This document shows, piece after piece, positions 1-64,000 of a stretch of DNA of 64,000 nucleotides. Positions within the stretch are counted from its first letter, which is position 1; each line of letters opens with the position of its first letter. This DNA is from Hydractinia symbiolongicarpus (Eukaryota > Cnidaria > Hydrozoa > Anthoathecata > Hydractiniidae), in assembly GCF_029227915.1 (NCBI RefSeq), contig NC_079879.1, positions 23,886,501 to 23,950,500 on the forward strand, in the 5' to 3' direction. Both the position numbers and the translations under genes were made by a program. The notes under the pieces are model-generated. The model saw nothing but the letters and a program-made list of their open reading frames with translations, ran no database searches and was not told the origin of the DNA.

Positions 1-880
1 ATGATTACATGCCAAATATGCCACAAGCTGTGTTGATTTCACATGGGTTAACAGGAGAAACTACGCAACATTTAACATAATGCAATCTTTGTTTGAGAGA
101 AAGTTCTTATCGAAAGTATGACACATTCACATACGGCATGTGTAACAAATGGATGAATACAAACTAGTATACGACTCCTTTAACAAATTAATAATTAGAA
201 AACTTTAGCTAGGGCTGGTTTGTAACATTTGCGCGAAGATGTTTCTCAAAGAAAACTATGGTCTGTGATGGCTGAGTGGTTAAGGCGTTTGACTCGAAAT
301 CAAATGGGATATCCCGCAAAGGTTCGAATCCTGTTCGCAGCGCAGTTGAAATGTAAAATGCAATGTGGCACTTTTACCTAAAATCAGTAGTATCCCGCAA
401 AACGCAGGTGCTAAGAGGCATGATTTGAGAAAGTCGCAAGTAATAGACCAGTGCACACAGCATGCTCCACAAAATTCTACCTAACTTGAATGCCGATAAC
501 AGGCTTTGCGTTTAAGTTTCTGGCCATTTGCTTCTTTAGCTTCAATTAACACATCGGCTGAAAAAAAATGCGGGAAAAAACAGGAGAAAGTTAAGTTTGA
601 ATTTTATTCTTTGTTTTTGACATACGTGTTAATGATTACATGTGAATTACGCCACAGGCATTTTAGATTTCACATGGGATGACAAGAGAAACTACGCAAC
701 ATTTACTATAATGCAGCTTTTTTTTTGAGAGACAGTTCTTACCAAAAAACTGGCACAGTCACATACCACATGTGCAACAAATGGATTTTTACAAACTGGT
801 ACAGGACTTCTTTAACCAATTACTAATTAGAAACCTTTAGCTAGAGCTGGTTTGTAACGTTTCCGCAAAGATGTACTCAA
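1..880. repeat. Block duplicated at +2,521 bp
   Basis: The first 880 bases match about 2,522-3,400, carrying the family B tRNA and the same flanks. The match ends before the next tRNA, where the 893 and 3414 copies differ. Confidence 0.85.
262..342 (+). tRNA. tRNA-Ser(CGA), family B
   Basis: First tRNA in the window. Acceptor 5' strand is TCTGTGA instead of GCTGCGA, so position 1 cannot pair with C72 and position 5 is a U.G wobble. D stem is GCT/GGC. T stem AAAGG/CCTGT has an A50.G64 mismatch. Anticodon loop CTCGAAA and B box are intact, TTTT follows. Probably weak or non-functional. Confidence 0.8.
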
Positions 881-892
881 AGAAATCCACGT
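836..892 (+). promoter_or_regulatory. Conserved 5' flank of the tRNA unit
   Basis: The 57 bp before the tRNA contain TTAGCTAG, then GTTTGTAACGTTT, a CGCAAAGATG or CGCGAAGATG block and ACTCAAAG. This stretch recurs before nearly every copy with few changes, and recurs before the solitary tRNA-like gene at 59,370 outside the array. That makes it a candidate upstream Pol III modulator or transcription start region. No clear TATA box is seen; an A/T-rich TTACTAATTAG stretch lies just upstream. Function is inferred. Confidence 0.45.
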
Positions 893-973
893 GCTGCGAT
901 GGCCGAGTGGTTAAGGCGTTTGACTCGAAATCAAATGGGATATCCCGCACAGGTTCGAATCCTGTTCGCAGCG
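893..973 (+). tRNA. tRNA-Ser(CGA), reference copy
   Basis: Complete type II tRNA, 81 nt including discriminator G73, no intron. Acceptor GCTGCGA (893-899) pairs perfectly with TCGCAGC (966-972). D stem GCC/GGC with loop GAGTGGTTAA; anticodon stem TTTGA/TCAAA; loop CTCGAAA with U33 and anticodon CGA at 926-928; 13-nt variable arm with GGG/CCC stem; T stem ACAGG/CCTGT with loop TTCGAAT. It would carry serine and read UCG; seryl-tRNA synthetases recognise the long arm and acceptor end rather than the anticodon (known of the family). Pol III promoter: A box TGGCCGAGTGG at 900-910 and B box GGTTCGAATCC at 952-962, both matching consensus. Terminator TTTT at 1003-1006. Other entries are described by difference from this copy, in standard tRNA numbering. 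CCA is not encoded, as expected in eukaryotes. Confidence 0.97.
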
Positions 974-1002
974 CAGTTGAAATGGAAAATTCAATGTGAC
1001 AG

Positions 1003-1006
1003 TTTT
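1003..1006 (+). terminator. Pol III T4 terminator of the reference unit
   Basis: TTTT follows the tRNA by 29 nt, giving a short 3' trailer. The same TTTT (or TTTTT) is kept in about 80 copies. It is missing from 13 copies: those starting at 30757, 31290, 32528, 33691, 42509, 43042, 44280, 45443, 46696, 47859, 48392, 49022 and 51536. A second T5 run about 270 nt further on (1245-1249) could act as a backup. Confidence 0.7.
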
Positions 1007-1247
1007 ACCTAAAATCAATAGTATCCCCCAAAACGCGGGTGCAGAGAGGCAATATTTGAGAAAGTGGCAAGTAATAGACCAGTGCACACAGCATGCTCCA
1101 CAAATTTCTACCTAACTTGAATACTGATAATAGGCTTTGCGTTCAAGCTTCTGGCCATTTGCTTCTTTAGCTTCAATTAACACATCAGCTGGATTAAATT
1201 ATGGGAAAGAAGAGGAGAAAGCTATATTTAAAATTTAGTCTTTGTTT

Positions 1248-1263
1248 TTGACATACGTGTCAA
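1248..1263. promoter_or_regulatory. Spacer dyad TTGACATACGTGTCAA
   Basis: Inverted repeat with 6-bp arms TTGACA/TGTCAA around TACG, placed directly after the spacer T5 run and about 260 bp before the next tRNA. Many units carry TGTTAA in the right arm, which costs one pair (G.T). Possible protein-binding site or transcript hairpin; no factor can be named. Confidence 0.4.
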
Positions 1264-1389
1264 TGATTACATGCCAATTATGCCACAAGCTGTGTTGATT
1301 TCACATGGGTTAACAGGAGAAACTACGCAACATTTAACATAATGCAATCTTTGTTTGAGAGAAAGTTCTTATCGAAAGTATGACACATT

Positions 1390-1404
1390 CACATACGGCA
1401 TGTG
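1390..1404. promoter_or_regulatory. Spacer dyad CACATACGGCATGTG
   Basis: CACAT and ATGTG arms flank a 5-nt centre about 120 bp before the next tRNA. The dyad recurs in nearly every unit; the centre varies (ACGGC, ACCAC, ACAAC, TCCAC) while the arms mostly persist, which is the pattern expected of a binding site or hairpin. Function unknown. Confidence 0.4.
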
Positions 1405-1522
1405 TAACAAATGGATGAATACAAACTAGTATACGACTCCTTTACCAAGTTAATAATTAGAAACCTTTAGCTGGAGATGGTTTGTAACGTTTCCGCAAAG
1501 ATGTACTCAAAGAAATCTACGT

Positions 1523-1603
1523 GCTGCGATGGCCGAGTGGTTAAGGCGTTTGACTCGAAACCATATGGGATATCCCGCGCAGGTTCGAGTCCTGTATGCA
1601 GCG
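1523..1603 (+). tRNA. tRNA-Ser(CGA), single variant
   Basis: Anticodon stem TTTGA/CCATA has A31.C39 and U28.U42 mismatches; T stem GCAGG/CCTGT (G49.U65); 3' acceptor ATGCAGC gives A7.A66. Looks like a recombinant between reference and family D copies. Anticodon loop intact. Confidence 0.75.
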
Positions 1604-2151
1604 CAGTTGAAATGGAGAATGCAATGTACCACTTTTACCTAAAATCAGTAGTATCCCGCAAAAGGCAGGTGCTGAGAGGCAAAATTTGAGAAAGTTGCAA
1701 GTAATAGACCAGTGCACACAGCATGATCCACAAAATTTTACCTAACTTGAATGCCGATAGCAGGCTTTGCATTCATATTTCTAACCACTTGCTTCTTTAG
1801 CTTCAATTAACACACCGGCTGGAAAAAAATGCAGGAAAGAGGAGGAGAAAGCTAAATTTAAAATCTATTCCTTGTCTCTGACATACGTGTTAATGATTAC
1901 ATGTGAATTACGTCACAGGCTTTTAGAATTCACATGGGATGACAGGAGAAACTACGCAACATTTACTTTAATGCAGCTTTGTTTTAAGAGACAGTTCTTA
2001 CCGAAAAACTAGCACAGTCACATACCGCATATGCAACAAATGGATTTTTACAAACTAGTATAGGACTTCTTTAACAAATTACTAATTAGAAACCTTTAGT
2101 TAAAGCTGGTTTGTAACGTTTCCGCAAAGATGTACTCAAAGAAATCCACGT

Positions 2152-2232
2152 GCTGCGATGGCCGAGTGGTTAAGGCGTTTGACTCGAAATCAAATGGGAT
2201 ATCCCGCACAGGTTCGAATCCTGTTCGCAGCG
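2152..2232 (+). tRNA. tRNA-Ser(CGA), reference form
   Basis: Identical to the 893 copy, and its unit matches the 893 unit at an offset of 1,259 bp. Confidence 0.95.
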
Positions 2233-2782
2233 CAGTTGAAATGGAAAATTCAATGTGACAGTTTTACCTAAAATCAATAGTATCCCCCAAAACGCGGGTG
2301 CAGAGAGGCAATATTTGAGAAAGTGGCAAGTAATAGACCAGTGCACACAGCATGCTCCACAAATTTCTACCTAACTTGAATACTGATAATAGGCTTTGCG
2401 TTCAAGCTTCTGGCCATTTGCTTCTTTAGCTTCAATTAACACATCGGCTGGATTAAATTATGGGAAAGAAGAGGAGAAAGCTATATTTAAAATTTAGTCT
2501 TTGTTTTTGACATACGTGTCAATGATTACATGCCAAATATGCCACAAGCTGTGTTGATTTCACATGGGTTAACAGGAGAAACTACGCAACATTTAACATA
2601 ATGCAATCTTTGTTTGAGAGAAAGTTCTTATCGAAAGTATGACACATTCACATACGGCATGTGTAACAAATGGATGAATACAAACTAGTATACGACTCCT
2701 TTAACAAATTAATAATTAGAAAACTTTAGCTAGGGCTGGTTTGTAACATTTGCGCGAAGATGTTTCTCAAAGAAAACTATGG

Positions 2783-2863
2783 TCTGTGATGGCTGAGTGG
2801 TTAAGGCGTTTGACTCGAAATCAAATGGGATATCCCGCAAAGGTTCGAATCCTGTTCGCAGCG
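2783..2863 (+). tRNA. tRNA-Ser(CGA), family B
   Basis: Same sequence as the 262 copy (offset 2,521): TCTGTGA acceptor, A50.G64 in the T stem, TTTT kept. Confidence 0.8.
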
Positions 2864-3413
2864 CAGTTGAAATGTAAAATGCAATGTGGCACTTTTACCT
2901 AAAATCAGTAGTATCCCGCAAAACGCAGGTGCTAAGAGGCATGATTTGAGAAAGTCGCAAGTAATAGACCAGTGCACACAGCATGCTCCACAAAATTCTA
3001 CCTAACTTGAATGCCGATAACAGGCTTTGCGTTTAAGTTTCTGGCCATTTGCTTCTTTAGCTTCAATTAACACATCGGCTGAAAAAAAATGCGGGAAAAA
3101 ACAGGAGAAAGTTAAGTTTGAATTTTATTCTTTGTTTTTGACATACGTGTTAATGATTACATGTGAATTACGCCACAGGCATTTTAGATTTCACATGGGA
3201 TGACAAGAGAAACTACGCAACATTTACTATAATGCAGCTTTTTTTTTGAGAGACAGTTCTTACCAAAAAACTGGCACAGTCACATACCACATGTGCAACA
3301 AATGGATTTTTACAAACTAGTACAGGACTTCTTTAACCAATTACTAATTAGAAACCTTTAGCTAGAGCTGGTTTGTAACGTTTCCGCAAAGATGTACTCA
3401 AAGAAATCTACGT

Positions 3414-3494
3414 GCTGGGATGGCTGAGTGGTTAGGGCGTTTGACTCGAAATCAAATGGGATATCCCGCACAGGTTCGAATCCTGTTCGCAGCG
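3414..3494 (+). tRNA. tRNA-Ser(CGA), single variant
   Basis: Acceptor GCTGGGA gives a G5.G68 mismatch; D stem GCT/GGC and D loop end TTAGGGC. Rest matches the reference. Its block partner at 10307 keeps GCTGCGA, so the C-to-G change came after duplication. Confidence 0.8.
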
Positions 3495-4041
3495 CAGTTG
3501 AAATGGAAAATTCAATGTGACACTTTTACCTAAAATCAGTAGTATCCCCCAAAACGCAAATACCAAGTGGCAAGATTTGAGAAAGTCGCAAGTAATAGAC
3601 CAATGCACAAAGCATGCTCCACAAAATTCTACCTAACTTGAATGCCGATAACAGGCTTTGCGTTCAAGTTTCTGGCCATTTGCTTCTTTAGCTTCAATCA
3701 ACACATCGGCTGAAAAAAAATGCGGGAAAGAAGAGGAGAAAGCTAAGTTTAAATTTTATTCCTTGTTTTTGACATACGTGTTAATGATTACATGTGAATT
3801 ACGCCACAGGGTTTTAGTTTTTACATGAAATGACAGGAGAAACAACGCAACATTTAAGTTAATGCAATTTCTTTTTGAGAGAAAGTTCTTACTGAAAATA
3901 TGGCACGGTCACATACGGCATGTGTAACAAATGGATGTTTCAAACTAGTATAGGACTTCTTTACCAAGTTAATAATTAGAAACCTTTAGCTAGAGCTGGT
4001 TTGTAACGTTTCCGCAAAGATGTACTCAAAGAAATCTACGT

Positions 4042-4122
4042 GCTGCGATGGCCGAGTGGTTAAGGCGTTTGACTCGAAATCAAATGGGATATCCCGCACA
4101 GGTTCGAATCCTGTTCGCAGCG
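4042..4122 (+). tRNA. tRNA-Ser(CGA), reference form
   Basis: Exact reference sequence; TTTT in the trailer. Confidence 0.95.
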
Positions 4123-4670
4123 CAGTTGAAATGGAAAATTCAATGTGACAGTTTTACCTAAAATCAATAGTATCCCCCAAAACGCGGGTGCAGAGAGGCA
4201 ATATTTGAGAAAGTGGCAAGTAATAGACCAGTGCACACAGCATGCTCCACAAAATTCTACCTAACTTGAATGCTGATAATAGGCTTTGCCTTCAAGCTTC
4301 TGGCCATTTGCTTCTTTAGCTTCAATTAACACATCGGCTGAAATAAATTATGGGAAAGAGGAGGAGAAAGCTATATTTAAACTTTAGTCTTTGTTTTTGA
4401 CATACGTGTCAATGATTACATGCGAATTACGCCACAAGCTGTGTTGATTTCACATGGGTTGACAGGAGAAACTACGCAACATTTAATGTAATGCAATTTT
4501 TGTTTGAGAGAAAGTTCTTACCAAAAATATGACACAGTCACATACGGCATGTGCAACAAATGGATGAATACAACTAGTATACGAATCCTTTAACAAATTA
4601 ATAATTAGAAACCTTTAGCTAGGGCGTGTTTGTAACGTTTGAGCGAAGATGTACTCAAAGAAATCTACGT

Positions 4671-4751
4671 GCTGCGATGGCCGAGTGGTTAAGGCGTTTG
4701 ACTCGAAATCAAATGGGATATCCCGCACTGGTTCGAATCCTGTTCCCAATG
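4671..4751 (+). tRNA. tRNA-Ser(CGA), family F, damaged acceptor
   Basis: 3' acceptor is TCCCAAT: C2.A71 and C5.C68 mismatches and G1.U72. T stem ACTGG/CCTGT has U51.U63. Its block partner at 11564 has a normal 3' acceptor. Probably non-functional. Confidence 0.7.
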
Positions 4752-5272
4752 CAGTTGAAATGGAAAATTCGATGTGACAGTTTTACCTAAAATCAGTAGT
4801 ATCCCGCAAAACGCAGGTGCTGAGAGGCATGATTTGAGAAAGTGGCAAGTAATAGACCAGTGCACACAGCATGCTCCACAAAGTTCTACCTAACTTGAAT
4901 GCCGATAACAGGCGTTGCGTTTAAGCAATTAACACATCGGCCGAAAGAAAATGCGGGAAAGAAAAGGAGAAAGCTAAGTTTAAAATTTATTCTTGGCTTT
5001 TGACATACGTGTCAATGACTACATGCGAATTACGCCACAAGCTTCGTTGATTTCACATGGGTTGACAGGAGAAACAACGCAACATTTAATATAATGCAAA
5101 TTTTTTGAAAGAAATTGCTTGCCGAAAATATGACGCAGTCACATACGGCATGTGTAACAAATGGATGTTTACAAACTAGTATAGGACTTCTTCACCAAGT
5201 TAATAATTGAAAACATTTAGCTAGGTCTGGTATGTAACATTTGCGCAAAGATGTACTCAAAGAATTCTACGT

Positions 5273-5353
5273 GCTGCGATGGCCGAGTGGTTAAGGCGTG
5301 TGACTCGAACTCATATGGGATATCCCGCGCAGGTTCGAGTCCTGTTTGCAGCG
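5273..5353 (+). tRNA. tRNA-Ser(CGA), family D
   Basis: Anticodon stem TGTGA/TCATA (G28.U42), loop CTCGAAC (A38 to C), T stem GCAGG (G49.U65), T loop TTCGAGT, 3' acceptor TTGCAGC (G6.U67). All helices still pair. The preceding spacer has a deletion of about 27 bp (spacing 602). Confidence 0.88.
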
Positions 5354-5901
5354 CAGTTGAAATGGAGAATGCAATGTACCACTTTTACCTAAAATCAGTA
5401 GTATCTCTCAAAACGCAGGTGCTGCGAGGCAAAATTTGAGAAAGCTGCAAGTAATAGACCAGTGCACACAGCATGCTCCACAGAATTCTATCTAACTTGA
5501 AAACGGATAATAGGCTTTGCGTTCAAGTTTCTGGCCATTTGCTTCTTTTGCTTCAATTAACACATCGGCTGGAAGAAATGCGGGAAAAAAAGAGGAGAAA
5601 GCTGTATTTATGCTTTAGTCCTTGTTTTTGACATACGTGTTAACGATTACATGCGAATTACGCCACAAGGTTTGTTGATTTCACAGGGGTTGACAAGAGA
5701 AACTACGCAACATTTAACATAATGCAGCTTTTTTTTGAGAGACAGTTCTTACCGAAAAACTGGCACAGTCACATACAACATGTGTAACAAATTGATTTTT
5801 ACAAACTAGTATAGGACTTTTTTACAAATTACTAATTAGAAACCTATAGCTAGAGCTGGTTTGTAACGTTTCCGCAAAGATGTACTCAAAGAATTCTACG
5901 T

Positions 5902-5982
5902 GCTGCGATGGCCGAGTGGTTAAGGCGTTTGACTCGAAATCATATGGGTTATCCCGCACAGGTTCGAATCCTGTTCGCAGCG
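5902..5982 (+). tRNA. tRNA-Ser(CGA), single variant
   Basis: Reference except TCATA on the 3' side of the anticodon stem (U28.U42 mismatch) and GGGTTATCCC in the variable arm. Sequence-wise an intermediate between reference and family D. Confidence 0.85.
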
Positions 5983-6529
5983 CAGTTGAAATGTAAATTG
6001 AAATGTGACACTTTTACCTAAAATCAATAGTATCTCTCAAAACGCAGGTGCTGAGAGGCAAAATTTGAGAAAGCCGCAAGTAATAGACCAGTGCACACAG
6101 CATGCTCCACAGAATTCTATCTAACTTGAAAACGGATAATAGGCTTTGCGTTCAAGTTTCTGGCCATTTGCTTCTTTTGCTTCAATTAACACATCGGCTG
6201 GAAGAAATGCGGGAAAAAAAGAGGAGAAAGCTGTATTTATGCTTTAGTCCTTGTTTTTGACATACGTGTTAACGATTACATGCGAATTACGCCACAAGCT
6301 TCGTTGATTTCACATGGGTTGACAGGAGAAACAACGCAACATTTAATATAATGCAAATTTTTTGAAAGAAATTGCTTGCCGAAAATATGACGCAGTCACA
6401 TACGGCATGTGTAACAAATGGATGTTTACAAACTAGTATAGGACTTCTTTACCAAGTTAATAATTAGAAACATTTAGCTAGGTCTGGAATGTAACATTTG
6501 CGCAAAGATGTACTCAAAGAATTCTACGT

Positions 6530-6609
6530 GCTGCGATGGCCGAGTGGTTAAGGCGTGTGACTTAAAATCATATGGGATATCCCGCGCAGGTTCAATCCTG
6601 TTTGCAGCG
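6530..6609 (+). pseudogene. Family D tRNA with UAA (Leu) anticodon and B-box deletion
   Basis: Only 80 nt. Loop reads CTTAAAA, so the anticodon at 6563-6565 is UAA, which would read the leucine codon UUA on a serine-type body. The T loop has lost the G of TTCGA (TTCAAT), breaking both B box and T loop. Probably neither transcribed nor folded well. Confidence 0.8.
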
Positions 6610-7158
6610 CAGTTGAAATGGAGAATGCAATGTACGACTTTTACCTAAAATCAGTAGTATCTCTCAAAACGCAGGTGCTGAGAGGCAAAATTTGAGAAAG
6701 CTGCAAGTAATAGACCAGGGCACACAGCATGCTCCACAAAATTCTATCTAACTTGAAAACGGATAATAGGCTTTGCGTTCAAGTTTCTGGCCATTTGCTT
6801 CTTTAGCTTCAATTAACACATCGGCTGGAAGAAATGCGGGAAAAAAAGAGGAGAAAGCTGTATTTATGCTTTAGTCCTTGTTTTTGACATACGTGTTAAC
6901 GATTACATGCGAATTACGCCACAAGGTTTGTTGATTTCACATGGGATGACAGAAGAAACTACGCAAAACTTACTATAATGCAGCTTTTTTTTGAGAGACA
7001 GTTCTTACCGAAAAACTGGCACAGTCACATACAACATGTGTAACAAATGGATTTTTACAAACTAGTATAGGACTTCTTTAACCAATTACTAATTAGAAAC
7101 CTTTAGCTAGAGCTGGTTTGTAACGTTTCCGCAAAGATGTACTCAAAGAAATCTACGT

Positions 7159-7239
7159 GCTGCGATGGCCGAGTGGTTAAGGCGTTTGACTCGAAATCAA
7201 ATGGGATATCCCGCACAGGTTCGAATCCTGTTCGCAGCG
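7159..7239 (+). tRNA. tRNA-Ser(CGA), reference form
   Basis: Exact reference; spacer is of the type shared with 5902 and 7788. Confidence 0.95.
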
Positions 7240-7787
7240 CAGTTGAAATGTAAATTGAAATGTGACACTTTTACCTAAAATCAATAGTATCTCTCAAAAC
7301 GCAGGTGCTGAGAGGCAAAATCTGAGAAAGCTGCAAGTAATAGACCAGGGCACACAGCATGCTCCACAGAATTCTATCTAACTTGAAAACGGATAATAGG
7401 CTTTGCGTTCAAGTTTCTGGCCATTTGCTTCTTTAGCTTCAATTAACACATCGGCTGGAAGAAATGCGGGAAAAAAAGAGGAGAAAGCTGTATTTATGCT
7501 TTAGTCCTTGTTTTTGACATACGTGTTAACGATTACATGCGAATTACGCCACAAGGTTTGTTGATTTCACATGGGATGACAGAAGAAACTACGCAACATT
7601 TACTATAATGCAGCTTTTTTTTGAGAGACAGTTCTTACCGAAAAACTGGCACAGTCCATACAACATGTGTAACAAATGGATTTTTACAAACTAGTATAGG
7701 AATTCTTTAACCAATTACTAATTAGAAACCTTTAGCTAGAGCTGGTTTGTAACGTTTCCGCAAAGATGTACTCAAAGAAATCTACGT

Positions 7788-7868
7788 GCTGCGATGGCCG
7801 AGTGGTTAAGGCGTTTGACTCGAAATCAAATGGGATATCCCGCACAGGTTCGAATCCTGTTCGCAGCG
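7788..7868 (+). tRNA. tRNA-Ser(CGA), reference form
   Basis: Exact reference; its unit is a near copy of the 7159 unit (629-bp step). Confidence 0.95.
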
Positions 7869-8415
7869 CAGTTGAAATGTAAATTGAAATGTGACACTTT
7901 TACCTAAAATCAATAGTATCTCTCAAAACGCTTGTGCTGAGAGGCAAAATTTGAGAAAGCCGCAAGTAATAGACAAGTGCACACAGCATGCTCCACAGAA
8001 TTCTATCTAACTTGAAAACGGATAATAGGCTTTGCGTTCAAGTTTCTGGCCATTTGCTTCTTTTGCTTCAATTAACACATCGGCCGAAAGAAAATGCGGG
8101 AAAGAAAAGGAGAAAGCTAAGTTTAAATTTTATTCTTGGCTTTTGACATACGTGTCAATGACTACATGCGAATTACGCCACAAGGTTTGTTGATTTCACA
8201 GGGGTGACAAGAGAAACTACGCAACATTTAACATAATGCAATTTTTGTAAGAGAGAAAGTTCTTACCGAAATATGGCACAGTCACATACGGCATATGCAA
8301 CAAATTGATTTTTACAAACTAGTATAGGACTTTTTTTACAAATTACTAATTAGAAACCTATAGCTAGAGCTGGTTTGTAACGTTTCCGCAAAGATGTACT
8401 CAAAGTAATCTACGT

Positions 8416-8496
8416 GCTGCGATGGCTGAGTGGTTAAGGCGTGTGACTCGAAATCATATGGGATATCCCGCGCAGGTTCGAGTCCTGTTTGCAGCG
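8416..8496 (+). tRNA. tRNA-Ser(CGA), family D
   Basis: D stem GCT/GGC, anticodon stem TGTGA/TCATA, loop CTCGAAA, T stem GCAGG, 3' acceptor TTGCAGC. Every change leaves a G.U pair, so the fold is preserved. Confidence 0.88.
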
Positions 8497-9044
8497 CAGT
8501 TGAAATGGAGAATGCAATGTACGACTTTTACCTAAAATCAGTAGTATCTCTCAAAACGCAGGTGCTGAGAGGCAAAATTTGAGAAAGCTGCAAGTAATAG
8601 ACCAGGGCACACAGCATGCTCCACAGAATTCTATCTAACTTGAAAACGGATAATAGGCTTTGCGTTCAAGTTTCTGGCCATTTGCTTCTTTAGCTTCAAT
8701 TAACACAACGGCTGGAAAAAAATGCAGGAAAGAGGAGGAGAAAGCTAAATTTAAACTCTATTCCTTGTCTCTGACATACGTGTTAATGATTACATGTGAA
8801 TTACGTCACAGGCTTTTAGAATTCACATGGGATGACAGGAGAAACTACGCAACATTTACTTTAATGCAGCTTTGTTTTGAGAGACAGTTCTTACCGAAAA
8901 ACTAGGACAGTCACATACCGCATGTGCAACAAATGGATTTTTACAAACTAGTATAGGACTTCTTTAACAAATTACTAATTAGAAACCTTTAGTTAAAGCT
9001 GGTTTGTAACGTTTCCGCAAAGATGTACTCAAAGAAATCCACGT

Positions 9045-9125
9045 GCTGCGATGGCCGAGTGGTTAAGGCGTTTGACTCGAAATCAAATGGGATATCCCGC
9101 ACAGGTTCGAATCCTGTTCGCAGCG
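9045..9125 (+). tRNA. tRNA-Ser(CGA), reference form
   Basis: Exact reference; block partner of the 2152 copy (offset 6,893). Confidence 0.95.
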
Positions 9126-9675
9126 CAGTTGAAATGGAAAATTCATTGTGACAGTTTTACCTAAAATCAATAGTATCCCCCAAAACGCGGGTGCAGAGAG
9201 GCAATATTTGAGAAAGTGGCAAGTAATAGACCAGTGCACACAGCATGCTCCACAAATTTCTACCTAACTTGAATACTGATAATAGGCTTTGCGTTCAAGC
9301 TTCTGGCCATTTGCTTCTTTAGCTTCAATTAACACATCGGCTGGATTAAATTATGGGAAAGAAGAGGAGAAAGCTATATTTAAACTTTAGTCTTTGTTTT
9401 TGACATACGTGTCAATGATTACATGCCAATTATGCCACAAGCTGTGTTGATTTCACATGGGTTAACAGGAGAAACTACGCAACATTTAACATAATGCAAT
9501 CTTTGTTTGAGAGAAAGTTCTTATCGAAAGTATGACACATTCACATACGGCATGTGTAACAAATGGATGAATACAAACTAGTATACGACTCCTTTAACAA
9601 ATTAATAATTAGAAAACTTTAGCTAGGGCTGGTTTGTAACATTTGCGCGAAGATGTTTCTCAATGAAAACTATGG

Positions 9676-9756
9676 TCTGTGATGGCTGAGTGGTTAAGGC
9701 GTTTGACTCGAAATCAAATGGGATATCCCGCAAAGGTTCGAATCCTGTTCGCAGCG
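9676..9756 (+). tRNA. tRNA-Ser(CGA), family B
   Basis: Block partner of 2783. TCTGTGA acceptor with unpaired position 1, AAAGG T stem with A50.G64. Confidence 0.8.
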
Positions 9757-10306
9757 CAGTTGAAATGTAAAATGCAATGTGGCACTTTTACCTAAAATCA
9801 GTAGTATCCCGCAAAACGCAGGTGCTAAGAGGCATGATTTGAGAAAGTCGCAAGTAATAGACCAGTGCACACAGCATGCTCCACAAAATTCTACCTAACT
9901 TGAATGCCGATAACAGGCTTTGCGTTTAAGTTTCTGGCCATTTGCTTCTTTAGCTTCAATTAACACATCGGCTGAAAAAAAATGCGGGAAAAAACAGGAG
10001 AAAGTTAAGTTTGAATTTTATTCTTTGTTTTTGACATACGTGTTAATGATTACATGTGAATTACGCCACAGGCATTTTAGATTTCACATGGGATGACAAG
10101 AGAAACTACGCAACATTTACTATAATGCAGCTTTTTTTTTGAGAGACAGTTCTTACCAAAAAACTGGCACAGTCACATACCACATGTGCAACAAATGGAT
10201 TTTTACAAACTAGTACAGGACTTCTTTAACCAATTACTAATTAGAAACCTTTAGCTAGAGCTGGTTTGTAACGTTTCCGCAAAGATGTACTCAAAGAAAT
10301 CTACGT

Positions 10307-10387
10307 GCTGCGATGGCTGAGTGGTTAGGGCGTTTGACTCGAAATCAAATGGGATATCCCGCACAGGTTCGAATCCTGTTCGCAGCG
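10307..10387 (+). tRNA. tRNA-Ser(CGA), single variant
   Basis: Block partner of 3414, but with intact GCTGCGA. D stem GCT/GGC and D loop ...TTAGGGC. Confidence 0.88.
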
Positions 10388-10934
10388 CAGTTGAAATGGA
10401 AAATTCAATGTGATACTTTTACCTAAAATCAGTAGTATCCCCCAAAACGCAAATACCAAGTGGCAAGATTTGAGAAAGTCGCAAGTAATAGACCAATGCA
10501 CAAAGCATGCTCCACAAAATTCTACCTAACTTGAATGCCGATAACAGGCTTTGCGTTCAAGTTTCTGGCCATTTGCTTCTTTAGCTTCAATTAACACATC
10601 GGCTGAAAAAAAATGCGGGAAAGAAGAGGAGAAAGCTAAGTTTAAATTTTATTCCTTGTTTTTGACATACGTGTTAATGATTACATGTGAATTACGCCAC
10701 AGGGTTTTAGTTTTTACATGAAATGACAGGAGAAACAACGCGACATTTAATGTAATGCAATTTTTTTTTGAGAGAAAGTTCTTACTGAAAATATGGCACG
10801 GTCACATACGGCATGTGTAACAAATGGATGTTTCAAACTAGTATAGGACTTCTTTACCAAGTTAATAATTAGAAACCTTTAGCTAGAGCTGGTTTGTAAC
10901 GTTTCCGCAAAGATGTACTCAAAGAAATCTACGT

Positions 10935-11015
10935 GCTGCGATGGCCGAGTGGTTAAGGCGTTTGACTCGAAATCAAATGGGATATCCCGCACAGGTTCGA
11001 ATCCTGTTCGCAGCG
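10935..11015 (+). tRNA. tRNA-Ser(CGA), reference form
   Basis: Exact reference; block partner of 4042. Confidence 0.95.
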
Positions 11016-11563
11016 CAGTTGAAATGGAAAATTCAATGTGACAGTTTTACCTAAAATCAATAGTATCCCCCACAACGCGGGTGCAGAGAGGCAATATTTG
11101 AGAAAGTGGCAAGTAATAGACCAGTGCACACAGCATGCTCCACAAAATTCTACCTAACTTGAATGCTGATAATAGGCTTTGCCTTCAAGCTTCTGGCCAT
11201 TTGCTTCTTTAGCTTCAATTAACACATCGGCTGAAATAAATTATGGGAAAGAAGAGGAGAAAGCTATATGTAAACTTTAGTCTTTGTTTTTGACATACGT
11301 GTCAATGATTACATGGGAATTACGCCACAAGCTGTGTTGATTTCACATGGGTTGACAGGAGAAACTACGCAACATTTAATGTAATGCAATTTTTGTTTGA
11401 GAGAAAGTTCTTACCAAAAATATGACACAGTCACATACGGCATGTGCAACAAATGGATGAATACAACTAGTATACGAATCCTTTAACAAATTAATAATTA
11501 GAAACCTTTAGCTAGGGCGTGTTTGTAACGTTTGAGCGAAGATGTACTCAAAGAAATCTACGT

Positions 11564-11644
11564 GCTGCGATGGCCGAGTGGTTAAGGCGTTTGCCTCGAA
11601 ATCAAGTGGGATATCCCGCACTGGTTCGAATCCTGTTCGCAGCG
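11564..11644 (+). tRNA. tRNA-Ser(CGA), family F
   Basis: Anticodon stem TTTGC/TCAAG has C31.U39 and a U27.G43 wobble. T stem ACTGG has U51.U63. Acceptor intact. Confidence 0.78.
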
Positions 11645-12165
11645 CAGTTGAAATGGAAAATTCGATGTGACAGTTTTACCTAAAATCAGTAGTATCCCGC
11701 AAAACGCAGGTGCTGAGAGGCATGATTTGAGAAAGTCGCAAGTAATAGACCAGTGCACACAGCATGCTCCACAAAGTTCTACCTAACTTGAATGCCGATA
11801 ACAGGCGTTGCGTTTAAGCAATTAACACATCGGCCGAAAGAAAATGCGGGAAAGAAAAGGAGAAAGCTAAGTTTAAAATTTATTCTTGGCTTTTGACATA
11901 CGTGTCAATGACTACATGCGAATTACGCCACAAGCTTCGTTGATTTCACATGGGTTGACAGGAGAAACAACGCAACATTTAATATAATGCAAATTTTTTG
12001 AAAGAAATTGCTTGCCGAAAATATGACGCAGTCACATACGGCATGTGTAACAAGTGGATGTTTACAAGCTAGTATAGGACTTCTTTACCAAGTTAATAAT
12101 TAGAAACATTTAGCTAGGTCTGGTATGTAACATTTGCGCAAAGATGTACTCAAAGAATTCTACGT

Positions 12166-12246
12166 GCTGCGATGGCCGAGTGGTTAAGGCGTGTGACTCG
12201 AACTCATATGGGATATCCCGCGCAGGTTCGAGTCCTGTTTGCAGCG
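12166..12246 (+). tRNA. tRNA-Ser(CGA), family D
   Basis: Block partner of 5273 with the same loop CTCGAAC and the same 602-bp spacing before it. Confidence 0.88.
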
Positions 12247-12794
12247 CAGTTGAAATGGAGAATGCAATGTACCACTTTTACCTAAAATCAGTAGTATCTC
12301 TCAAAACGCAGGTGCTGCGAGGCAAAATTTGAGAAAGCTGCAAGTAATAGACCAGTGCACACAGCATGCTCCACAGAATTCTATCTAACTTGAAAACGGA
12401 TAATAGGCTTTGCGTTCAAGTTTCTGGCCATTTGCTTTTTTTGCTTCAATTAACACATCGGCTGGAAGAAATGCGGGAAAAAAAGAGGAGAAAGCTGTAT
12501 TTATGCTTTAGTCCTTGTTTTTGACATACGTGTTAACGATTACATGCGAATTACGCCACAAGGTTTGTTGATTTCACAGGGGTTGACAAGAGAAACTACG
12601 CAACATTTAACATAATGCAATTTTTGTTAGAGAGAAAGTTCTTACCGAAATATGGCACAGTCACATACGGCATATGCAACAAATTGATTTTTACAAACTA
12701 GTATAGGACTTTTTTTACAAATTACTAATTAGAAACCTATAGCTAGAGCTGGTTTGTAACGTTTCCGCAAAGATGTACTCAAAGTAATCTACGT

Positions 12795-12875
12795 GCTGCG
12801 ATGGCTGAGTGGTTAAGGCGTGTGACTCGAAATCATATGGGATATCCCGCGCAGGTTCGAATCATGTTTGCAGCG
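12795..12875 (+). tRNA. tRNA-Ser(CGA), family D, damaged T stem
   Basis: As 8416 but the T-stem 3' strand is CATGT, breaking one G-C pair and the last base of the B box. Confidence 0.75.
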
Positions 12876-13424
12876 CAGTTGAAATGGAGAATGCAATGTA
12901 CGACTTTTACCTAAAATCAGTAGTATCTCTCAAAACGCAGGTGCTGAGAGGCAAAATTTGAGAAAGCTGCAAGTAATAGACCAGGGCACACAGCATGCTC
13001 CACAGAATTCTATCTAACTTGAAAACGGATAATAGGCTTTGCGTTCAAGTTTCTGGCCATTTGCTTCTTTAGCTTCAATTAACACATCGGCTGGAAGAAA
13101 TGCGGGAAAAAAAGAGGAGAAAGCTGTATTTATGCTTTAGTCCTTGTTTTTGACATACGTGTTAACGATTACATGCGAATTACGCCACAAGGTTTGTTGA
13201 TTTCACATGGGATGACAGAAGAAACTACGCAACATTTACTATAATGCAGCTTTTTTTTGAGAGACAGTTCTTACCGAAAAACTGGCACAGTCACATACAA
13301 CATGTGTAACAAATGGATTTTTACAAACTAGTATAGGACTTCTTTAACCAATTACTAATTAGAAACCTTTAGCTAGAGCTGGTTTGTAACGTTTCCGCAA
13401 AGATGTACTCAAAGAATTCTACGT

Positions 13425-13505
13425 GCTGCGATGGCCGAGTGGTTAAGGCGTTTGACTCGAAATCAAATGGGATATCCCGCACAGGTTCGAATCCTGTTCG
13501 CAGCG
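13425..13505 (+). tRNA. tRNA-Ser(CGA), reference form
   Basis: Exact reference, TTTT kept. Confidence 0.95.
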
Positions 13506-14052
13506 CAGTTGAAATGTAAATTGAAATGTGACACTTTTACCTAAAATCAATAGTATCTCTCAAAACGCAGGTGCTGAGAGGCAAAATTTGAGAAAGCCGC
13601 AAGTAATAGACCAGTGCACACAGCATGCTCCACAGAATTCTATCTAACTTGAAAACGGATAATAGGCTTTGCGTTCAAGTTTCTGGCCATTTGCTTCTTT
13701 TGCTTCAATTAACACATCGGCTGGAAGAAATGCGGGAAAAAAAGAGGAGAAAGCTGTATTTATGCTTTAGTCCTTGTTTTTGACATACGTGTTAACGATT
13801 ACATGCGAATTACGCCACAAGCTTCGTTGATTTCACATGGGTTGACAGGAGAAACAACGCAACATTTAATATAATGCAAATTTTTTGAAAGAAATTGCTT
13901 GCCGAAAATATGACGCAGTCACATACAACATGTGTAACAAATGGATGTTTACAAACTAGTATAGGACTTCTTTACCAAGTTAATAATTAGAAACATTTAG
14001 CTAGGTCTGGAATGTAACATTTGCGCAAAGATGTACTCAAAGAATTCTACGT

Positions 14053-14121
14053 GCTGCGATGGCCGAGTGGTTAAGGCGTGTGACTCAAACTCATATGGGA
14101 TATCCCGCGCAGGTTCGAGTC
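14053..14121 (+). pseudogene. Truncated family D tRNA with CAA (Leu) anticodon
   Basis: Runs as family D up to the T loop (TTCGAGTC) and then jumps at about 14,121 into mid-spacer sequence (ATGGGTTGACAGG), losing the T-stem 3' strand and acceptor 3' strand. Loop CTCAAAC gives anticodon CAA at 14086-14088. A deletion joined two adjacent units, leaving only 285 bp to the next tRNA. Confidence 0.85.
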
Positions 14122-14130
14122 ATGGGTTGA
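14115..14130. other. Deletion junction between adjacent units
   Basis: tRNA T-loop sequence (TTCGAGTC) is fused to mid-spacer sequence (ATGGGTTGAC). About 345 bp of a unit is missing. Only about 1 bp of shared sequence at the join. Confidence 0.85.
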
Positions 14131-14337
14131 CAGGAGAAACAACGCAACATTTAATATAATGCAAATTTTTTGAAAGAAATTGCTTGCCGAAAATATGACG
14201 CAGTCACATACGGCATGTGTAACAAATGGATGTTTACAAACTAGTATAGGACTTCTTTACCAAGTTAATAATTAGAAACATTTAGCTAGGTCTGGAATGT
14301 AACATTTGCGCAAAGATGTACTCAAAGTATTCTACGT

Positions 14338-14418
14338 GCTGCGATGGCCGAGTGGTTAAGGCGTGTGACTCGAACTCATATGGGATATCCCGCGCAGGTT
14401 CGAGTCCTGTTTGCAGCG
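14338..14418 (+). tRNA. tRNA-Ser(CGA), family D
   Basis: Same tRNA as 5273 (loop CTCGAAC), 285 bp after the truncated copy. Confidence 0.88.
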
Positions 14419-14966
14419 CAGTTGAAATGGAGAATGCAATGTACCACTTTTACCTACAATCAGTAGTATCTCTCAAAACGCAGGTGCTGCGAGGCAAAAT
14501 TTGAGAAAGCTGCAAGTAATAGACCAGTGCACACAGCATGCTCCACAGAATTCTATCTAACTTGAAAACGGATAATAGGCTTTGCGTTCAAGTTTCTGGC
14601 CATTTGCTTCTTTTGCTTCAATTAACACATCGGCTGGAAGAAATGCGGGAAAAAAAGAGGAGAAAGCTGTATTTATGCTTTAGTCCTTGTTTTTGACATA
14701 CGTGTTAACGATTACATGCGAATTACGCCACAAAGTTTCTTGATTTCACAGGGGTTGACAAGAGAAACTACGCAACATTTAACATAATGCAATTTTTGTT
14801 AGAGAGAAAGTTCTTACCGAAATATGGCACAGTCACATACGGCATATGCAACAAATTGATTTTTACAAACTAGTATAGGACTTTTTTTACAAATTACTAA
14901 TTAGAAACCTATAGCTAGAGCTGGTTTGTAACGTTTCTGCAAAGATGTACTCAAAGTAATCTACGT

Positions 14967-15047
14967 GCTGCGATGGCTGAGTGGTTAAGGCGTGTGACTC
15001 GAAATCATATGGGATATCCCGCGCAGGTTCGAATCCTGTTTGCAGCG
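14967..15047 (+). tRNA. tRNA-Ser(CGA), family D
   Basis: As 8416 but with T loop TTCGAAT, giving a perfect B box. Confidence 0.88.
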
Positions 15048-15596
15048 CAGTTGAAATGGAGAATGCAATGTACGACTTTTACCTAAAATCAGTAGTATCT
15101 CTCAAAACGCAGGTGCTGAGAGGCAAAATTTGAGAAAGCTGCAAGTAATAGACCAGGGCACACAGCATGCTCCACAGAATTCTATCTAACTTGAAAACGG
15201 ATAATAGGCTTTGCGTTCAAGTTTCTGGCCATTTGCTTCTTTAGCTTCAATTAACACATCGGCTGGAAGAAATGCGGGAAAAAAAGAGGAGAAAGCTGTA
15301 TTTATGCTTTAGTCCTTGTTTTTGACATACGTGTTAACGATTACATGCGAATTACGCCACAAGGTTTGTTGATTTCACATGGGATGACAGAAGAAACTAC
15401 GCAACACTTACTATAATGCAGCTTTTTTTTGAGAGACAGTTCTTACCGAAAAACTGGCACAGTCACATACAACATGTGTAACAAATGGATTTTTACAAAC
15501 TAGTATAGGACTTCTTTAACCAATTACTAATTAGAAACCTTTAGCTAGAGCTGGTTTGTAACGTTTCCGCAAAGATGTACTCAAAGAAATCTACGT

Positions 15597-15677
15597 GCTG
15601 CGATGGCCGAGTGGTTAAGGCGTTTGACTCGAAATCAAATGGGATATCCCGCACAGGTTCGAATCCTGTTCGCAGCG
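15597..15677 (+). tRNA. tRNA-Ser(CGA), reference form
   Basis: Exact reference; trailer TTTT then GCC instead of ACC. Confidence 0.95.
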
Positions 15678-16226
15678 CAGTTGAAATGTAAATTGAAATG
15701 TGACACTTTTGCCTAAAATCAATAGTATCTCTCAAAACGCAGGTGCTGAGAGGCAAAATTTGAGAAAGCTGCAAGTAATAGACCAGTGCATACAGCATGC
15801 TCCACAGAATTCTATCTAACTTGAAAACGGATAATAGGCTTTGCGTTCAAGTTTCTGGCCATTTGCTTCTTTTGCTTCAATTAACACATCGGCTGGAAGA
15901 AATGCGGGAAAAAAAGAGGAGAAAGCTGTATTTATGCTTTAGTCCTTGTTTTTGACATACGTGTTAACGATTACATGCGAATTACGCCACAAGGTTTGTT
16001 GATTTCACAGGGGTTGACAAGAGAAACTAGGCAACATTTAACATAATGCAATTTTTGTTAGAGAGAAAGTTCTTACCGAAAATATGGCACAGTCACATAC
16101 GGCATATGCAACAAATTGATTTTTACAAACTAGTATAGGACTTTTTTTACAAATTACTAATTAGAAACCTATAGCTAGAGCTGGTTTGTAACGTTTCCGC
16201 AAAGTTGTACTCAAAGTAATCTACGT

Positions 16227-16307
16227 GCTGCGATGGCTGAGTGGTTAAGGCGTGTGACTCGAAATCATATGGGATATCCCGCGCAGGTTCGAGTCCTGTT
16301 TGCAGCG
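16227..16307 (+). tRNA. tRNA-Ser(CGA), family D
   Basis: Same tRNA sequence as 8416. Confidence 0.88.
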
Positions 16308-16854
16308 CAGTTGAAATGGAGAATGCAATGTACGACTTTTACCTAAAATCAGTAGTATCTCTCAAAACGCAGGTGCTGAGAGGCAAAATTTGAGAAAGCT
16401 GCAAGTAATAGACCAGGGCACACAGCATGCTCCACAGAATTCTATCTAACTTGAAAACGGATAATAGGCTTTGCGTTCAAGTTTCTGGCCATTTGCTTCT
16501 TTAGCTTCAATTAACACATCGGCTGGAAGAAATGCGGGAAAAAAAGAGGAGAAAGCTGTATTTATGCTTTAGTCCTTGTTTTTGACATACGTGTTAACGA
16601 TTACATGCGAATTACGCCACAAGGTTTGTTGATTTCACAGGGGTTGACAAGAGAAACTACGCAACATTTAACATAATGCAACTTTTGTTAGAGAGAAAGT
16701 TCTTACCGAAATATGGCACAGTCACATACGGCATATGCAACAAATTGATTTTTACAAACTAGTATAGGACTTTTTTACAAATTACTAATTAGAAACCTAT
16801 AGCTAGAGCTGGTTTGTAACGTTTCCGCAAAGATGTACTCAAAGTAATCTACGT

Positions 16855-16935
16855 GCTGCGATGGCCGAGTGGTTAAGGCGTGTGACTCGAAATCATATGG
16901 GATATCCCGCGCAGGTTCGAGTCCTGTTTGCAGCG
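16855..16935 (+). tRNA. tRNA-Ser(CGA), family D
   Basis: As 8416 but with the reference D stem GCC/GGC. Confidence 0.88.
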
Positions 16936-17485
16936 CAGTTGAAATGGAGAATGCAATGTACGACTTTTACCTAAAATCAGTAGTATCTCTCAAAACGCAG
17001 GTGCTGAGAGGCAAAATTTGGGAAAGCTGCAAGTAATAGACCAGGGCACACAGCATGCTCCACAGAATTCTATCTAACTTGAAAACGGATAATAGGCTTT
17101 GCGTTCAAGTTTCTGGCCATTTGCTTCTTTAGCTTCAATTAACACATCGGCTGGAAGAAATGCGGGAAAAAAAGAGGAGAAAGCTGTATTTATGCTTTAG
17201 TCCTTGTTTTTGACATACGTGTTAACGATTACATGCGAATTACGCCACAAGGTTTGTTGATTTCACATGGGATGACAGAAGAAACTACGCAACATTTACT
17301 ATAATGCAGCTTTTTTTTGAGAGACAGTTCTTACCGAAAAACTGGCACAGTCACATACAACATGTGTAACAAATGGATTTTTACAAACTAGTATAGGACT
17401 TCTTTAACCAATTACTAATTAGAAACCTTTAGCTAGGGCGTGTTTGTAACGTTTGCGCGAAGAGGTTTCTCAATGAAAACTATGG

Positions 17486-17566
17486 TCTGTGATGGCTGAG
17501 TGGTTAAGGCGTTTGACTCGAAATCAAATGGGATATTCTGCAAAGATTCGAATCCTGTTCGCAGCA
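17486..17566 (+). tRNA. tRNA-Ser(CGA), family B, degenerate
   Basis: TCTGTGA acceptor, variable arm ending ATTCTGC, T stem AAAGA/CCTGT with two mismatches that also alter the B box (AGATTCGAATCC), and discriminator A73 instead of G. Unlikely to work. Confidence 0.7.
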
Positions 17567-18115
17567 CAGTTGAAATGTAAAATGCAATGTGACACTTTTA
17601 CCTAAAATCAATAGGATCTCTCAAATCGCTGGTGCTGAGAGGCAAAAGTTGAGAAAGTCGCAAGTAATAGACCAGGGCACGCAGCATGCTCCACAGAATT
17701 CTATCTAAATTGAATACGGATAATAGGCTTTGCGTTCAAGTTTCTGGCCATTTGCTTCTTTTGCTTCAATTAACACATCGGCTGGAAGAAAATGCGGGAA
17801 AAAAAGGGGAGAAAGCTGTATTTATGCTTTAGTCCTTGTTTTTGACATACGTGTTAACGATTACATGCGAATTACGCCACAAGGTTTGTTGATTTCACAG
17901 GGGTTGACAGGAGAAACTACGCAACATTTAACATAATGCAATTTTTGTTAGAGAGAAAGTTCTTACCGAAAATATGGCACAGTCACATACGGCATATGCA
18001 ACAAATTGATTTTTACAAACTAGTATAGGACTTTTTTACAAATTACTAATTAGAAACCTATAGCTAGAGCTGGTTTGTAACGTTTCCGCAAAGATGTACT
18101 CAAAGTAATCTACGT

Positions 18116-18196
18116 GCTGCGATGGCTGAGTGGTTAAGGCGTGTGACTCGAAATCATATGGGATATCCCGCGCAGGTTCGAGTCCTGTTTGCAGCG
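18116..18196 (+). tRNA. tRNA-Ser(CGA), family D
   Basis: Same tRNA sequence as 8416; its unit pairs with the 16855 unit at 1,261 bp. Confidence 0.88.
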
Positions 18197-18746
18197 CAGT
18201 TGAAATGGAGAATGCAATGTACGACTTTTACCTAAAATCAGTAGTATCTCTCAAAACGCAGGTGCTGAGAGGCAAAATTTGGGAAAGCTGCAAGTAATAG
18301 ACCAGGGCACACAGCATGCTCCACAGAATTCTATCTAACTTGAAAACGGATAATAGGCTTTGCGTTCAAGTTTCTGGCCATTTGCTTCTTTAGCTTCAAT
18401 TAACACATCGGCTGGAAGAAATGCGGGAAAAAAAGAGGAGAAAGCTGTATTTATGCTTTAGTCCTTGTTTTTGACATACGTGTTAACGATTACATGCGAA
18501 TTACGCCACAAGGTTTGTTGATTTCACATGGGATGACAGAAGAAACTACGCAACATTTACTATAATGCAGCTTTTTTTTGAGAGACAGTTCTTACCGAAA
18601 AACTGGCACAGTCACATACAACATATGTAACAAATGGATTTTTACAAACTAGTATAGGACTTCTTTAACCAATTACTAATTAGAAACCTTTAGCTAGGGC
18701 GTGTTTGTAACGTTTGCGCGAAGAGGTTTCTCAATGAAAACTATGG

Positions 18747-18827
18747 TCTGTGATGGCTGAGTGGTTAAGGCGTTTGACTCGAAATCAAATGGGATATTCT
18801 GCAAAGGTTCGAATCCTGTTCGCAGCA
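18747..18827 (+). tRNA. tRNA-Ser(CGA), family B, degenerate
   Basis: Partner of 17486 (offset 1,261) with a normal B box. Variable arm ATTCTGC and discriminator A73 are shared with that copy. Confidence 0.72.
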
Positions 18828-19019
18828 CAGTTGAAATGTAAAATGCAATGTGACACTTTTACCTAAAATCAATAGGATCTCTCAAATCGCTGGTGCTGAG
18901 AGGCAAAAGTTGAGAAAGTCGCAAGTAATAGACCAGTGCACGCAGCATGCTCCACAGAATTCTATCTAAATTGAATACGGATAATAGGCTTTGCGTTCAA
19001 GTTTCTGGCCATTTGCTTC

Positions 19020-19095
19020 TTTTGCTTCAATTAACACATCTTGCCTTCAAGCTTCTGGCCATTTGCTTCTTTAGCTTCAATTAACACATCGGCTG
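19020..19095. other. Insertion junction with repeated spacer segment
   Basis: TTCAATTAACACATC is followed by TTGCCTTCAAGC and then the same CTTCAATTAACACATCGG again. The extra 49 bp makes the 679-bp unit; it marks a misaligned exchange between two spacer types. Confidence 0.85.
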
Positions 19096-19425
19096 AAATA
19101 AATTATGGGAAAGAAGAGGAGAAAGCTATATTTAAACTTTAGTCTTTGTTTTTGACATACGTGTCAATGATTACATGCGAATTACGCCACAAGCTGTGTT
19201 GATTTCACATGGGTTGACAGGAGAAACTACGCAACATTTAACATAATGCAATTTTTGTTTGAGAGAAAGTTCTTACCAAAAAAATGACACAGTCACCTAG
19301 GGCATCTGCAACAAATGGATGAATACAACTAGTATACGAATCCTTTAACAAATTATTAATTAGAAACTTTTAGCTAGGGCGTGTTTGTAACGTTTGAGCG
19401 AAGATGTACTCAAAGAAATCTACGT

Positions 19426-19506
19426 GCTGCGATGGCCGAGTGGTTAAGGCGTTTGACTCGAAATCAAATGGGATATCCCGCACTGGTTCGAAGCCTGTTC
19501 GCAGCG
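19426..19506 (+). tRNA. tRNA-Ser(CGA), family F
   Basis: T stem ACTGG/CCTGT with T loop TTCGAAG, so the B box ends AAGCC. Acceptor and anticodon arm are reference. The spacer before it is 49 bp longer than normal (recombination junction near 19,041). Confidence 0.8.
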
Positions 19507-20055
19507 CAGTTGAAATGGAAAATTCGATGTGACAGTTTTACCTAAAGTCAGTAGTATCCCGCAAAACGCAGGTGCTGAGAGGCATGATTTGAGAAAGTGG
19601 CAAGTAATAGACCAGTGCACACAGCATGCTCCACAAAATTCTACCTAACTTGAATACTGATAATAGGCTTTGCGTTCAAGCTCTGGCCATTTGCTTCTTT
19701 AGCTTCAATTAACACATCGGCTGGAATAAATTATGGGAAAGAAGAGGAGAAAGCTATATTTAAACTTTAGTCTTTGTTTTTGACATACGTGTCAATGATT
19801 ACATGCCAATTATGCCACAAGCTGTGTTGATTTCACATGGGTTAACAGGAGAAACTACGCAACATTTAACATAATGCAATCTTTGTTTGAGAGAAAGTTC
19901 TTATCGAAAGTATGACACATTCACATACGGCATGTGTAACAAATGGATGAATACAAACTAGTATACGAATCCTTTAACAAATTAATAATTAGAAAACTTT
20001 AGCTAGGGCTGGTTTGTAACATTTGCGCGAAGATGTTTCTCAATGAAAACTATGG

Positions 20056-20136
20056 TCTGTGATGGCTGAGTGGTTAAGGCGTTTGACTCGAAATCAAATA
20101 GGATATCCCGCAAAGGTTCGAATCCTGTTCGCAGCG
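20056..20136 (+). tRNA. tRNA-Ser(CGA), family B
   Basis: TCTGTGA acceptor; variable arm AGGATATCCC (one G to A). Confidence 0.78.
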
Positions 20137-20685
20137 CAGTTGAAATGTAAAATGCAATGTGGCACTTTTACCTAAAATCAGTAGTATCCCGCAAAACGCA
20201 GGTGCTGAGAGGCATGATTTGAGAAAGTCGCAAGTAATAGACCAGTGCACACAGCATGCTCCACAAAATTCTACCTAACTTGAATGCCGATAACAGGCTT
20301 TGCGTTTAAGTTTCTGGCCATTTGCTTCTTTAGCTTCAATTAACACATCGGCTGAAAAATAATGCGGGAAAAAACAGGAGAAAGTTAAGTTTGAACTTTA
20401 TTCCTTGTTTTTGACATACGTGTTAATGATTACATGTGAATTACGCCACAGGCATTTTAGATTTCACATGGGATGACAAGAGAAACTACGCAACATTTAC
20501 TATAATGCAGCTTTTTTTTGAGAGACAGTTCTTACCAAAAAACTGGCACAGTCACATACCACATGTGCAACAAATGGATTTTTACAAACTAGTACAGGAC
20601 TTCTTTAACCAATTACTAATTAGAAACCTTTAGCTAGAGCTGGTTTGTAACGTTTCCGCAAAGATGTACTCAAAGAAATCTACGT

Positions 20686-20766
20686 GCTGCGATGGCCGAG
20701 TGGTTAAGGCGTTTGACTCGAAATCAAATGGGATATCCCGCACAGGTTCGAATCCTGTTCGCAGCG
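20686..20766 (+). tRNA. tRNA-Ser(CGA), reference form
   Basis: Exact reference. Confidence 0.95.
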
Positions 20767-21313
20767 CAGTTGAAATGGAAAATTCAATGTGACAGTTTTA
20801 CCTAAAATCAATAGTATCCTCCAAAACGCGGGTGCAGAGAGGCAATATTTGAGAAAGTGGCAAGTAATAGACCAGTGCACACGACTTACTCCACAAAATT
20901 CTACCTAACTTGAATGCTGATAATAGGCTTTGCCTTCAAGCTTCTGGCCATTTGCTTCTTTAGCTTCAATTAACACATCGGCTGAAATAAATTATGGGAA
21001 AGAAGAGGAGAAAGCTATATTTAAACTTTAGTCTTTGTTTTTGACATACGTGTCAATGACTACATGCGAATTACGCCACAAGCTTCGTTGAATTCACATG
21101 GGTTGACAGGAGAAACTACGCAACATTTAATATAATGCAAATTTTTTGAAAGAAATTGCTTGCCGAAAATATGACGCAGTCACATACGGCATGTGTAACA
21201 AATGGATGTTTACAAACTAGTATAGGACTTCTTTACCAAGTTAATAATTAGAAACATTTAGCTAGGGCTCGTATGTAACATTTGCGCAAAGATGTACTCA
21301 AAGAATTCTACGT

Positions 21314-21394
21314 GCTGCGATGGCCGAGTGGTTAAGGCGTTTGACTCGAAATCAAATGGGATATCCCGCACAGGTTCGAATCCTGTGTGCAGTG
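21314..21394 (+). tRNA. tRNA-Ser(CGA), family G
   Basis: 3' acceptor GTGCAGT: A7.G66 mismatch, G6.U67 and G1.U72. Rest is reference; trailer has T5. May fold with a frayed acceptor. Confidence 0.8.
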
Positions 21395-21941
21395 CAGTTT
21401 TAATGGAAAATGCAATGTGGCATTTTTACCTAAAGTCAGTAGTATCCCGCAAAACGCAGGTGCTGAGAGGCATGATTTGAGAAAGTCGCAAGTAATAGAC
21501 CAGTGCACACAGCATGCTCCACAAAATTTTACCTAACTTGAATGCCGATAGCAGGCTTTGCATTCATATTTCTAACCACTTGCTTCTTTAGCTTCAATTA
21601 ACACACCGGCTGGAAAAAAATGCAGGAAAGAGGAGGAGAAAGCTAAATTTAAACTCTATTCCTTGTCTCTGACATACGTGTTAATGATTAAATGTGAATT
21701 ACGTCACAGGCTTTTAGATTTCACATGGGATGACAGGAGAAACTACGCAACATTTACTTTAATGCAGCTTTGTTTTGAGAGACAGTTCTTACCGAAAAAC
21801 TGGCACAGTCACATACCACATGTGTAACAAATGGATGTTTCAAACTAGTATAGGACTTCTTTACCAAGTTAATAATTAGAAACCTTTAGCTAGAGCTGGT
21901 TTGTAACGTTTCCGCAAAGATGTACTCAAAGAAATCTACGT

Positions 21942-22022
21942 GCTGCGATGGCCGAGTGGTTAAGGCGTTTGACTCGAAATCAAATGGGATATCCCGCACA
22001 GGTTCGAATCCTGTTCGCAGCG
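21942..22022 (+). tRNA. tRNA-Ser(CGA), reference form
   Basis: Exact reference. Confidence 0.95.
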
Positions 22023-22570
22023 CAGTTGAAATGGAAAATTCAATGTGACAGTTTTACCTAAAATCAATAGTATCCCCCAAAACGCGGGTGCAGAGAGGCA
22101 ATATTTGAGAAAGTGGCAAGTAATAGACCAGCGCACACAGCATGCTCCACAAAATTCTACCTAACTTGAATGCTGATAATAGGCTTTGCCTTCAAGCTTC
22201 TGGCCATTTGCTTCTTTAGCTTCAATTAACACATCGGCTGAAATAAATTATGGGAAAGAAGAGGAGAAAGCTATATTTAAACTTTAGTCTTTGTTTTTGA
22301 CATACGTGTCAATGATTACATGCGAATTACGCCACAAGCTGTGTTGATTTCACATGGGTTGACAGGAGAAACTACGCAACATTTAACATAATGCAATTTT
22401 TGTTTGAGAGAAAGTTCTTACCAAAAAAATGACACAGTCACCTACGGCATCTGATACAAATGGATGAATACAACTAGTATACGAATCCTTTAACAAATTA
22501 TTAATTAGAAACCTTTAGCTAGGGCGTGTTTGTAACGTTTGAGCGAAGATGTACTCAAAGAAATCTACGT

Positions 22571-22651
22571 GCTGCGATGGCCGAGTGGTTAAGGCGTTTG
22601 ACTCGAAATCAAATGGGATATCCCGCACTGGTTCGAAGCCTGTTCGCAGCG
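22571..22651 (+). tRNA. tRNA-Ser(CGA), family F
   Basis: Same tRNA as 19426 (T loop TTCGAAG, U51.U63). Confidence 0.8.
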
Positions 22652-23197
22652 CAGTTGAAATGGAAAATTCGATGTGACAGTTTTACCTAAAGTCAGTAGT
22701 ATCCCGCAAAACGCAGGTGCTGAGAGGCATGATTTGAGAAAGTGGCAAGTAATAGACCAGTGCACACAGCATGCTCCACAAAATTCTACCTAACTTGAAT
22801 ACTGATAATAGGCTTTGCGTTCAAGCTCTGGCCATTTGCTTCTTTAGCTTCAATTAACACATCGGCTGAAATAAATTATGGGAAAGAAGAGGAGAAAGCT
22901 ATATTTAAACTTTAGTCTTTGTTTTTGACATACGTGTCAATGACTACATGCGAATTACGCCACAAGCTTCGTTGATTTCACATGGGTTGACAGGAGAAAC
23001 TACGCAACATTTAATATAATGCAAATTTTTTGAAAGAAATTGCTTGCCGAAAATATGACGCAGTCACATACGGTATGTGTAACAAATGGATGTTTACAAA
23101 CTAGTATAGGACTTCTTTACCAAGTTAATAATTAGAAACATTTAGCTAGGGCTCGTATGTAACATTTGCGCAAAGATGTACTCAAAGAATTCTACGT

Positions 23198-23278
23198 GCT
23201 GCGATGGCCGAGTGGTTAAGGCGTTTGACTCGAAATCAAATGGGATATCCCGCACAGGTTCGAATCCTGTGTGCAGTG
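23198..23278 (+). tRNA. tRNA-Ser(CGA), family G
   Basis: Partner of 21314 at 1,884 bp; same GTGCAGT acceptor. Confidence 0.8.
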
Positions 23279-23825
23279 CAGTTATAATGGAAAATGCAAT
23301 GTGGCATTTTTACCTAAAGTCAGTAGTATCCCGCAAAACGCAGGTGCTGAGAGGCATGATTTGAGAAAGTCGCAAGTAATAGACCAGTGCACACAGCATG
23401 CTCCACAAAATTTTACCTAACTTGAATGCCGATAGCAGGCTTTGCATTCATATTTCTAACCACTTGCTTCTTTAGCTTCAATTAACACACCGGCTGGAAA
23501 AAAATGCAGGAAAGAGGAGGAGAAAGCTAAATTTAAACTCTATTCCTTGTCTCTGACATACGTGTTAATGATTAAATGTGAATTACGTCACAGGCTTTTA
23601 GATTTCGCATGGGATGACAGGAGAAACTACGCAACATTTACTTTAATGCAGCTTTGTTTTGAGAGACAGTTCTTACCGAAAAACTGGCACAGTCACATAC
23701 CACATGTGTAACAAATGGATGTTTCAAACTAGTATAGGACTTCTTTACCAAGTTAATAATTAGAAACCTTTAGCTAGAGCTGGTTTGTAACGTTTCCGCA
23801 AAGATGTACTCAAAGAAATCTACGT

Positions 23826-23906
23826 GCTGCGATGGCCGAGTGGTTAAGGCGTTTGACTCGAAATCAAATGGGATATCCCGCACAGGTTCGAATCCTGTTC
23901 GCAGCG
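23826..23906 (+). tRNA. tRNA-Ser(CGA), reference form
   Basis: Exact reference; partner of 21942 at 1,884 bp. Confidence 0.95.
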
Positions 23907-24454
23907 CAGTTGAAATGGAAAATTCAATGTGACAGTTTTACCTAAAATCAATAGTATCCCCCAAAACGCGGGTGCAGAGAGGCAATATTTGAGAGAGTGG
24001 CAAGTAATAGACCAGCGCACACAGCATGCTCCACAAAATTCTACCTAACTTGAATGCTGATAATAGGCTTTGCCTTCAAGCTTCTGGCCATTTGCTTCTT
24101 TAGCTTCAATTAACACATCGGCTGAAATAAATTATGGGAAAGAAGAGGAGAAAGCTATATTTAAACTTTAGTCTTTGTTTTTGACATACGTGTCAATGAT
24201 TACATGCGAATTACGCCACAAGCTGTGTTGATTTCACATGGGTTGACAGGAGAAACTACGCAACATTTAACATAATGCAATTTTTGTTTGAGAGAAAGTT
24301 CTTACCAAAAAAATGACACAGTCACCTACGGCATCTGATACAAATGGATGAATACAACTAGTATACGAATCCTTTAACAAATTATTAATTAGAAACCTTT
24401 AGCTAGGGCGTGTTTGTAACGTTTGAGCGAAGATGTACTCAAAGAAATCTACGT

Positions 24455-24535
24455 GCTGCGATGGCCGAGTGGTTAAGGCGTTTGACTCGAAATCAAATGG
24501 GATATCCCGCACTGGTTCGAAGCCTGTTCGCAGCG
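24455..24535 (+). tRNA. tRNA-Ser(CGA), family F
   Basis: Partner of 22571 at 1,884 bp, identical tRNA. Confidence 0.8.
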
Positions 24536-25084
24536 CAGTTGAAATGGAAAATTCGATGTGACAGTTTTACCTAAAGTCAGTAGTATCCCGCAAAACGCAG
24601 GTGCTGAGAGGCATGATTTGAGAAAGTGGCAAGTAATAGACCAGTGCACACAGCATGCTCCACAAAATTCTACCTAACTTGAATACTGATAATAGGCTTT
24701 GCGTTCAAGCTCTGGCCATTTGCTTCTTTAGCTTCAATTAACACATCGGCTGGAATAAATTATGGGAAAGAAGAGGAGAAAGCTATATTTAAACTTTAGT
24801 CTTTGTTTTTGACATACGTGTCAATGATTACATGCCAATTATGCCACAAGCTGTGTTGATTTCACATGGGTTAACAGGAGAAACTACGCAACATTTAACA
24901 TAATGCAATCTTTGTTTGAGAGAAAGTTCTTATCGAAAGTATGACACATTCACATACGGCATGTGTAACAAATGGATGAATACAAACTAGTATACGACTC
25001 CTTTAACAAATTAATAATTAGAAAACTTTAGCTAGGGCTGGTTTGTAACATTTGCGCGAAGATGTTTCTCAATGAAAACTATGG

Positions 25085-25165
25085 TCTGTGATGGCTGAGT
25101 GGTTAAAGCGTTTGACTCGAAATCAAATGGGATATCCCGCAAAGGTTCGAATCCTGTTCGCAGCG
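25085..25165 (+). tRNA. tRNA-Ser(CGA), family B, re-paired D stem
   Basis: D stem is GCT/AGC, a full Watson-Crick stem, where other family B copies have GCT/GGC with a U.G pair. Acceptor TCTGTGA and T-stem mismatch remain. Confidence 0.78.
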
Positions 25166-25714
25166 CAGTTGAAATGTAAAATGCAATGTGGCACTTTTAC
25201 CTAAAATCAGTAGTATCCCGCAAAACGCAGGTGCTGAGAGGCATGATTTGACAAAGTGGCAAGTAATAGACCAGTGCACACAGCATGCTCCACAAAATTC
25301 TACTTAACTTGAATACTGATAATAGGCTTTGCGTTCAAGCTCTGGCCATTTGCTTCTTTAGCTTCAATTAACACATCGGCTGGAATAAATTATGGGAAAG
25401 AAGAGGAGAAAGCTATATTTAAACTTTAGTCTTTGTTTTTGACATACGTGTCAATGATTACATGCCAATTATGCCACAAGCTGTGTTGATTTCACATGGG
25501 TTAACAGGAGAAACTACGCAACATTGAACATAATGCAATCTTTGTTTGAGAGAAAGTTCTTATCGAAAGTATGACACATTCACATACGGCATGTGTAACA
25601 AATGGATAAATACAAACTAGTATACGACTCCTTTAACAAATTAATAATTAGAAAACTTTAGCTAGGGCTGGTTTGTAACATTTGCGCGAAGATGTTTCTC
25701 AATGAAAACTATGG

Positions 25715-25795
25715 TCTGTGATGGCTGAGTGGTTAAGGCGTTTGACTCGAAATCAAATGGGATATCCCGCAAAGGTTCGAATCCTGTTCGCAGCG
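25715..25795 (+). tRNA. tRNA-Ser(CGA), family B
   Basis: Standard family B sequence; partner of 20056 at 5,659 bp. Confidence 0.8.
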
Positions 25796-26344
25796 CAGTT
25801 GAAATGTAAAATGCAATGTGGCACTTTTACCTAAAATCAGTAGTATCCCGCAAAACGCAGGTGCTGAGAGGCATGATTTGAGAAAGTCGCAAGTAATAGA
25901 CCAGTGCACACAGCATGCTCCACAAAATTCTACCTAACTTGAATGCCGATAACAGGCTTTGCGTTTAAGTTTCTGGCCATTTGCTTCTTTAGCTTCAATT
26001 AACACATCGGCTGAAAAATAATGCGGGAAAAAACAGGAGAAAGTTAAGTTTGAAATTTATTCATTGTTTTTGACATACGTGTTAATGATTACATGTGAAT
26101 TACGCCACAGGCATTTTAGATTTCACATGGGATGACAAGAGAAACTACGCAACATTTACTATAATGCAGCTTTTTTTTGAGAGACAGTTCTTACCAAAAA
26201 ACTGGCACAGTCACATACCACATGTGCAACAAATGGATTTTTACAAACTAGTACAGGACTTCTTTAACCAATTACTAATTAGAAACCTTTAGCTAGAGCT
26301 GGTTTGTAACGTTTCCGCAAAGATGTACTCAAAGAAATCTACGT

Positions 26345-26425
26345 GCTGCGATGGCCGAGTGGTTAAGACGTTTGACTCGAAATCAAATGGGATATCCCGC
26401 ACAGGTTCGAATCCTGTTCGCAGCG
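26345..26425 (+). tRNA. tRNA-Ser(CGA), single variant
   Basis: D-stem 3' strand GAC gives C11.A24; otherwise reference. Partner of the intact 20686 copy (5,659 bp). Confidence 0.83.
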
Positions 26426-26972
26426 CAGTTGAAATGGAAAATTCAATGTGACAGTTTTACCTAAAATCAATAGTATCCTCCAAAACGCGGGTGCAGAGAG
26501 GCAATATTTGAGAAAGTGGCAAGTAATAGACCAGTGCACACGACTTACTCCACAAAATTCTACCTAACTTGAATGCTGATAATAGGCTTTGCCTTCAAGC
26601 TTCTGGCCATTTGCTTCTTTAGCTTCAATTAACACATCGGCTGAAATAAATTATGGGAAAGAAGAGGAGAAAGCTATATTTAAACTTTAGTCTTTGTTTT
26701 TGACATACGTGTCAATGACTACATGCGAATTACGCCACAATCTTCGTTGAATTCACATGGGTTGACAGGAGAAACTACGCAACATTTAATATAATGCAAA
26801 TTTTTTGAAAGAAATTGCTTGCCGAAAATATGACGCAGTCACATACGGCATGTGTAACAAATGGATGTTTACAAACTAGTATAGGACTTCTTTACCAAGT
26901 TAATAATTAGAAACATTTAGCTAGGGCTCGTATGTAACATTTGCGCAAAGATGTACTCAAAGAATTCTACGT

Positions 26973-27053
26973 GCTGCGATGGCCGAGTGGTTAAGGCGTT
27001 TGACTCGAAATCAAATGGGATATCCCGCACAGGTTCGAATCCTGTGTGCAGTG
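26973..27053 (+). tRNA. tRNA-Ser(CGA), family G
   Basis: Same tRNA as 23198; partner of 21314 at 5,659 bp. Confidence 0.8.
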
Positions 27054-27603
27054 CAGTTATAATGGAAAATGCAATGTGGCATTTTTACCTAAAGTCAGTA
27101 GTATCCCGCAAAACGCAGGTGCTGAGAGGCATGATTTGAGAAAGTCGCAAGTAATAGACCAATGCACACAGCATGCTCCACAAAATTCTACCTAACTTGA
27201 ATGCCGATAACAGGCTTTGCGTTTAAGTTTCTGGACATTTGCTTCTTTAGCTTCAATTAACACATCGGCTGGGAAAAAAATGCGGGAAAAATGAGTAGAA
27301 AGCTAAGTTTAAATTTTATTCCTTGTTTCAGACATAAATGTTAATGATTACATGTGAATTACGCCACAGGTTCTTTAGCTTTCACATGGGATGACAGGAG
27401 AAACTACGCAACATTTAATGTAATGCAATGTTTTTTTGAGAGAATGTTCTTACTGAAAATATGGTACAGTCACATACGGCATGTTTAACAACTGCTTATT
27501 TGCAAAGTAGTATGCGACTTGTTTAACAAATTACTAATTGGAAACCTTTAGCTAGGGCGTGTTTGTAACGTTTGCGCGAAGATGTACTCAAAGAAATCTC
27601 CGT

Positions 27604-27684
27604 GCTGCGACGGCCGAGTGGTTAAGGCGTTTGACTCGAAATCAAATGGGATATCCCGCACAGGTTCGAATCCTGTTCGCAGCG
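27604..27684 (+). tRNA. tRNA-Ser(CGA), U8 to C variant
   Basis: Reference except C at position 8, which loses the near-universal U8 and the first base of the A box. Confidence 0.85.
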
Positions 27685-28233
27685 CAGTTGAAATGGAAAA
27701 TTCGATGTGACAGTTTTACCCAAAATCAGTAGTATCTCGCAAAACGCAGGTGCTGAGAGGCATGATTTGAGAAAGTCGCAAGTAATAGACCAGTGCACAC
27801 AGCATGCTCCACAAAACTCTACCTAACTTGAATGCCGATAATAGGCTTTGCATTCATATTTCTGGCCATTAAATTCTTTAGCTTCAATTAACACATCGGT
27901 CGAAGAAAAGTGCGGGAAAGAAGAGGGGAAAGCTAAGTTTAAACTTTATTCCTTGTTTTTGACATACGTATTAATGATTACATGTGAATTACGCCACAGG
28001 TTTTTTAGCTTTCACATGGGATAACACGAGAAACTACGCAACATTTAACAGAATGCAATTTTTGTTTGAGAGACAGTTCTTACCGAAAATCTGGCACGGT
28101 CACAAACGGTATGTGCAACAAATGGATTTTTACAAACTAGTATAGGACTTCTTTAACAAATTACTAATTGGAAACCTTTAGCTAGAGCTGGTGTGTAACG
28201 TTTCCGCAAAGATGTACTCAAAGAAATCTACGT

Positions 28234-28314
28234 GCTGCGATGGCCGAGTGGTTAAGGCGTTTGACTCGAAATCAAATGGGATATCCCGCGCAGGTTCGAA
28301 TCCTGTTCGCAGTG
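28234..28314 (+). tRNA. tRNA-Ser(CGA), single variant
   Basis: T stem GCAGG (G49.U65) and 3' acceptor TCGCAGT (G1.U72); trailer T5. Confidence 0.85.
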
Positions 28315-28865
28315 CAGTTGAAATGGAAAATTCGACGTGACAGTTTTTCCTAAAATCAGTAGTATCCCGCAAAACGCAGGTGCTGAGAGGCATGATTTGA
28401 GAAAGTCGCAAGTAATAGACCAGTGCACACAGCATGCTCCACAAAATTCTACCTAACTTGAATGCCAATAATAGGCTTTGCATTCATATTTCTGGCCATT
28501 TAATTCTTTAACTTCAATGAAGACATCGGCTGGGAAAAAAATGCGGCAAAAATGAGTAGAAAGCTAAGTTTAAATTTTATTTCCTGTTTCAGACATAATT
28601 GTTAATGATTACATGTGAATTACGCCACAGGTTCTTTAGCTTTCACATGGGATGACAGGAGAAACTACGCAACATTTAACATAATGCAATTTTTGTTTGA
28701 GACACAGTTCTTACCGAAAATCTGGCACGGTCACAAACGGCATGTGCAACAAATGGATTTTTACAAACTAGTATAGGACTTCTTCAACAAATTACTAATT
28801 GGAAACCTTTAGCTAGAGCTGGTGTGTAATGTTTCCGCAAAGATGTTTCTCAAAGAAACATACGT

Positions 28866-28946
28866 GTTGCGATGGCCGAGTGGTTAATGCGTTTGACTCG
28901 AAATCAAATGGGATATCCCGCGCAGGTTCGAATCCTGTTTACAGCG
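28866..28946 (+). tRNA. tRNA-Ser(CGA), family E
   Basis: Acceptor GTTGCGA/TTACAGC has a C5.A68 mismatch and wobbles at positions 2 and 6. D-stem 3' strand TGC breaks one D-stem pair. T stem GCAGG. Anticodon loop and B box intact. Doubtful function. Confidence 0.72.
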
Positions 28947-29495
28947 CAGTTGAAATGAAAAATTCAATGAGACACTTTTACCTAAAATCAGTAGTATCCT
29001 GCAAAACGCAAATACCAAGGGGCAAGATTTGAGAAAGTCGCAAGTAATAGACCAGTGCACACGGCATGCTCCACAAAATTCTACCTAACTTGAATGCCGG
29101 TAATAGGCTTTGCCTTCAAGCTTCTGGCCATTTGCTTCTTTAGCTTCAATTAACACATCGGCTGAAATAAATTATGGGAAAGAAGAGGAGAAAGCTAAGT
29201 TTAAACTTTATTCCTTGTTTTTGACATACGTGTTAATGATTACATGTGAATTACGCCGCAAGATTTGTTGATTTCACATGGGTTGACAGGAGAAACTACG
29301 CAACATTTAACATAATGTAATTTTTGTTTGAGAGACAGTTCTTACCGAAAATCTGGCACGGTCACATACGGCATGTGCAACAAATGGATTTTTACAAACT
29401 AGCATAGGACTTCTTTAACAAATTACAAATTGGAAACCTTTAGCTAGGGCGTGTTTGTAACGTTTGCGCGAAGATGTACTCAACGAAATCTACGT

Positions 29496-29576
29496 GCTGC
29501 GATGGCCGAGTGGTTAAGGCGTTTGACTCGAAATCAAATGGGATATCCCGCGCAGGTTCGAATCCTGTTCGCAGCG
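29496..29576 (+). tRNA. tRNA-Ser(CGA), near-reference
   Basis: Only difference is A49 to G in the T stem (G.U pair). Likely functional if transcribed. Confidence 0.93.
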
Positions 29577-30125
29577 CAGTTGAAATGGAAAATTCGACGT
29601 GACAGTTTTACCTAAAATCAGTAGTATCCCGCAAAACGCAGGTGCTGAGAGGCATGATTTGAGAAAGTCGCAAGTAATAGACCAGTGCACACAGCATGCT
29701 CCACAAAATTCTACCTAACTTGAATGCCGATAATAGGCTTTGCATTCATATTTCTGGCCATTTAATTCTTTAGTTTCAATTAAGACATCGGCTGGGAAAA
29801 AAATGCGGCAAAAATGAGTAGAAAGCTAAGTTTAAATTTTATTCCTTGTTTTTGACGTACTTGTCAATGGTTACATGCGAATTACGCCGCAAGCTTTGTT
29901 GATTTCACATGGGTTGACAGGAGAAACTACGCAACATTTAACATACTGCAATTATTGTTTGAGAGAAAGTTCTTTCCGAAAATATGTCACAGTCACATAC
30001 GGCATGTGTAACAAAGGGATGTTTCAAACTAGTATAGGACTTCTTTACCAATTTAAAAATTAGAAACCTTTAGTTAGAGCTGGTTTGTAACGTTTACGCA
30101 AAGATGTACTCAAAGAAATCTACGT

Positions 30126-30206
30126 GCTGCGATGGCCGAGTAGTTAAGGCGTTTTACACGAAATCAAATGGGATATCCCGTACAGGTTCAAATCCTGTTT
30201 GCAGCG
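30126..30206 (+). tRNA. tRNA-Ser(CGA), family A33
   Basis: Anticodon loop CACGAAA: U33 is A, and G30 is U so U30.C40 is unpaired. G18 is A in the D loop and A box; B box GGTTCAAATCC is acceptable. Losing U33 should impair decoding. Confidence 0.72.
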
Positions 30207-30756
30207 CATTTGAAATGTAAATTTCAATCTGACACTTTTACCTAAAATCAGTAGTATCCCGCAAAACGCAGGTGCTGAGGGGCATGATTTGGGAAAGTTG
30301 CAAGTAGTAGACCAGTGCACACAGCATGCTACACAAAATTCTACCTAACTTGAATACCGATAATAGGATTTGCGTTCAAGTTTCTGGTCATTTGCTTCTT
30401 TAGCTTCAATTACCACGTCGGCTGGAAAAAAATGCGGGAAAGAAGAGGAGAAAGCTAAGTTTAAATTTTATTCTTTGTTTTTGAAATATGTGCTAATTAT
30501 TACATGTGAATTACGCTACAGCTTTTTTAGATTTCACATGGGATGACAGGACAAAACTACGCAACATTTGACACAATGCAATCTTTGTTCGCGAGACAGT
30601 TCTTACCGAAAATATGGCACAGTCACATACGGCATGCGTAACAAATGGATATTCACAAACTAGTATACAACTTCTTTAACAAACTGATAATTAGAAACCT
30701 TTAGCTAGGGCTGGTTTGTAACGTTTACGCGAAGATGTACTCAAAGAAATCTACTT

Positions 30757-30837
30757 GCTGCGATGGCCGAGTTGTTAAGGCGTTTGAATCGAAACCAAAT
30801 GGGATATCCCGCACAGGTTCGAATCCTGTTCGCAGCG
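30757..30837 (+). tRNA. tRNA-Ser(CGA), family A32
   Basis: C32 is A, anticodon stem 3' strand CCAAA gives A31.C39, and G18 is U in the A box. No T4 terminator nearby: the next long T run is at 31002-31008, over 160 nt away. Confidence 0.75.
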
Positions 30838-31289
30838 CAGTTGAAATGGAAAATTCAATGTGACACTACCTAAAATCAGTAGTATCCCGCAAAACGCAAA
30901 TACCAAGAGGCAAGATATTAGAAAGTCGCAAATAATAGACCAGTGCACACAGCATGCTCCACAAAATTCTACCTAACTTGAATGGCGACAACAGGTTTAA
31001 ATTTTTTTCTTTCTTTTTGACATCGTGTTAATGATTACATGTGAATTACGCCACAGGTTTTTTAGATTTTACATGGGATGACAGGAGACACTAGGCAACA
31101 TTTAACATACTGCAAATGTTGTTTGAGAGAAAGTCCTTACCGAAAATATGTCACAGTCACATACGGCATGTGTAACAAATGGATGTATCAAACTAGTATA
31201 GGACTTCTTTACCAAGTTAAAAATTAGAAACCTTTAGCTAGAGCTGGTTTGTAACGTTTCCGCAAAGATGTACTCAAAGAAATCTACGT

Positions 31290-31370
31290 GCTGCGATGGC
31301 CGAGTGGTTAAGGCGTTTTACACGAAATCAAATGGGATATCCCGTACAGGTTTAAATCCTGTTTGCAGCG
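31290..31370 (+). tRNA. tRNA-Ser(CGA), family A33, weak B box
   Basis: A33 loop CACGAAA and T loop TTTAAAT, which loses the near-invariant C56 and gives B box GGTTTAAATCC. The trailer is shortened by about 22 nt and has only TTT. Spacing before it is 533 bp. Probable pseudogene. Confidence 0.68.
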
Positions 31371-31897
31371 CGTCTGACAGCTTTACCTAAAATCAGTAGT
31401 ATCCGGCAAAATGCAGGTGCTGAGAGGCATGATTTGGGAAAGTTGCAAGTAATAGACCAGTGCACACAGCATGCTCCACAAAATTCTACCTAACTTGAAT
31501 GCCGACAACAGGCTTTGCGTTTAAGTTTCTGGCCATTTGCTTCTTTAGCTTCAATTAACACATCGGCTGAAAAAAATGCGGGAAAGAAGAGGAGAAAGCT
31601 AAGTTTAAATTTTATTCCTTGTTTTTGGCATACGTGTTAATGATTACATGTGAATTACACCACAGGCTTTTAGATTTCACATGGGATGACAGGAGACACT
31701 AGGCAACATTTAACATACTGCAATTTTTGTTTGAGAGAAAGTTCTTTCCGAAAATATGTCACAGTCACATACGGCATGTGTAACAAATGGATGTTTCAAA
31801 CTAGTATAGGACTTCTTTACCAATTTAAAAATTAGAAACCTTTAGTTAGAGCTGGTTGGTAACGTTTACGCGAAGATGTACTCAAAGAAATCTACGT

Positions 31898-31978
31898 GTT
31901 GCGATGGCCGAGTGGTTAAGGCGTTTTACACGAAATCAAATGGGATATCCCGTACAGGTTCAAATCCTGTTTGCAGCG
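31898..31978 (+). tRNA. tRNA-Ser(CGA), family A33
   Basis: Acceptor GTTGCGA (U2.G71), A33 loop, B box GGTTCAAATCC, 3' TTGCAGC. Spacing before it is 608 bp. Confidence 0.72.
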
Positions 31979-32527
31979 CATTTGAAATGTAAATTTCAAT
32001 CTGACACTTTTACCTAAAATCAGTAGTATCCCGCAAAACGCAGGTGCTGAGGGGCATGATTTGGGAAAGTTGCAAGTAATAGACCAGTGCACACAGCATG
32101 CTACACAAAATTCTACCTAACTTGAATACCGATAATAGGATTTGCGTTCAAGTTTCTGGTCATTTGCTTCTTTAGCTTCAATTACACGTCGGCTGGAAAA
32201 AAATGGGGGAAAGAAGAGGAGAAAGCTAAGTTTAAATTTTATTCTTTGTTTTTGAAATATGTGCTAATTATTACATGTGAATTACGCCACAGCTTTTTTA
32301 GATTTCACATGGGATGACAGGACAAAACAACGCAACATTTGACACAATGCAATCTTTGTTCGGGAGACAGTTCTTACCGAAAATATAGCACAGTCACATA
32401 CGGCATGTGTAACAAATGGATATTCACAAACTAGTATACAACTTCTTTAACAAACTGATAATTAGAAACCTTTAGCTAGGGCTGGTTTGTAACGTTTACG
32501 CGAAGATGTACTCAAAGAAATTTACGT

Positions 32528-32608
32528 GCTGCGATGGCCGAGTGGTTAAGGCGTTTGAATCGAAATCAAAAGGGATATCCCGCACAGGTTCGAATCCTGT
32601 TCGAGGCG
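32528..32608 (+). tRNA. tRNA-Ser(CGA), family A32, damaged acceptor
   Basis: A32; 3' acceptor TCGAGGC gives G4.A69 and U3.G70. Position 44 is A. No T4 in the trailer. Confidence 0.73.
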
Positions 32609-33060
32609 TAGTTGAAATGGAAAATTCAATGTGACACTACCTAAAATCAGTAGTATCCTGCAAAACGCAAATACCAAGAGGCAAGATATGAAAATTCGCA
32701 AATAATAGACCAGTGCACACAGCATGCTCCATAAAATTCTACCTAACTTGAATGGCGACAACAGGTTTAAATTTTTTTCCTTGTTTTTGACATCGTGTTA
32801 ATGATTACATGTGAATTACGCCACAGGTTTTTTAGATTTCACATGGGATGACAGGAGACACTAGGCAACATTTAACATACTGCAAATGTTGTTTGAGAGA
32901 TAGTTCTTACCGAAAATCTGGCACAGTCACATACGGCATGTGCAACAAATGGATTTTTACAAACTAGTATAGGACTTCTTTAACAAATTACTAATTGGAA
33001 ACCTTTAGCTAGATGTGGTGTGTAACGTTTCCGCAAAGATGTACTCAAAAAAATCTATGT

Positions 33061-33141
33061 GCTGCGATGGCCGAGTGGTTAATGCGTTTGACTCGAAATC
33101 AAATGGGATATCCCGCGCAGGTTCGAATCCTGTTTACAGCG
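33061..33141 (+). tRNA. tRNA-Ser(CGA), family E
   Basis: Acceptor 5' strand is intact but 3' is TTACAGC (C5.A68); D-stem 3' strand TGC. Spacing before it is 533 bp. Confidence 0.73.
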
Positions 33142-33690
33142 CAGTTGAAAGGAAAAATTCAATGAGACACTTTTACCTAAAATCAGTAGTATCCTGCAAA
33201 ACGCAAATACCAAGGGGCAAGATTTGAGAAAGTCGCAAGTAATAGACCAGTGCACACGGCATGCTCCACAAAATTCTACCTAACTTGAATGCCGGTAATA
33301 GGTCTTGCGTTCAAATTTCTTGCTACTTGCGTCTTTAGCTTCAATTAACACATCGGCTGAAAAAAAATGCGGGAAAGAAGAGGAGAAAGCTAAGTATAAA
33401 CTTTATTCCTTGTTTTTGACATACTTGTCAATGGTTACATGCGAATTACGCTGCAAGCTTTGTTTATTTCACATGGGTTGACAGGAGAAACTACGCAACA
33501 TTTAACATAATGTAATTTTTGTTTGAGAGACAGTTCTTACCGAAAATCTGGCACGGTCACATACGGCATGTGCAACAAATGGATTTTTACAAACTAGCAT
33601 AGGACTTCTTTAACAAATTACTAATTAGAAACCTTTAGCTAGAGCTGGTGTGTAACGTTTCCGCAAAGATGTACTCAAAGAAATCTACGT

Positions 33691-33771
33691 GCTGCGATGG
33701 CCGAGTGGTTAAGGCGTTTGACTCGAAATCAAATGGGATATCCCGCACAGGTTCGAATCCTGTTTGCAGCT
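33691..33771 (+). tRNA. tRNA-Ser(CGA), discriminator U73
   Basis: Body is reference except 3' acceptor TTGCAGC (G6.U67). Base 73 is T instead of G, which may weaken serylation. Trailer TTCTA replaces TTTT, so there is no proximal terminator. Confidence 0.8.
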
Positions 33772-34320
33772 CAGTTGAAATAGAAAATGCAATGTGGCAC
33801 TTCTACCTAAAATCAGTAGTATCCTACAAAACGCTGGTGCTGAGAGGCATGATTTGAGAAAGTCGCAAGTAATAGACCAGTGCACACAGCATGCTACACA
33901 AAATTCTACCTAACTTGAATACCGATAATAGGATTTGCGTTCAAGTTTCTGGTCATATGCTTCTTTAGCTTCAATTACCACGTCGGCTGGAAAAAAATGC
34001 GGGAAAGAAGAGGAGAAAGCTAAGTTTAAATTTTATTCCTTGTTTTTGACATATGTGCTAATTATTACATGTGAATTACGCCACAGCTTTTTTAGATTTC
34101 ACATGGGATGATAGGAGAAACTACGCAACATTTGACACAATGCAATCTTTGTTCGGGAGACAGTTCTTACCGAAAATATGGCACAGTCACATACGGCATG
34201 TGTAACAAATGGATATTCACAAACTAGTATACAACTTCTTTAACAAACTGATAATTAGAAACCTTTAGCTAGGGCTGGTTTGTAACGTTTACGCAAAGAT
34301 GTACTCAAAGAAATCTACTT

Positions 34321-34401
34321 GCTGCGATGGCCGAGTGGTTAAGGCGTTTGACTCGAAATCAAATGGGATATCCCGCACAGGTTCGAATCCTGTTCGCAGC
34401 G
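34321..34401 (+). tRNA. tRNA-Ser(CGA), reference form
   Basis: Exact reference, preceded by ACTT instead of ACGT. Confidence 0.95.
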
Positions 34402-34943
34402 CAGTTAAAATGTAAAATTCAATGTGACACTTTTACCTAAAATCAGTGGTATCCGGCAAAACGCAGGTGCTGAGAGGCATGATTTGGGAAATTGCAAGTA
34501 ATAGACCAGTGCACACAGCATGCTCCACAGAGTTCTATCTAACTTGAATATGGATAATAGGCTTTGCGTTCAAGTTTCTGGCCATTTGCTTCTGTAGCTT
34601 CAATTAACACATCGGCTGAAAAAAAATGCGGGAAAGAAAAGGAGAAAGCTAAGTTTAAGTTTTTTTCCTTGTTTTTGACATACGTGTTAATGATTACATG
34701 TGAATTACGCAGGTTTTTAGATTTCACATGGGATGACAGGAGAAACTACGCAACATTTGACACAATGCAATTTTTTTTGAGAGAAATTGCTTACTGAAAA
34801 TATGGCACAGTCACATACAGCTGTGTAACAAATGGATATTAACAAACTAGTATGCAACTTCTTTAACAAATTACTAATTTAAAACCTTTAGCTAGGGCTG
34901 GTGTGTATTGTTTGCGCGAAGATGTTCTCAAAAAAATCTACGT

Positions 34944-35024
34944 GCTGCGATGGCCGAGTGGTTAAGGCGTTTGACTCGAAATCAAATAGGATATCCCGCA
35001 CAGGTTCGAATCCTGTTCGCAGCG
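34944..35024 (+). tRNA. tRNA-Ser(CGA), near-reference
   Basis: Variable arm AGGATATCCC (G45 to A); otherwise reference. The 5' flank differs (GTGTATTGTTTGCGCG). Confidence 0.9.
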
Positions 35025-35573
35025 CAGTTAAAATGGAAAATTCAATGTGACACTTTTACCTAAAATCAGTAGTATCCCGCAAAACCCAAACACCAAGAGG
35101 CAAGATATGAGAAAATCGCAAATAATAGACCAGTGCACGCAGCATGCTCCACAAAATTCTACCTAACTTGAATGCCGACAACAGGCTTTGCGTTTAAGTT
35201 TCTGGCCATTTGCTTCTTTAGCTTCAATTAGCACATCGGCTGAAAAAAAATGCGGGAAAGAAGAGGAGAAAGCTAAGTTTAAACTTTATTCCTTGTTTTT
35301 GACATACTTGTCAATGGTTAAATGCGAATTACGCCGCAAGCTTTGTTGATTTCACATGGGTTGACAGGAGAAACTACGCAACATTTGACACAATGCAATC
35401 TTTGTTCGGGAAACAGTTCTTACCGAAAATATGGCACAGTCACATACGGCATGTGTAACAAATGGATATTCGCAAACTAGTATACAACTTCTTTAACAAA
35501 CTGATAATTAGAAACCTTTAGCTAGGGCTGGCTTGTAACGTTTACGCGAAGATGTACTCAAAGAAATCTACTT

Positions 35574-35654
35574 GCTGCGATGGCCGAGTGGTTAAGGCGT
35601 TTGAATCGAAATCAAATGGGATATCCCGCACAGGTTCGAATCCTGTTCGCAGCG
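35574..35654 (+). tRNA. tRNA-Ser(CGA), family A32
   Basis: C32 to A is the only change. Likely to fold normally. Confidence 0.88.
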
Positions 35655-36202
35655 CAGTTGGAATGGATATTGCAATGTGACACTTTTAACTAAAATCAAT
35701 AGTATCCCCCAAAACGCTGGTGCTGAGAGGCAAAAGTGGAGAAAGTCGCAAGTAATAGACCAGTGTACACAGCATGCTCCACAGAATTCTATCTAACTTG
35801 AATATGGATAATAGGCTTTGCGTTCAAGTTTCTGGCCATTTGCTTCTTTAGCTTTAATTGATACATCGGCTGGAAAAAAATGCGGGAAAGACAACGAGAA
35901 AGCTAAGTTTAAATTTTTTCCTTGTTTTTGACATACGTGTTAATGATTACATGTGAATTACCCCACAGGTATTTTAGATTTCACATTGGATGACAGGAGA
36001 CACTAGGCAACATTTAATGTTAGGCAACTTTTTTTTGAGAGAAAGTTCTTACTGAAAACTTGGCACAGTCACATACGGCATGTGTAACAACTGCTTATTT
36101 ACAAAGTAGTATGCGACTTCTTTAACAAGTTACTAATTGGAAATCTTTAGCTAGGGCGTGTTTGTAACGTTTACGCGAAGATGTACTCAAAGAAGTCTAC
36201 GT

Positions 36203-36283
36203 GCTGCGATGGCCGAGTGGTTAAGGCGTTTGACTCGAAATCAAATGGGATATCCCGCACAGGTTCGAATCCTGTTCGCAGCG
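36203..36283 (+). tRNA. tRNA-Ser(CGA), reference form
   Basis: Exact reference; repeated at 37462 (1,259 bp) and 54055 (17,852 bp). Confidence 0.95.
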
Positions 36284-36832
36284 CAGTTGAAATGGAAAAT
36301 TCAATGTGACACTTTTACCTAAAATCAGTAGTATCCCGCAAAACGCAGGTGCTGAGAGGCATGATTTGGGAAAGTTGCAAGTAATAGACCAGTGCACACA
36401 GCATGCTCCACAAAATTCTACTTAACTTGAATGCCGATAATAGGCTTTGCATTCATATTTCTGGCCATTTAATTCTTTAGCTTCAATTAACACATCGGCT
36501 GGGAAAAAAATGCGGGAAAAAGGAATAGAAAGCTAAGTTTAAATTTTATTCCTTGTTTCTGACATAAATGTTAATGATTACATGTGAATTACGCCACAGG
36601 TTTTTTAGATTTCACATGGGATGCCAGGAGACACTAGGCAACATTTAATGTAATGCAATTTTTTTTTGAGAGAAAGTTCTTACCGAAAATATGTCACAGT
36701 CACATACGGCATGTGTAACAAATGGATATTTCAAACTAGTATAGGACTTCTTTACCAAGTTAATAATTAGAAACCTTTAGCTAGAGCTGGTTTGTAACGT
36801 TTCCGCAAAGATGTACTCAAAGAAATCTACGT

Positions 36833-36913
36833 GCTGCGATGGCCGAGTGGTTAAGGCGTTTTACAGGAAATCAAATGGGATATCCCGCACAGGTTCGAAT
36901 CCTGTTCGCAGCG
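36833..36913 (+). tRNA. Ser-type tRNA with GGA anticodon, family A33
   Basis: Loop CAGGAAA: anticodon at 36866-36868 is GGA, another serine anticodon (UCC/UCU), created by C34 to G in the A33 background. U33 is absent and U30.C40 is unpaired. Acceptor, D, T arms, both boxes and TTTT are intact. Confidence 0.78.
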
Positions 36914-37461
36914 CAGTTGAAATGGAAAATTCAATGTGACACTTTTACCTAAAATCAGTAGTATCCCGCAAAACGCAGGTGCTGAGAGGCATGATTTGGG
37001 AAATTTGCAAGTAATAGACCAGTGCACACAGCATGGTCCACAGAATTCTATCTAACTTGAATATGGATAATAGGCTTTGCGTTCAAGTTTCTGGCCATTT
37101 GCTTCTTTAGCTTTAATTGATACATCGGCTGGAAAAAAATGCGGGAAAGACAACGAGAAAGCTAAGTTTAAATTTTTTCCTTGTTTTTGACATACGTGTT
37201 AATGATTACATGTGAATTACCCCACAGGTATTTTAGATTTCACATTGGATGACAGGAGACACTAGGCAACATTTAATGTTAGGCAACTTTTTTTTGAGAG
37301 AAAGTTCTTACTGAAAACTTGGCACAGTCACATACGGCATGTGTAACAACTGCTTATTTACAAAGTAGTATGCGACTTCTTTAACAAGTTACTAATTGGA
37401 AATCTTTAGCTAGGGCGTGTTTGTAACGTTTACGCGAAGATGTACTCAAAGAAGTCTACGT

Positions 37462-37542
37462 GCTGCGATGGCCGAGTGGTTAAGGCGTTTGACTCGAAAT
37501 CAAATGGGATATCCCGCACAGGTTCGAATCCTGTTCGCAGCG
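37462..37542 (+). tRNA. tRNA-Ser(CGA), reference form
   Basis: Exact reference. Confidence 0.95.
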
Positions 37543-38092
37543 CAGTTGAAATGGAAAATTCAATGTGACACTTTTACCTAAAATCAGTAGTATCCCGCAA
37601 AACGCAGGTGCTGAGAGGCATGATTTGGGAAAGTTGCAAGTAATAGACCAGTGCACACAGCATGCTCCACAAAATTCTACTTAACTTGAATGCCGATAAT
37701 AGGCTTTGCATTCATATTTCTGGCCATTTAATTCTTTAGCTTCAATTAACACATCGGCTGGGAAAAAAATGCGGGAAAAAGGAATAGAAAGCTAAGTTTA
37801 AATTTTATTCCTTGTTTCTGACATAAATGTTAATGATTACATGTGAATTACGCCACAGGTTCTTTAGCTTTCACATGGGATGACAGGAGAAACTACGCAA
37901 CATTTAACATAATGCAATTTTTGTTTGAGAGACAGATCTTACCGAAAATGTGGCACGGTCACATTCCACATGTGCAACAAATGGATTTTTACAAACTAGT
38001 ATAGGACTTCTTTAACAAATTACTAATTGGAAACCTTTAGCTAGAGCTGGTTTGTAACGTTTCCGCAAAGATGTACTCAAAGAAATCTACGT

Positions 38093-38173
38093 GCTGCGAT
38101 GGCCGAGTGGTTAATGCGTTTGACTCGAAATCAAATGGGATATCCCGCGCAGGTTCGAATCCTGTTCGCAGTG
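38093..38173 (+). tRNA. tRNA-Ser(CGA), family E
   Basis: D-stem 3' strand TGC, T stem GCAGG, 3' acceptor TCGCAGT (G1.U72). Trailer T5. Confidence 0.78.
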
Positions 38174-38724
38174 CAGTTGAAATGGAAAATTCGACGTGAC
38201 AGTTTTTCCTAAAATCAGTAGTATCCCGCAAAACGCAGGTGCTGAGAGGCATGATTTGAGAAAGTCGCAAGTAATAGACCAGTGCACACAGCATGCTCCA
38301 CAAAATTCTACCTAACTTGAATGCCAATAATAGGCTTTGCATTCATATTTCTGGCCATTTAATTCTTTAACTTCAATGAAGACATCGGCTGGGAAAAAAA
38401 TGCGGCAAAAATGAGTAGAAAGCTAAGTTTAAATTTTATTTCCTGTTTCAGACATAATTGTTAATGATTACATGTGAATTACGCCACAGGTTCTTTAGCT
38501 TTCACATGGGATGACAGGAGAAACTACGCAACATTTAACATAATGCAATTTTTGTTTGAGACACAGTTCTTACCGAAAATCTGGCACGGTCACAAACGGC
38601 ATGTGCAACAAATGGATTTTTACAAACTAGTATAGGACTTCTTCAACAAATTACTAATTGGAAACCTTTAGCTAGAGCTGGTGTGTAATGTTTCCGCAAA
38701 GATGTTTCTCAAAGAAACATACGT

Positions 38725-38805
38725 GTTGCGATGGCCGAGTGGTTAATGCGTTTGACTCGAAATCAAATGGGATATCCCGCGCAGGTTCGAATCCTGTTTA
38801 CAGCG
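38725..38805 (+). tRNA. tRNA-Ser(CGA), family E
   Basis: Same tRNA as 28866 (GTTGCGA/TTACAGC, TGC). Confidence 0.72.
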
Positions 38806-39354
38806 CAGTTGAAATGAAAAATTCAATGAGACACTTTTACCTAAAATCAGTAGTATCCTGCAAAACGCAAATACCAAGGGGCAAGATTTGAGAAAGTCGC
38901 AAGTAATAGACCAGTGCACACGGCATGCTCCACAAAATTCTACCTAACTTGAATGCTGGTAATAGGCTTTGCCTTCAAGCTTCTGGCCATTTGCTTCTTT
39001 AGCTTCAATTAACACATCGGCTGAAATAAATTATGGGAAAGAAGAGGAGAAAGCTAAGTTTAAACTTTATTCCTTGTTTTTGACATACGTGTTAATGATT
39101 ACATGTGAATTACGCCGCAAGCTTTGTTGATTTCACATGGGTTGACAGGAGAAACTACGCAACATTTAACATAATGTAATTTTTGTTTGAGAGACAGTTC
39201 TTACCGAAAATCTGGCACGGTCACATACGGCATGTGCAACAAATGGATTTTTACAAACTAGCATAGGACTTCTTTAACAAATTACAAATTGGAAACCTTT
39301 AGCTAGGGCGTGTTTGTAACGTTTGCGCGAAGATGTACTCAACGAAATCTACGT

Positions 39355-39435
39355 GCTGCGATGGCCGAGTGGTTAAGGCGTTTGACTCGAAATCAAATGG
39401 GATATCCCGCGCAGGTTCGAATCCTGTTCGCAGCG
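39355..39435 (+). tRNA. tRNA-Ser(CGA), near-reference
   Basis: Same as 29496: only A49 to G. Confidence 0.93.
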
Positions 39436-39985
39436 CAGTTGAAATGGAAAATTCGACGTGACAGTTTTACCTAAAATCAGTAGTATCCCGCAAAACGCAG
39501 GTGCTGAGAGGCATGATTTGAGAAAGTCGCAAGTAATAGACCAGTGCACACAGCATGCTCCACAAAATTCTACCTAACTTGAATGCCGATAATAGGCTTT
39601 GCATTCATATTTCTGGCCATTTAATTCTTTAGTTTCAATTAAGACATCGGCTGGGAAAAAAATGCGGGAAAAAGGAATAGAAAGCTAAGTTTAAATTTTA
39701 TTCCTTGTTTCTGACATAAATGTTAATGATTACATGTGAATTACGCCACAGGTTCTTTAGCTTTCACATGGGATGACAGGAGAAACTACGCAACATTTAA
39801 CATAATGCAATTTTTGTTTGAGAGACAGATCTTACCGAAAATGTGGCACGGTCACATTCCACATGTGCAACAAATGGATTTTTACAAACTAGTATAGGAC
39901 TTCTTTAACAAATTACTAATTGGAAACCTTTAGCTAGAGCTGGTTTGTAACGTTTCCGCAAAGATGTACTCAAAGAAATCTACGT

Positions 39986-40066
39986 GCTGCGATGGCCGAG
40001 TGGTTAATGCGTTTGACTCGAAATCAAATGGGATATCCCGCGCAGGTTCGAATCCTGTTCGCAGTG
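39986..40066 (+). tRNA. tRNA-Ser(CGA), family E
   Basis: Partner of 38093 at 1,893 bp, same tRNA. Confidence 0.78.
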
Positions 40067-40617
40067 CAGTTGAAATGGAAAATTCGACGTGACAGTTTTT
40101 CCTAAAATCAGTAGTATCCCGCAAAACGCAGGTGCTGAGAGGCATGATTTGAGAAAGTCGCAAGTAATAGACCAGTGCACACAGCATGCTCCACAAAATT
40201 CTACCTAACTTGAATGCCAATAATAGGCTTTGCATTCATATTTCTGGCCATTTAATTCTTTAACTTCAATGAAGACATCGGCTGGGAAAAAAATGCGGCA
40301 AAAATGAGTAGAAAGCTAAGTTTAAATTTTATTTCCTGTTTCAGACATAATTGTTAATGATTACATGTGAATTACGCCACAGGTTCTTTAGCTTTCACAT
40401 GGGATGACAGGAGAAACTACGCAACATTTAACATAATGCAATTTTTGTTTGAGACACAGTTCTTACCGAAAATCTGGCACGGTCACAAACGGCATGTGCA
40501 ACAAATGGATTTTTACAAACTAGTATAGGACTTCTTCAACAAATTACTAATTGGAAACCTTTAGCTAGAGCTGGTGTGTAATGTTTCCGCAAAGATGTTT
40601 CTCAAAGAAACATACGT

Positions 40618-40698
40618 GTTGCGATGGCCGAGTGGTTAATGCGTTTGACTCGAAATCAAATGGGATATCCCGCGCAGGTTCGAATCCTGTTTACAGCG
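40618..40698 (+). tRNA. tRNA-Ser(CGA), family E
   Basis: Same tRNA as 28866 and 38725. Confidence 0.72.
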
Positions 40699-41247
40699 CA
40701 GTTGAAATGAAAAATTCAATGAGACACTTTTACCTAAAATCAGTAGTATCCTGCAAAACGCAAATACCAAGGGGCAAGATTTGAGAAAGTCGCAAGTAAT
40801 AGACCAGTGCACACGGCATGCTCCACAAAATTCTACCTAACTTGAATGCTGGTAATAGGCTTTGCCTTCAAGCTTCTGGCCATTTGCTTCTTTAGCTTCA
40901 ATTAACACATCGGCTGAAATAAATTATGGGAAAGAAGAGGAGAAAGCTAAGTTTAAACTTTATTCCTTGTTTTTGACATACGTGTTAATGATTACATGTG
41001 AATTACGCCGCAAGCTTTGTTGATTTCACATGGGTTGACAGGAGAAACTACGCAACATTTAACATAATGTAATTTTTGTTTGAGAGACAGTTCTTACCGA
41101 AAATCTGGCACGGTCACATACGGCATGTGCAACAAATGGATTTTTACAAACTAGCATAGGACTTCTTTAACAAATTACAAATTGGAAACCTTTAGCTAGG
41201 GCGTGTTTGTAACGTTTGCGCGAAGATGTACTCAACGAAATCTACGT

Positions 41248-41328
41248 GCTGCGATGGCCGAGTGGTTAAGGCGTTTGACTCGAAATCAAATGGGATATCC
41301 CGCGCAGGTTCGAATCCTGTTCGCAGCG
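41248..41328 (+). tRNA. tRNA-Ser(CGA), near-reference
   Basis: Same as 29496 and 39355. Confidence 0.93.
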
Positions 41329-41877
41329 CAGTTGAAATGGAAAATTCGACGTGACAGTTTTACCTAAAATCAGTAGTATCCCGCAAAACGCAGGTGCTGA
41401 GAGGCATGATTTGAGAAAGTCGCAAGTAATAGACCAGTGCACACAGCATGCTCCACAAAATTCTACCTAACTTGAATGCCGATAATAGGCTTTGCATTCA
41501 TATTTCTGGCCATTTAATTCTTTAGTTTCAATTAAGACATCGGCTGGGAAAAAAATGCGGCAAAAATGAGTAGAAAGCTAAGTTTAAATTTTATTCCTTG
41601 TTTTTGACATACTTGTCAATGGTTACATGCGAATTACGCCGCAAGCTTTGTTGATTTCACATGGGTTGACAGGAGAAACTACGCAACATTTAACATACTG
41701 CAATTTTTGTTTGAGAGAAAGTTCTTTCCGAAAATATGTCACAGTCACATACGGCATGTGTAACAAAGGGATGTTTCAAACTAGTATAGGACTTCTTTAC
41801 CAATTTAAAAATTAGAAACCTTTAGTTAGAGCTGGTTTGTAACGTTTACGCAAAGATGTACTCAAAGAAATCTACGT

Positions 41878-41958
41878 GCTGCGATGGCCGAGTAGTTAAG
41901 GCGTTTTACACGAAATCAAATGGGATATCCCGTACAGGTTCAAATCCTGTTTGCAGCG
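41878..41958 (+). tRNA. tRNA-Ser(CGA), family A33
   Basis: Partner of 30126 at 11,752 bp, same G18A and A33 changes. Confidence 0.72.
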
Positions 41959-42508
41959 CATTTGAAATGTAAATTTCAATCTGACACTTTTACCTAAAAT
42001 CAGTAGTATCCCGCAAAACGCAGGTGCTGAGGGGCATGATTTGGGAAAGTTGCAAGTAGTAGACCAGTGCACACAGCATGCTACACAAAATTCTACCTAA
42101 CTTGAATACCGATAATAGGATTTGCGTTCAAGTTTCTGGTCATTTGCTTCTTTAGCTTCAATTACCACGTCGGCTGGAAAAAAATGCGGGAAAGAAGAGG
42201 AGAAAGCTAAGTTTAAATTTTATTCTTTGTTTTTGAAATATGTGCTAATTATTACATGTGAATTACGCTACAGCTTTTTTAGATTTCACATGGGATGACA
42301 GGACAAAACTACGCAACATTTGACACAATGCAATCTTTGTTCGCGAGACAGTTCTTACCGAAAATATGGCACAGTCACATACGGCATGCGTAACAAATGG
42401 ATATTCACAAACTAGTATACAACTTCTTTAACAAACTGATAATTAGAAACCTTTAGCTAGGGCTGGTTTGTAACGTTTACGCGAAGATGTACTCAAAGAA
42501 ATCTACTT

Positions 42509-42589
42509 GCTGCGATGGCCAAGTTGTTAAGGCGTTTGAATCGAAACCAAATGGGATATCCCGCACAGGTTCGAATCCTGTTCGCAGCG
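42509..42589 (+). tRNA. tRNA-Ser(CGA), family A32
   Basis: Partner of 30757, plus a further A-box change (GCCAAGTTG in place of GCCGAGTTG). No proximal T4. Confidence 0.72.
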
Positions 42590-43041
42590 CAGTTGAAATG
42601 GAAAATTCAATGTGACACTACCTAAAATCAGTAGTATCCCGCAAAACGCAAATACCAAGAGGCAAGATATTAGAAAGTCGCAAATAATAGACCAGTGCAC
42701 ACAGCATGCTCCACAAAATTCTACCTAACTTGAATGGCGACAACAGGTTTAAATTTTTTTCTTTCTTTTTGACATCGTGTTAATGATTACATGTGAATTA
42801 CGCCACAGGTTTTTTAGATTTTACATGGGATGACAGGAGACACTAGGCAACATTTAACATACTGCAAATGTTGTTTGAGAGAAAGTCCTTACCGAAAATA
42901 TGTCACAGTCACATACGGCATGTGTAACAAATGGATGTATCAAACTAGTATAGGACTTCTTTACCAAGTTAAAAATTAGAAACCTTTAGCTAGAGCTGGT
43001 TTGTAACGTTTCCGCAAAGATGTACTCAAAGAAATCTACGT

Positions 43042-43122
43042 GCTGCGATGGCCGAGTGGTTAAGGCGTTTTACACGAAATCAAATGGGATATCCCGTACA
43101 GGTTTAAATCCTGTTTGCAGCG
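43042..43122 (+). tRNA. tRNA-Ser(CGA), family A33, weak B box
   Basis: Partner of 31290 with the same GGTTTAAATCC and short TTT-only trailer. Probable pseudogene. Confidence 0.68.
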
Positions 43123-43649
43123 CGTCTGACAGCTTTACCTAAAATCAGTAGTATCCGGCAAAATGCAGGTGCTGAGAGGCATGATTTGGGAAAGTTGCAA
43201 GTAATAGACCAGTGCACACAGCATGCTCCACAAAATTCTACCTAACTTGAATGCCGACAACAGGCTTTGCGTTTAAGTTTCTGGCCATTTGCTTCTTTAG
43301 CTTCAATTAACACATCGGCTGAAAAAAATGCGGGAAAGAAGAGGAGAAAGCTAAGTTTAAATTTTATTCCTTGTTTTTGGCATACGTGTTAATGATTACA
43401 TGTGAATTACACCACAGGCTTTTAGATTTCACATGGGATGACAGGAGACACTAGGCAACATTTAACATACTGCAATTTTTGTTTGAGAGAAAGTTCTTTC
43501 CGAAAATATGTCACAGTCACATACGGCATGTGTAACAAATGGATGTTTCAAACTAGTATAGGACTTCTTTACCAATTTAAAAATTAGAAACCTTTAGTTA
43601 GAGCTGGTTGGTAACGTTTACGCGAAGATGTACTCAAAGAAATCTACGT

Positions 43650-43730
43650 GTTGCGATGGCCGAGTGGTTAAGGCGTTTTACACGAAATCAAATGGGATAT
43701 CCCGTACAGGTTCAAATCCTGTTTGCAGCG
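43650..43730 (+). tRNA. tRNA-Ser(CGA), family A33
   Basis: Partner of 31898 (GTTGCGA acceptor). Confidence 0.72.
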
Positions 43731-44279
43731 CATTTGAAATGTAAATTTCAATCTGACACTTTTACCTAAAATCAGTAGTATCCCGCAAAACGCAGGTGCT
43801 GAGGGGCATGATTTGGGAAAGTTGCAAGTAATAGACCAGTGCACACAGCATGCTACACAAAATTCTACCTAACTTGAATACCGATAATAGGATTTGCGTT
43901 CAAGTTGCTGGTCATTTGCTTCTTTAGCTTCAATTACACGTCGGCTGGAAAAAAATGCGGGAAAGAAGAGGAGAAAGCTAAGTTTAAATTTTATTCTTTG
44001 TTTTTGAAATATGTGCTAATTATTACATGTGAATTACGCCACAGCTTTTTTAGATTTCACATGGGATGACAGGACAAAACTACGCAACATTTGACACAAT
44101 GCAATCTTTGTTCGGGAGACAGTTCTTACCGAAAATATAGCACAGTCACATACGGCATGTGTAACAAATGGATATTCACAAACTAGTATACAACTTCTTT
44201 AACAAACTGATAATTAGAAACCTTTAGCTAGGGCTGGTTTGTAACGTTTACGCGAAGATGTACTCAAAGAAATTTACGT

Positions 44280-44360
44280 GCTGCGATGGCCGAGTGGTTA
44301 AGGCGTTTGAATCGAAATCAAAAGGGATATCCCGCACAGGTTCGAATCCTGTTCGAGGCG
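44280..44360 (+). tRNA. tRNA-Ser(CGA), family A32, damaged acceptor
   Basis: Partner of 32528 (TCGAGGC 3' acceptor, no T4). Confidence 0.73.
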
Positions 44361-44812
44361 TAGTTGAAATGGAAAATTCAATGTGACACTACCTAAAATC
44401 AGTAGTATCCTGCAAAACGCAAATACCAAGAGGCAAGATATGAAAATTCGCAAATAATAGACCAGTGCACACAGCATGCTCCATAAAATTCTACCTAACT
44501 TGAATGGCGACAACAGGTTTAAATTTTTTTCCTTGTTTTTGACATCGTGTTAATGATTACATGTGAATTACGCCACAGGTTTTTTAGATTTCACATGGGA
44601 TGACAGGAGACACTAGGCAACATTTAACATACTGCAAATGTTGTTTGAGAGATAGTTCTTACCGAAAATCTGGCACAGTCACATACGGCATGTGCAACAA
44701 ATGGATTTTTACAAACTAGTATAGGACTTCTTTAACAAATTACTAATTGGAAACCTTTAGCTAGATGTGGTGTGTAACGTTTCCGCAAAGATGTACTCAA
44801 AAAAATCTATGT

Positions 44813-44893
44813 GCTGCGATGGCCGAGTGGTTAATGCGTTTGACTCGAAATCAAATGGGATATCCCGCGCAGGTTCGAATCCTGTTTACAGCG
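44813..44893 (+). tRNA. tRNA-Ser(CGA), family E
   Basis: Partner of 33061 at 11,752 bp. Confidence 0.73.
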
Positions 44894-45442
44894 CAGTTGA
44901 AAGGAAAAATTCAATGAGACACTTTTACCTAAAATCAGTAGTATCCTGCAAAACGCAAATACCAAGGGGCAAGATTTGAGAAAGTCGCAAGTAATAGACC
45001 AGTGCACACGGCATGCTCCACAAAATTCTACCTAACTTGAATGCCGGTAATAGGTCTTGCGTTCAAATTTCTTGCTACTTGCGTCTTTAGCTTCAATTAA
45101 CACATCGGCTGAAAAAAAATGCGGGAAAGAAGAGGAGAAAGCTAAGTATAAACTTTATTCCTTGTTTTTGACATACTTGTCAATGGTTACATGCGAATTA
45201 CGCTGCAAGCTTTGTTTATTTCACATGGGTTGACAGGAGAAACTACGCAACATTTAACATAATGTAATTTTTGTTTGAGAGACAGTTCTTACCGAAAATC
45301 TGGCACGGTCACATACGGCATGTGCAACAAATGGATTTTTACAAACTAGCATAGGAATTCTTTAACAAATTACTAATTAGAAACCTTTAGCTAGAGCTGG
45401 TGTGTAACGTTTCCGCAAAGATGTACTCAAAGAAATCTACGT

Positions 45443-45523
45443 GCTGCGATGGCCGAGTGGTTAAGGCGTTTGACTCGAAATCAAATGGGATATCCCGCAC
45501 AGGTTCGAATCCTGTTTGCAGCT
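45443..45523 (+). tRNA. tRNA-Ser(CGA), discriminator U73
   Basis: Partner of 33691; no proximal T4. Confidence 0.8.
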
Positions 45524-46072
45524 CAGTTAAAATAGAAAATGCAATGTGGCACTTCTACCTAAAATCAGTAGTATCCTACAAAACGCTGGTGCTGAGAGGC
45601 ATGATTTGAGAAAGTCGCAAGTAATAGACACGTGCACACAGCATGCTACACAAAATTCTACCTAACTTGAATACCGTTAATAGGATTTGCGTTCAAGTTT
45701 CTGGTCATATGCTTCTTTAGCTTCAATTACCACGTCGGCTGGAAAAAAATGCGGGAAAGAAGAGGAGAAAGCTAAGTTTAAATTTTATTCCTTGTTTTTG
45801 ACATATGTGCTAATTATTACATGTGAATTACGCCACAGCTTTTTTAGATTTCACATGGGATGATAGGAGAAACTACGCAACATTTGACACAATGCAATCT
45901 TTGTTCGGGAGACAGTTCTTACCGAAAATATGGCACAGTCACATACGGCATGTGTAACAAATCGATATTCACAAACTAGTATACAACTTCTTTAACAAAC
46001 TGATAATTAGAAACCTTTAGCTAGGGCTGGTTTGTAACGTTTACGCGAAGATGTACTCAAAGAAATCTACTT

Positions 46073-46153
46073 GCTGCGATGGCCGAGTGGTTAAGGCGTT
46101 TGACTCGAAATCAAATGGGATATCCCGCACAGGTTCGAATCCTGTTCGCAGCG
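46073..46153 (+). tRNA. tRNA-Ser(CGA), reference form
   Basis: Exact reference; partner of 34321. Confidence 0.95.
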
Positions 46154-46695
46154 CAGTTAAAATGTAAAATTCAATGTGACACTTTTACCTAAAATCAGTG
46201 GTATCCGGCAAAACGCAGGTGCTAAGAGGCATGATTTGGGAAATTGCAAGTAATAGACCAGTGCACACAGCATGCTCCACAGAGTTCTATCTAACTTGAA
46301 TATGGATAATAGGCTTTGCGTTCAAGTTTCTGGCCATTTGCTTCTGTAGCTTCAATTAACACATCGGCTGAAAAAAAATGCGGGAAAGAAAAGGAGAAAG
46401 CTAAGTTTAAGTTTTTTTCCTTGTTTTTGACATACGTGTTAATGATTACATGTGAATTACGCAGGTTTTTAGATTTCACATGGGATGACAGGAGAAACTA
46501 CGCAACATTTGACACAATGCAATTTTTTTTGAGAGAAATTGCTTACTGAAAATATGGCACAGTCACATACAGCTGTGTAAGAAATGGATATTAACAAACT
46601 AGTATGCAACTTCTTTAACAAATTACTAATTAAAAACCTTTAGCTAGGGCTGGTTTGTAACGTTTACGCGAAGATGTACTCAAAGAAATCTACTT

Positions 46696-46776
46696 GCTGC
46701 GATGGCCGAGTGGTTAAGGCGTTTGACTCGAAATCAAATGGGATATCCCGCACAGGTTCGAATCCTGTTCGCAGCG
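46696..46776 (+). tRNA. tRNA-Ser(CGA), reference form without T4 terminator
   Basis: The tRNA is exactly reference, but the trailer reads GACACTACC, so the usual TTTT is gone. This unit joins a reference tRNA to the terminator-less 533-bp spacer type. Confidence 0.93.
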
Positions 46777-47228
46777 CAGTTGAAATGGAAAATGCAATGT
46801 GACACTACCTAAAATCAGTAGTATCCCGCAAAACGCAAATACCAAGAGGCAAGATATGAGAAAGTCGCAAATAATAGACCAGTGCACACAGCATGCTCCA
46901 CAAAATTCTACCTAACTTGAATGGCGACAACAGGTTTAAATTTTTTTCTTTCTTTTTGACATCGTGTTAATGATTACATGTGAATTACGCCACAGGTTTT
47001 TTAGATTTTACATGGGATGACAGGAGACACTAGGCAACATTTAACATACTGCAAATGTTGTTTGAGAGAAAGTTCTTACCGAAAATATGTCACAGTCACA
47101 TACGGCATGTGTAACAAATGGATGTATCAAACTAGTATAGGACTTCCTTACCAAGTTAAAAATTAGAAACCTTTAGCTAGAGCTGGTTTGTAACGTTTCC
47201 GCAAAGATGTACTCAAAGAAATCTACGT

Positions 47229-47309
47229 GCTGCGATGGCCGAGTGGTTAAGGCGTTTTACACGAAATCAAATGGGATATCCCGTACAGGTTCAAATCCTG
47301 TTTGCAGCG
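47229..47309 (+). tRNA. tRNA-Ser(CGA), family A33
   Basis: As 31898 but with reference acceptor GCTGCGA; B box GGTTCAAATCC; TTTT present. Confidence 0.73.
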
Positions 47310-47858
47310 CAATTGAAATGTAAATTTCAATCTGACACTTTTACCTAAAATCAGTAGTATCCCGCAAAACGCAGGTGCTGAGGGGCATGATTTGGGAAAT
47401 TTGCAAGTAATAGACCAGTGCACACAGCATGCTACACAAAATTCTACCTAACTTGAATACCGATAATAGGATTTGCGTTCAAGTTTCTGGTCATTTGCTT
47501 CTTTAGCTTCAATTACACGTCGGCTGGAAAAAAATGCGGGAAAGAAGAGGAGAAAGCTAAGTTTAAATTTTATTCTTTGTTTTTGAAATATGTGCTAATT
47601 ATTACATGTGAATTACGCCACAGCTTTTTTAGATTTCACATGGGATGACAGGACAAAACTACGCAACATTTGACACAATGCAATCTTTGTTCGGGAGACA
47701 GTTCTTACCGAAAATATAGCACAGTCACATACGGCATGTGTAACAAATGGATATTCACAAACTAGTATACAACTTCTTTAACAAACTGATAATTAGAAAC
47801 CTTTAGCTAGGGCTGGTTTGTAACGTTTACGCGAAAATGTACTCAAAGAAACTTACGT

Positions 47859-47939
47859 GCTGCGATGGCCGAGTGGTTAAGGCGTTTGGATCGAAATCAA
47901 AAGGGATATCCCGCACAGGTTCGAATCCTGTTCGAGGCG
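47859..47939 (+). tRNA. tRNA-Ser(CGA), family A32, damaged acceptor
   Basis: As 32528 plus A31 to G (G31.U39). No T4. Confidence 0.7.
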
Positions 47940-48391
47940 TAGTTGAAATGGAAAATTCAATGTGACACTACCTAAAATCAGTAGTATCCTGCAAAACGCA
48001 AATACCAAGAGGCAAGATATGAAAATTCGCAAATAATAAACCAGTGCACACAGCATGCTCCATAAAATTCTACCTAACTTGAATGGCGACAACAGGTTTA
48101 AATTTTTTTCCTTGTTTTTGACATCGTGTTAATGATTACATGTGAATTACGCCACAGGTTTTTTAGATTTCACATGGGATGACAGGAGACACTAGGCAAC
48201 ATTTAACATACTGCAAATGTTGTTTGAGAGATAGTTCTTACCGAAAATCTGGCACGGTCACATACGGCATGTGCAACAAATGGATTTTTACAAACTAGTA
48301 TAGGACTTCTTTAACAAATTACTAATTGGAAACCTTTAGCTAGATGTGGTGTGTAACGTTTCCGCAAAGATGTACTCAAAAAAATCTACGT

Positions 48392-48472
48392 GCTGCGATG
48401 GCCGAGTGGTTAATGCGTTTGACTCGAAATCAAATGGGATATCCCGCGCAGGTTCGAATCCTGTTTACAGCG
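48392..48472 (+). tRNA. tRNA-Ser(CGA), family E
   Basis: As 33061; trailer ACATTTACC has only TTT. Confidence 0.73.
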
Positions 48473-49021
48473 CAGTTGAAATGAAAAATTCAATGAGACA
48501 CATTTACCTAAAATCAGTAGTATCCTGCAAAACGCAAATACCAAGGGGCAAGATTTGAGAAAGTCGCAAGTAATAGACCAGTGCACACGGCATGCTCCAC
48601 AAAATTCTACCTAACTTGAATGCCGGTAATAGGTCTTGCGTTCAAATTTCTTGCTACTTGCGTCTTTAGCTTCAATTAACACATCGGCTGAAAAAAAATG
48701 CGGGAAAGAAGAGGAGAAAGCTAAGTATAAACTTTATTCCTTGTTTTTGACATACTTGTCAATGGTTACATGCGAATTACGCTGCAAGCTTTGTTTATTT
48801 CACATGGGTTGACAGGAGAAACTACGCAACATTTAACATAATGTAATTTTTGTTTGAGAGACAGTTCTTACCGAAAATCTGGCACGGTCACATACGGCAT
48901 GTGCAACAAATGGATTTTTACAAACTAGCATAGGACTTCTTTAAGAAATTACTAATTAGAAACCTTTAGCTAGAGCTGGTGTGTAACGTTTCCGCAAAGA
49001 TGTACTCAAAGAAATCTACGT

Positions 49022-49102
49022 GCTGCGATGACCGAGTGGTTAAGGCGTTTGACTCGAAATCAAATGGGATATCCCGCACAGGTTCGAATCCTGTTTGCAG
49101 CT
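49022..49102 (+). tRNA. tRNA-Ser(CGA), discriminator U73 and D-stem change
   Basis: As 33691 plus G10 to A (D stem ACC/GGC), which also alters the A box. No T4. Confidence 0.75.
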
Positions 49103-49651
49103 CAGTTGAAATAGAAAATGCAATGTGGCACTTCTACCTAAAATCAGTAGTATCCTACAAAACGCTGGTGCTGAGAGGCATGATTTGAGAAAGTCGCAAG
49201 TAATAGACCAGTGCACACAGCATGCTACACAAAATTCTACCTAACTTGAATACCGATAATAGGATTTGCGTTCAAGTTTCTGGTCATATGCTTCTTTAGC
49301 TTCAATTACCACGTCGGCTGGAAAAAAATGCGGGAAAGAAGAGGAGAAAGCTAAGTTTAAATTTTATTCCTTGTTTTTGACATATGTGCTAATTATTACA
49401 TGTGAATTACGCCACAGCTTTTTTAGATTTCACATGGGATGATAGGAGAAACTACGCAACATTTGACACAATGCAATCTTTGTTCGGGAGACAGTTCTTA
49501 CCGAAAATATGGCACAGTCACATACGGCATGTGTAACAAATGGATATTCACAAACTAGTATACAACTTCTTTAACAAACTGATAATTAGAAACCTTTAGC
49601 TAGGGCTGGTTTGTAACGTTTACGCAAAGATGTACTCAAAGAAATCTACTT

Positions 49652-49732
49652 GCTGCGATGGCCGAGTGGTTAAGGCGTTTGACTCGAAATCAAATGGGAT
49701 ATCCCGCACAGGTTCGAATCCTGTTCGCAGCG
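49652..49732 (+). tRNA. tRNA-Ser(CGA), reference form
   Basis: Exact reference; third copy of the 34321/46073 unit. Confidence 0.95.
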
Positions 49733-50274
49733 CAGTTAAAATGTAAAATTCAATGTGACACTTTTACCTAAAATCAGTGGTATCCGGCAAAACGCAGGTG
49801 CTGAGAGGCATGATTTGGGAAATTGCAAGTAATAGACCAGTGCACACAGCATGCTCCACAGAGTTCTATCTAACTTGAATATGGATAATAGGCTTTGCGT
49901 TCAAGTTTCTGGCCATTTGCTTCTGTAGCTTCAATTAACACATCGGCTGAAAAAAAATGCGGGAAAGAAAAGGAGAAAGCTAAGTTTAAGTTTTTTTCCT
50001 TGTTTTTGACATACGTGTTAATGATTACATGTGAATTACGCAGGTTTTTAGATTTCACATGGGATGACAGGAGAAACTACGCAACATTTGACACAATGCA
50101 ATTTTTTTTGAGAGAAATTGCTTACTGAAAATATGGCACAGTCACATACAGCTGTGTAACAAATGGATATTAACAAACTAGTATGCAACTTCTTTAACAA
50201 ATTACTAATTAAAAACCTTTAGCTAGGGCTGGTGTGTATTGTTTGCGCGAAGATGTTCTCAAAAAAATCTACGT

Positions 50275-50355
50275 GCTGCGATGGCCGAGTGGTTAAGGCG
50301 TTTGACTCGAAATCAAATAGGATATCCCGCACAGGTTCGAATCCTGTTCGCACCG
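50275..50355 (+). tRNA. tRNA-Ser(CGA), damaged acceptor
   Basis: As 34944 but 3' acceptor TCGCACC gives a C2.C71 mismatch. Confidence 0.8.
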
Positions 50356-50904
50356 CAGTTAAAATGTAAAATTCAATGTGACACTTTTACCTAAAATCAG
50401 TGGTATCCGGCAAAACGCTGGTGCTGAGAGGCAAAAGTGGAGAAAGTCGCAAGTAATAGACCAGTGCACACAGCATGCTCCACAGAATTCTATCTAACTT
50501 GAACATGGATAATAGGCTTTGCGTTCAAGTTTTTGGCCATTTGCTTCTTTAGCTTTAATTAATACATCGGCTGGAAAAAAATGCGGGAAAGACAAGGAGA
50601 AAGCTAAGTTTAAATTTTTTTCCTTGTTTTTGACATACGTGTTAATGATTACATGTGAATTACGCCACAGGTTTTTTAGATTTCACATGGGATGACAGGA
50701 GACACTAGGCAACATTTAATGTAAGGCGACTTTTTTTTGAGAGAAAGTTCTTACTGAAAACATGGCACAGTCACATACGGCATGTGTAACAACTGCTTAT
50801 TTACAAACTAGTACAGGACTTCTTTAACCAATTACTAATTAGAAACCTTTAGCTAGGGCTGGTTTGTAACGTTTACGCGAAGATGTACTCAAAGAAATCT
50901 ACTT

Positions 50905-50985
50905 GCTGCGATGGCCGAGTGGTTAAGGCGTTTGAATCGAAATCAAATGGGATATCCCGCACAGGTTCGAATCCTGTTCGCAGCG
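50905..50985 (+). tRNA. tRNA-Ser(CGA), family A32
   Basis: Same tRNA as 35574. Confidence 0.88.
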
Positions 50986-51535
50986 CAGTTGGAATGGATA
51001 TTGCACTGTGACACTTTTAACTAAAATCAATAGTATCCCCCAAAACGCTGGTGCTGAGAGGCAAAAGTGGAGAAAGTCGCAAGTAGTAGACCAGTGCACA
51101 CAGCATGCTCCACAGAATTCTATCTAACTTGAATATGGATAATAGGCTTTGCGTTCAAGTTTCTGGCCATTTGCTTCTTTAGCTTTAATTAATACATCGG
51201 CTGGAAAAAAATGCGGAAAAGACAAGGAGAAAGCTAAGTTTAAATTTTATTCCTTGTTTTTTGACATACGTGTCAATGATTACATGCGAAGTACGCCGCA
51301 AGTTTTGTTGATTTCACATGGGATGACAGGAGAAACTACGCAAGATTTAATGTAAGGCAATTTTATTTTGAGGGAATGTTCTTACTGAAAGTGTGACAAA
51401 GTCGCATACGGCATTCGTCACAAATGAATATTTACAAACTAGTATACAACTTCTTTAAAAAACTGATAATTAGAAACATTTAGCTAGGGCTGGTTTGTAA
51501 CGTTTACGCGAAGATGTACTCAAAGAAATCTACTT

Positions 51536-51616
51536 GCTGCGATGGCCGAGTGGTTAAGGCGTTTGAATCGAAATCAAATGGGATATCCCGCACAGTTTCG
51601 AATCCTGTTCGCAGCG
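51536..51616 (+). tRNA. tRNA-Ser(CGA), family A32, damaged B box
   Basis: As 35574 plus G53 to T, giving GTTTCGAATCC and one T-stem mismatch. Trailer CAATCTTAAC lacks T4. Confidence 0.75.
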
Positions 51617-52164
51617 CAGTTGGAATGGATAATGAGATGTGACAATCTTAACTAAAATCAATAGTTTCCCCCAAAACGCTGGTGCTGAGAGGCAAAAGTG
51701 GAGAAAGTCGCAAGTAATAGACCAGTGCACACAGCATGCTCCACAGAATTCTATCTAACTTGAATATGGATAATAGGCTTTGCGTTCAAGTTTCTAGCCA
51801 TTTGCTTCCTTAGCTTTATTTAATACATCGGCTGGAAAAAAATGCGGGAAAGACAAGGAGAAAGCTAAGTTTAAATTTTTTTCCTTGTTTTTGACATCGT
51901 GTTAATGATTACATGTGAATTAAACCACAGGTTTTTTAGATTTCACATGGGATGACAGGAGACACTAGGCAACATTTAATGTAAGGCAACTTTTTTTTGA
52001 GAGTAAGTTCTTACTGAAAACATGGCACAGTCACATACGGCATGTGTAACAACTGCTTATTTACAAAGTAGTATGCGACTTCTTTAACAAGTTAAAAATT
52101 AGAAACCTTTAGCTAGAGCTGGTTTGTAACGTTTCCGCAAAGATGTACTCAAAGAAATCTACGT

Positions 52165-52245
52165 GCTGCGATGGCCGAGTGGTTAAAGCGTTTTACACGA
52201 AATCAAATGGGATATCCCGCGCAGGTTCGAATCCTGTTTACAGCG
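52165..52245 (+). tRNA. tRNA-Ser(CGA), mosaic of A33 and E
   Basis: A33 loop with D stem GCC/AGC, T stem GCAGG and family E 3' acceptor TTACAGC: a recombinant between families. Confidence 0.7.
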
Positions 52246-52794
52246 CAGTTGAAATGAAAAATTCAATGAGACACTTTTACTTAAAATCAGTATTATCCTG
52301 CAAAACGCAAATACCAAGGGGCAAGTTTTGCGAAAGTCGCAAGTAATAGACCAGTGCACACGACATGCTCCACAAAATTCTACCTAACTTGAACGCGGGT
52401 AATAGGCTTTTCGTACAAATTTCTGGCTACTTGCTTCTTTAGCTTCAATTAACACATCGGCTGAAAAAAAATGCGGGAAAGAAGAGGAGAAAGCTAAGTT
52501 TAAACTTTATTCCTTGTTTTTGACATACGTGTTAATGATTACATGTAAATTACGCTACAGGTATTTTAGATTTCATATGGGATGACAGGAGAGACTACGC
52601 AACATTTGACACAATGCAATCTTTGTTCGGGAGACAGTTCTTACCGAAAATATGGCACAGTCACATACGGCATGTGTAACAAATGGATATTCACAAACTA
52701 GTATACAACTTCTTTATCAAACTGATAATTAGAAACCTTTAGCTAGGGCTGGCTTGTAACGTTTCCGCAAAGATGTACTCAAAGAAATCTACGT

Positions 52795-52876
52795 GCTGCG
52801 ATGGCCGAGTGGTTAAGGCGTTTTACACGAAATCAAAATGGGATATCCCGCACAGGTTCGAATCCTGTTCGCAGCG
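52795..52876 (+). tRNA. tRNA-Ser(CGA), family A33, 82 nt
   Basis: A33 loop and one extra A after the anticodon stem (TCAAAATGGG); other arms are reference. Confidence 0.73.
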
Positions 52877-53425
52877 CAGTTGAAATGGAAAATTCAATGT
52901 GACACTTTTACCTAAAATCAGTAGTATCCCGCAAAACCCAAACACCAAGAGGCAAGATATGAGAAAATCGCAAATAATAGACCAGTGCACGCAGCATGCT
53001 CCACAAAATTCTACCTAACTTGAATGCCGACAACAGGCTTTGCGTTTAAGTTTCTGGCCATTTGCTTCTTTAGCTTCAATTAGCACATCGGCTGAAAAAA
53101 AATGCGGGAAAGAAGAGGAGAAAGCTAAGTTTAAACTTTATTCCTTGTTTTTGACATACTTGTCAATGGTTAAATGCGAATTACGCCGCAAGCTTTGTTG
53201 ATTTCACATGGGTTGACAGGAGAAACTACGCAACATTTGACACAATGCAATCTTTGTTCGGGAAACAGTTCTTACCGAAAATATGGCACAGTCACATACG
53301 GCATGTGTAACAAATGGATATTCGCAAACTAGTATACAACTTCTTTAACAAACTGATAATTAGAAACCTTTAGCTAGGGCTGGCTTGTAACGTTTACGCG
53401 AAGATGTACTCAAAGAAATCTACTT

Positions 53426-53506
53426 GCTGCGATGGCCGAGTGGTTAAGGCGTTTGAATCGAAATCAAATGGGATATCCCGCACAGGTTCGAATCCTGTTC
53501 GCAGCG
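53426..53506 (+). tRNA. tRNA-Ser(CGA), family A32
   Basis: Partner of 35574 at 17,852 bp, identical. Confidence 0.88.
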
Positions 53507-54054
53507 CAGTTGGAATGGATATTGCAATGTGACACTTTTAACTAAAATCAATAGTATCCCCCAAAACGCTGGTGCTGAGAGGCAAAAGTGGAGAAAGTCG
53601 CAAGTAATAGACCAGTGTACACAGCATGCTCCACAGAATTCTATCTAACTTGAATATGGATAATAGGCTTTGCGTTCAAGTTTCTGGCCATTTGCTTCTT
53701 TAGCTTTAATTGATACATCGGCTGGAAAAAAATGCGGGAAAGACAACGAGAAAGCTAAGTTTAAATTTTTTCCTTGTTTTTGACATACGTGTTAATGATT
53801 ACATATGAATTACCCCACAGGTATTTTAGATTTCACATTGGATGACAGGAGACACTAGGCAACATTTAATGTTAGGCAACTTTTTTTTGAGAGAAAGTTC
53901 TTACTGAAAACTTGGCACAGTCACATACGGCATGTGTAACAACTGCTTATTTACAAAGTAGTATGCGACTTCTTTAACAAGTTACTAATTGGAAATCTTT
54001 AGCTAGGGCGTGTTTGTAACGTTTACGCGAAGATGTACTCAAAGAAGTCTACGT

Positions 54055-54135
54055 GCTGCGATGGCCGAGTGGTTAAGGCGTTTGACTCGAAATCAAATGG
54101 GATATCCCGCACAGGTTCGAATCCTGTTCGCAGCG
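54055..54135 (+). tRNA. tRNA-Ser(CGA), reference form
   Basis: Exact reference; partner of 36203. Confidence 0.95.
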
Positions 54136-54684
54136 CAGTTGAAATGGAAAATTCAATGTGACACTTTTACCTAAAATCAGTAGTATCCCGCAAAACGCAG
54201 GTGCTGAGAGGCATGATTTGGGAAAGTTGCAAGTAATAGACCAGTGCACACAGCATGCTCCACAAAATTCTACTTAACTTGAATGCCGATAATAGGCTTT
54301 GCATTCATATTTCTGGCCATTTAATTCTTTAGCTTCAATTAACACATCGGCTGGGAAAAAAATGCGGGAAAAAGGAATAGAAAGCTAAGTTTAAATTTTA
54401 TTCCTTGTTTCTGACATAAATGTTAATGATTACATGTGAATTACGCCACAGGTTTTTTAGATTTCACATGGGATGCCAGGAGACACTAGGCAACATTTAA
54501 TGTAATGCAATTTTTTTTTGAGAGAAAGTTCTTACCGAAAATATGTCACAGTCACATACGGCATGTGTAACAAATGGATATTTCAAACTAGTATAGGACT
54601 TCTTTACCAAGTTAATAATTAGAAACCTTTAGCTAGAGCTGGTTTGTAACGTTTCCGCAAAGATGTACTCAAAGAAATCTACGT

Positions 54685-54765
54685 GCTGCGATGGCCGAGT
54701 GGTTAAGGCGTTTTACAGGAAATCAAATGGGATATCCCGCACAGGTTCGAATCCTGTTCGCAGCG
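54685..54765 (+). tRNA. Ser-type tRNA with GGA anticodon, family A33
   Basis: Partner of 36833 at 17,852 bp; anticodon GGA at 54718-54720, U33 absent. Confidence 0.78.
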
Positions 54766-55313
54766 CAGTTGAAATGGAAAATTCAATGTGACACTTTTAC
54801 CTAAAATCAGTAGTATCCCGCAAAACGCAGGTGCTGAGAGGCATGATTTGGGAAATTTGCAAGTAATAGACCAGTGCACACAGCATGGTCCACAGAATTC
54901 TATCTAACTTGAATATGGATAATAGGCTTTGCGTTCAAGTTTCTGGCCATTTGCTTCTTTAGCTTTAATTGATACATCGGCTGGAAAAAAATGCGGGAAA
55001 GACAACGAGAAAGCTAAGTTTAAATTTTTTCCTTGTTTTTGACATACGTGTTAATGATTACATGTGAATTACCCCACAGGTATTTTAGATTTCACATTGG
55101 ATGACAGGAGACACTAGGCAACATTTAATGTTAGGCAACTTTTTTTTGAGAGAAAGTTCTTACTGAAAACTTGGCACAGTCACATACGGCATGTGTAACA
55201 ACTGCTTATTTACAAAGTAGTATGCGACTTCTTTAACAAGTTACTAATTGGAAATCTTTAGCTAGGGCGTGTTTGTAACGTTTACGCGAAGATGTACTCA
55301 AAGAAGTCTACGT

Positions 55314-55394
55314 GCTGCGATGGCCGAGTGGTTAAGGCGTTTGACTCGAAATCAAATGGGATATCCCGCACAGGTTCGAATCCTGTTCGCAGCG
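55314..55394 (+). tRNA. tRNA-Ser(CGA), reference form
   Basis: Exact reference; partner of 37462. Confidence 0.95.
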
Positions 55395-55944
55395 CAGTTG
55401 AAATGGAAAATTCAATGTGACACTTTTACCTAAAATCAGTAGTATCCCGCAAAACGCAGGTGCTGAGAGGCATGATTTGGGAAAGTTGCAAGTAATAGAC
55501 CAGTGCACACAGCATGCTCCACAAAATTCTACTTAACTTGAATGCCGATAATAGGCTTTGCATTCATATTTCTGGCCATTTAATTCTTTAGCTTCAATTA
55601 ACACATCGGCTGGGAAAAAAATGCGGGAAAAAGGAATAGAAAGCTAAGTTTAAATTTTATTCCTTGTTTCTGACATAAATGTTAATGATTACATGTGAAT
55701 TACGCCACAGGTTCTTTAGCTTTCACATGGGATGACAGGAGAAACTACGCAACATTTAACATAATGCAATTTTTGTTTGAGAGACAGATCTTACCGAAAA
55801 TGTGGCACGGTCACATTCCACATGTGCAACAAATGGATTTTTACAAACTAGTATAGGACTTCTTTAACAAATTACTAATTGGAAACCTTTAGCTAGAGCT
55901 GGTTTGTAACGTTTCCGCAAAGATGTACTCAAAGAAATCTACGT

Positions 55945-56025
55945 GCTGCGATGGCCGAGTGGTTAATGCGTTTGACTCGAAATCAAATGGGATATCCCGC
56001 GCAGGTTCGAATCCTGTTTACAGTG
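55945..56025 (+). tRNA. tRNA-Ser(CGA), family E
   Basis: D-stem 3' strand TGC; 3' acceptor TTACAGT (C5.A68, G1.U72). Confidence 0.72.
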
Positions 56026-56574
56026 CAGTTGAAATGAACAATTCAATGAGACACTTTTACCTAAAATCAGTAGTATCCCGCAAAACGCAAATACCAAGGG
56101 GCAAGATTTGAGAAAGTCGCAAGTAATAGACCAGTGCACTCGGCATGCTCCACAAAATTCTACCTAACTTGAATGCCGGTAAGAAGCTTTGCGTTCAAAT
56201 TTCTGGCTACTTGCTTCTTTAGCTTCAATTAACACATCGGCTAAAAAAAAAATGCGGGAAAGAAGAGGAGAAAGCTAAGTTTAAAATTTATTCCTTGTTT
56301 TTGACATACTTGTCAATGGTTACATGCGAATTACGCCGCAAGCTTTGTTGATTTCACATGGGTTGACAGGAGAAACTACGCAACATTTGACACAATGCAA
56401 TCTTTGTTCGGGAAACAGTTCTTACCGAAAATATGGCACAGTCACATACGGCATGTGTAACAAATGGATGTTTCAAACTAGTATAGGACTTCTTTACCAA
56501 GTTAATAATTAGAAACCTTTAGCTAGAGCTGGTTTGTAACGTTTCCGCAAAGATGTACTCAAAGAAATCTACGT

Positions 56575-56655
56575 GCTGCGATGGCCGAGTGGTTAAGGCG
56601 TTTTACACGAAATCAAATGGGATATCCCGCACAGGTTCGAATCCTGTTCGCAGCG
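56575..56655 (+). tRNA. tRNA-Ser(CGA), family A33
   Basis: A33 loop; all other arms reference, TTTT present. Confidence 0.77.
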
Positions 56656-56964
56656 CAGTTGAAATGGAAAATTCAATGTGACACTTTTACCTAAAATCAG
56701 TAGTATCCCGCAAAACGCAAACACCAAGAGGCAAGATATGAGAAAGTCGCAAATAATAGACCAGTGCACGCAGCATGCTCTACAAAATTCTACCTACCTT
56801 GAATGCCGACTACAGGCTTTGCGTTTAAGTTTCTGGCCAATTGCTTCCTTAGCTTCAATTAACACATCGGCTGAAAAAAAATGCGGGAAAGAAGAGGACA
56901 AAGCTAAGTTTAAACTTTATTCCTTGTTTCTGACATACTGGTCAATGGTTAAATGCGAATTACG

Positions 56965-56985
56965 CCGCAAGCTTCAATTAACACA
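56965..56985. other. Junction with AGCTT microhomology
   Basis: CGCCGCAAGCTT (normally followed by TGTTGATTTC) continues as CAATTAACACATC, the sequence that normally follows TTTAGCTT. The shared AGCTT at 56,970-56,974 is the likely crossover; it repeats about 117 bp of spacer and makes the 747-bp unit. Confidence 0.85.
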
Positions 56986-57321
56986 TCGCCTGGAAAAAGT
57001 ATGGGAAAAAAGAGGAGAAAGCTATTTTAAAGCTTTATTCTTTGTTTTTAACATACGTGTTAATGATTACATGCGAATTACGCCACAGGTTTTTTAGATT
57101 TCACATGGGATGACAGGAGACACTACGCAACATTTACTGTAATGCAATTTTTTTTGAGAGAAAGTAGTTACTGAAAATATGGCACATTCACATACGGCAT
57201 GTGAAACAACTGCATATTAGCAAATTAATATACGACTTCTTTAATAAATTACTAATTAGAAACCTGTAGCTAGAGCGTGTTTGTAACGTTTGCGCGAAGA
57301 TGTACTCAAAGAAATCTTCGT

Positions 57322-57402
57322 GCTGCGATGGCCGAGTGGTTAAGGCGTTTGACTCGAAATTAAATGGGATTTCCCGCACAGGTTGGAATCCTCTTCGCAG
57401 CG
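57322..57402 (+). pseudogene. Degenerate terminal tRNA-Ser(CGA)
   Basis: Last copy of the array. Anticodon stem TTTGA/TTAAA (G30.U40 wobble), variable arm GGGATTTCCC, T loop TTGGAAT (B box and C56 lost), T-stem 3' strand CCTCT. Acceptor pairs perfectly. The spacer before it is 747 bp with a junction at 56,970. Edge copies of arrays usually decay because exchange does not renew them. Confidence 0.75.
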
Positions 57403-57772
57403 CAGTTGAAACAGAAAATTCAATGTGACACTTTTACCTAAAATCAATAGTATCCCCCAAAACGCTGGTGCAGAGAGGCAAAATTAGAGGAAGTCGCAAG
57501 TAATAGACCAGTGCATATGGCATGCTCCACAAAATTCTACCTAACTTGAGTGCCGATAATAGGCTTTGCGTTCAAGTTTCTGGCCATTTGCTTCTCTTGC
57601 TTCAATTAACACATCGGTTGGAATAATTTATCGGAAAGAAGAGGAGAAAGCTATGTTTAAATTTTATTTCTTGTCTTTGACATACGTGTTAATGATTACA
57701 TGTGAATTACGCCACCGGTTTTTTAGATTTTACATGGGATGACAGGAGGCACTACGCAACATTAAACATACT

Positions 57773-58031
57773 GATTCAGTATCAATGAGAAAAAAATAGA
57801 TATTTTATACGTAAACTTATCACTAAATACATCTGACCGCTTGCTTCTTTTGATAAATTTCTAAGAAATCGCCTTGGCTACCATGTGCATTTGCACTTGC
57901 TTGCGGGTGTGCTTATTCAAATCCATGTAATAATATTTTTCAACTGGTTCTCAAGCATCATGTTTGAATTTTTTAACAACCCATGCTTGTTGACATGGTG
58001 AATATGCTTTAAAAGCATCCCGAAACCCACC
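57773..58031. other. Unique flank, nothing recognised
   Basis: First sequence beyond the array. No tRNA, repeat unit or convincing ORF. Confidence 0.6.
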
Positions 58032-58107
58032 TTCCGCAAACTAAATACTAAATTGCGGAAACTTTCACCGCTGAAATTACGCTAGGTAAGTTTAGCAGTG
58101 AAAGTTT
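58032..58107. repeat. Nested inverted repeats (MITE-like)
   Basis: TTCCGCAA (58,032-58,039) faces TTGCGGAA (58,053-58,060). Immediately after, AAACTTTCACCGCTGAAATT (58,059-58,078) faces AAGTTTAGCAGTGAAAGTTT (58,088-58,107), near-perfect arms with a 9-nt loop. Could be the end of a small DNA transposon. A good 5' splice consensus AGGTAAGT lies at 58,085-58,092 on the + strand. Confidence 0.5.
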
Positions 58108-58819
58108 CTTTCGGTTTGGCAAGATATCCAGCTTGAAGAAGGTCAGCAATGGACAATGAATTTGGCTGATGTGATGACAGACAGAAAAGCGATTGGTAAC
58201 TGGGCATTGAAGGAATTCTTCTCACCTTTTTGGATGGAATACAAGAACCTGCAGCTGCAGTAAGCACTATCTTGACAGTAGTAACACCGAAATTATTTAA
58301 CACTAAAGGCTGTCGATCTACAAAATGGAACTAAAAAATCCCTTTTTTCAATTATTTGCTCATCTTCAATTCAAGACGGTCCCTTGTCGCTATACAGCAC
58401 ATTGCATGAACCATAACTTTTTTTGTAATGTTTCTCACAGGCACGTTTCACATTTTCTAAGGTCAATGTTGTGTATTGCGTAAAATCCACAAATTCTCTT
58501 GCTACTAATAGTTCATATTTTTTTAATTTGCCTGTCGGTAATGAGTTCAACAACTTTATTTGTAATGTTTCTCACAGGCACGTTTTACATTTTCTAAGGT
58601 CTATGTTGTGTATTGCGCAAAATCCACAAATTCTCTTGCTTCTAATAGTTCATATTTTTTTAATTTGCCTGTCTGTAATGAGTTCATCTTTTGTACCATT
58701 ACTGAAGATATTCTTCCATTTTTCTCCTCTGTCATCTTTCCTGTTCGTTTATTAGTGACCCTTTTTTTAAGTGAGACGGGTAATGTGGCTGCTATGCATA
58801 CTTTTTTGAGAAAAAGTCA
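58082..58819 (-). pseudogene. Broken coding remnant with internal tandem duplication
   Basis: Unrecognised protein, read right to left. The frame opens near 58,819 (no clear start; residues such as NKRTGKMTEEKNG), continues through QTGKLKKYELLEAREFVDF, meets TAG where a second copy has leucine, and then a 137-bp duplication repeats the stretch as PTGKLKKYELLVAREFVDFT, followed by TLENVKRACEKHYKKSYGS and a TGA at about 58,371. A shifted frame (VLNNFGVTTVKIVLTAAAG, ADLLQAGYLAKPKET) continues to 58,082. Two stops plus at least one frameshift argue for a pseudogene, perhaps from a mobile element. The two parallel readings of the duplicated segment, with mostly conservative differences, suggest it was once coding. 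Confidence 0.35.
58414..58688. repeat. 137-bp tandem direct repeat, two copies
   Basis: Copy 1 runs about 58,414-58,551 and copy 2 about 58,552-58,688, starting at AACTTT(T/A)TTTGTAATGTTTC and ending GAGTTCA(A/T)C. A few substitutions separate them. 137 is not a multiple of 3, so the duplication breaks the minus-strand reading frame. Confidence 0.85.
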
Positions 58820-59159
58820 TGGTAATTTAGAAAACCCAGCCGAGTGTTTTTTATATGGAAAGTCTACAGATAATCAGATTGGATAATGGTGGAGGGAACT
58901 ACAAGACCGATTCGAGAAATATTTTAAAAAGCAACTTGCTTATCTACTTAAACAAGACCATTGTGATGCTCAAAACAATACACATCGGAATATGCTAGTA
59001 TTGCTTTACATACCTGTGCTTTAAATAGAGATGGAGGTGCTTTTACAAACCTGGAACTCTTACCGTATTGGGTCAGTCCCTTTTTGTGTAAATTTTTGCC
59101 TGAAGTGATCGTCACCCATTAATATATTGTGTCGTTATTATTTAATCAGGTTTAACGAC
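58820..59159. other. Unique flank, nothing recognised
   Basis: No gene-like structure seen; short ORFs only. Confidence 0.55.
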
Positions 59160-59293
59160 AAGGAAAAAAAATAATTAATTTTAATTTTTTACCTTTTTTT
59201 TAACTTTTTCTTATTTCTTTTTTATCTTTTTTCTAAATTTTATTAACTTTTTTAATTTTTTTAAAAGCGTTTTTTTAAAAATGTGTTTTTTTC
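59160..59293. repeat. T-rich low-complexity tract
   Basis: Runs of 4-8 T with scattered A, just upstream of the solitary tRNA-like gene. Confidence 0.85.
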
Positions 59294-59312
59294 GTTACCC
59301 ACCATAGAAGCC

Positions 59313-59369
59313 ATTAGCTATGGATAGTTTGTAACGTTTACGCGAAGATCTACTTAATCAAACTTACGT
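59313..59369 (+). promoter_or_regulatory. Array-type 5' flank at the solitary tRNA
   Basis: ATTAGCTATGGATAG, TTTGTAACGTTTACGCGAAG, then ACTTACGT before the gene. The same order of blocks precedes array tRNAs, though the rest of this neighbourhood is unrelated to the array. Confidence 0.55.
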
Positions 59370-59450
59370 GCTGCGATGGCCGAGTGGTTAAGACGTTTGA
59401 CTCAAAATCAAATAGAATTTTACGCGCAGGTTCGAATCCTGTGTCCTGTC
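59370..59450 (+). pseudogene. Solitary tRNA-Ser-like relic with CAA anticodon
   Basis: Acceptor 5' strand GCTGCGA, A box TGGCCGAGTGG and B box GGTTCGAATCC are intact. D-stem 3' strand is GAC, loop CTCAAAA gives anticodon CAA (59,403-59,405, a Leu codon reader), and the variable arm is AGAATTTTACG. After the T stem the sequence is GTCCTGTC, which does not pair with the acceptor. The 3' flank is unrelated to the array. Either a decayed seed or escaped copy, or a tRNA-headed SINE. Confidence 0.75.
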
Positions 59451-60291
59451 AGTCTGTATGTCTGTCTGTTTGCAAAAAAAAACGTCGTACTAGGAATACC
59501 CGAAATGCGGTAAATAAATTTATCCGTTGGTTTTAGGTGTATCATGCCCGTAATCTGTCTAAAATGATCGTGCGGCAGCTTCATTCCGATTCTGTGGTAC
59601 AGTAAGTAATTTGTAGATAGACAAACCCGTGGACATTTTGCACGGATAAACGACTAGTCTCTTAGTATGGACCGTATTTTGTTTAAAATGGTAGCGCCGC
59701 AGCTTTACTTTTGGAAATTCTCGCTATGCCACAGGTTCTGCACACTCCCCGAAGCACCCAAATTTACCGGCTTCTTTTTGAGTAAGTTGACCAATCACGA
59801 AGCTAGATTTGAGTAACCAATCGTAGTTCTTTTCGGCCTTAGTATGCTGTCCTACCTTATTATGATGCTGCACAACCACCAACCTCTATGCGTTTGCAAA
59901 AGCAGTACTTTCATAGCCTAAAGAGTTGATGATTTTTCCAACTTTGCCAAATGGTTAAAAAAGTGCCACTGTCATAATACTTTGGTGAGGGATTGTAGAG
60001 AGTTGAAAACAAAACCCATCACCAAATGTTGATGATATCTGCTGCAAATAACGCAGGAACGTGTAAACTAACCTGATTGACTCTGCATTGTTTTAAGCTG
60101 TGTTAAGAAAAATAGATTTATGTCCATTCAAATATGGAAAAAATAGAGAAGAGTCTAAGCTATAAGAAAAAAATCTTAAGAACTAAAGATGTTATATTAC
60201 TATATAAATACTAGTCTACAAATAAATATAATAACATTTTTGGATAAGTTAATACTTCAATGCATTAATCATAAAAACGGGGAAAATATTG
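59451..60291. other. Non-coding flank with a weak internal repeat
   Basis: Contains TGTCTGTCTG directly after the tRNA relic. A diverged direct repeat of about 65 bp lies at 59,518-59,583 and 59,642-59,708 (shared CCGTA..TGT.TAAAATG...GC.GCAGCTT). No gene recognised. Confidence 0.5.
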
Positions 60292-60681
60292 TTACTTAAT
60301 TGGTTTCCATCTTAACTCGCATCCGGTTTTGATACGCAGCTTGCTTCTTTTGCTTGTGGCATTATTTTGGACGAATCTGTCACCATAAAGTTGCGTGCAT
60401 ATTAACACTAAATTATTATTCTTATGTTTCTTGATGGTGTACTTCGCCTTCTGTGCTTCCCTGTCGCAAACGGTTTCTTTGTAAATTTGCGAGCCAATCT
60501 GCTCAAAATTGAACTTTACAGCACACGGCATGGATGTCATCTCAATGTCGTTATTTCTTAGCATCACATTCAGTCTATTTAAATCTCCAATTAATCGGCT
60601 TGGTGATTCTGTTGATGCTAGTTCTTGCTCAGACAACTGAACCAGTATCAGAATTAAGAATGCTGCAATTTGTACGATTAA
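60292..60681 (-). CDS. Candidate terminal exon, small secreted protein (unrecognised)
   Basis: Minus-strand open frame of about 130 codons ending in TAA. It has no ATG at its 5' end; instead a pyrimidine-rich CTTTACCTTTAG acceptor precedes it at 60,682, which suits an internal or last exon. The predicted peptide starts with a hydrophobic leader (IAAFLILILVQL), followed by a polar region with four cysteines (in MPCAV, ETVCD, LICTQ, TGCEL) and a basic C-terminus. That is compatible with a short secreted disulfide protein. Family not recognised. An antisense ORF overlaps it; at most one is likely real, possibly neither. Confidence 0.3.
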   Translation of the reverse strand, partial: LIVQIAAFLILILVQLSEQELASTESPSRLIGDLNRLNVMLRNNDIEMTSMPCAVKFNFEQIGSQIYKETVCDREAQKAKYTIKKHKNNNLVLICTQLYGDRFVQNNATSKRSKLRIKTGCELRWKPIK

Positions 60682-60839
60682 CTAAAGGTAAAGACATGAA
60701 TTTTTGTAAAGAGTCGTGTACAGAATATAACTTGCTATACTTAGATGTTACAGAAAGCCAAGTAGTTCAAGAATATCAAACTGAAGCTTACCATGATGTC
60801 TATATGTTACTTATCAATCCTGAAAATTTGTATGTTTGA
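60534..60839 (+). CDS. Candidate small protein with hydrophobic leader (unrecognised)
   Basis: 101-residue ORF starting at ATG. A hydrophobic segment (LIGLVILLMLVLAQ) at residues 20-33 is followed by an acidic, tyrosine-rich tail with two cysteines (NFCKESCTEY). No family recognised. It overlaps the minus-strand candidate at 60,292-60,681 and is the weaker of the two. Confidence 0.2.
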   Translation: MSSQCRYFLASHSVYLNLQLIGLVILLMLVLAQTTEPVSELRMLQFVRLTKGKDMNFCKESCTEYNLLYLDVTESQVVQEYQTEAYHDVYMLLINPENLYV

Positions 60840-63150
60840 TAAAGTCAACATGGCGATATTTATACCACTGCTTTTTTCGGTTAACTTCCTTTTCATTTCT
60901 TTTTCTTCGACATCTAATTAGCTGAAATATTTCTTTAATGAGAACACCTTTCATTCCAGGGTAATTACCCACGGAAGCTTCGCTCTTCCAGACCAGGTTA
61001 AAAAATCTTCTATTTTAGGTTAGAAATATAAGAAATATAAGAAGGGAATTAGTCTTCAAGAAACTGAAAGGGGTACATTATTAACATAGTTTTTTATGGT
61101 AAAGGGAAAATAGAAAGTATTTGTATGGCATGTAACTAATGAAGCGGTTTATAATATTTTGAACCTGGAGAAAGAGACTTATTAATTTAAACAACACAGA
61201 AAAAATGAAGTAACGTTTTCTGTTTTATTCAACGTAAGCTACCGAGATATTGGCGCGTTTTTGTCAAGAGAGAATTATCATTTGTGACATATGTGAATTA
61301 CATTATCGCATTAATTATAACTTTCTCTGTATTCGCAGCAGAGACAACGTTTTTAATTTCAGACGATAGCTTACAGACAGTAGTTGTTAAAGCGCAAGTC
61401 GGTGATTAGAAATTAAAATTTATTAACAACAGGGGATATAATTTCTTTTCAAAGTTCTGTCAGTTTGGTTTGGTTTTGTTCTTTTACATATATCAAATTG
61501 ATTACTGTTGCACGTCTGTAGGTCTTGGAAAACAAAGGATAAAATGGTTTAGCCGCGGATGTGCTAATTATTATCATTTCTTTACTGTCAAGAAAACTAT
61601 GCATTTACTTTAAGTTTTCAAATATTTGAAAAAAAATTCCAGCTTGCTCGCTAAAGTTGATTTGTAGTGTCACTAAAAGTAAAAAAATAATAAACGGGTT
61701 CTTCCAAATGCAGCGAAAAATTTATGTATTTTTTAGGTGACCTACTTTAAAGATAAGTTTTTTAAAAGCAAACTCGAATTCTTTTACTGTTAAGAAAACT
61801 AGGCAATTACTTAAAAATTTGTGCATTCTAAGTATAAGGTCAAAGGTACAGATCGTGTTTGTGAGGTCGTTATCCATTTTATTGCCTGAATATATCTCAA
61901 TTGAAAATAAATCTGTTTTTTACTCGTGTTTACTCCATTGTAAAATTGGCCTCATTCTGTTAATGTGACTGTATACCCAAAACCCAGTTAAAATAAGCCG
62001 TGCAACCACCAAATCATTTAATTTTTTTCATACAAGCCTGTTTTTTTCCGAATCCGATAGCTAATAATGCTCCATTAAACTGTAAAAAAATTACACTGAG
62101 AGAATACGAGCATTTGCTGGAGCAGAGTTCTTGGAAGTAAAAGAATAGAAAAGATTATTATTTTGTGATAAAAAGTCATTACTGAACGCCGTTTCGGTTT
62201 AATTATAATATAGTTTGATAAATTTGATTTTTATCAGCGCAAGTACTTTTTCGAAACTGATTATCAGTTTCTTCCCCTCAAAACTATCATGATGTCATTA
62301 TTTTTTTCTTTGTCTTCTTTTATGCGTTACAGTATTAGTATTATTAATTTGAATTCCTCTGTATAAGATTGTGCTAACATGAGACAACCTTCCGAAATAT
62401 CTCGAAAGTGTTCAGACAACACGAAAAAAAAATTAAAAAAGATTTTTTGACCGAAAATTCCTTATGAGTTGGAAAAAATAGTTTTAAAAGGCGCCATCTT
62501 GTTCTGTTAATTGGAAAAAAGCAACTTTCATTGTTTTAACCTTATTTGTCTCGTTGTCTTCCGAATTTATCATTAGCGGGGAGGGGGTAGACATAAACCC
62601 TGATTTTCAGTTCTAAATCAAACTTTAACATTCTGTTTAAAGTCTCTGACGACCGAGTTATAGTTTTGTCATATAATTCAAATAGCAAAGTTCCAAAAAT
62701 CACCACAAAATTTCGGTCTTTTAGTGTAATTAGTTTTATGTTGTATGTCGGATTCATAGCACTAGGAAGTGTTAGGAACTTGATAAACAAAGCAAAGTAC
62801 ATAACCTTCGATTAATCTACAGTGCGTGCATTATTATTTTCCTGCTGTTTTGATTTTATGGGTATATGGCCATACAAATATAAATTTCCACGTCCGGGAA
62901 ATTTTTTTCGTCGATATTTTTTAATAAGAAAATGTTATATCTACCTATTCTATCTATCTTATCAGTAAAAAAAAGTCGGCAGAAGGTGACTAATACTTTG
63001 CCAACTAACAGTTTTTGCCAATTTTATTTTAATCTGACCGGTTTTTTTACTTAGCACCATAATTTTTCAATGTTTTCTATTTTATAAACATTATTTTTAA
63101 TTCAACATTTATGAAATCATAACAGTAATAACGAGGTCACAAAAAACTGA
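60840..63150. other. AT-rich flank, no gene recognised
   Basis: About 2.3 kb with many homopolymer A/T runs and frequent stops in all frames. Nothing attributable to a known element. Confidence 0.5.
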
Positions 63151-63192
63151 TTTGTTTTATCAGTGCTCATCTTCTTTCTTAATAACATTTCA

Positions 63193-63379
63193 GGTAAGCG
63201 TAGTAGAGGGAAAGAAAAGTCAAAAAGAAATGAGAGAAGCAAAAGTTGAGAACCAAAGCAAGGAACATATTCAAATAAAAGAAAAAGAAAAAGTGACAAA
63301 ACCCAAAAATTTAGTCTGCAAAAAATGGCTAAATTATGTCAAAGTGGCTAAGTTTTTAACGACTTTTATTTTTTTCTGA
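63193..63379 (+). CDS. Possible lysine-rich exon (unrecognised)
   Basis: A plausible 3' splice site (AATAACATTTCAG) precedes a purine-rich open stretch encoding a Lys/Glu-rich peptide (EGKKSQKEMREAKVENQ) that stops at 63,379. Composition alone could produce this frame. Confidence 0.15.
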
Positions 63380-63449
63380 CTTCACAATTTTTATATTCTA
63401 TATTAAGTTTACGAATACACACATCATCTCTCGCGTGTATTTTTATTTA

Positions 63450-64000
63450 CAGTGAAATCTCTAATTATGAGTTTACCTCTAGCTTCTAACGGTGAGCTAG
63501 AGTGTTTGTTTAATCTGCCTTTAGAAATCCAGTTGCCGCTCGATGTGTGGCATCCCAGATAATTGGAACTTTCACTAAGTGAACCACTTTTAACAATCCC
63601 TTATATTTGCCTTATGGATAAAAGGAACTCCGGATAAGTGGAACATTTTTCGAAATTACACCCTCGGTAATTGAACTTTTGTTCGATATTTAAAACAAAG
63701 TCTGAAATTCCAACTTTCGAAGGTGCTTTTTTACATTCAAACCACGTACATGGTAACACATTACAGCTAATTATCTCAAAGCAACATGGCGTTCGTAGAA
63801 GCATTGAAAAAAAAAATAATCTAAAAGGTTGCTTGAGAAATATAAAGCCTTGAAAAAAAGGTCAAAGGTATAGTTCAAAGAGAGTATAGTGTCGCAAAAC
63901 ACACGATACTACATTGTCGATAGAAAAGTAACTCTTATAAATCGTCTTATTTCATCCAATTCTGGAACCTTTTGTACCTGTATTTCTAGGGCTTCTAAGT
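63450..64000 (+). mobile_element. Decayed pogo/Tigger-like DNA transposon, left part
   Basis: Starts with TA followed by CAGTGAAATCTCTAATTATG, resembling a TA-flanked CAGTG inverted-repeat end of pogo-type elements. GATAATTGGAAC, CCGGATAAGTGGAAC and similar motifs follow. From about 63,790 frames carry pieces such as LEKYKALKK and REYSVAKHTI, reminiscent of the helix-turn-helix start of pogo/CENP-B transposases, split by frameshifts and stops. The element runs off the right edge, so the other end is not seen. Confidence 0.35.

Follow-up and report, generated by a model that had tools for sequence, protein, structure and literature searches.

Tandem tRNA genes in animals include the tRNA repeat of Xenopus laevis, the unit of which mixes several tRNAs, unlike that of the array described here.

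In Hydractinia itself, tandem arrays of tRNA genes and of other RNA genes have already been published (PMC11067881). Further afield, the SYY cluster of Arabidopsis comprises 27 units in almost 40 kb (PMC12308677, PMC10701932), and the arrays of Entamoeba hold much of the tRNA gene set (PMC2652664). Here we describe a tandem array of tRNA-Ser(CGA) genes in Hydractinia symbiolongicarpus. A literature search that covered papers apart from their supplements recognised no paper describing this particular array, which appears to belong to the published kind and is possibly tabulated in the supplement to PMC11067881.

Extent and organization of the array

The window, which is the whole 64,000-nucleotide stretch of DNA that was analysed, corresponds to C5:23886501-23950500 in the H. 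symbiolongicarpus genome (480,894,487 bases in 76 sequences), placing the array within that genome. At window positions 1-57772, the units lie head-to-tail on the + strand and each carries one tRNA-Ser-like gene. The original prediction of 93 copies of a unit of about 630 bp, all on one strand, was borne out when ARAGORN, Rfam and blastn were applied. ARAGORN called 92 tRNAs in the window, all on the + strand. RF00005 returned 93 matches above its curated cut-off, 92 of them in the array and one in a relic at 59377-59442, and blastn with a single copy as query found 93 array copies and the same relic. The array had been expected to run past the left edge of the window, with a true copy number above 93. 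It does: a further 71 copies lie there, and the array reaches 44 kb beyond that edge. In full, it consists of 164 copies spanning 102,034 bp, the first at C5:23842418, so that its length, put at >57 kb, had been understated.

Start-to-start intervals in the window are exactly 630 bp in 31 of 93 cases and 627-632 bp in 76. The remainder are 533 (6), 623 (3), 602 (2), 608 (2), 285, 679, 747 and 2048 bp, the last of which is the gap from the final array copy to the relic and is counted among the 93. The 164 copies are evenly spaced, mostly at 627-632 bp, and have homologous spacers. The GC content of the array is 38.9%; that of the 20 kb on its left is 33.3% and that of the last 28 kb read on its right, a stretch that includes the array's terminal 1.8 kb, is 34.3%. 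The features in the window are listed in Table 1.

Table 1. Features of the array and its right flank (window coordinates)
Feature	Position	Strand	Remarks
tRNA-Ser(CGA) tandem array, part inside the window	1..57772	+	93 copies, ~630-bp unit; ARAGORN, blastn, Rfam
Example unit	893..1522	+	consensus-identical tRNA at its start
tRNA-Ser(CGA) of the example unit	893..973	+	every stem paired; among the 20 consensus-identical window copies
Presumed Pol III terminator, TTTT	1003..1006	+	30 nt past the tRNA
Candidate upstream stretch GTACTCAAAG	873..882	+	-20 to -11; invariant beside the 20 consensus-identical tRNAs, though not below chance under site shuffling
Candidate upstream stretch TGTAACGTTT	853..862	+	-40 to -31; same reservation as for GTACTCAAAG
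Block of about 11 units, first copy	27928..35059	+	99.28% identical to 39680-46811
Block of about 11 units, second copy	39680..46811	+	pairs with 27928-35059
Block of about 6 units	1739..5767	+	repeated at 8632-12660, 98.6%
Block of about 5 units	34959..38325	+	repeated at 52811-56177, 98.9%
Local 285-bp duplication	13836..14406	+	disrupts the tRNA copy that begins at 14053
Local 118-bp duplication	56851..57084	+	stretches the last interval to 747 bp
Unit relic (tRNA and upstream flank)	59305..59442	+	1.5 kb past the right end of the array

The 91 window units compared share 88.5% identity on average over all pairs, so the array is not due to chance. Over the whole array, with two odd-length intervals (406 and 285) left out and 161 of 163 intervals compared, mean unit identity is 88.3% and the minimum is 82.5%, values that make the units similar but not nearly identical. 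Stretches spanning roughly 2 to 11 units are also duplicated, and the 11 longest in the window measure 1.3-7.1 kb and are 97.2-99.3% identical. These duplicated multi-unit blocks are the mark of repeated multi-unit exchange, as from unequal crossing-over. In this respect, as a 102 kb array with duplicated blocks of up to 7.1 kb, the locus resembles satellite DNA shaped by unequal exchange.

Block duplication spreads intact and defective tRNAs alike. Among the 91 window units, intact copies make up 33/76 of those that fall into families at 97% identity and 4/15 of singletons, and within the window a preference for intact copies in duplicated families is not beyond doubt.

State of the tRNA copies and tests for selection

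A copy was scored as intact if 20 tested stem pairs were Watson-Crick or G-U, ten invariant bases were present, the anticodon was CGA and there was no indel. The invariant positions are those generally expected of a tRNA. Judged as tRNA-Ser(CGA) genes in this way (cloverleaf, long variable arm, CGA, invariant bases, G discriminator), 76 of the 164 copies are intact and 88 fail; if A37 is also demanded, 70 of 164 remain. In the window, intact copies number 37 of 93, so that under half of the copies, all of which had been taken to be genes, are intact by our rule. Covariance scoring did not reject most copies, 92 of 93 passing RF00005, but that model is lenient, as 56 of the 93 show at least one of four faults: mispairing in a stem, absence of an invariant base, an indel or an altered anticodon. 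The expectation of one isoacceptor in every unit held for the 89 window copies with CGA and failed for four, which have GGA (2), TAA (1) or CAA (1); ARAGORN also calls Leu(TAA) once and Ser(GGA) twice. In the window, 12 copies have both lost U33 and broken the 30-40 pair, and mispairing at 5-76, 12-23, 1-80 or 58-72 is likewise frequent (8-11 copies each). Overall, the original observation stands, its interpretation only in part.

For tests of selection, the spacer of the same units served as control. The exact consensus tRNA is present in 20 of 91 window units, compared with at most 3 in any of 468 spacer windows of the same length. When the commonest haplotype was used in place of the consensus, the figures were 20 for the tRNA and at most 13 for the spacer. 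The corresponding figures for the whole array are 29 of 161 units (29 of all 164 copies) against a spacer maximum of 3 for the exact consensus, and 29 against at most 18 for the commonest haplotype. The spacers of the 20 consensus-identical window copies differ by 11.0% on average. Within the window, the tRNA changes at 0.67 of the expected rate, lower than all 467 spacer windows; for the whole array the reduction is only to 0.78, a level also attained by 1 of 468 spacer windows.

Changes in stems point the same way. When they were mapped by parsimony on one tree, a procedure in which events are not fully independent, 39 in the window kept and 37 broke pairs, where 22.2 and 67.7 were expected (p=5e-7); the whole array gave 84 and 64, where 40.4 and 112.5 were expected (p=7e-15). 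With each kind of change counted once the result is weaker (24 keep, 34 break, p=0.0095). At pair 57-73, the 164 copies have A-U (109), G-U (45), G-C (8) or no pair (2), so intermediates of compensatory stem evolution can be seen side by side. Taken together, the identical copies, the rates, the pairing and pair 57-73 show that tRNA structure was under selection during the history of the array, and that about half of the copies are no longer held by it. The pair-keeping bias and the surplus of identical tRNAs are not what a satellite free of selection on its sequence would show, at least in the past.

Gene conversion was considered as the cause of the identical tRNAs and selection fits better; short conversion tracts may nevertheless have occurred. 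Among the 20 identical copies, diversity climbs from 0 in the gene to 0.10 at -1..-10 and to 0.15 at +11..+20; at -11..-20 and +1..+10, however, it is just 0.00 and 0.03, respectively.

Retention of the B box letters stands at 85% of 161 units, and 10 of 537 spacer windows reach this value. The A box stands out less, 48 of 537 spacer windows matching its conservation. TTTT lies 30 nt past the tRNA in 74 of the 93 copies in the window; when any distance up to 40 nt is allowed, the count is 80 of 93, compared with 25% for random array positions. For the whole array the corresponding count is 143 of 164, and the TTTT is largely inherited by descent. In the window, TTTT accompanies 36 of 37 intact and 44 of 56 defective copies (p=0.013), a link that we do not rely on because the p value ignores relatedness. 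The upstream stretches GTACTCAAAG and TGTAACGTTT are candidates only. Both show little variation next to intact copies, but in a site-shuffling test their variation was not below chance, and they are weakly linked with intactness (p=0.07 and 0.04, with relatedness ignored). As the slow-changing spacer stretches, of which unit columns 175-214 are the best, likewise did not fall below the site-shuffling values, no spacer element is claimed.

The possibility that the spacer holds a second gene was rejected. When two units were searched against Rfam at a lax threshold, the tRNA and two matches below cut-off were returned, one to a plastid family in antisense and one a weak snoRNA match far below its cut-off. 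Open reading frames antisense to the tRNA were also set aside as mechanical, the two homologous proteins identified, from Porites and Nematostella, being read as antisense translations of tRNA-Ser genes. Eight proteins (from seven flank ORFs and one array ORF) gave no Pfam family above curated cut-off and two sub-threshold matches, both for one protein. Further protein homology searches found no homologue, and a 28-base unit pattern had no exact match in viral or genome contig collections.

Other serine tRNA genes and the origin of the array

When the genome was scanned with a pattern allowing up to 2 mismatches, 623 forward and 735 reverse matches were returned, including tRNA-Ser(AGA) and tRNA-Ser(TGA) genes. 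Among the matches listed, three exact ones fell outside C5, one of them on C11 and the other two on C14. All three are identified by ARAGORN as tRNA-Ser(CGA) genes, and their likeness to the array unit is limited to the tRNA. There are therefore at least three dispersed tRNA-Ser(CGA) genes. Two are identical and differ at 1 base in 82 from the tRNA-Ser(AGA) of an array on C2, and the third differs from it at 2 bases. From all three the array consensus differs in two compensatory T-stem pairs and, in the variable arm, by one substitution and one deletion. With a T stem and variable arm distinct from those of the dispersed genes, the array represents a separate tRNA-Ser(CGA) isodecoder and is not the only source of tRNA-Ser(CGA).

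In the C2 array, seven tRNA genes (Gly, Phe, Ser-TGA, Cys, Glu, Ser-AGA and Thr) make up each 1,163-bp unit, and the array fills all 30 kb examined. Identity among seven of its units is 99.3%, although selection with an exact 40-base seed may have favoured those most alike, and the C2 array is far more homogeneous than the tRNA-Ser(CGA) array, at 88%. T runs follow several of the C2 tRNAs within about 20 nt, as against 30 nt in the array.

We consider it probable, at about 60%, that the locus is an old array of a divergent tRNA-Ser(CGA) isodecoder, now half decayed, and one of the tRNA tandem arrays of H. symbiolongicarpus. The array would have spread through multi-unit duplication of the kind that unequal crossing-over gives. 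Its tRNA would once have been selected, and about half of the copies would since have decayed. As dispersed genes exist and blocks copy intact and broken tRNAs alike, selection may hold only part of the array, leaving the rest to drift like a satellite. Weighing against this reading are the modest rate reduction in the whole array, the weaker pairing result with each kind of change counted once, the doubtful preference for intact copies in duplicated families, the 30-nt distance and shared descent of the TTTT, and the number of spacer windows that match the A box. Most likely, then, this is a tRNA gene array half way to an ordinary satellite.

The same observations can be read as satellite DNA that happens to hold a tRNA gene, spread by unequal exchange, with its copies as silent passengers and the signs of selection dating from a past with few copies. 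That reading is possible, if less probable. It would account for the 88 copies that fail our rule, for the recent blocks that multiply defective types (the 262 type five times, several types with U33 lost or a stem broken three times each), for the presence of dispersed tRNA-Ser(CGA) genes and for the lower identity of the units relative to those of the C2 array. It does not sit well with the 70 to 76 copies that are still well formed, or with pair-keeping changes that are spread over the tree. By analogy with the SYY cluster, the array might instead be a dedicated source of the divergent isodecoder for a particular cell type or stage, its broken copies tolerated or giving rise to tRNA fragments; we regard this as unlikely. 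Retention of the B box GGTTCGANTCC by 62 of 88 defective copies, together with the barrier activity of human and mouse tDNA (PMC4041453), would suit an array acting mainly as a chromatin boundary or TFIIIC platform, in which the B box outweighs the tRNA product. However, conservation extends beyond the B box, with pair-keeping changes in the acceptor, anticodon and D stems, and such a role seems very improbable. Least credible is the idea that assembly has inflated the copy number. Repetitive DNA does pose problems for assembly and the near-identical blocks reach 7.1 kb, but the units show about 12% divergence, the longer duplicated blocks carry differences of 0.7-2.8%, the HiFi read N50 of 13.2 kb (PMC10411563) exceeds the longest block, and PMC11067881 presents arguments that RNA arrays in general are no artefact.

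Comparison with known tandem tRNA arrays

The array is of a kind already known, and its advanced decay adds a useful detail. The Hydractinia arrays of PMC11067881 come from the same species and are the same kind of array, but they were termed nearly identical or highly similar, whereas the units here share 88% identity and roughly one tRNA in two is defective. The genome has both a single-tRNA array that is half decayed and, on a different chromosome, a seven-tRNA array that is homogeneous, a contrast not seen in the accessible text of PMC11067881. Comparing the two could reveal what keeps tandem RNA genes uniform or lets them rot.

Like the array, the SYY cluster consists of tandem tRNA genes that include serine genes and tRNA-like pseudogenes and grew by tandem duplication (PMC12308677, PMC10701932). 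It differs in belonging to a plant, in its mixed Ser/Tyr units and in being methylated and expressed in root cap cells. Entamoeba also has arrays of tRNA units, some with a single tRNA such as [H-GTG], but this is a protist with mostly uniform copies, for which no clear evidence of pseudogenes was reported (PMC2652664). Among animals, the human 1q23.3 tRNA VNTR likewise consists of tandem tRNA units. Unlike the array, it has a 7.3-kb GC-rich unit with five tRNA genes and a CTCF site, and its 9-43 copies are 98% identical (PMC4041453). The silk-gland tRNA-Ala cluster of Bombyx resembles the array both in being a set of tandem tRNA genes in an animal and in having a single isotype (PMC12308677).

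Surroundings of the C5 array

Two old relics of the C5-array unit were found outside the array, a two-copy piece 12 kb to its right and a fragment 4 Mb away, both 66–77% identical to the unit (see table). The unit was thus formerly longer-ranging or dispersed. Homologue searches with the two frames right of the array returned none, and a Pfam search with the second, which encodes a hydrophobic, signal-peptide-like start, returned nothing above cut-off. The first frame is disrupted by a 137-bp tandem duplication (window 58415–58686), the copies of which are 95% alike.

Features of the C5 surroundings and the C2 array (L003, L026, L028–L030 and L049, stretches of the genome)
Feature	Location	Strand
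Two-copy relic	C5:23956675–23957430 (L026:6175–6930)	
Relic fragment	C5:19721209–19721386 (L003)	opposite
Coding-like frame, broken	window 58374–58816	-
Open frame, ~129 codons	window 60292–60681	-
C2 array, left end	near C2:31651606 (L049)	
C2 array throughout, 30 kb	C2:31945000–31974999 (L029, L028, L030)	
Val(GAC), Gly(GCC) expected (ARAGORN)	L028:816–886	
Phe(AAA), Phe(GAA) expected (ARAGORN)	L028:4512–4584	

Serine tRNA genes genome-wide

Across the whole genome, the tRNA-Ser pattern had 623 forward matches at up to two mismatches, Ser(AGA) and Ser(TGA) among them, several times what the C5 array could supply. On this count, additional serine tRNA arrays or numerous + strand copies must be present beyond the matches listed.

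A mixed tRNA array on C2

A second, mixed tRNA array contains seven tRNA genes per 1,163-bp unit. The two anticodon variants are isolated, each in a single unit, and the rest of the array is uniform. The array sequence examined was C2:31945000–31974999, and the pattern scan also found regularly spaced matches at C2:31658588–31677701. If continuous across the intervening stretch, as this figure presupposes, the array would exceed 310 kb.
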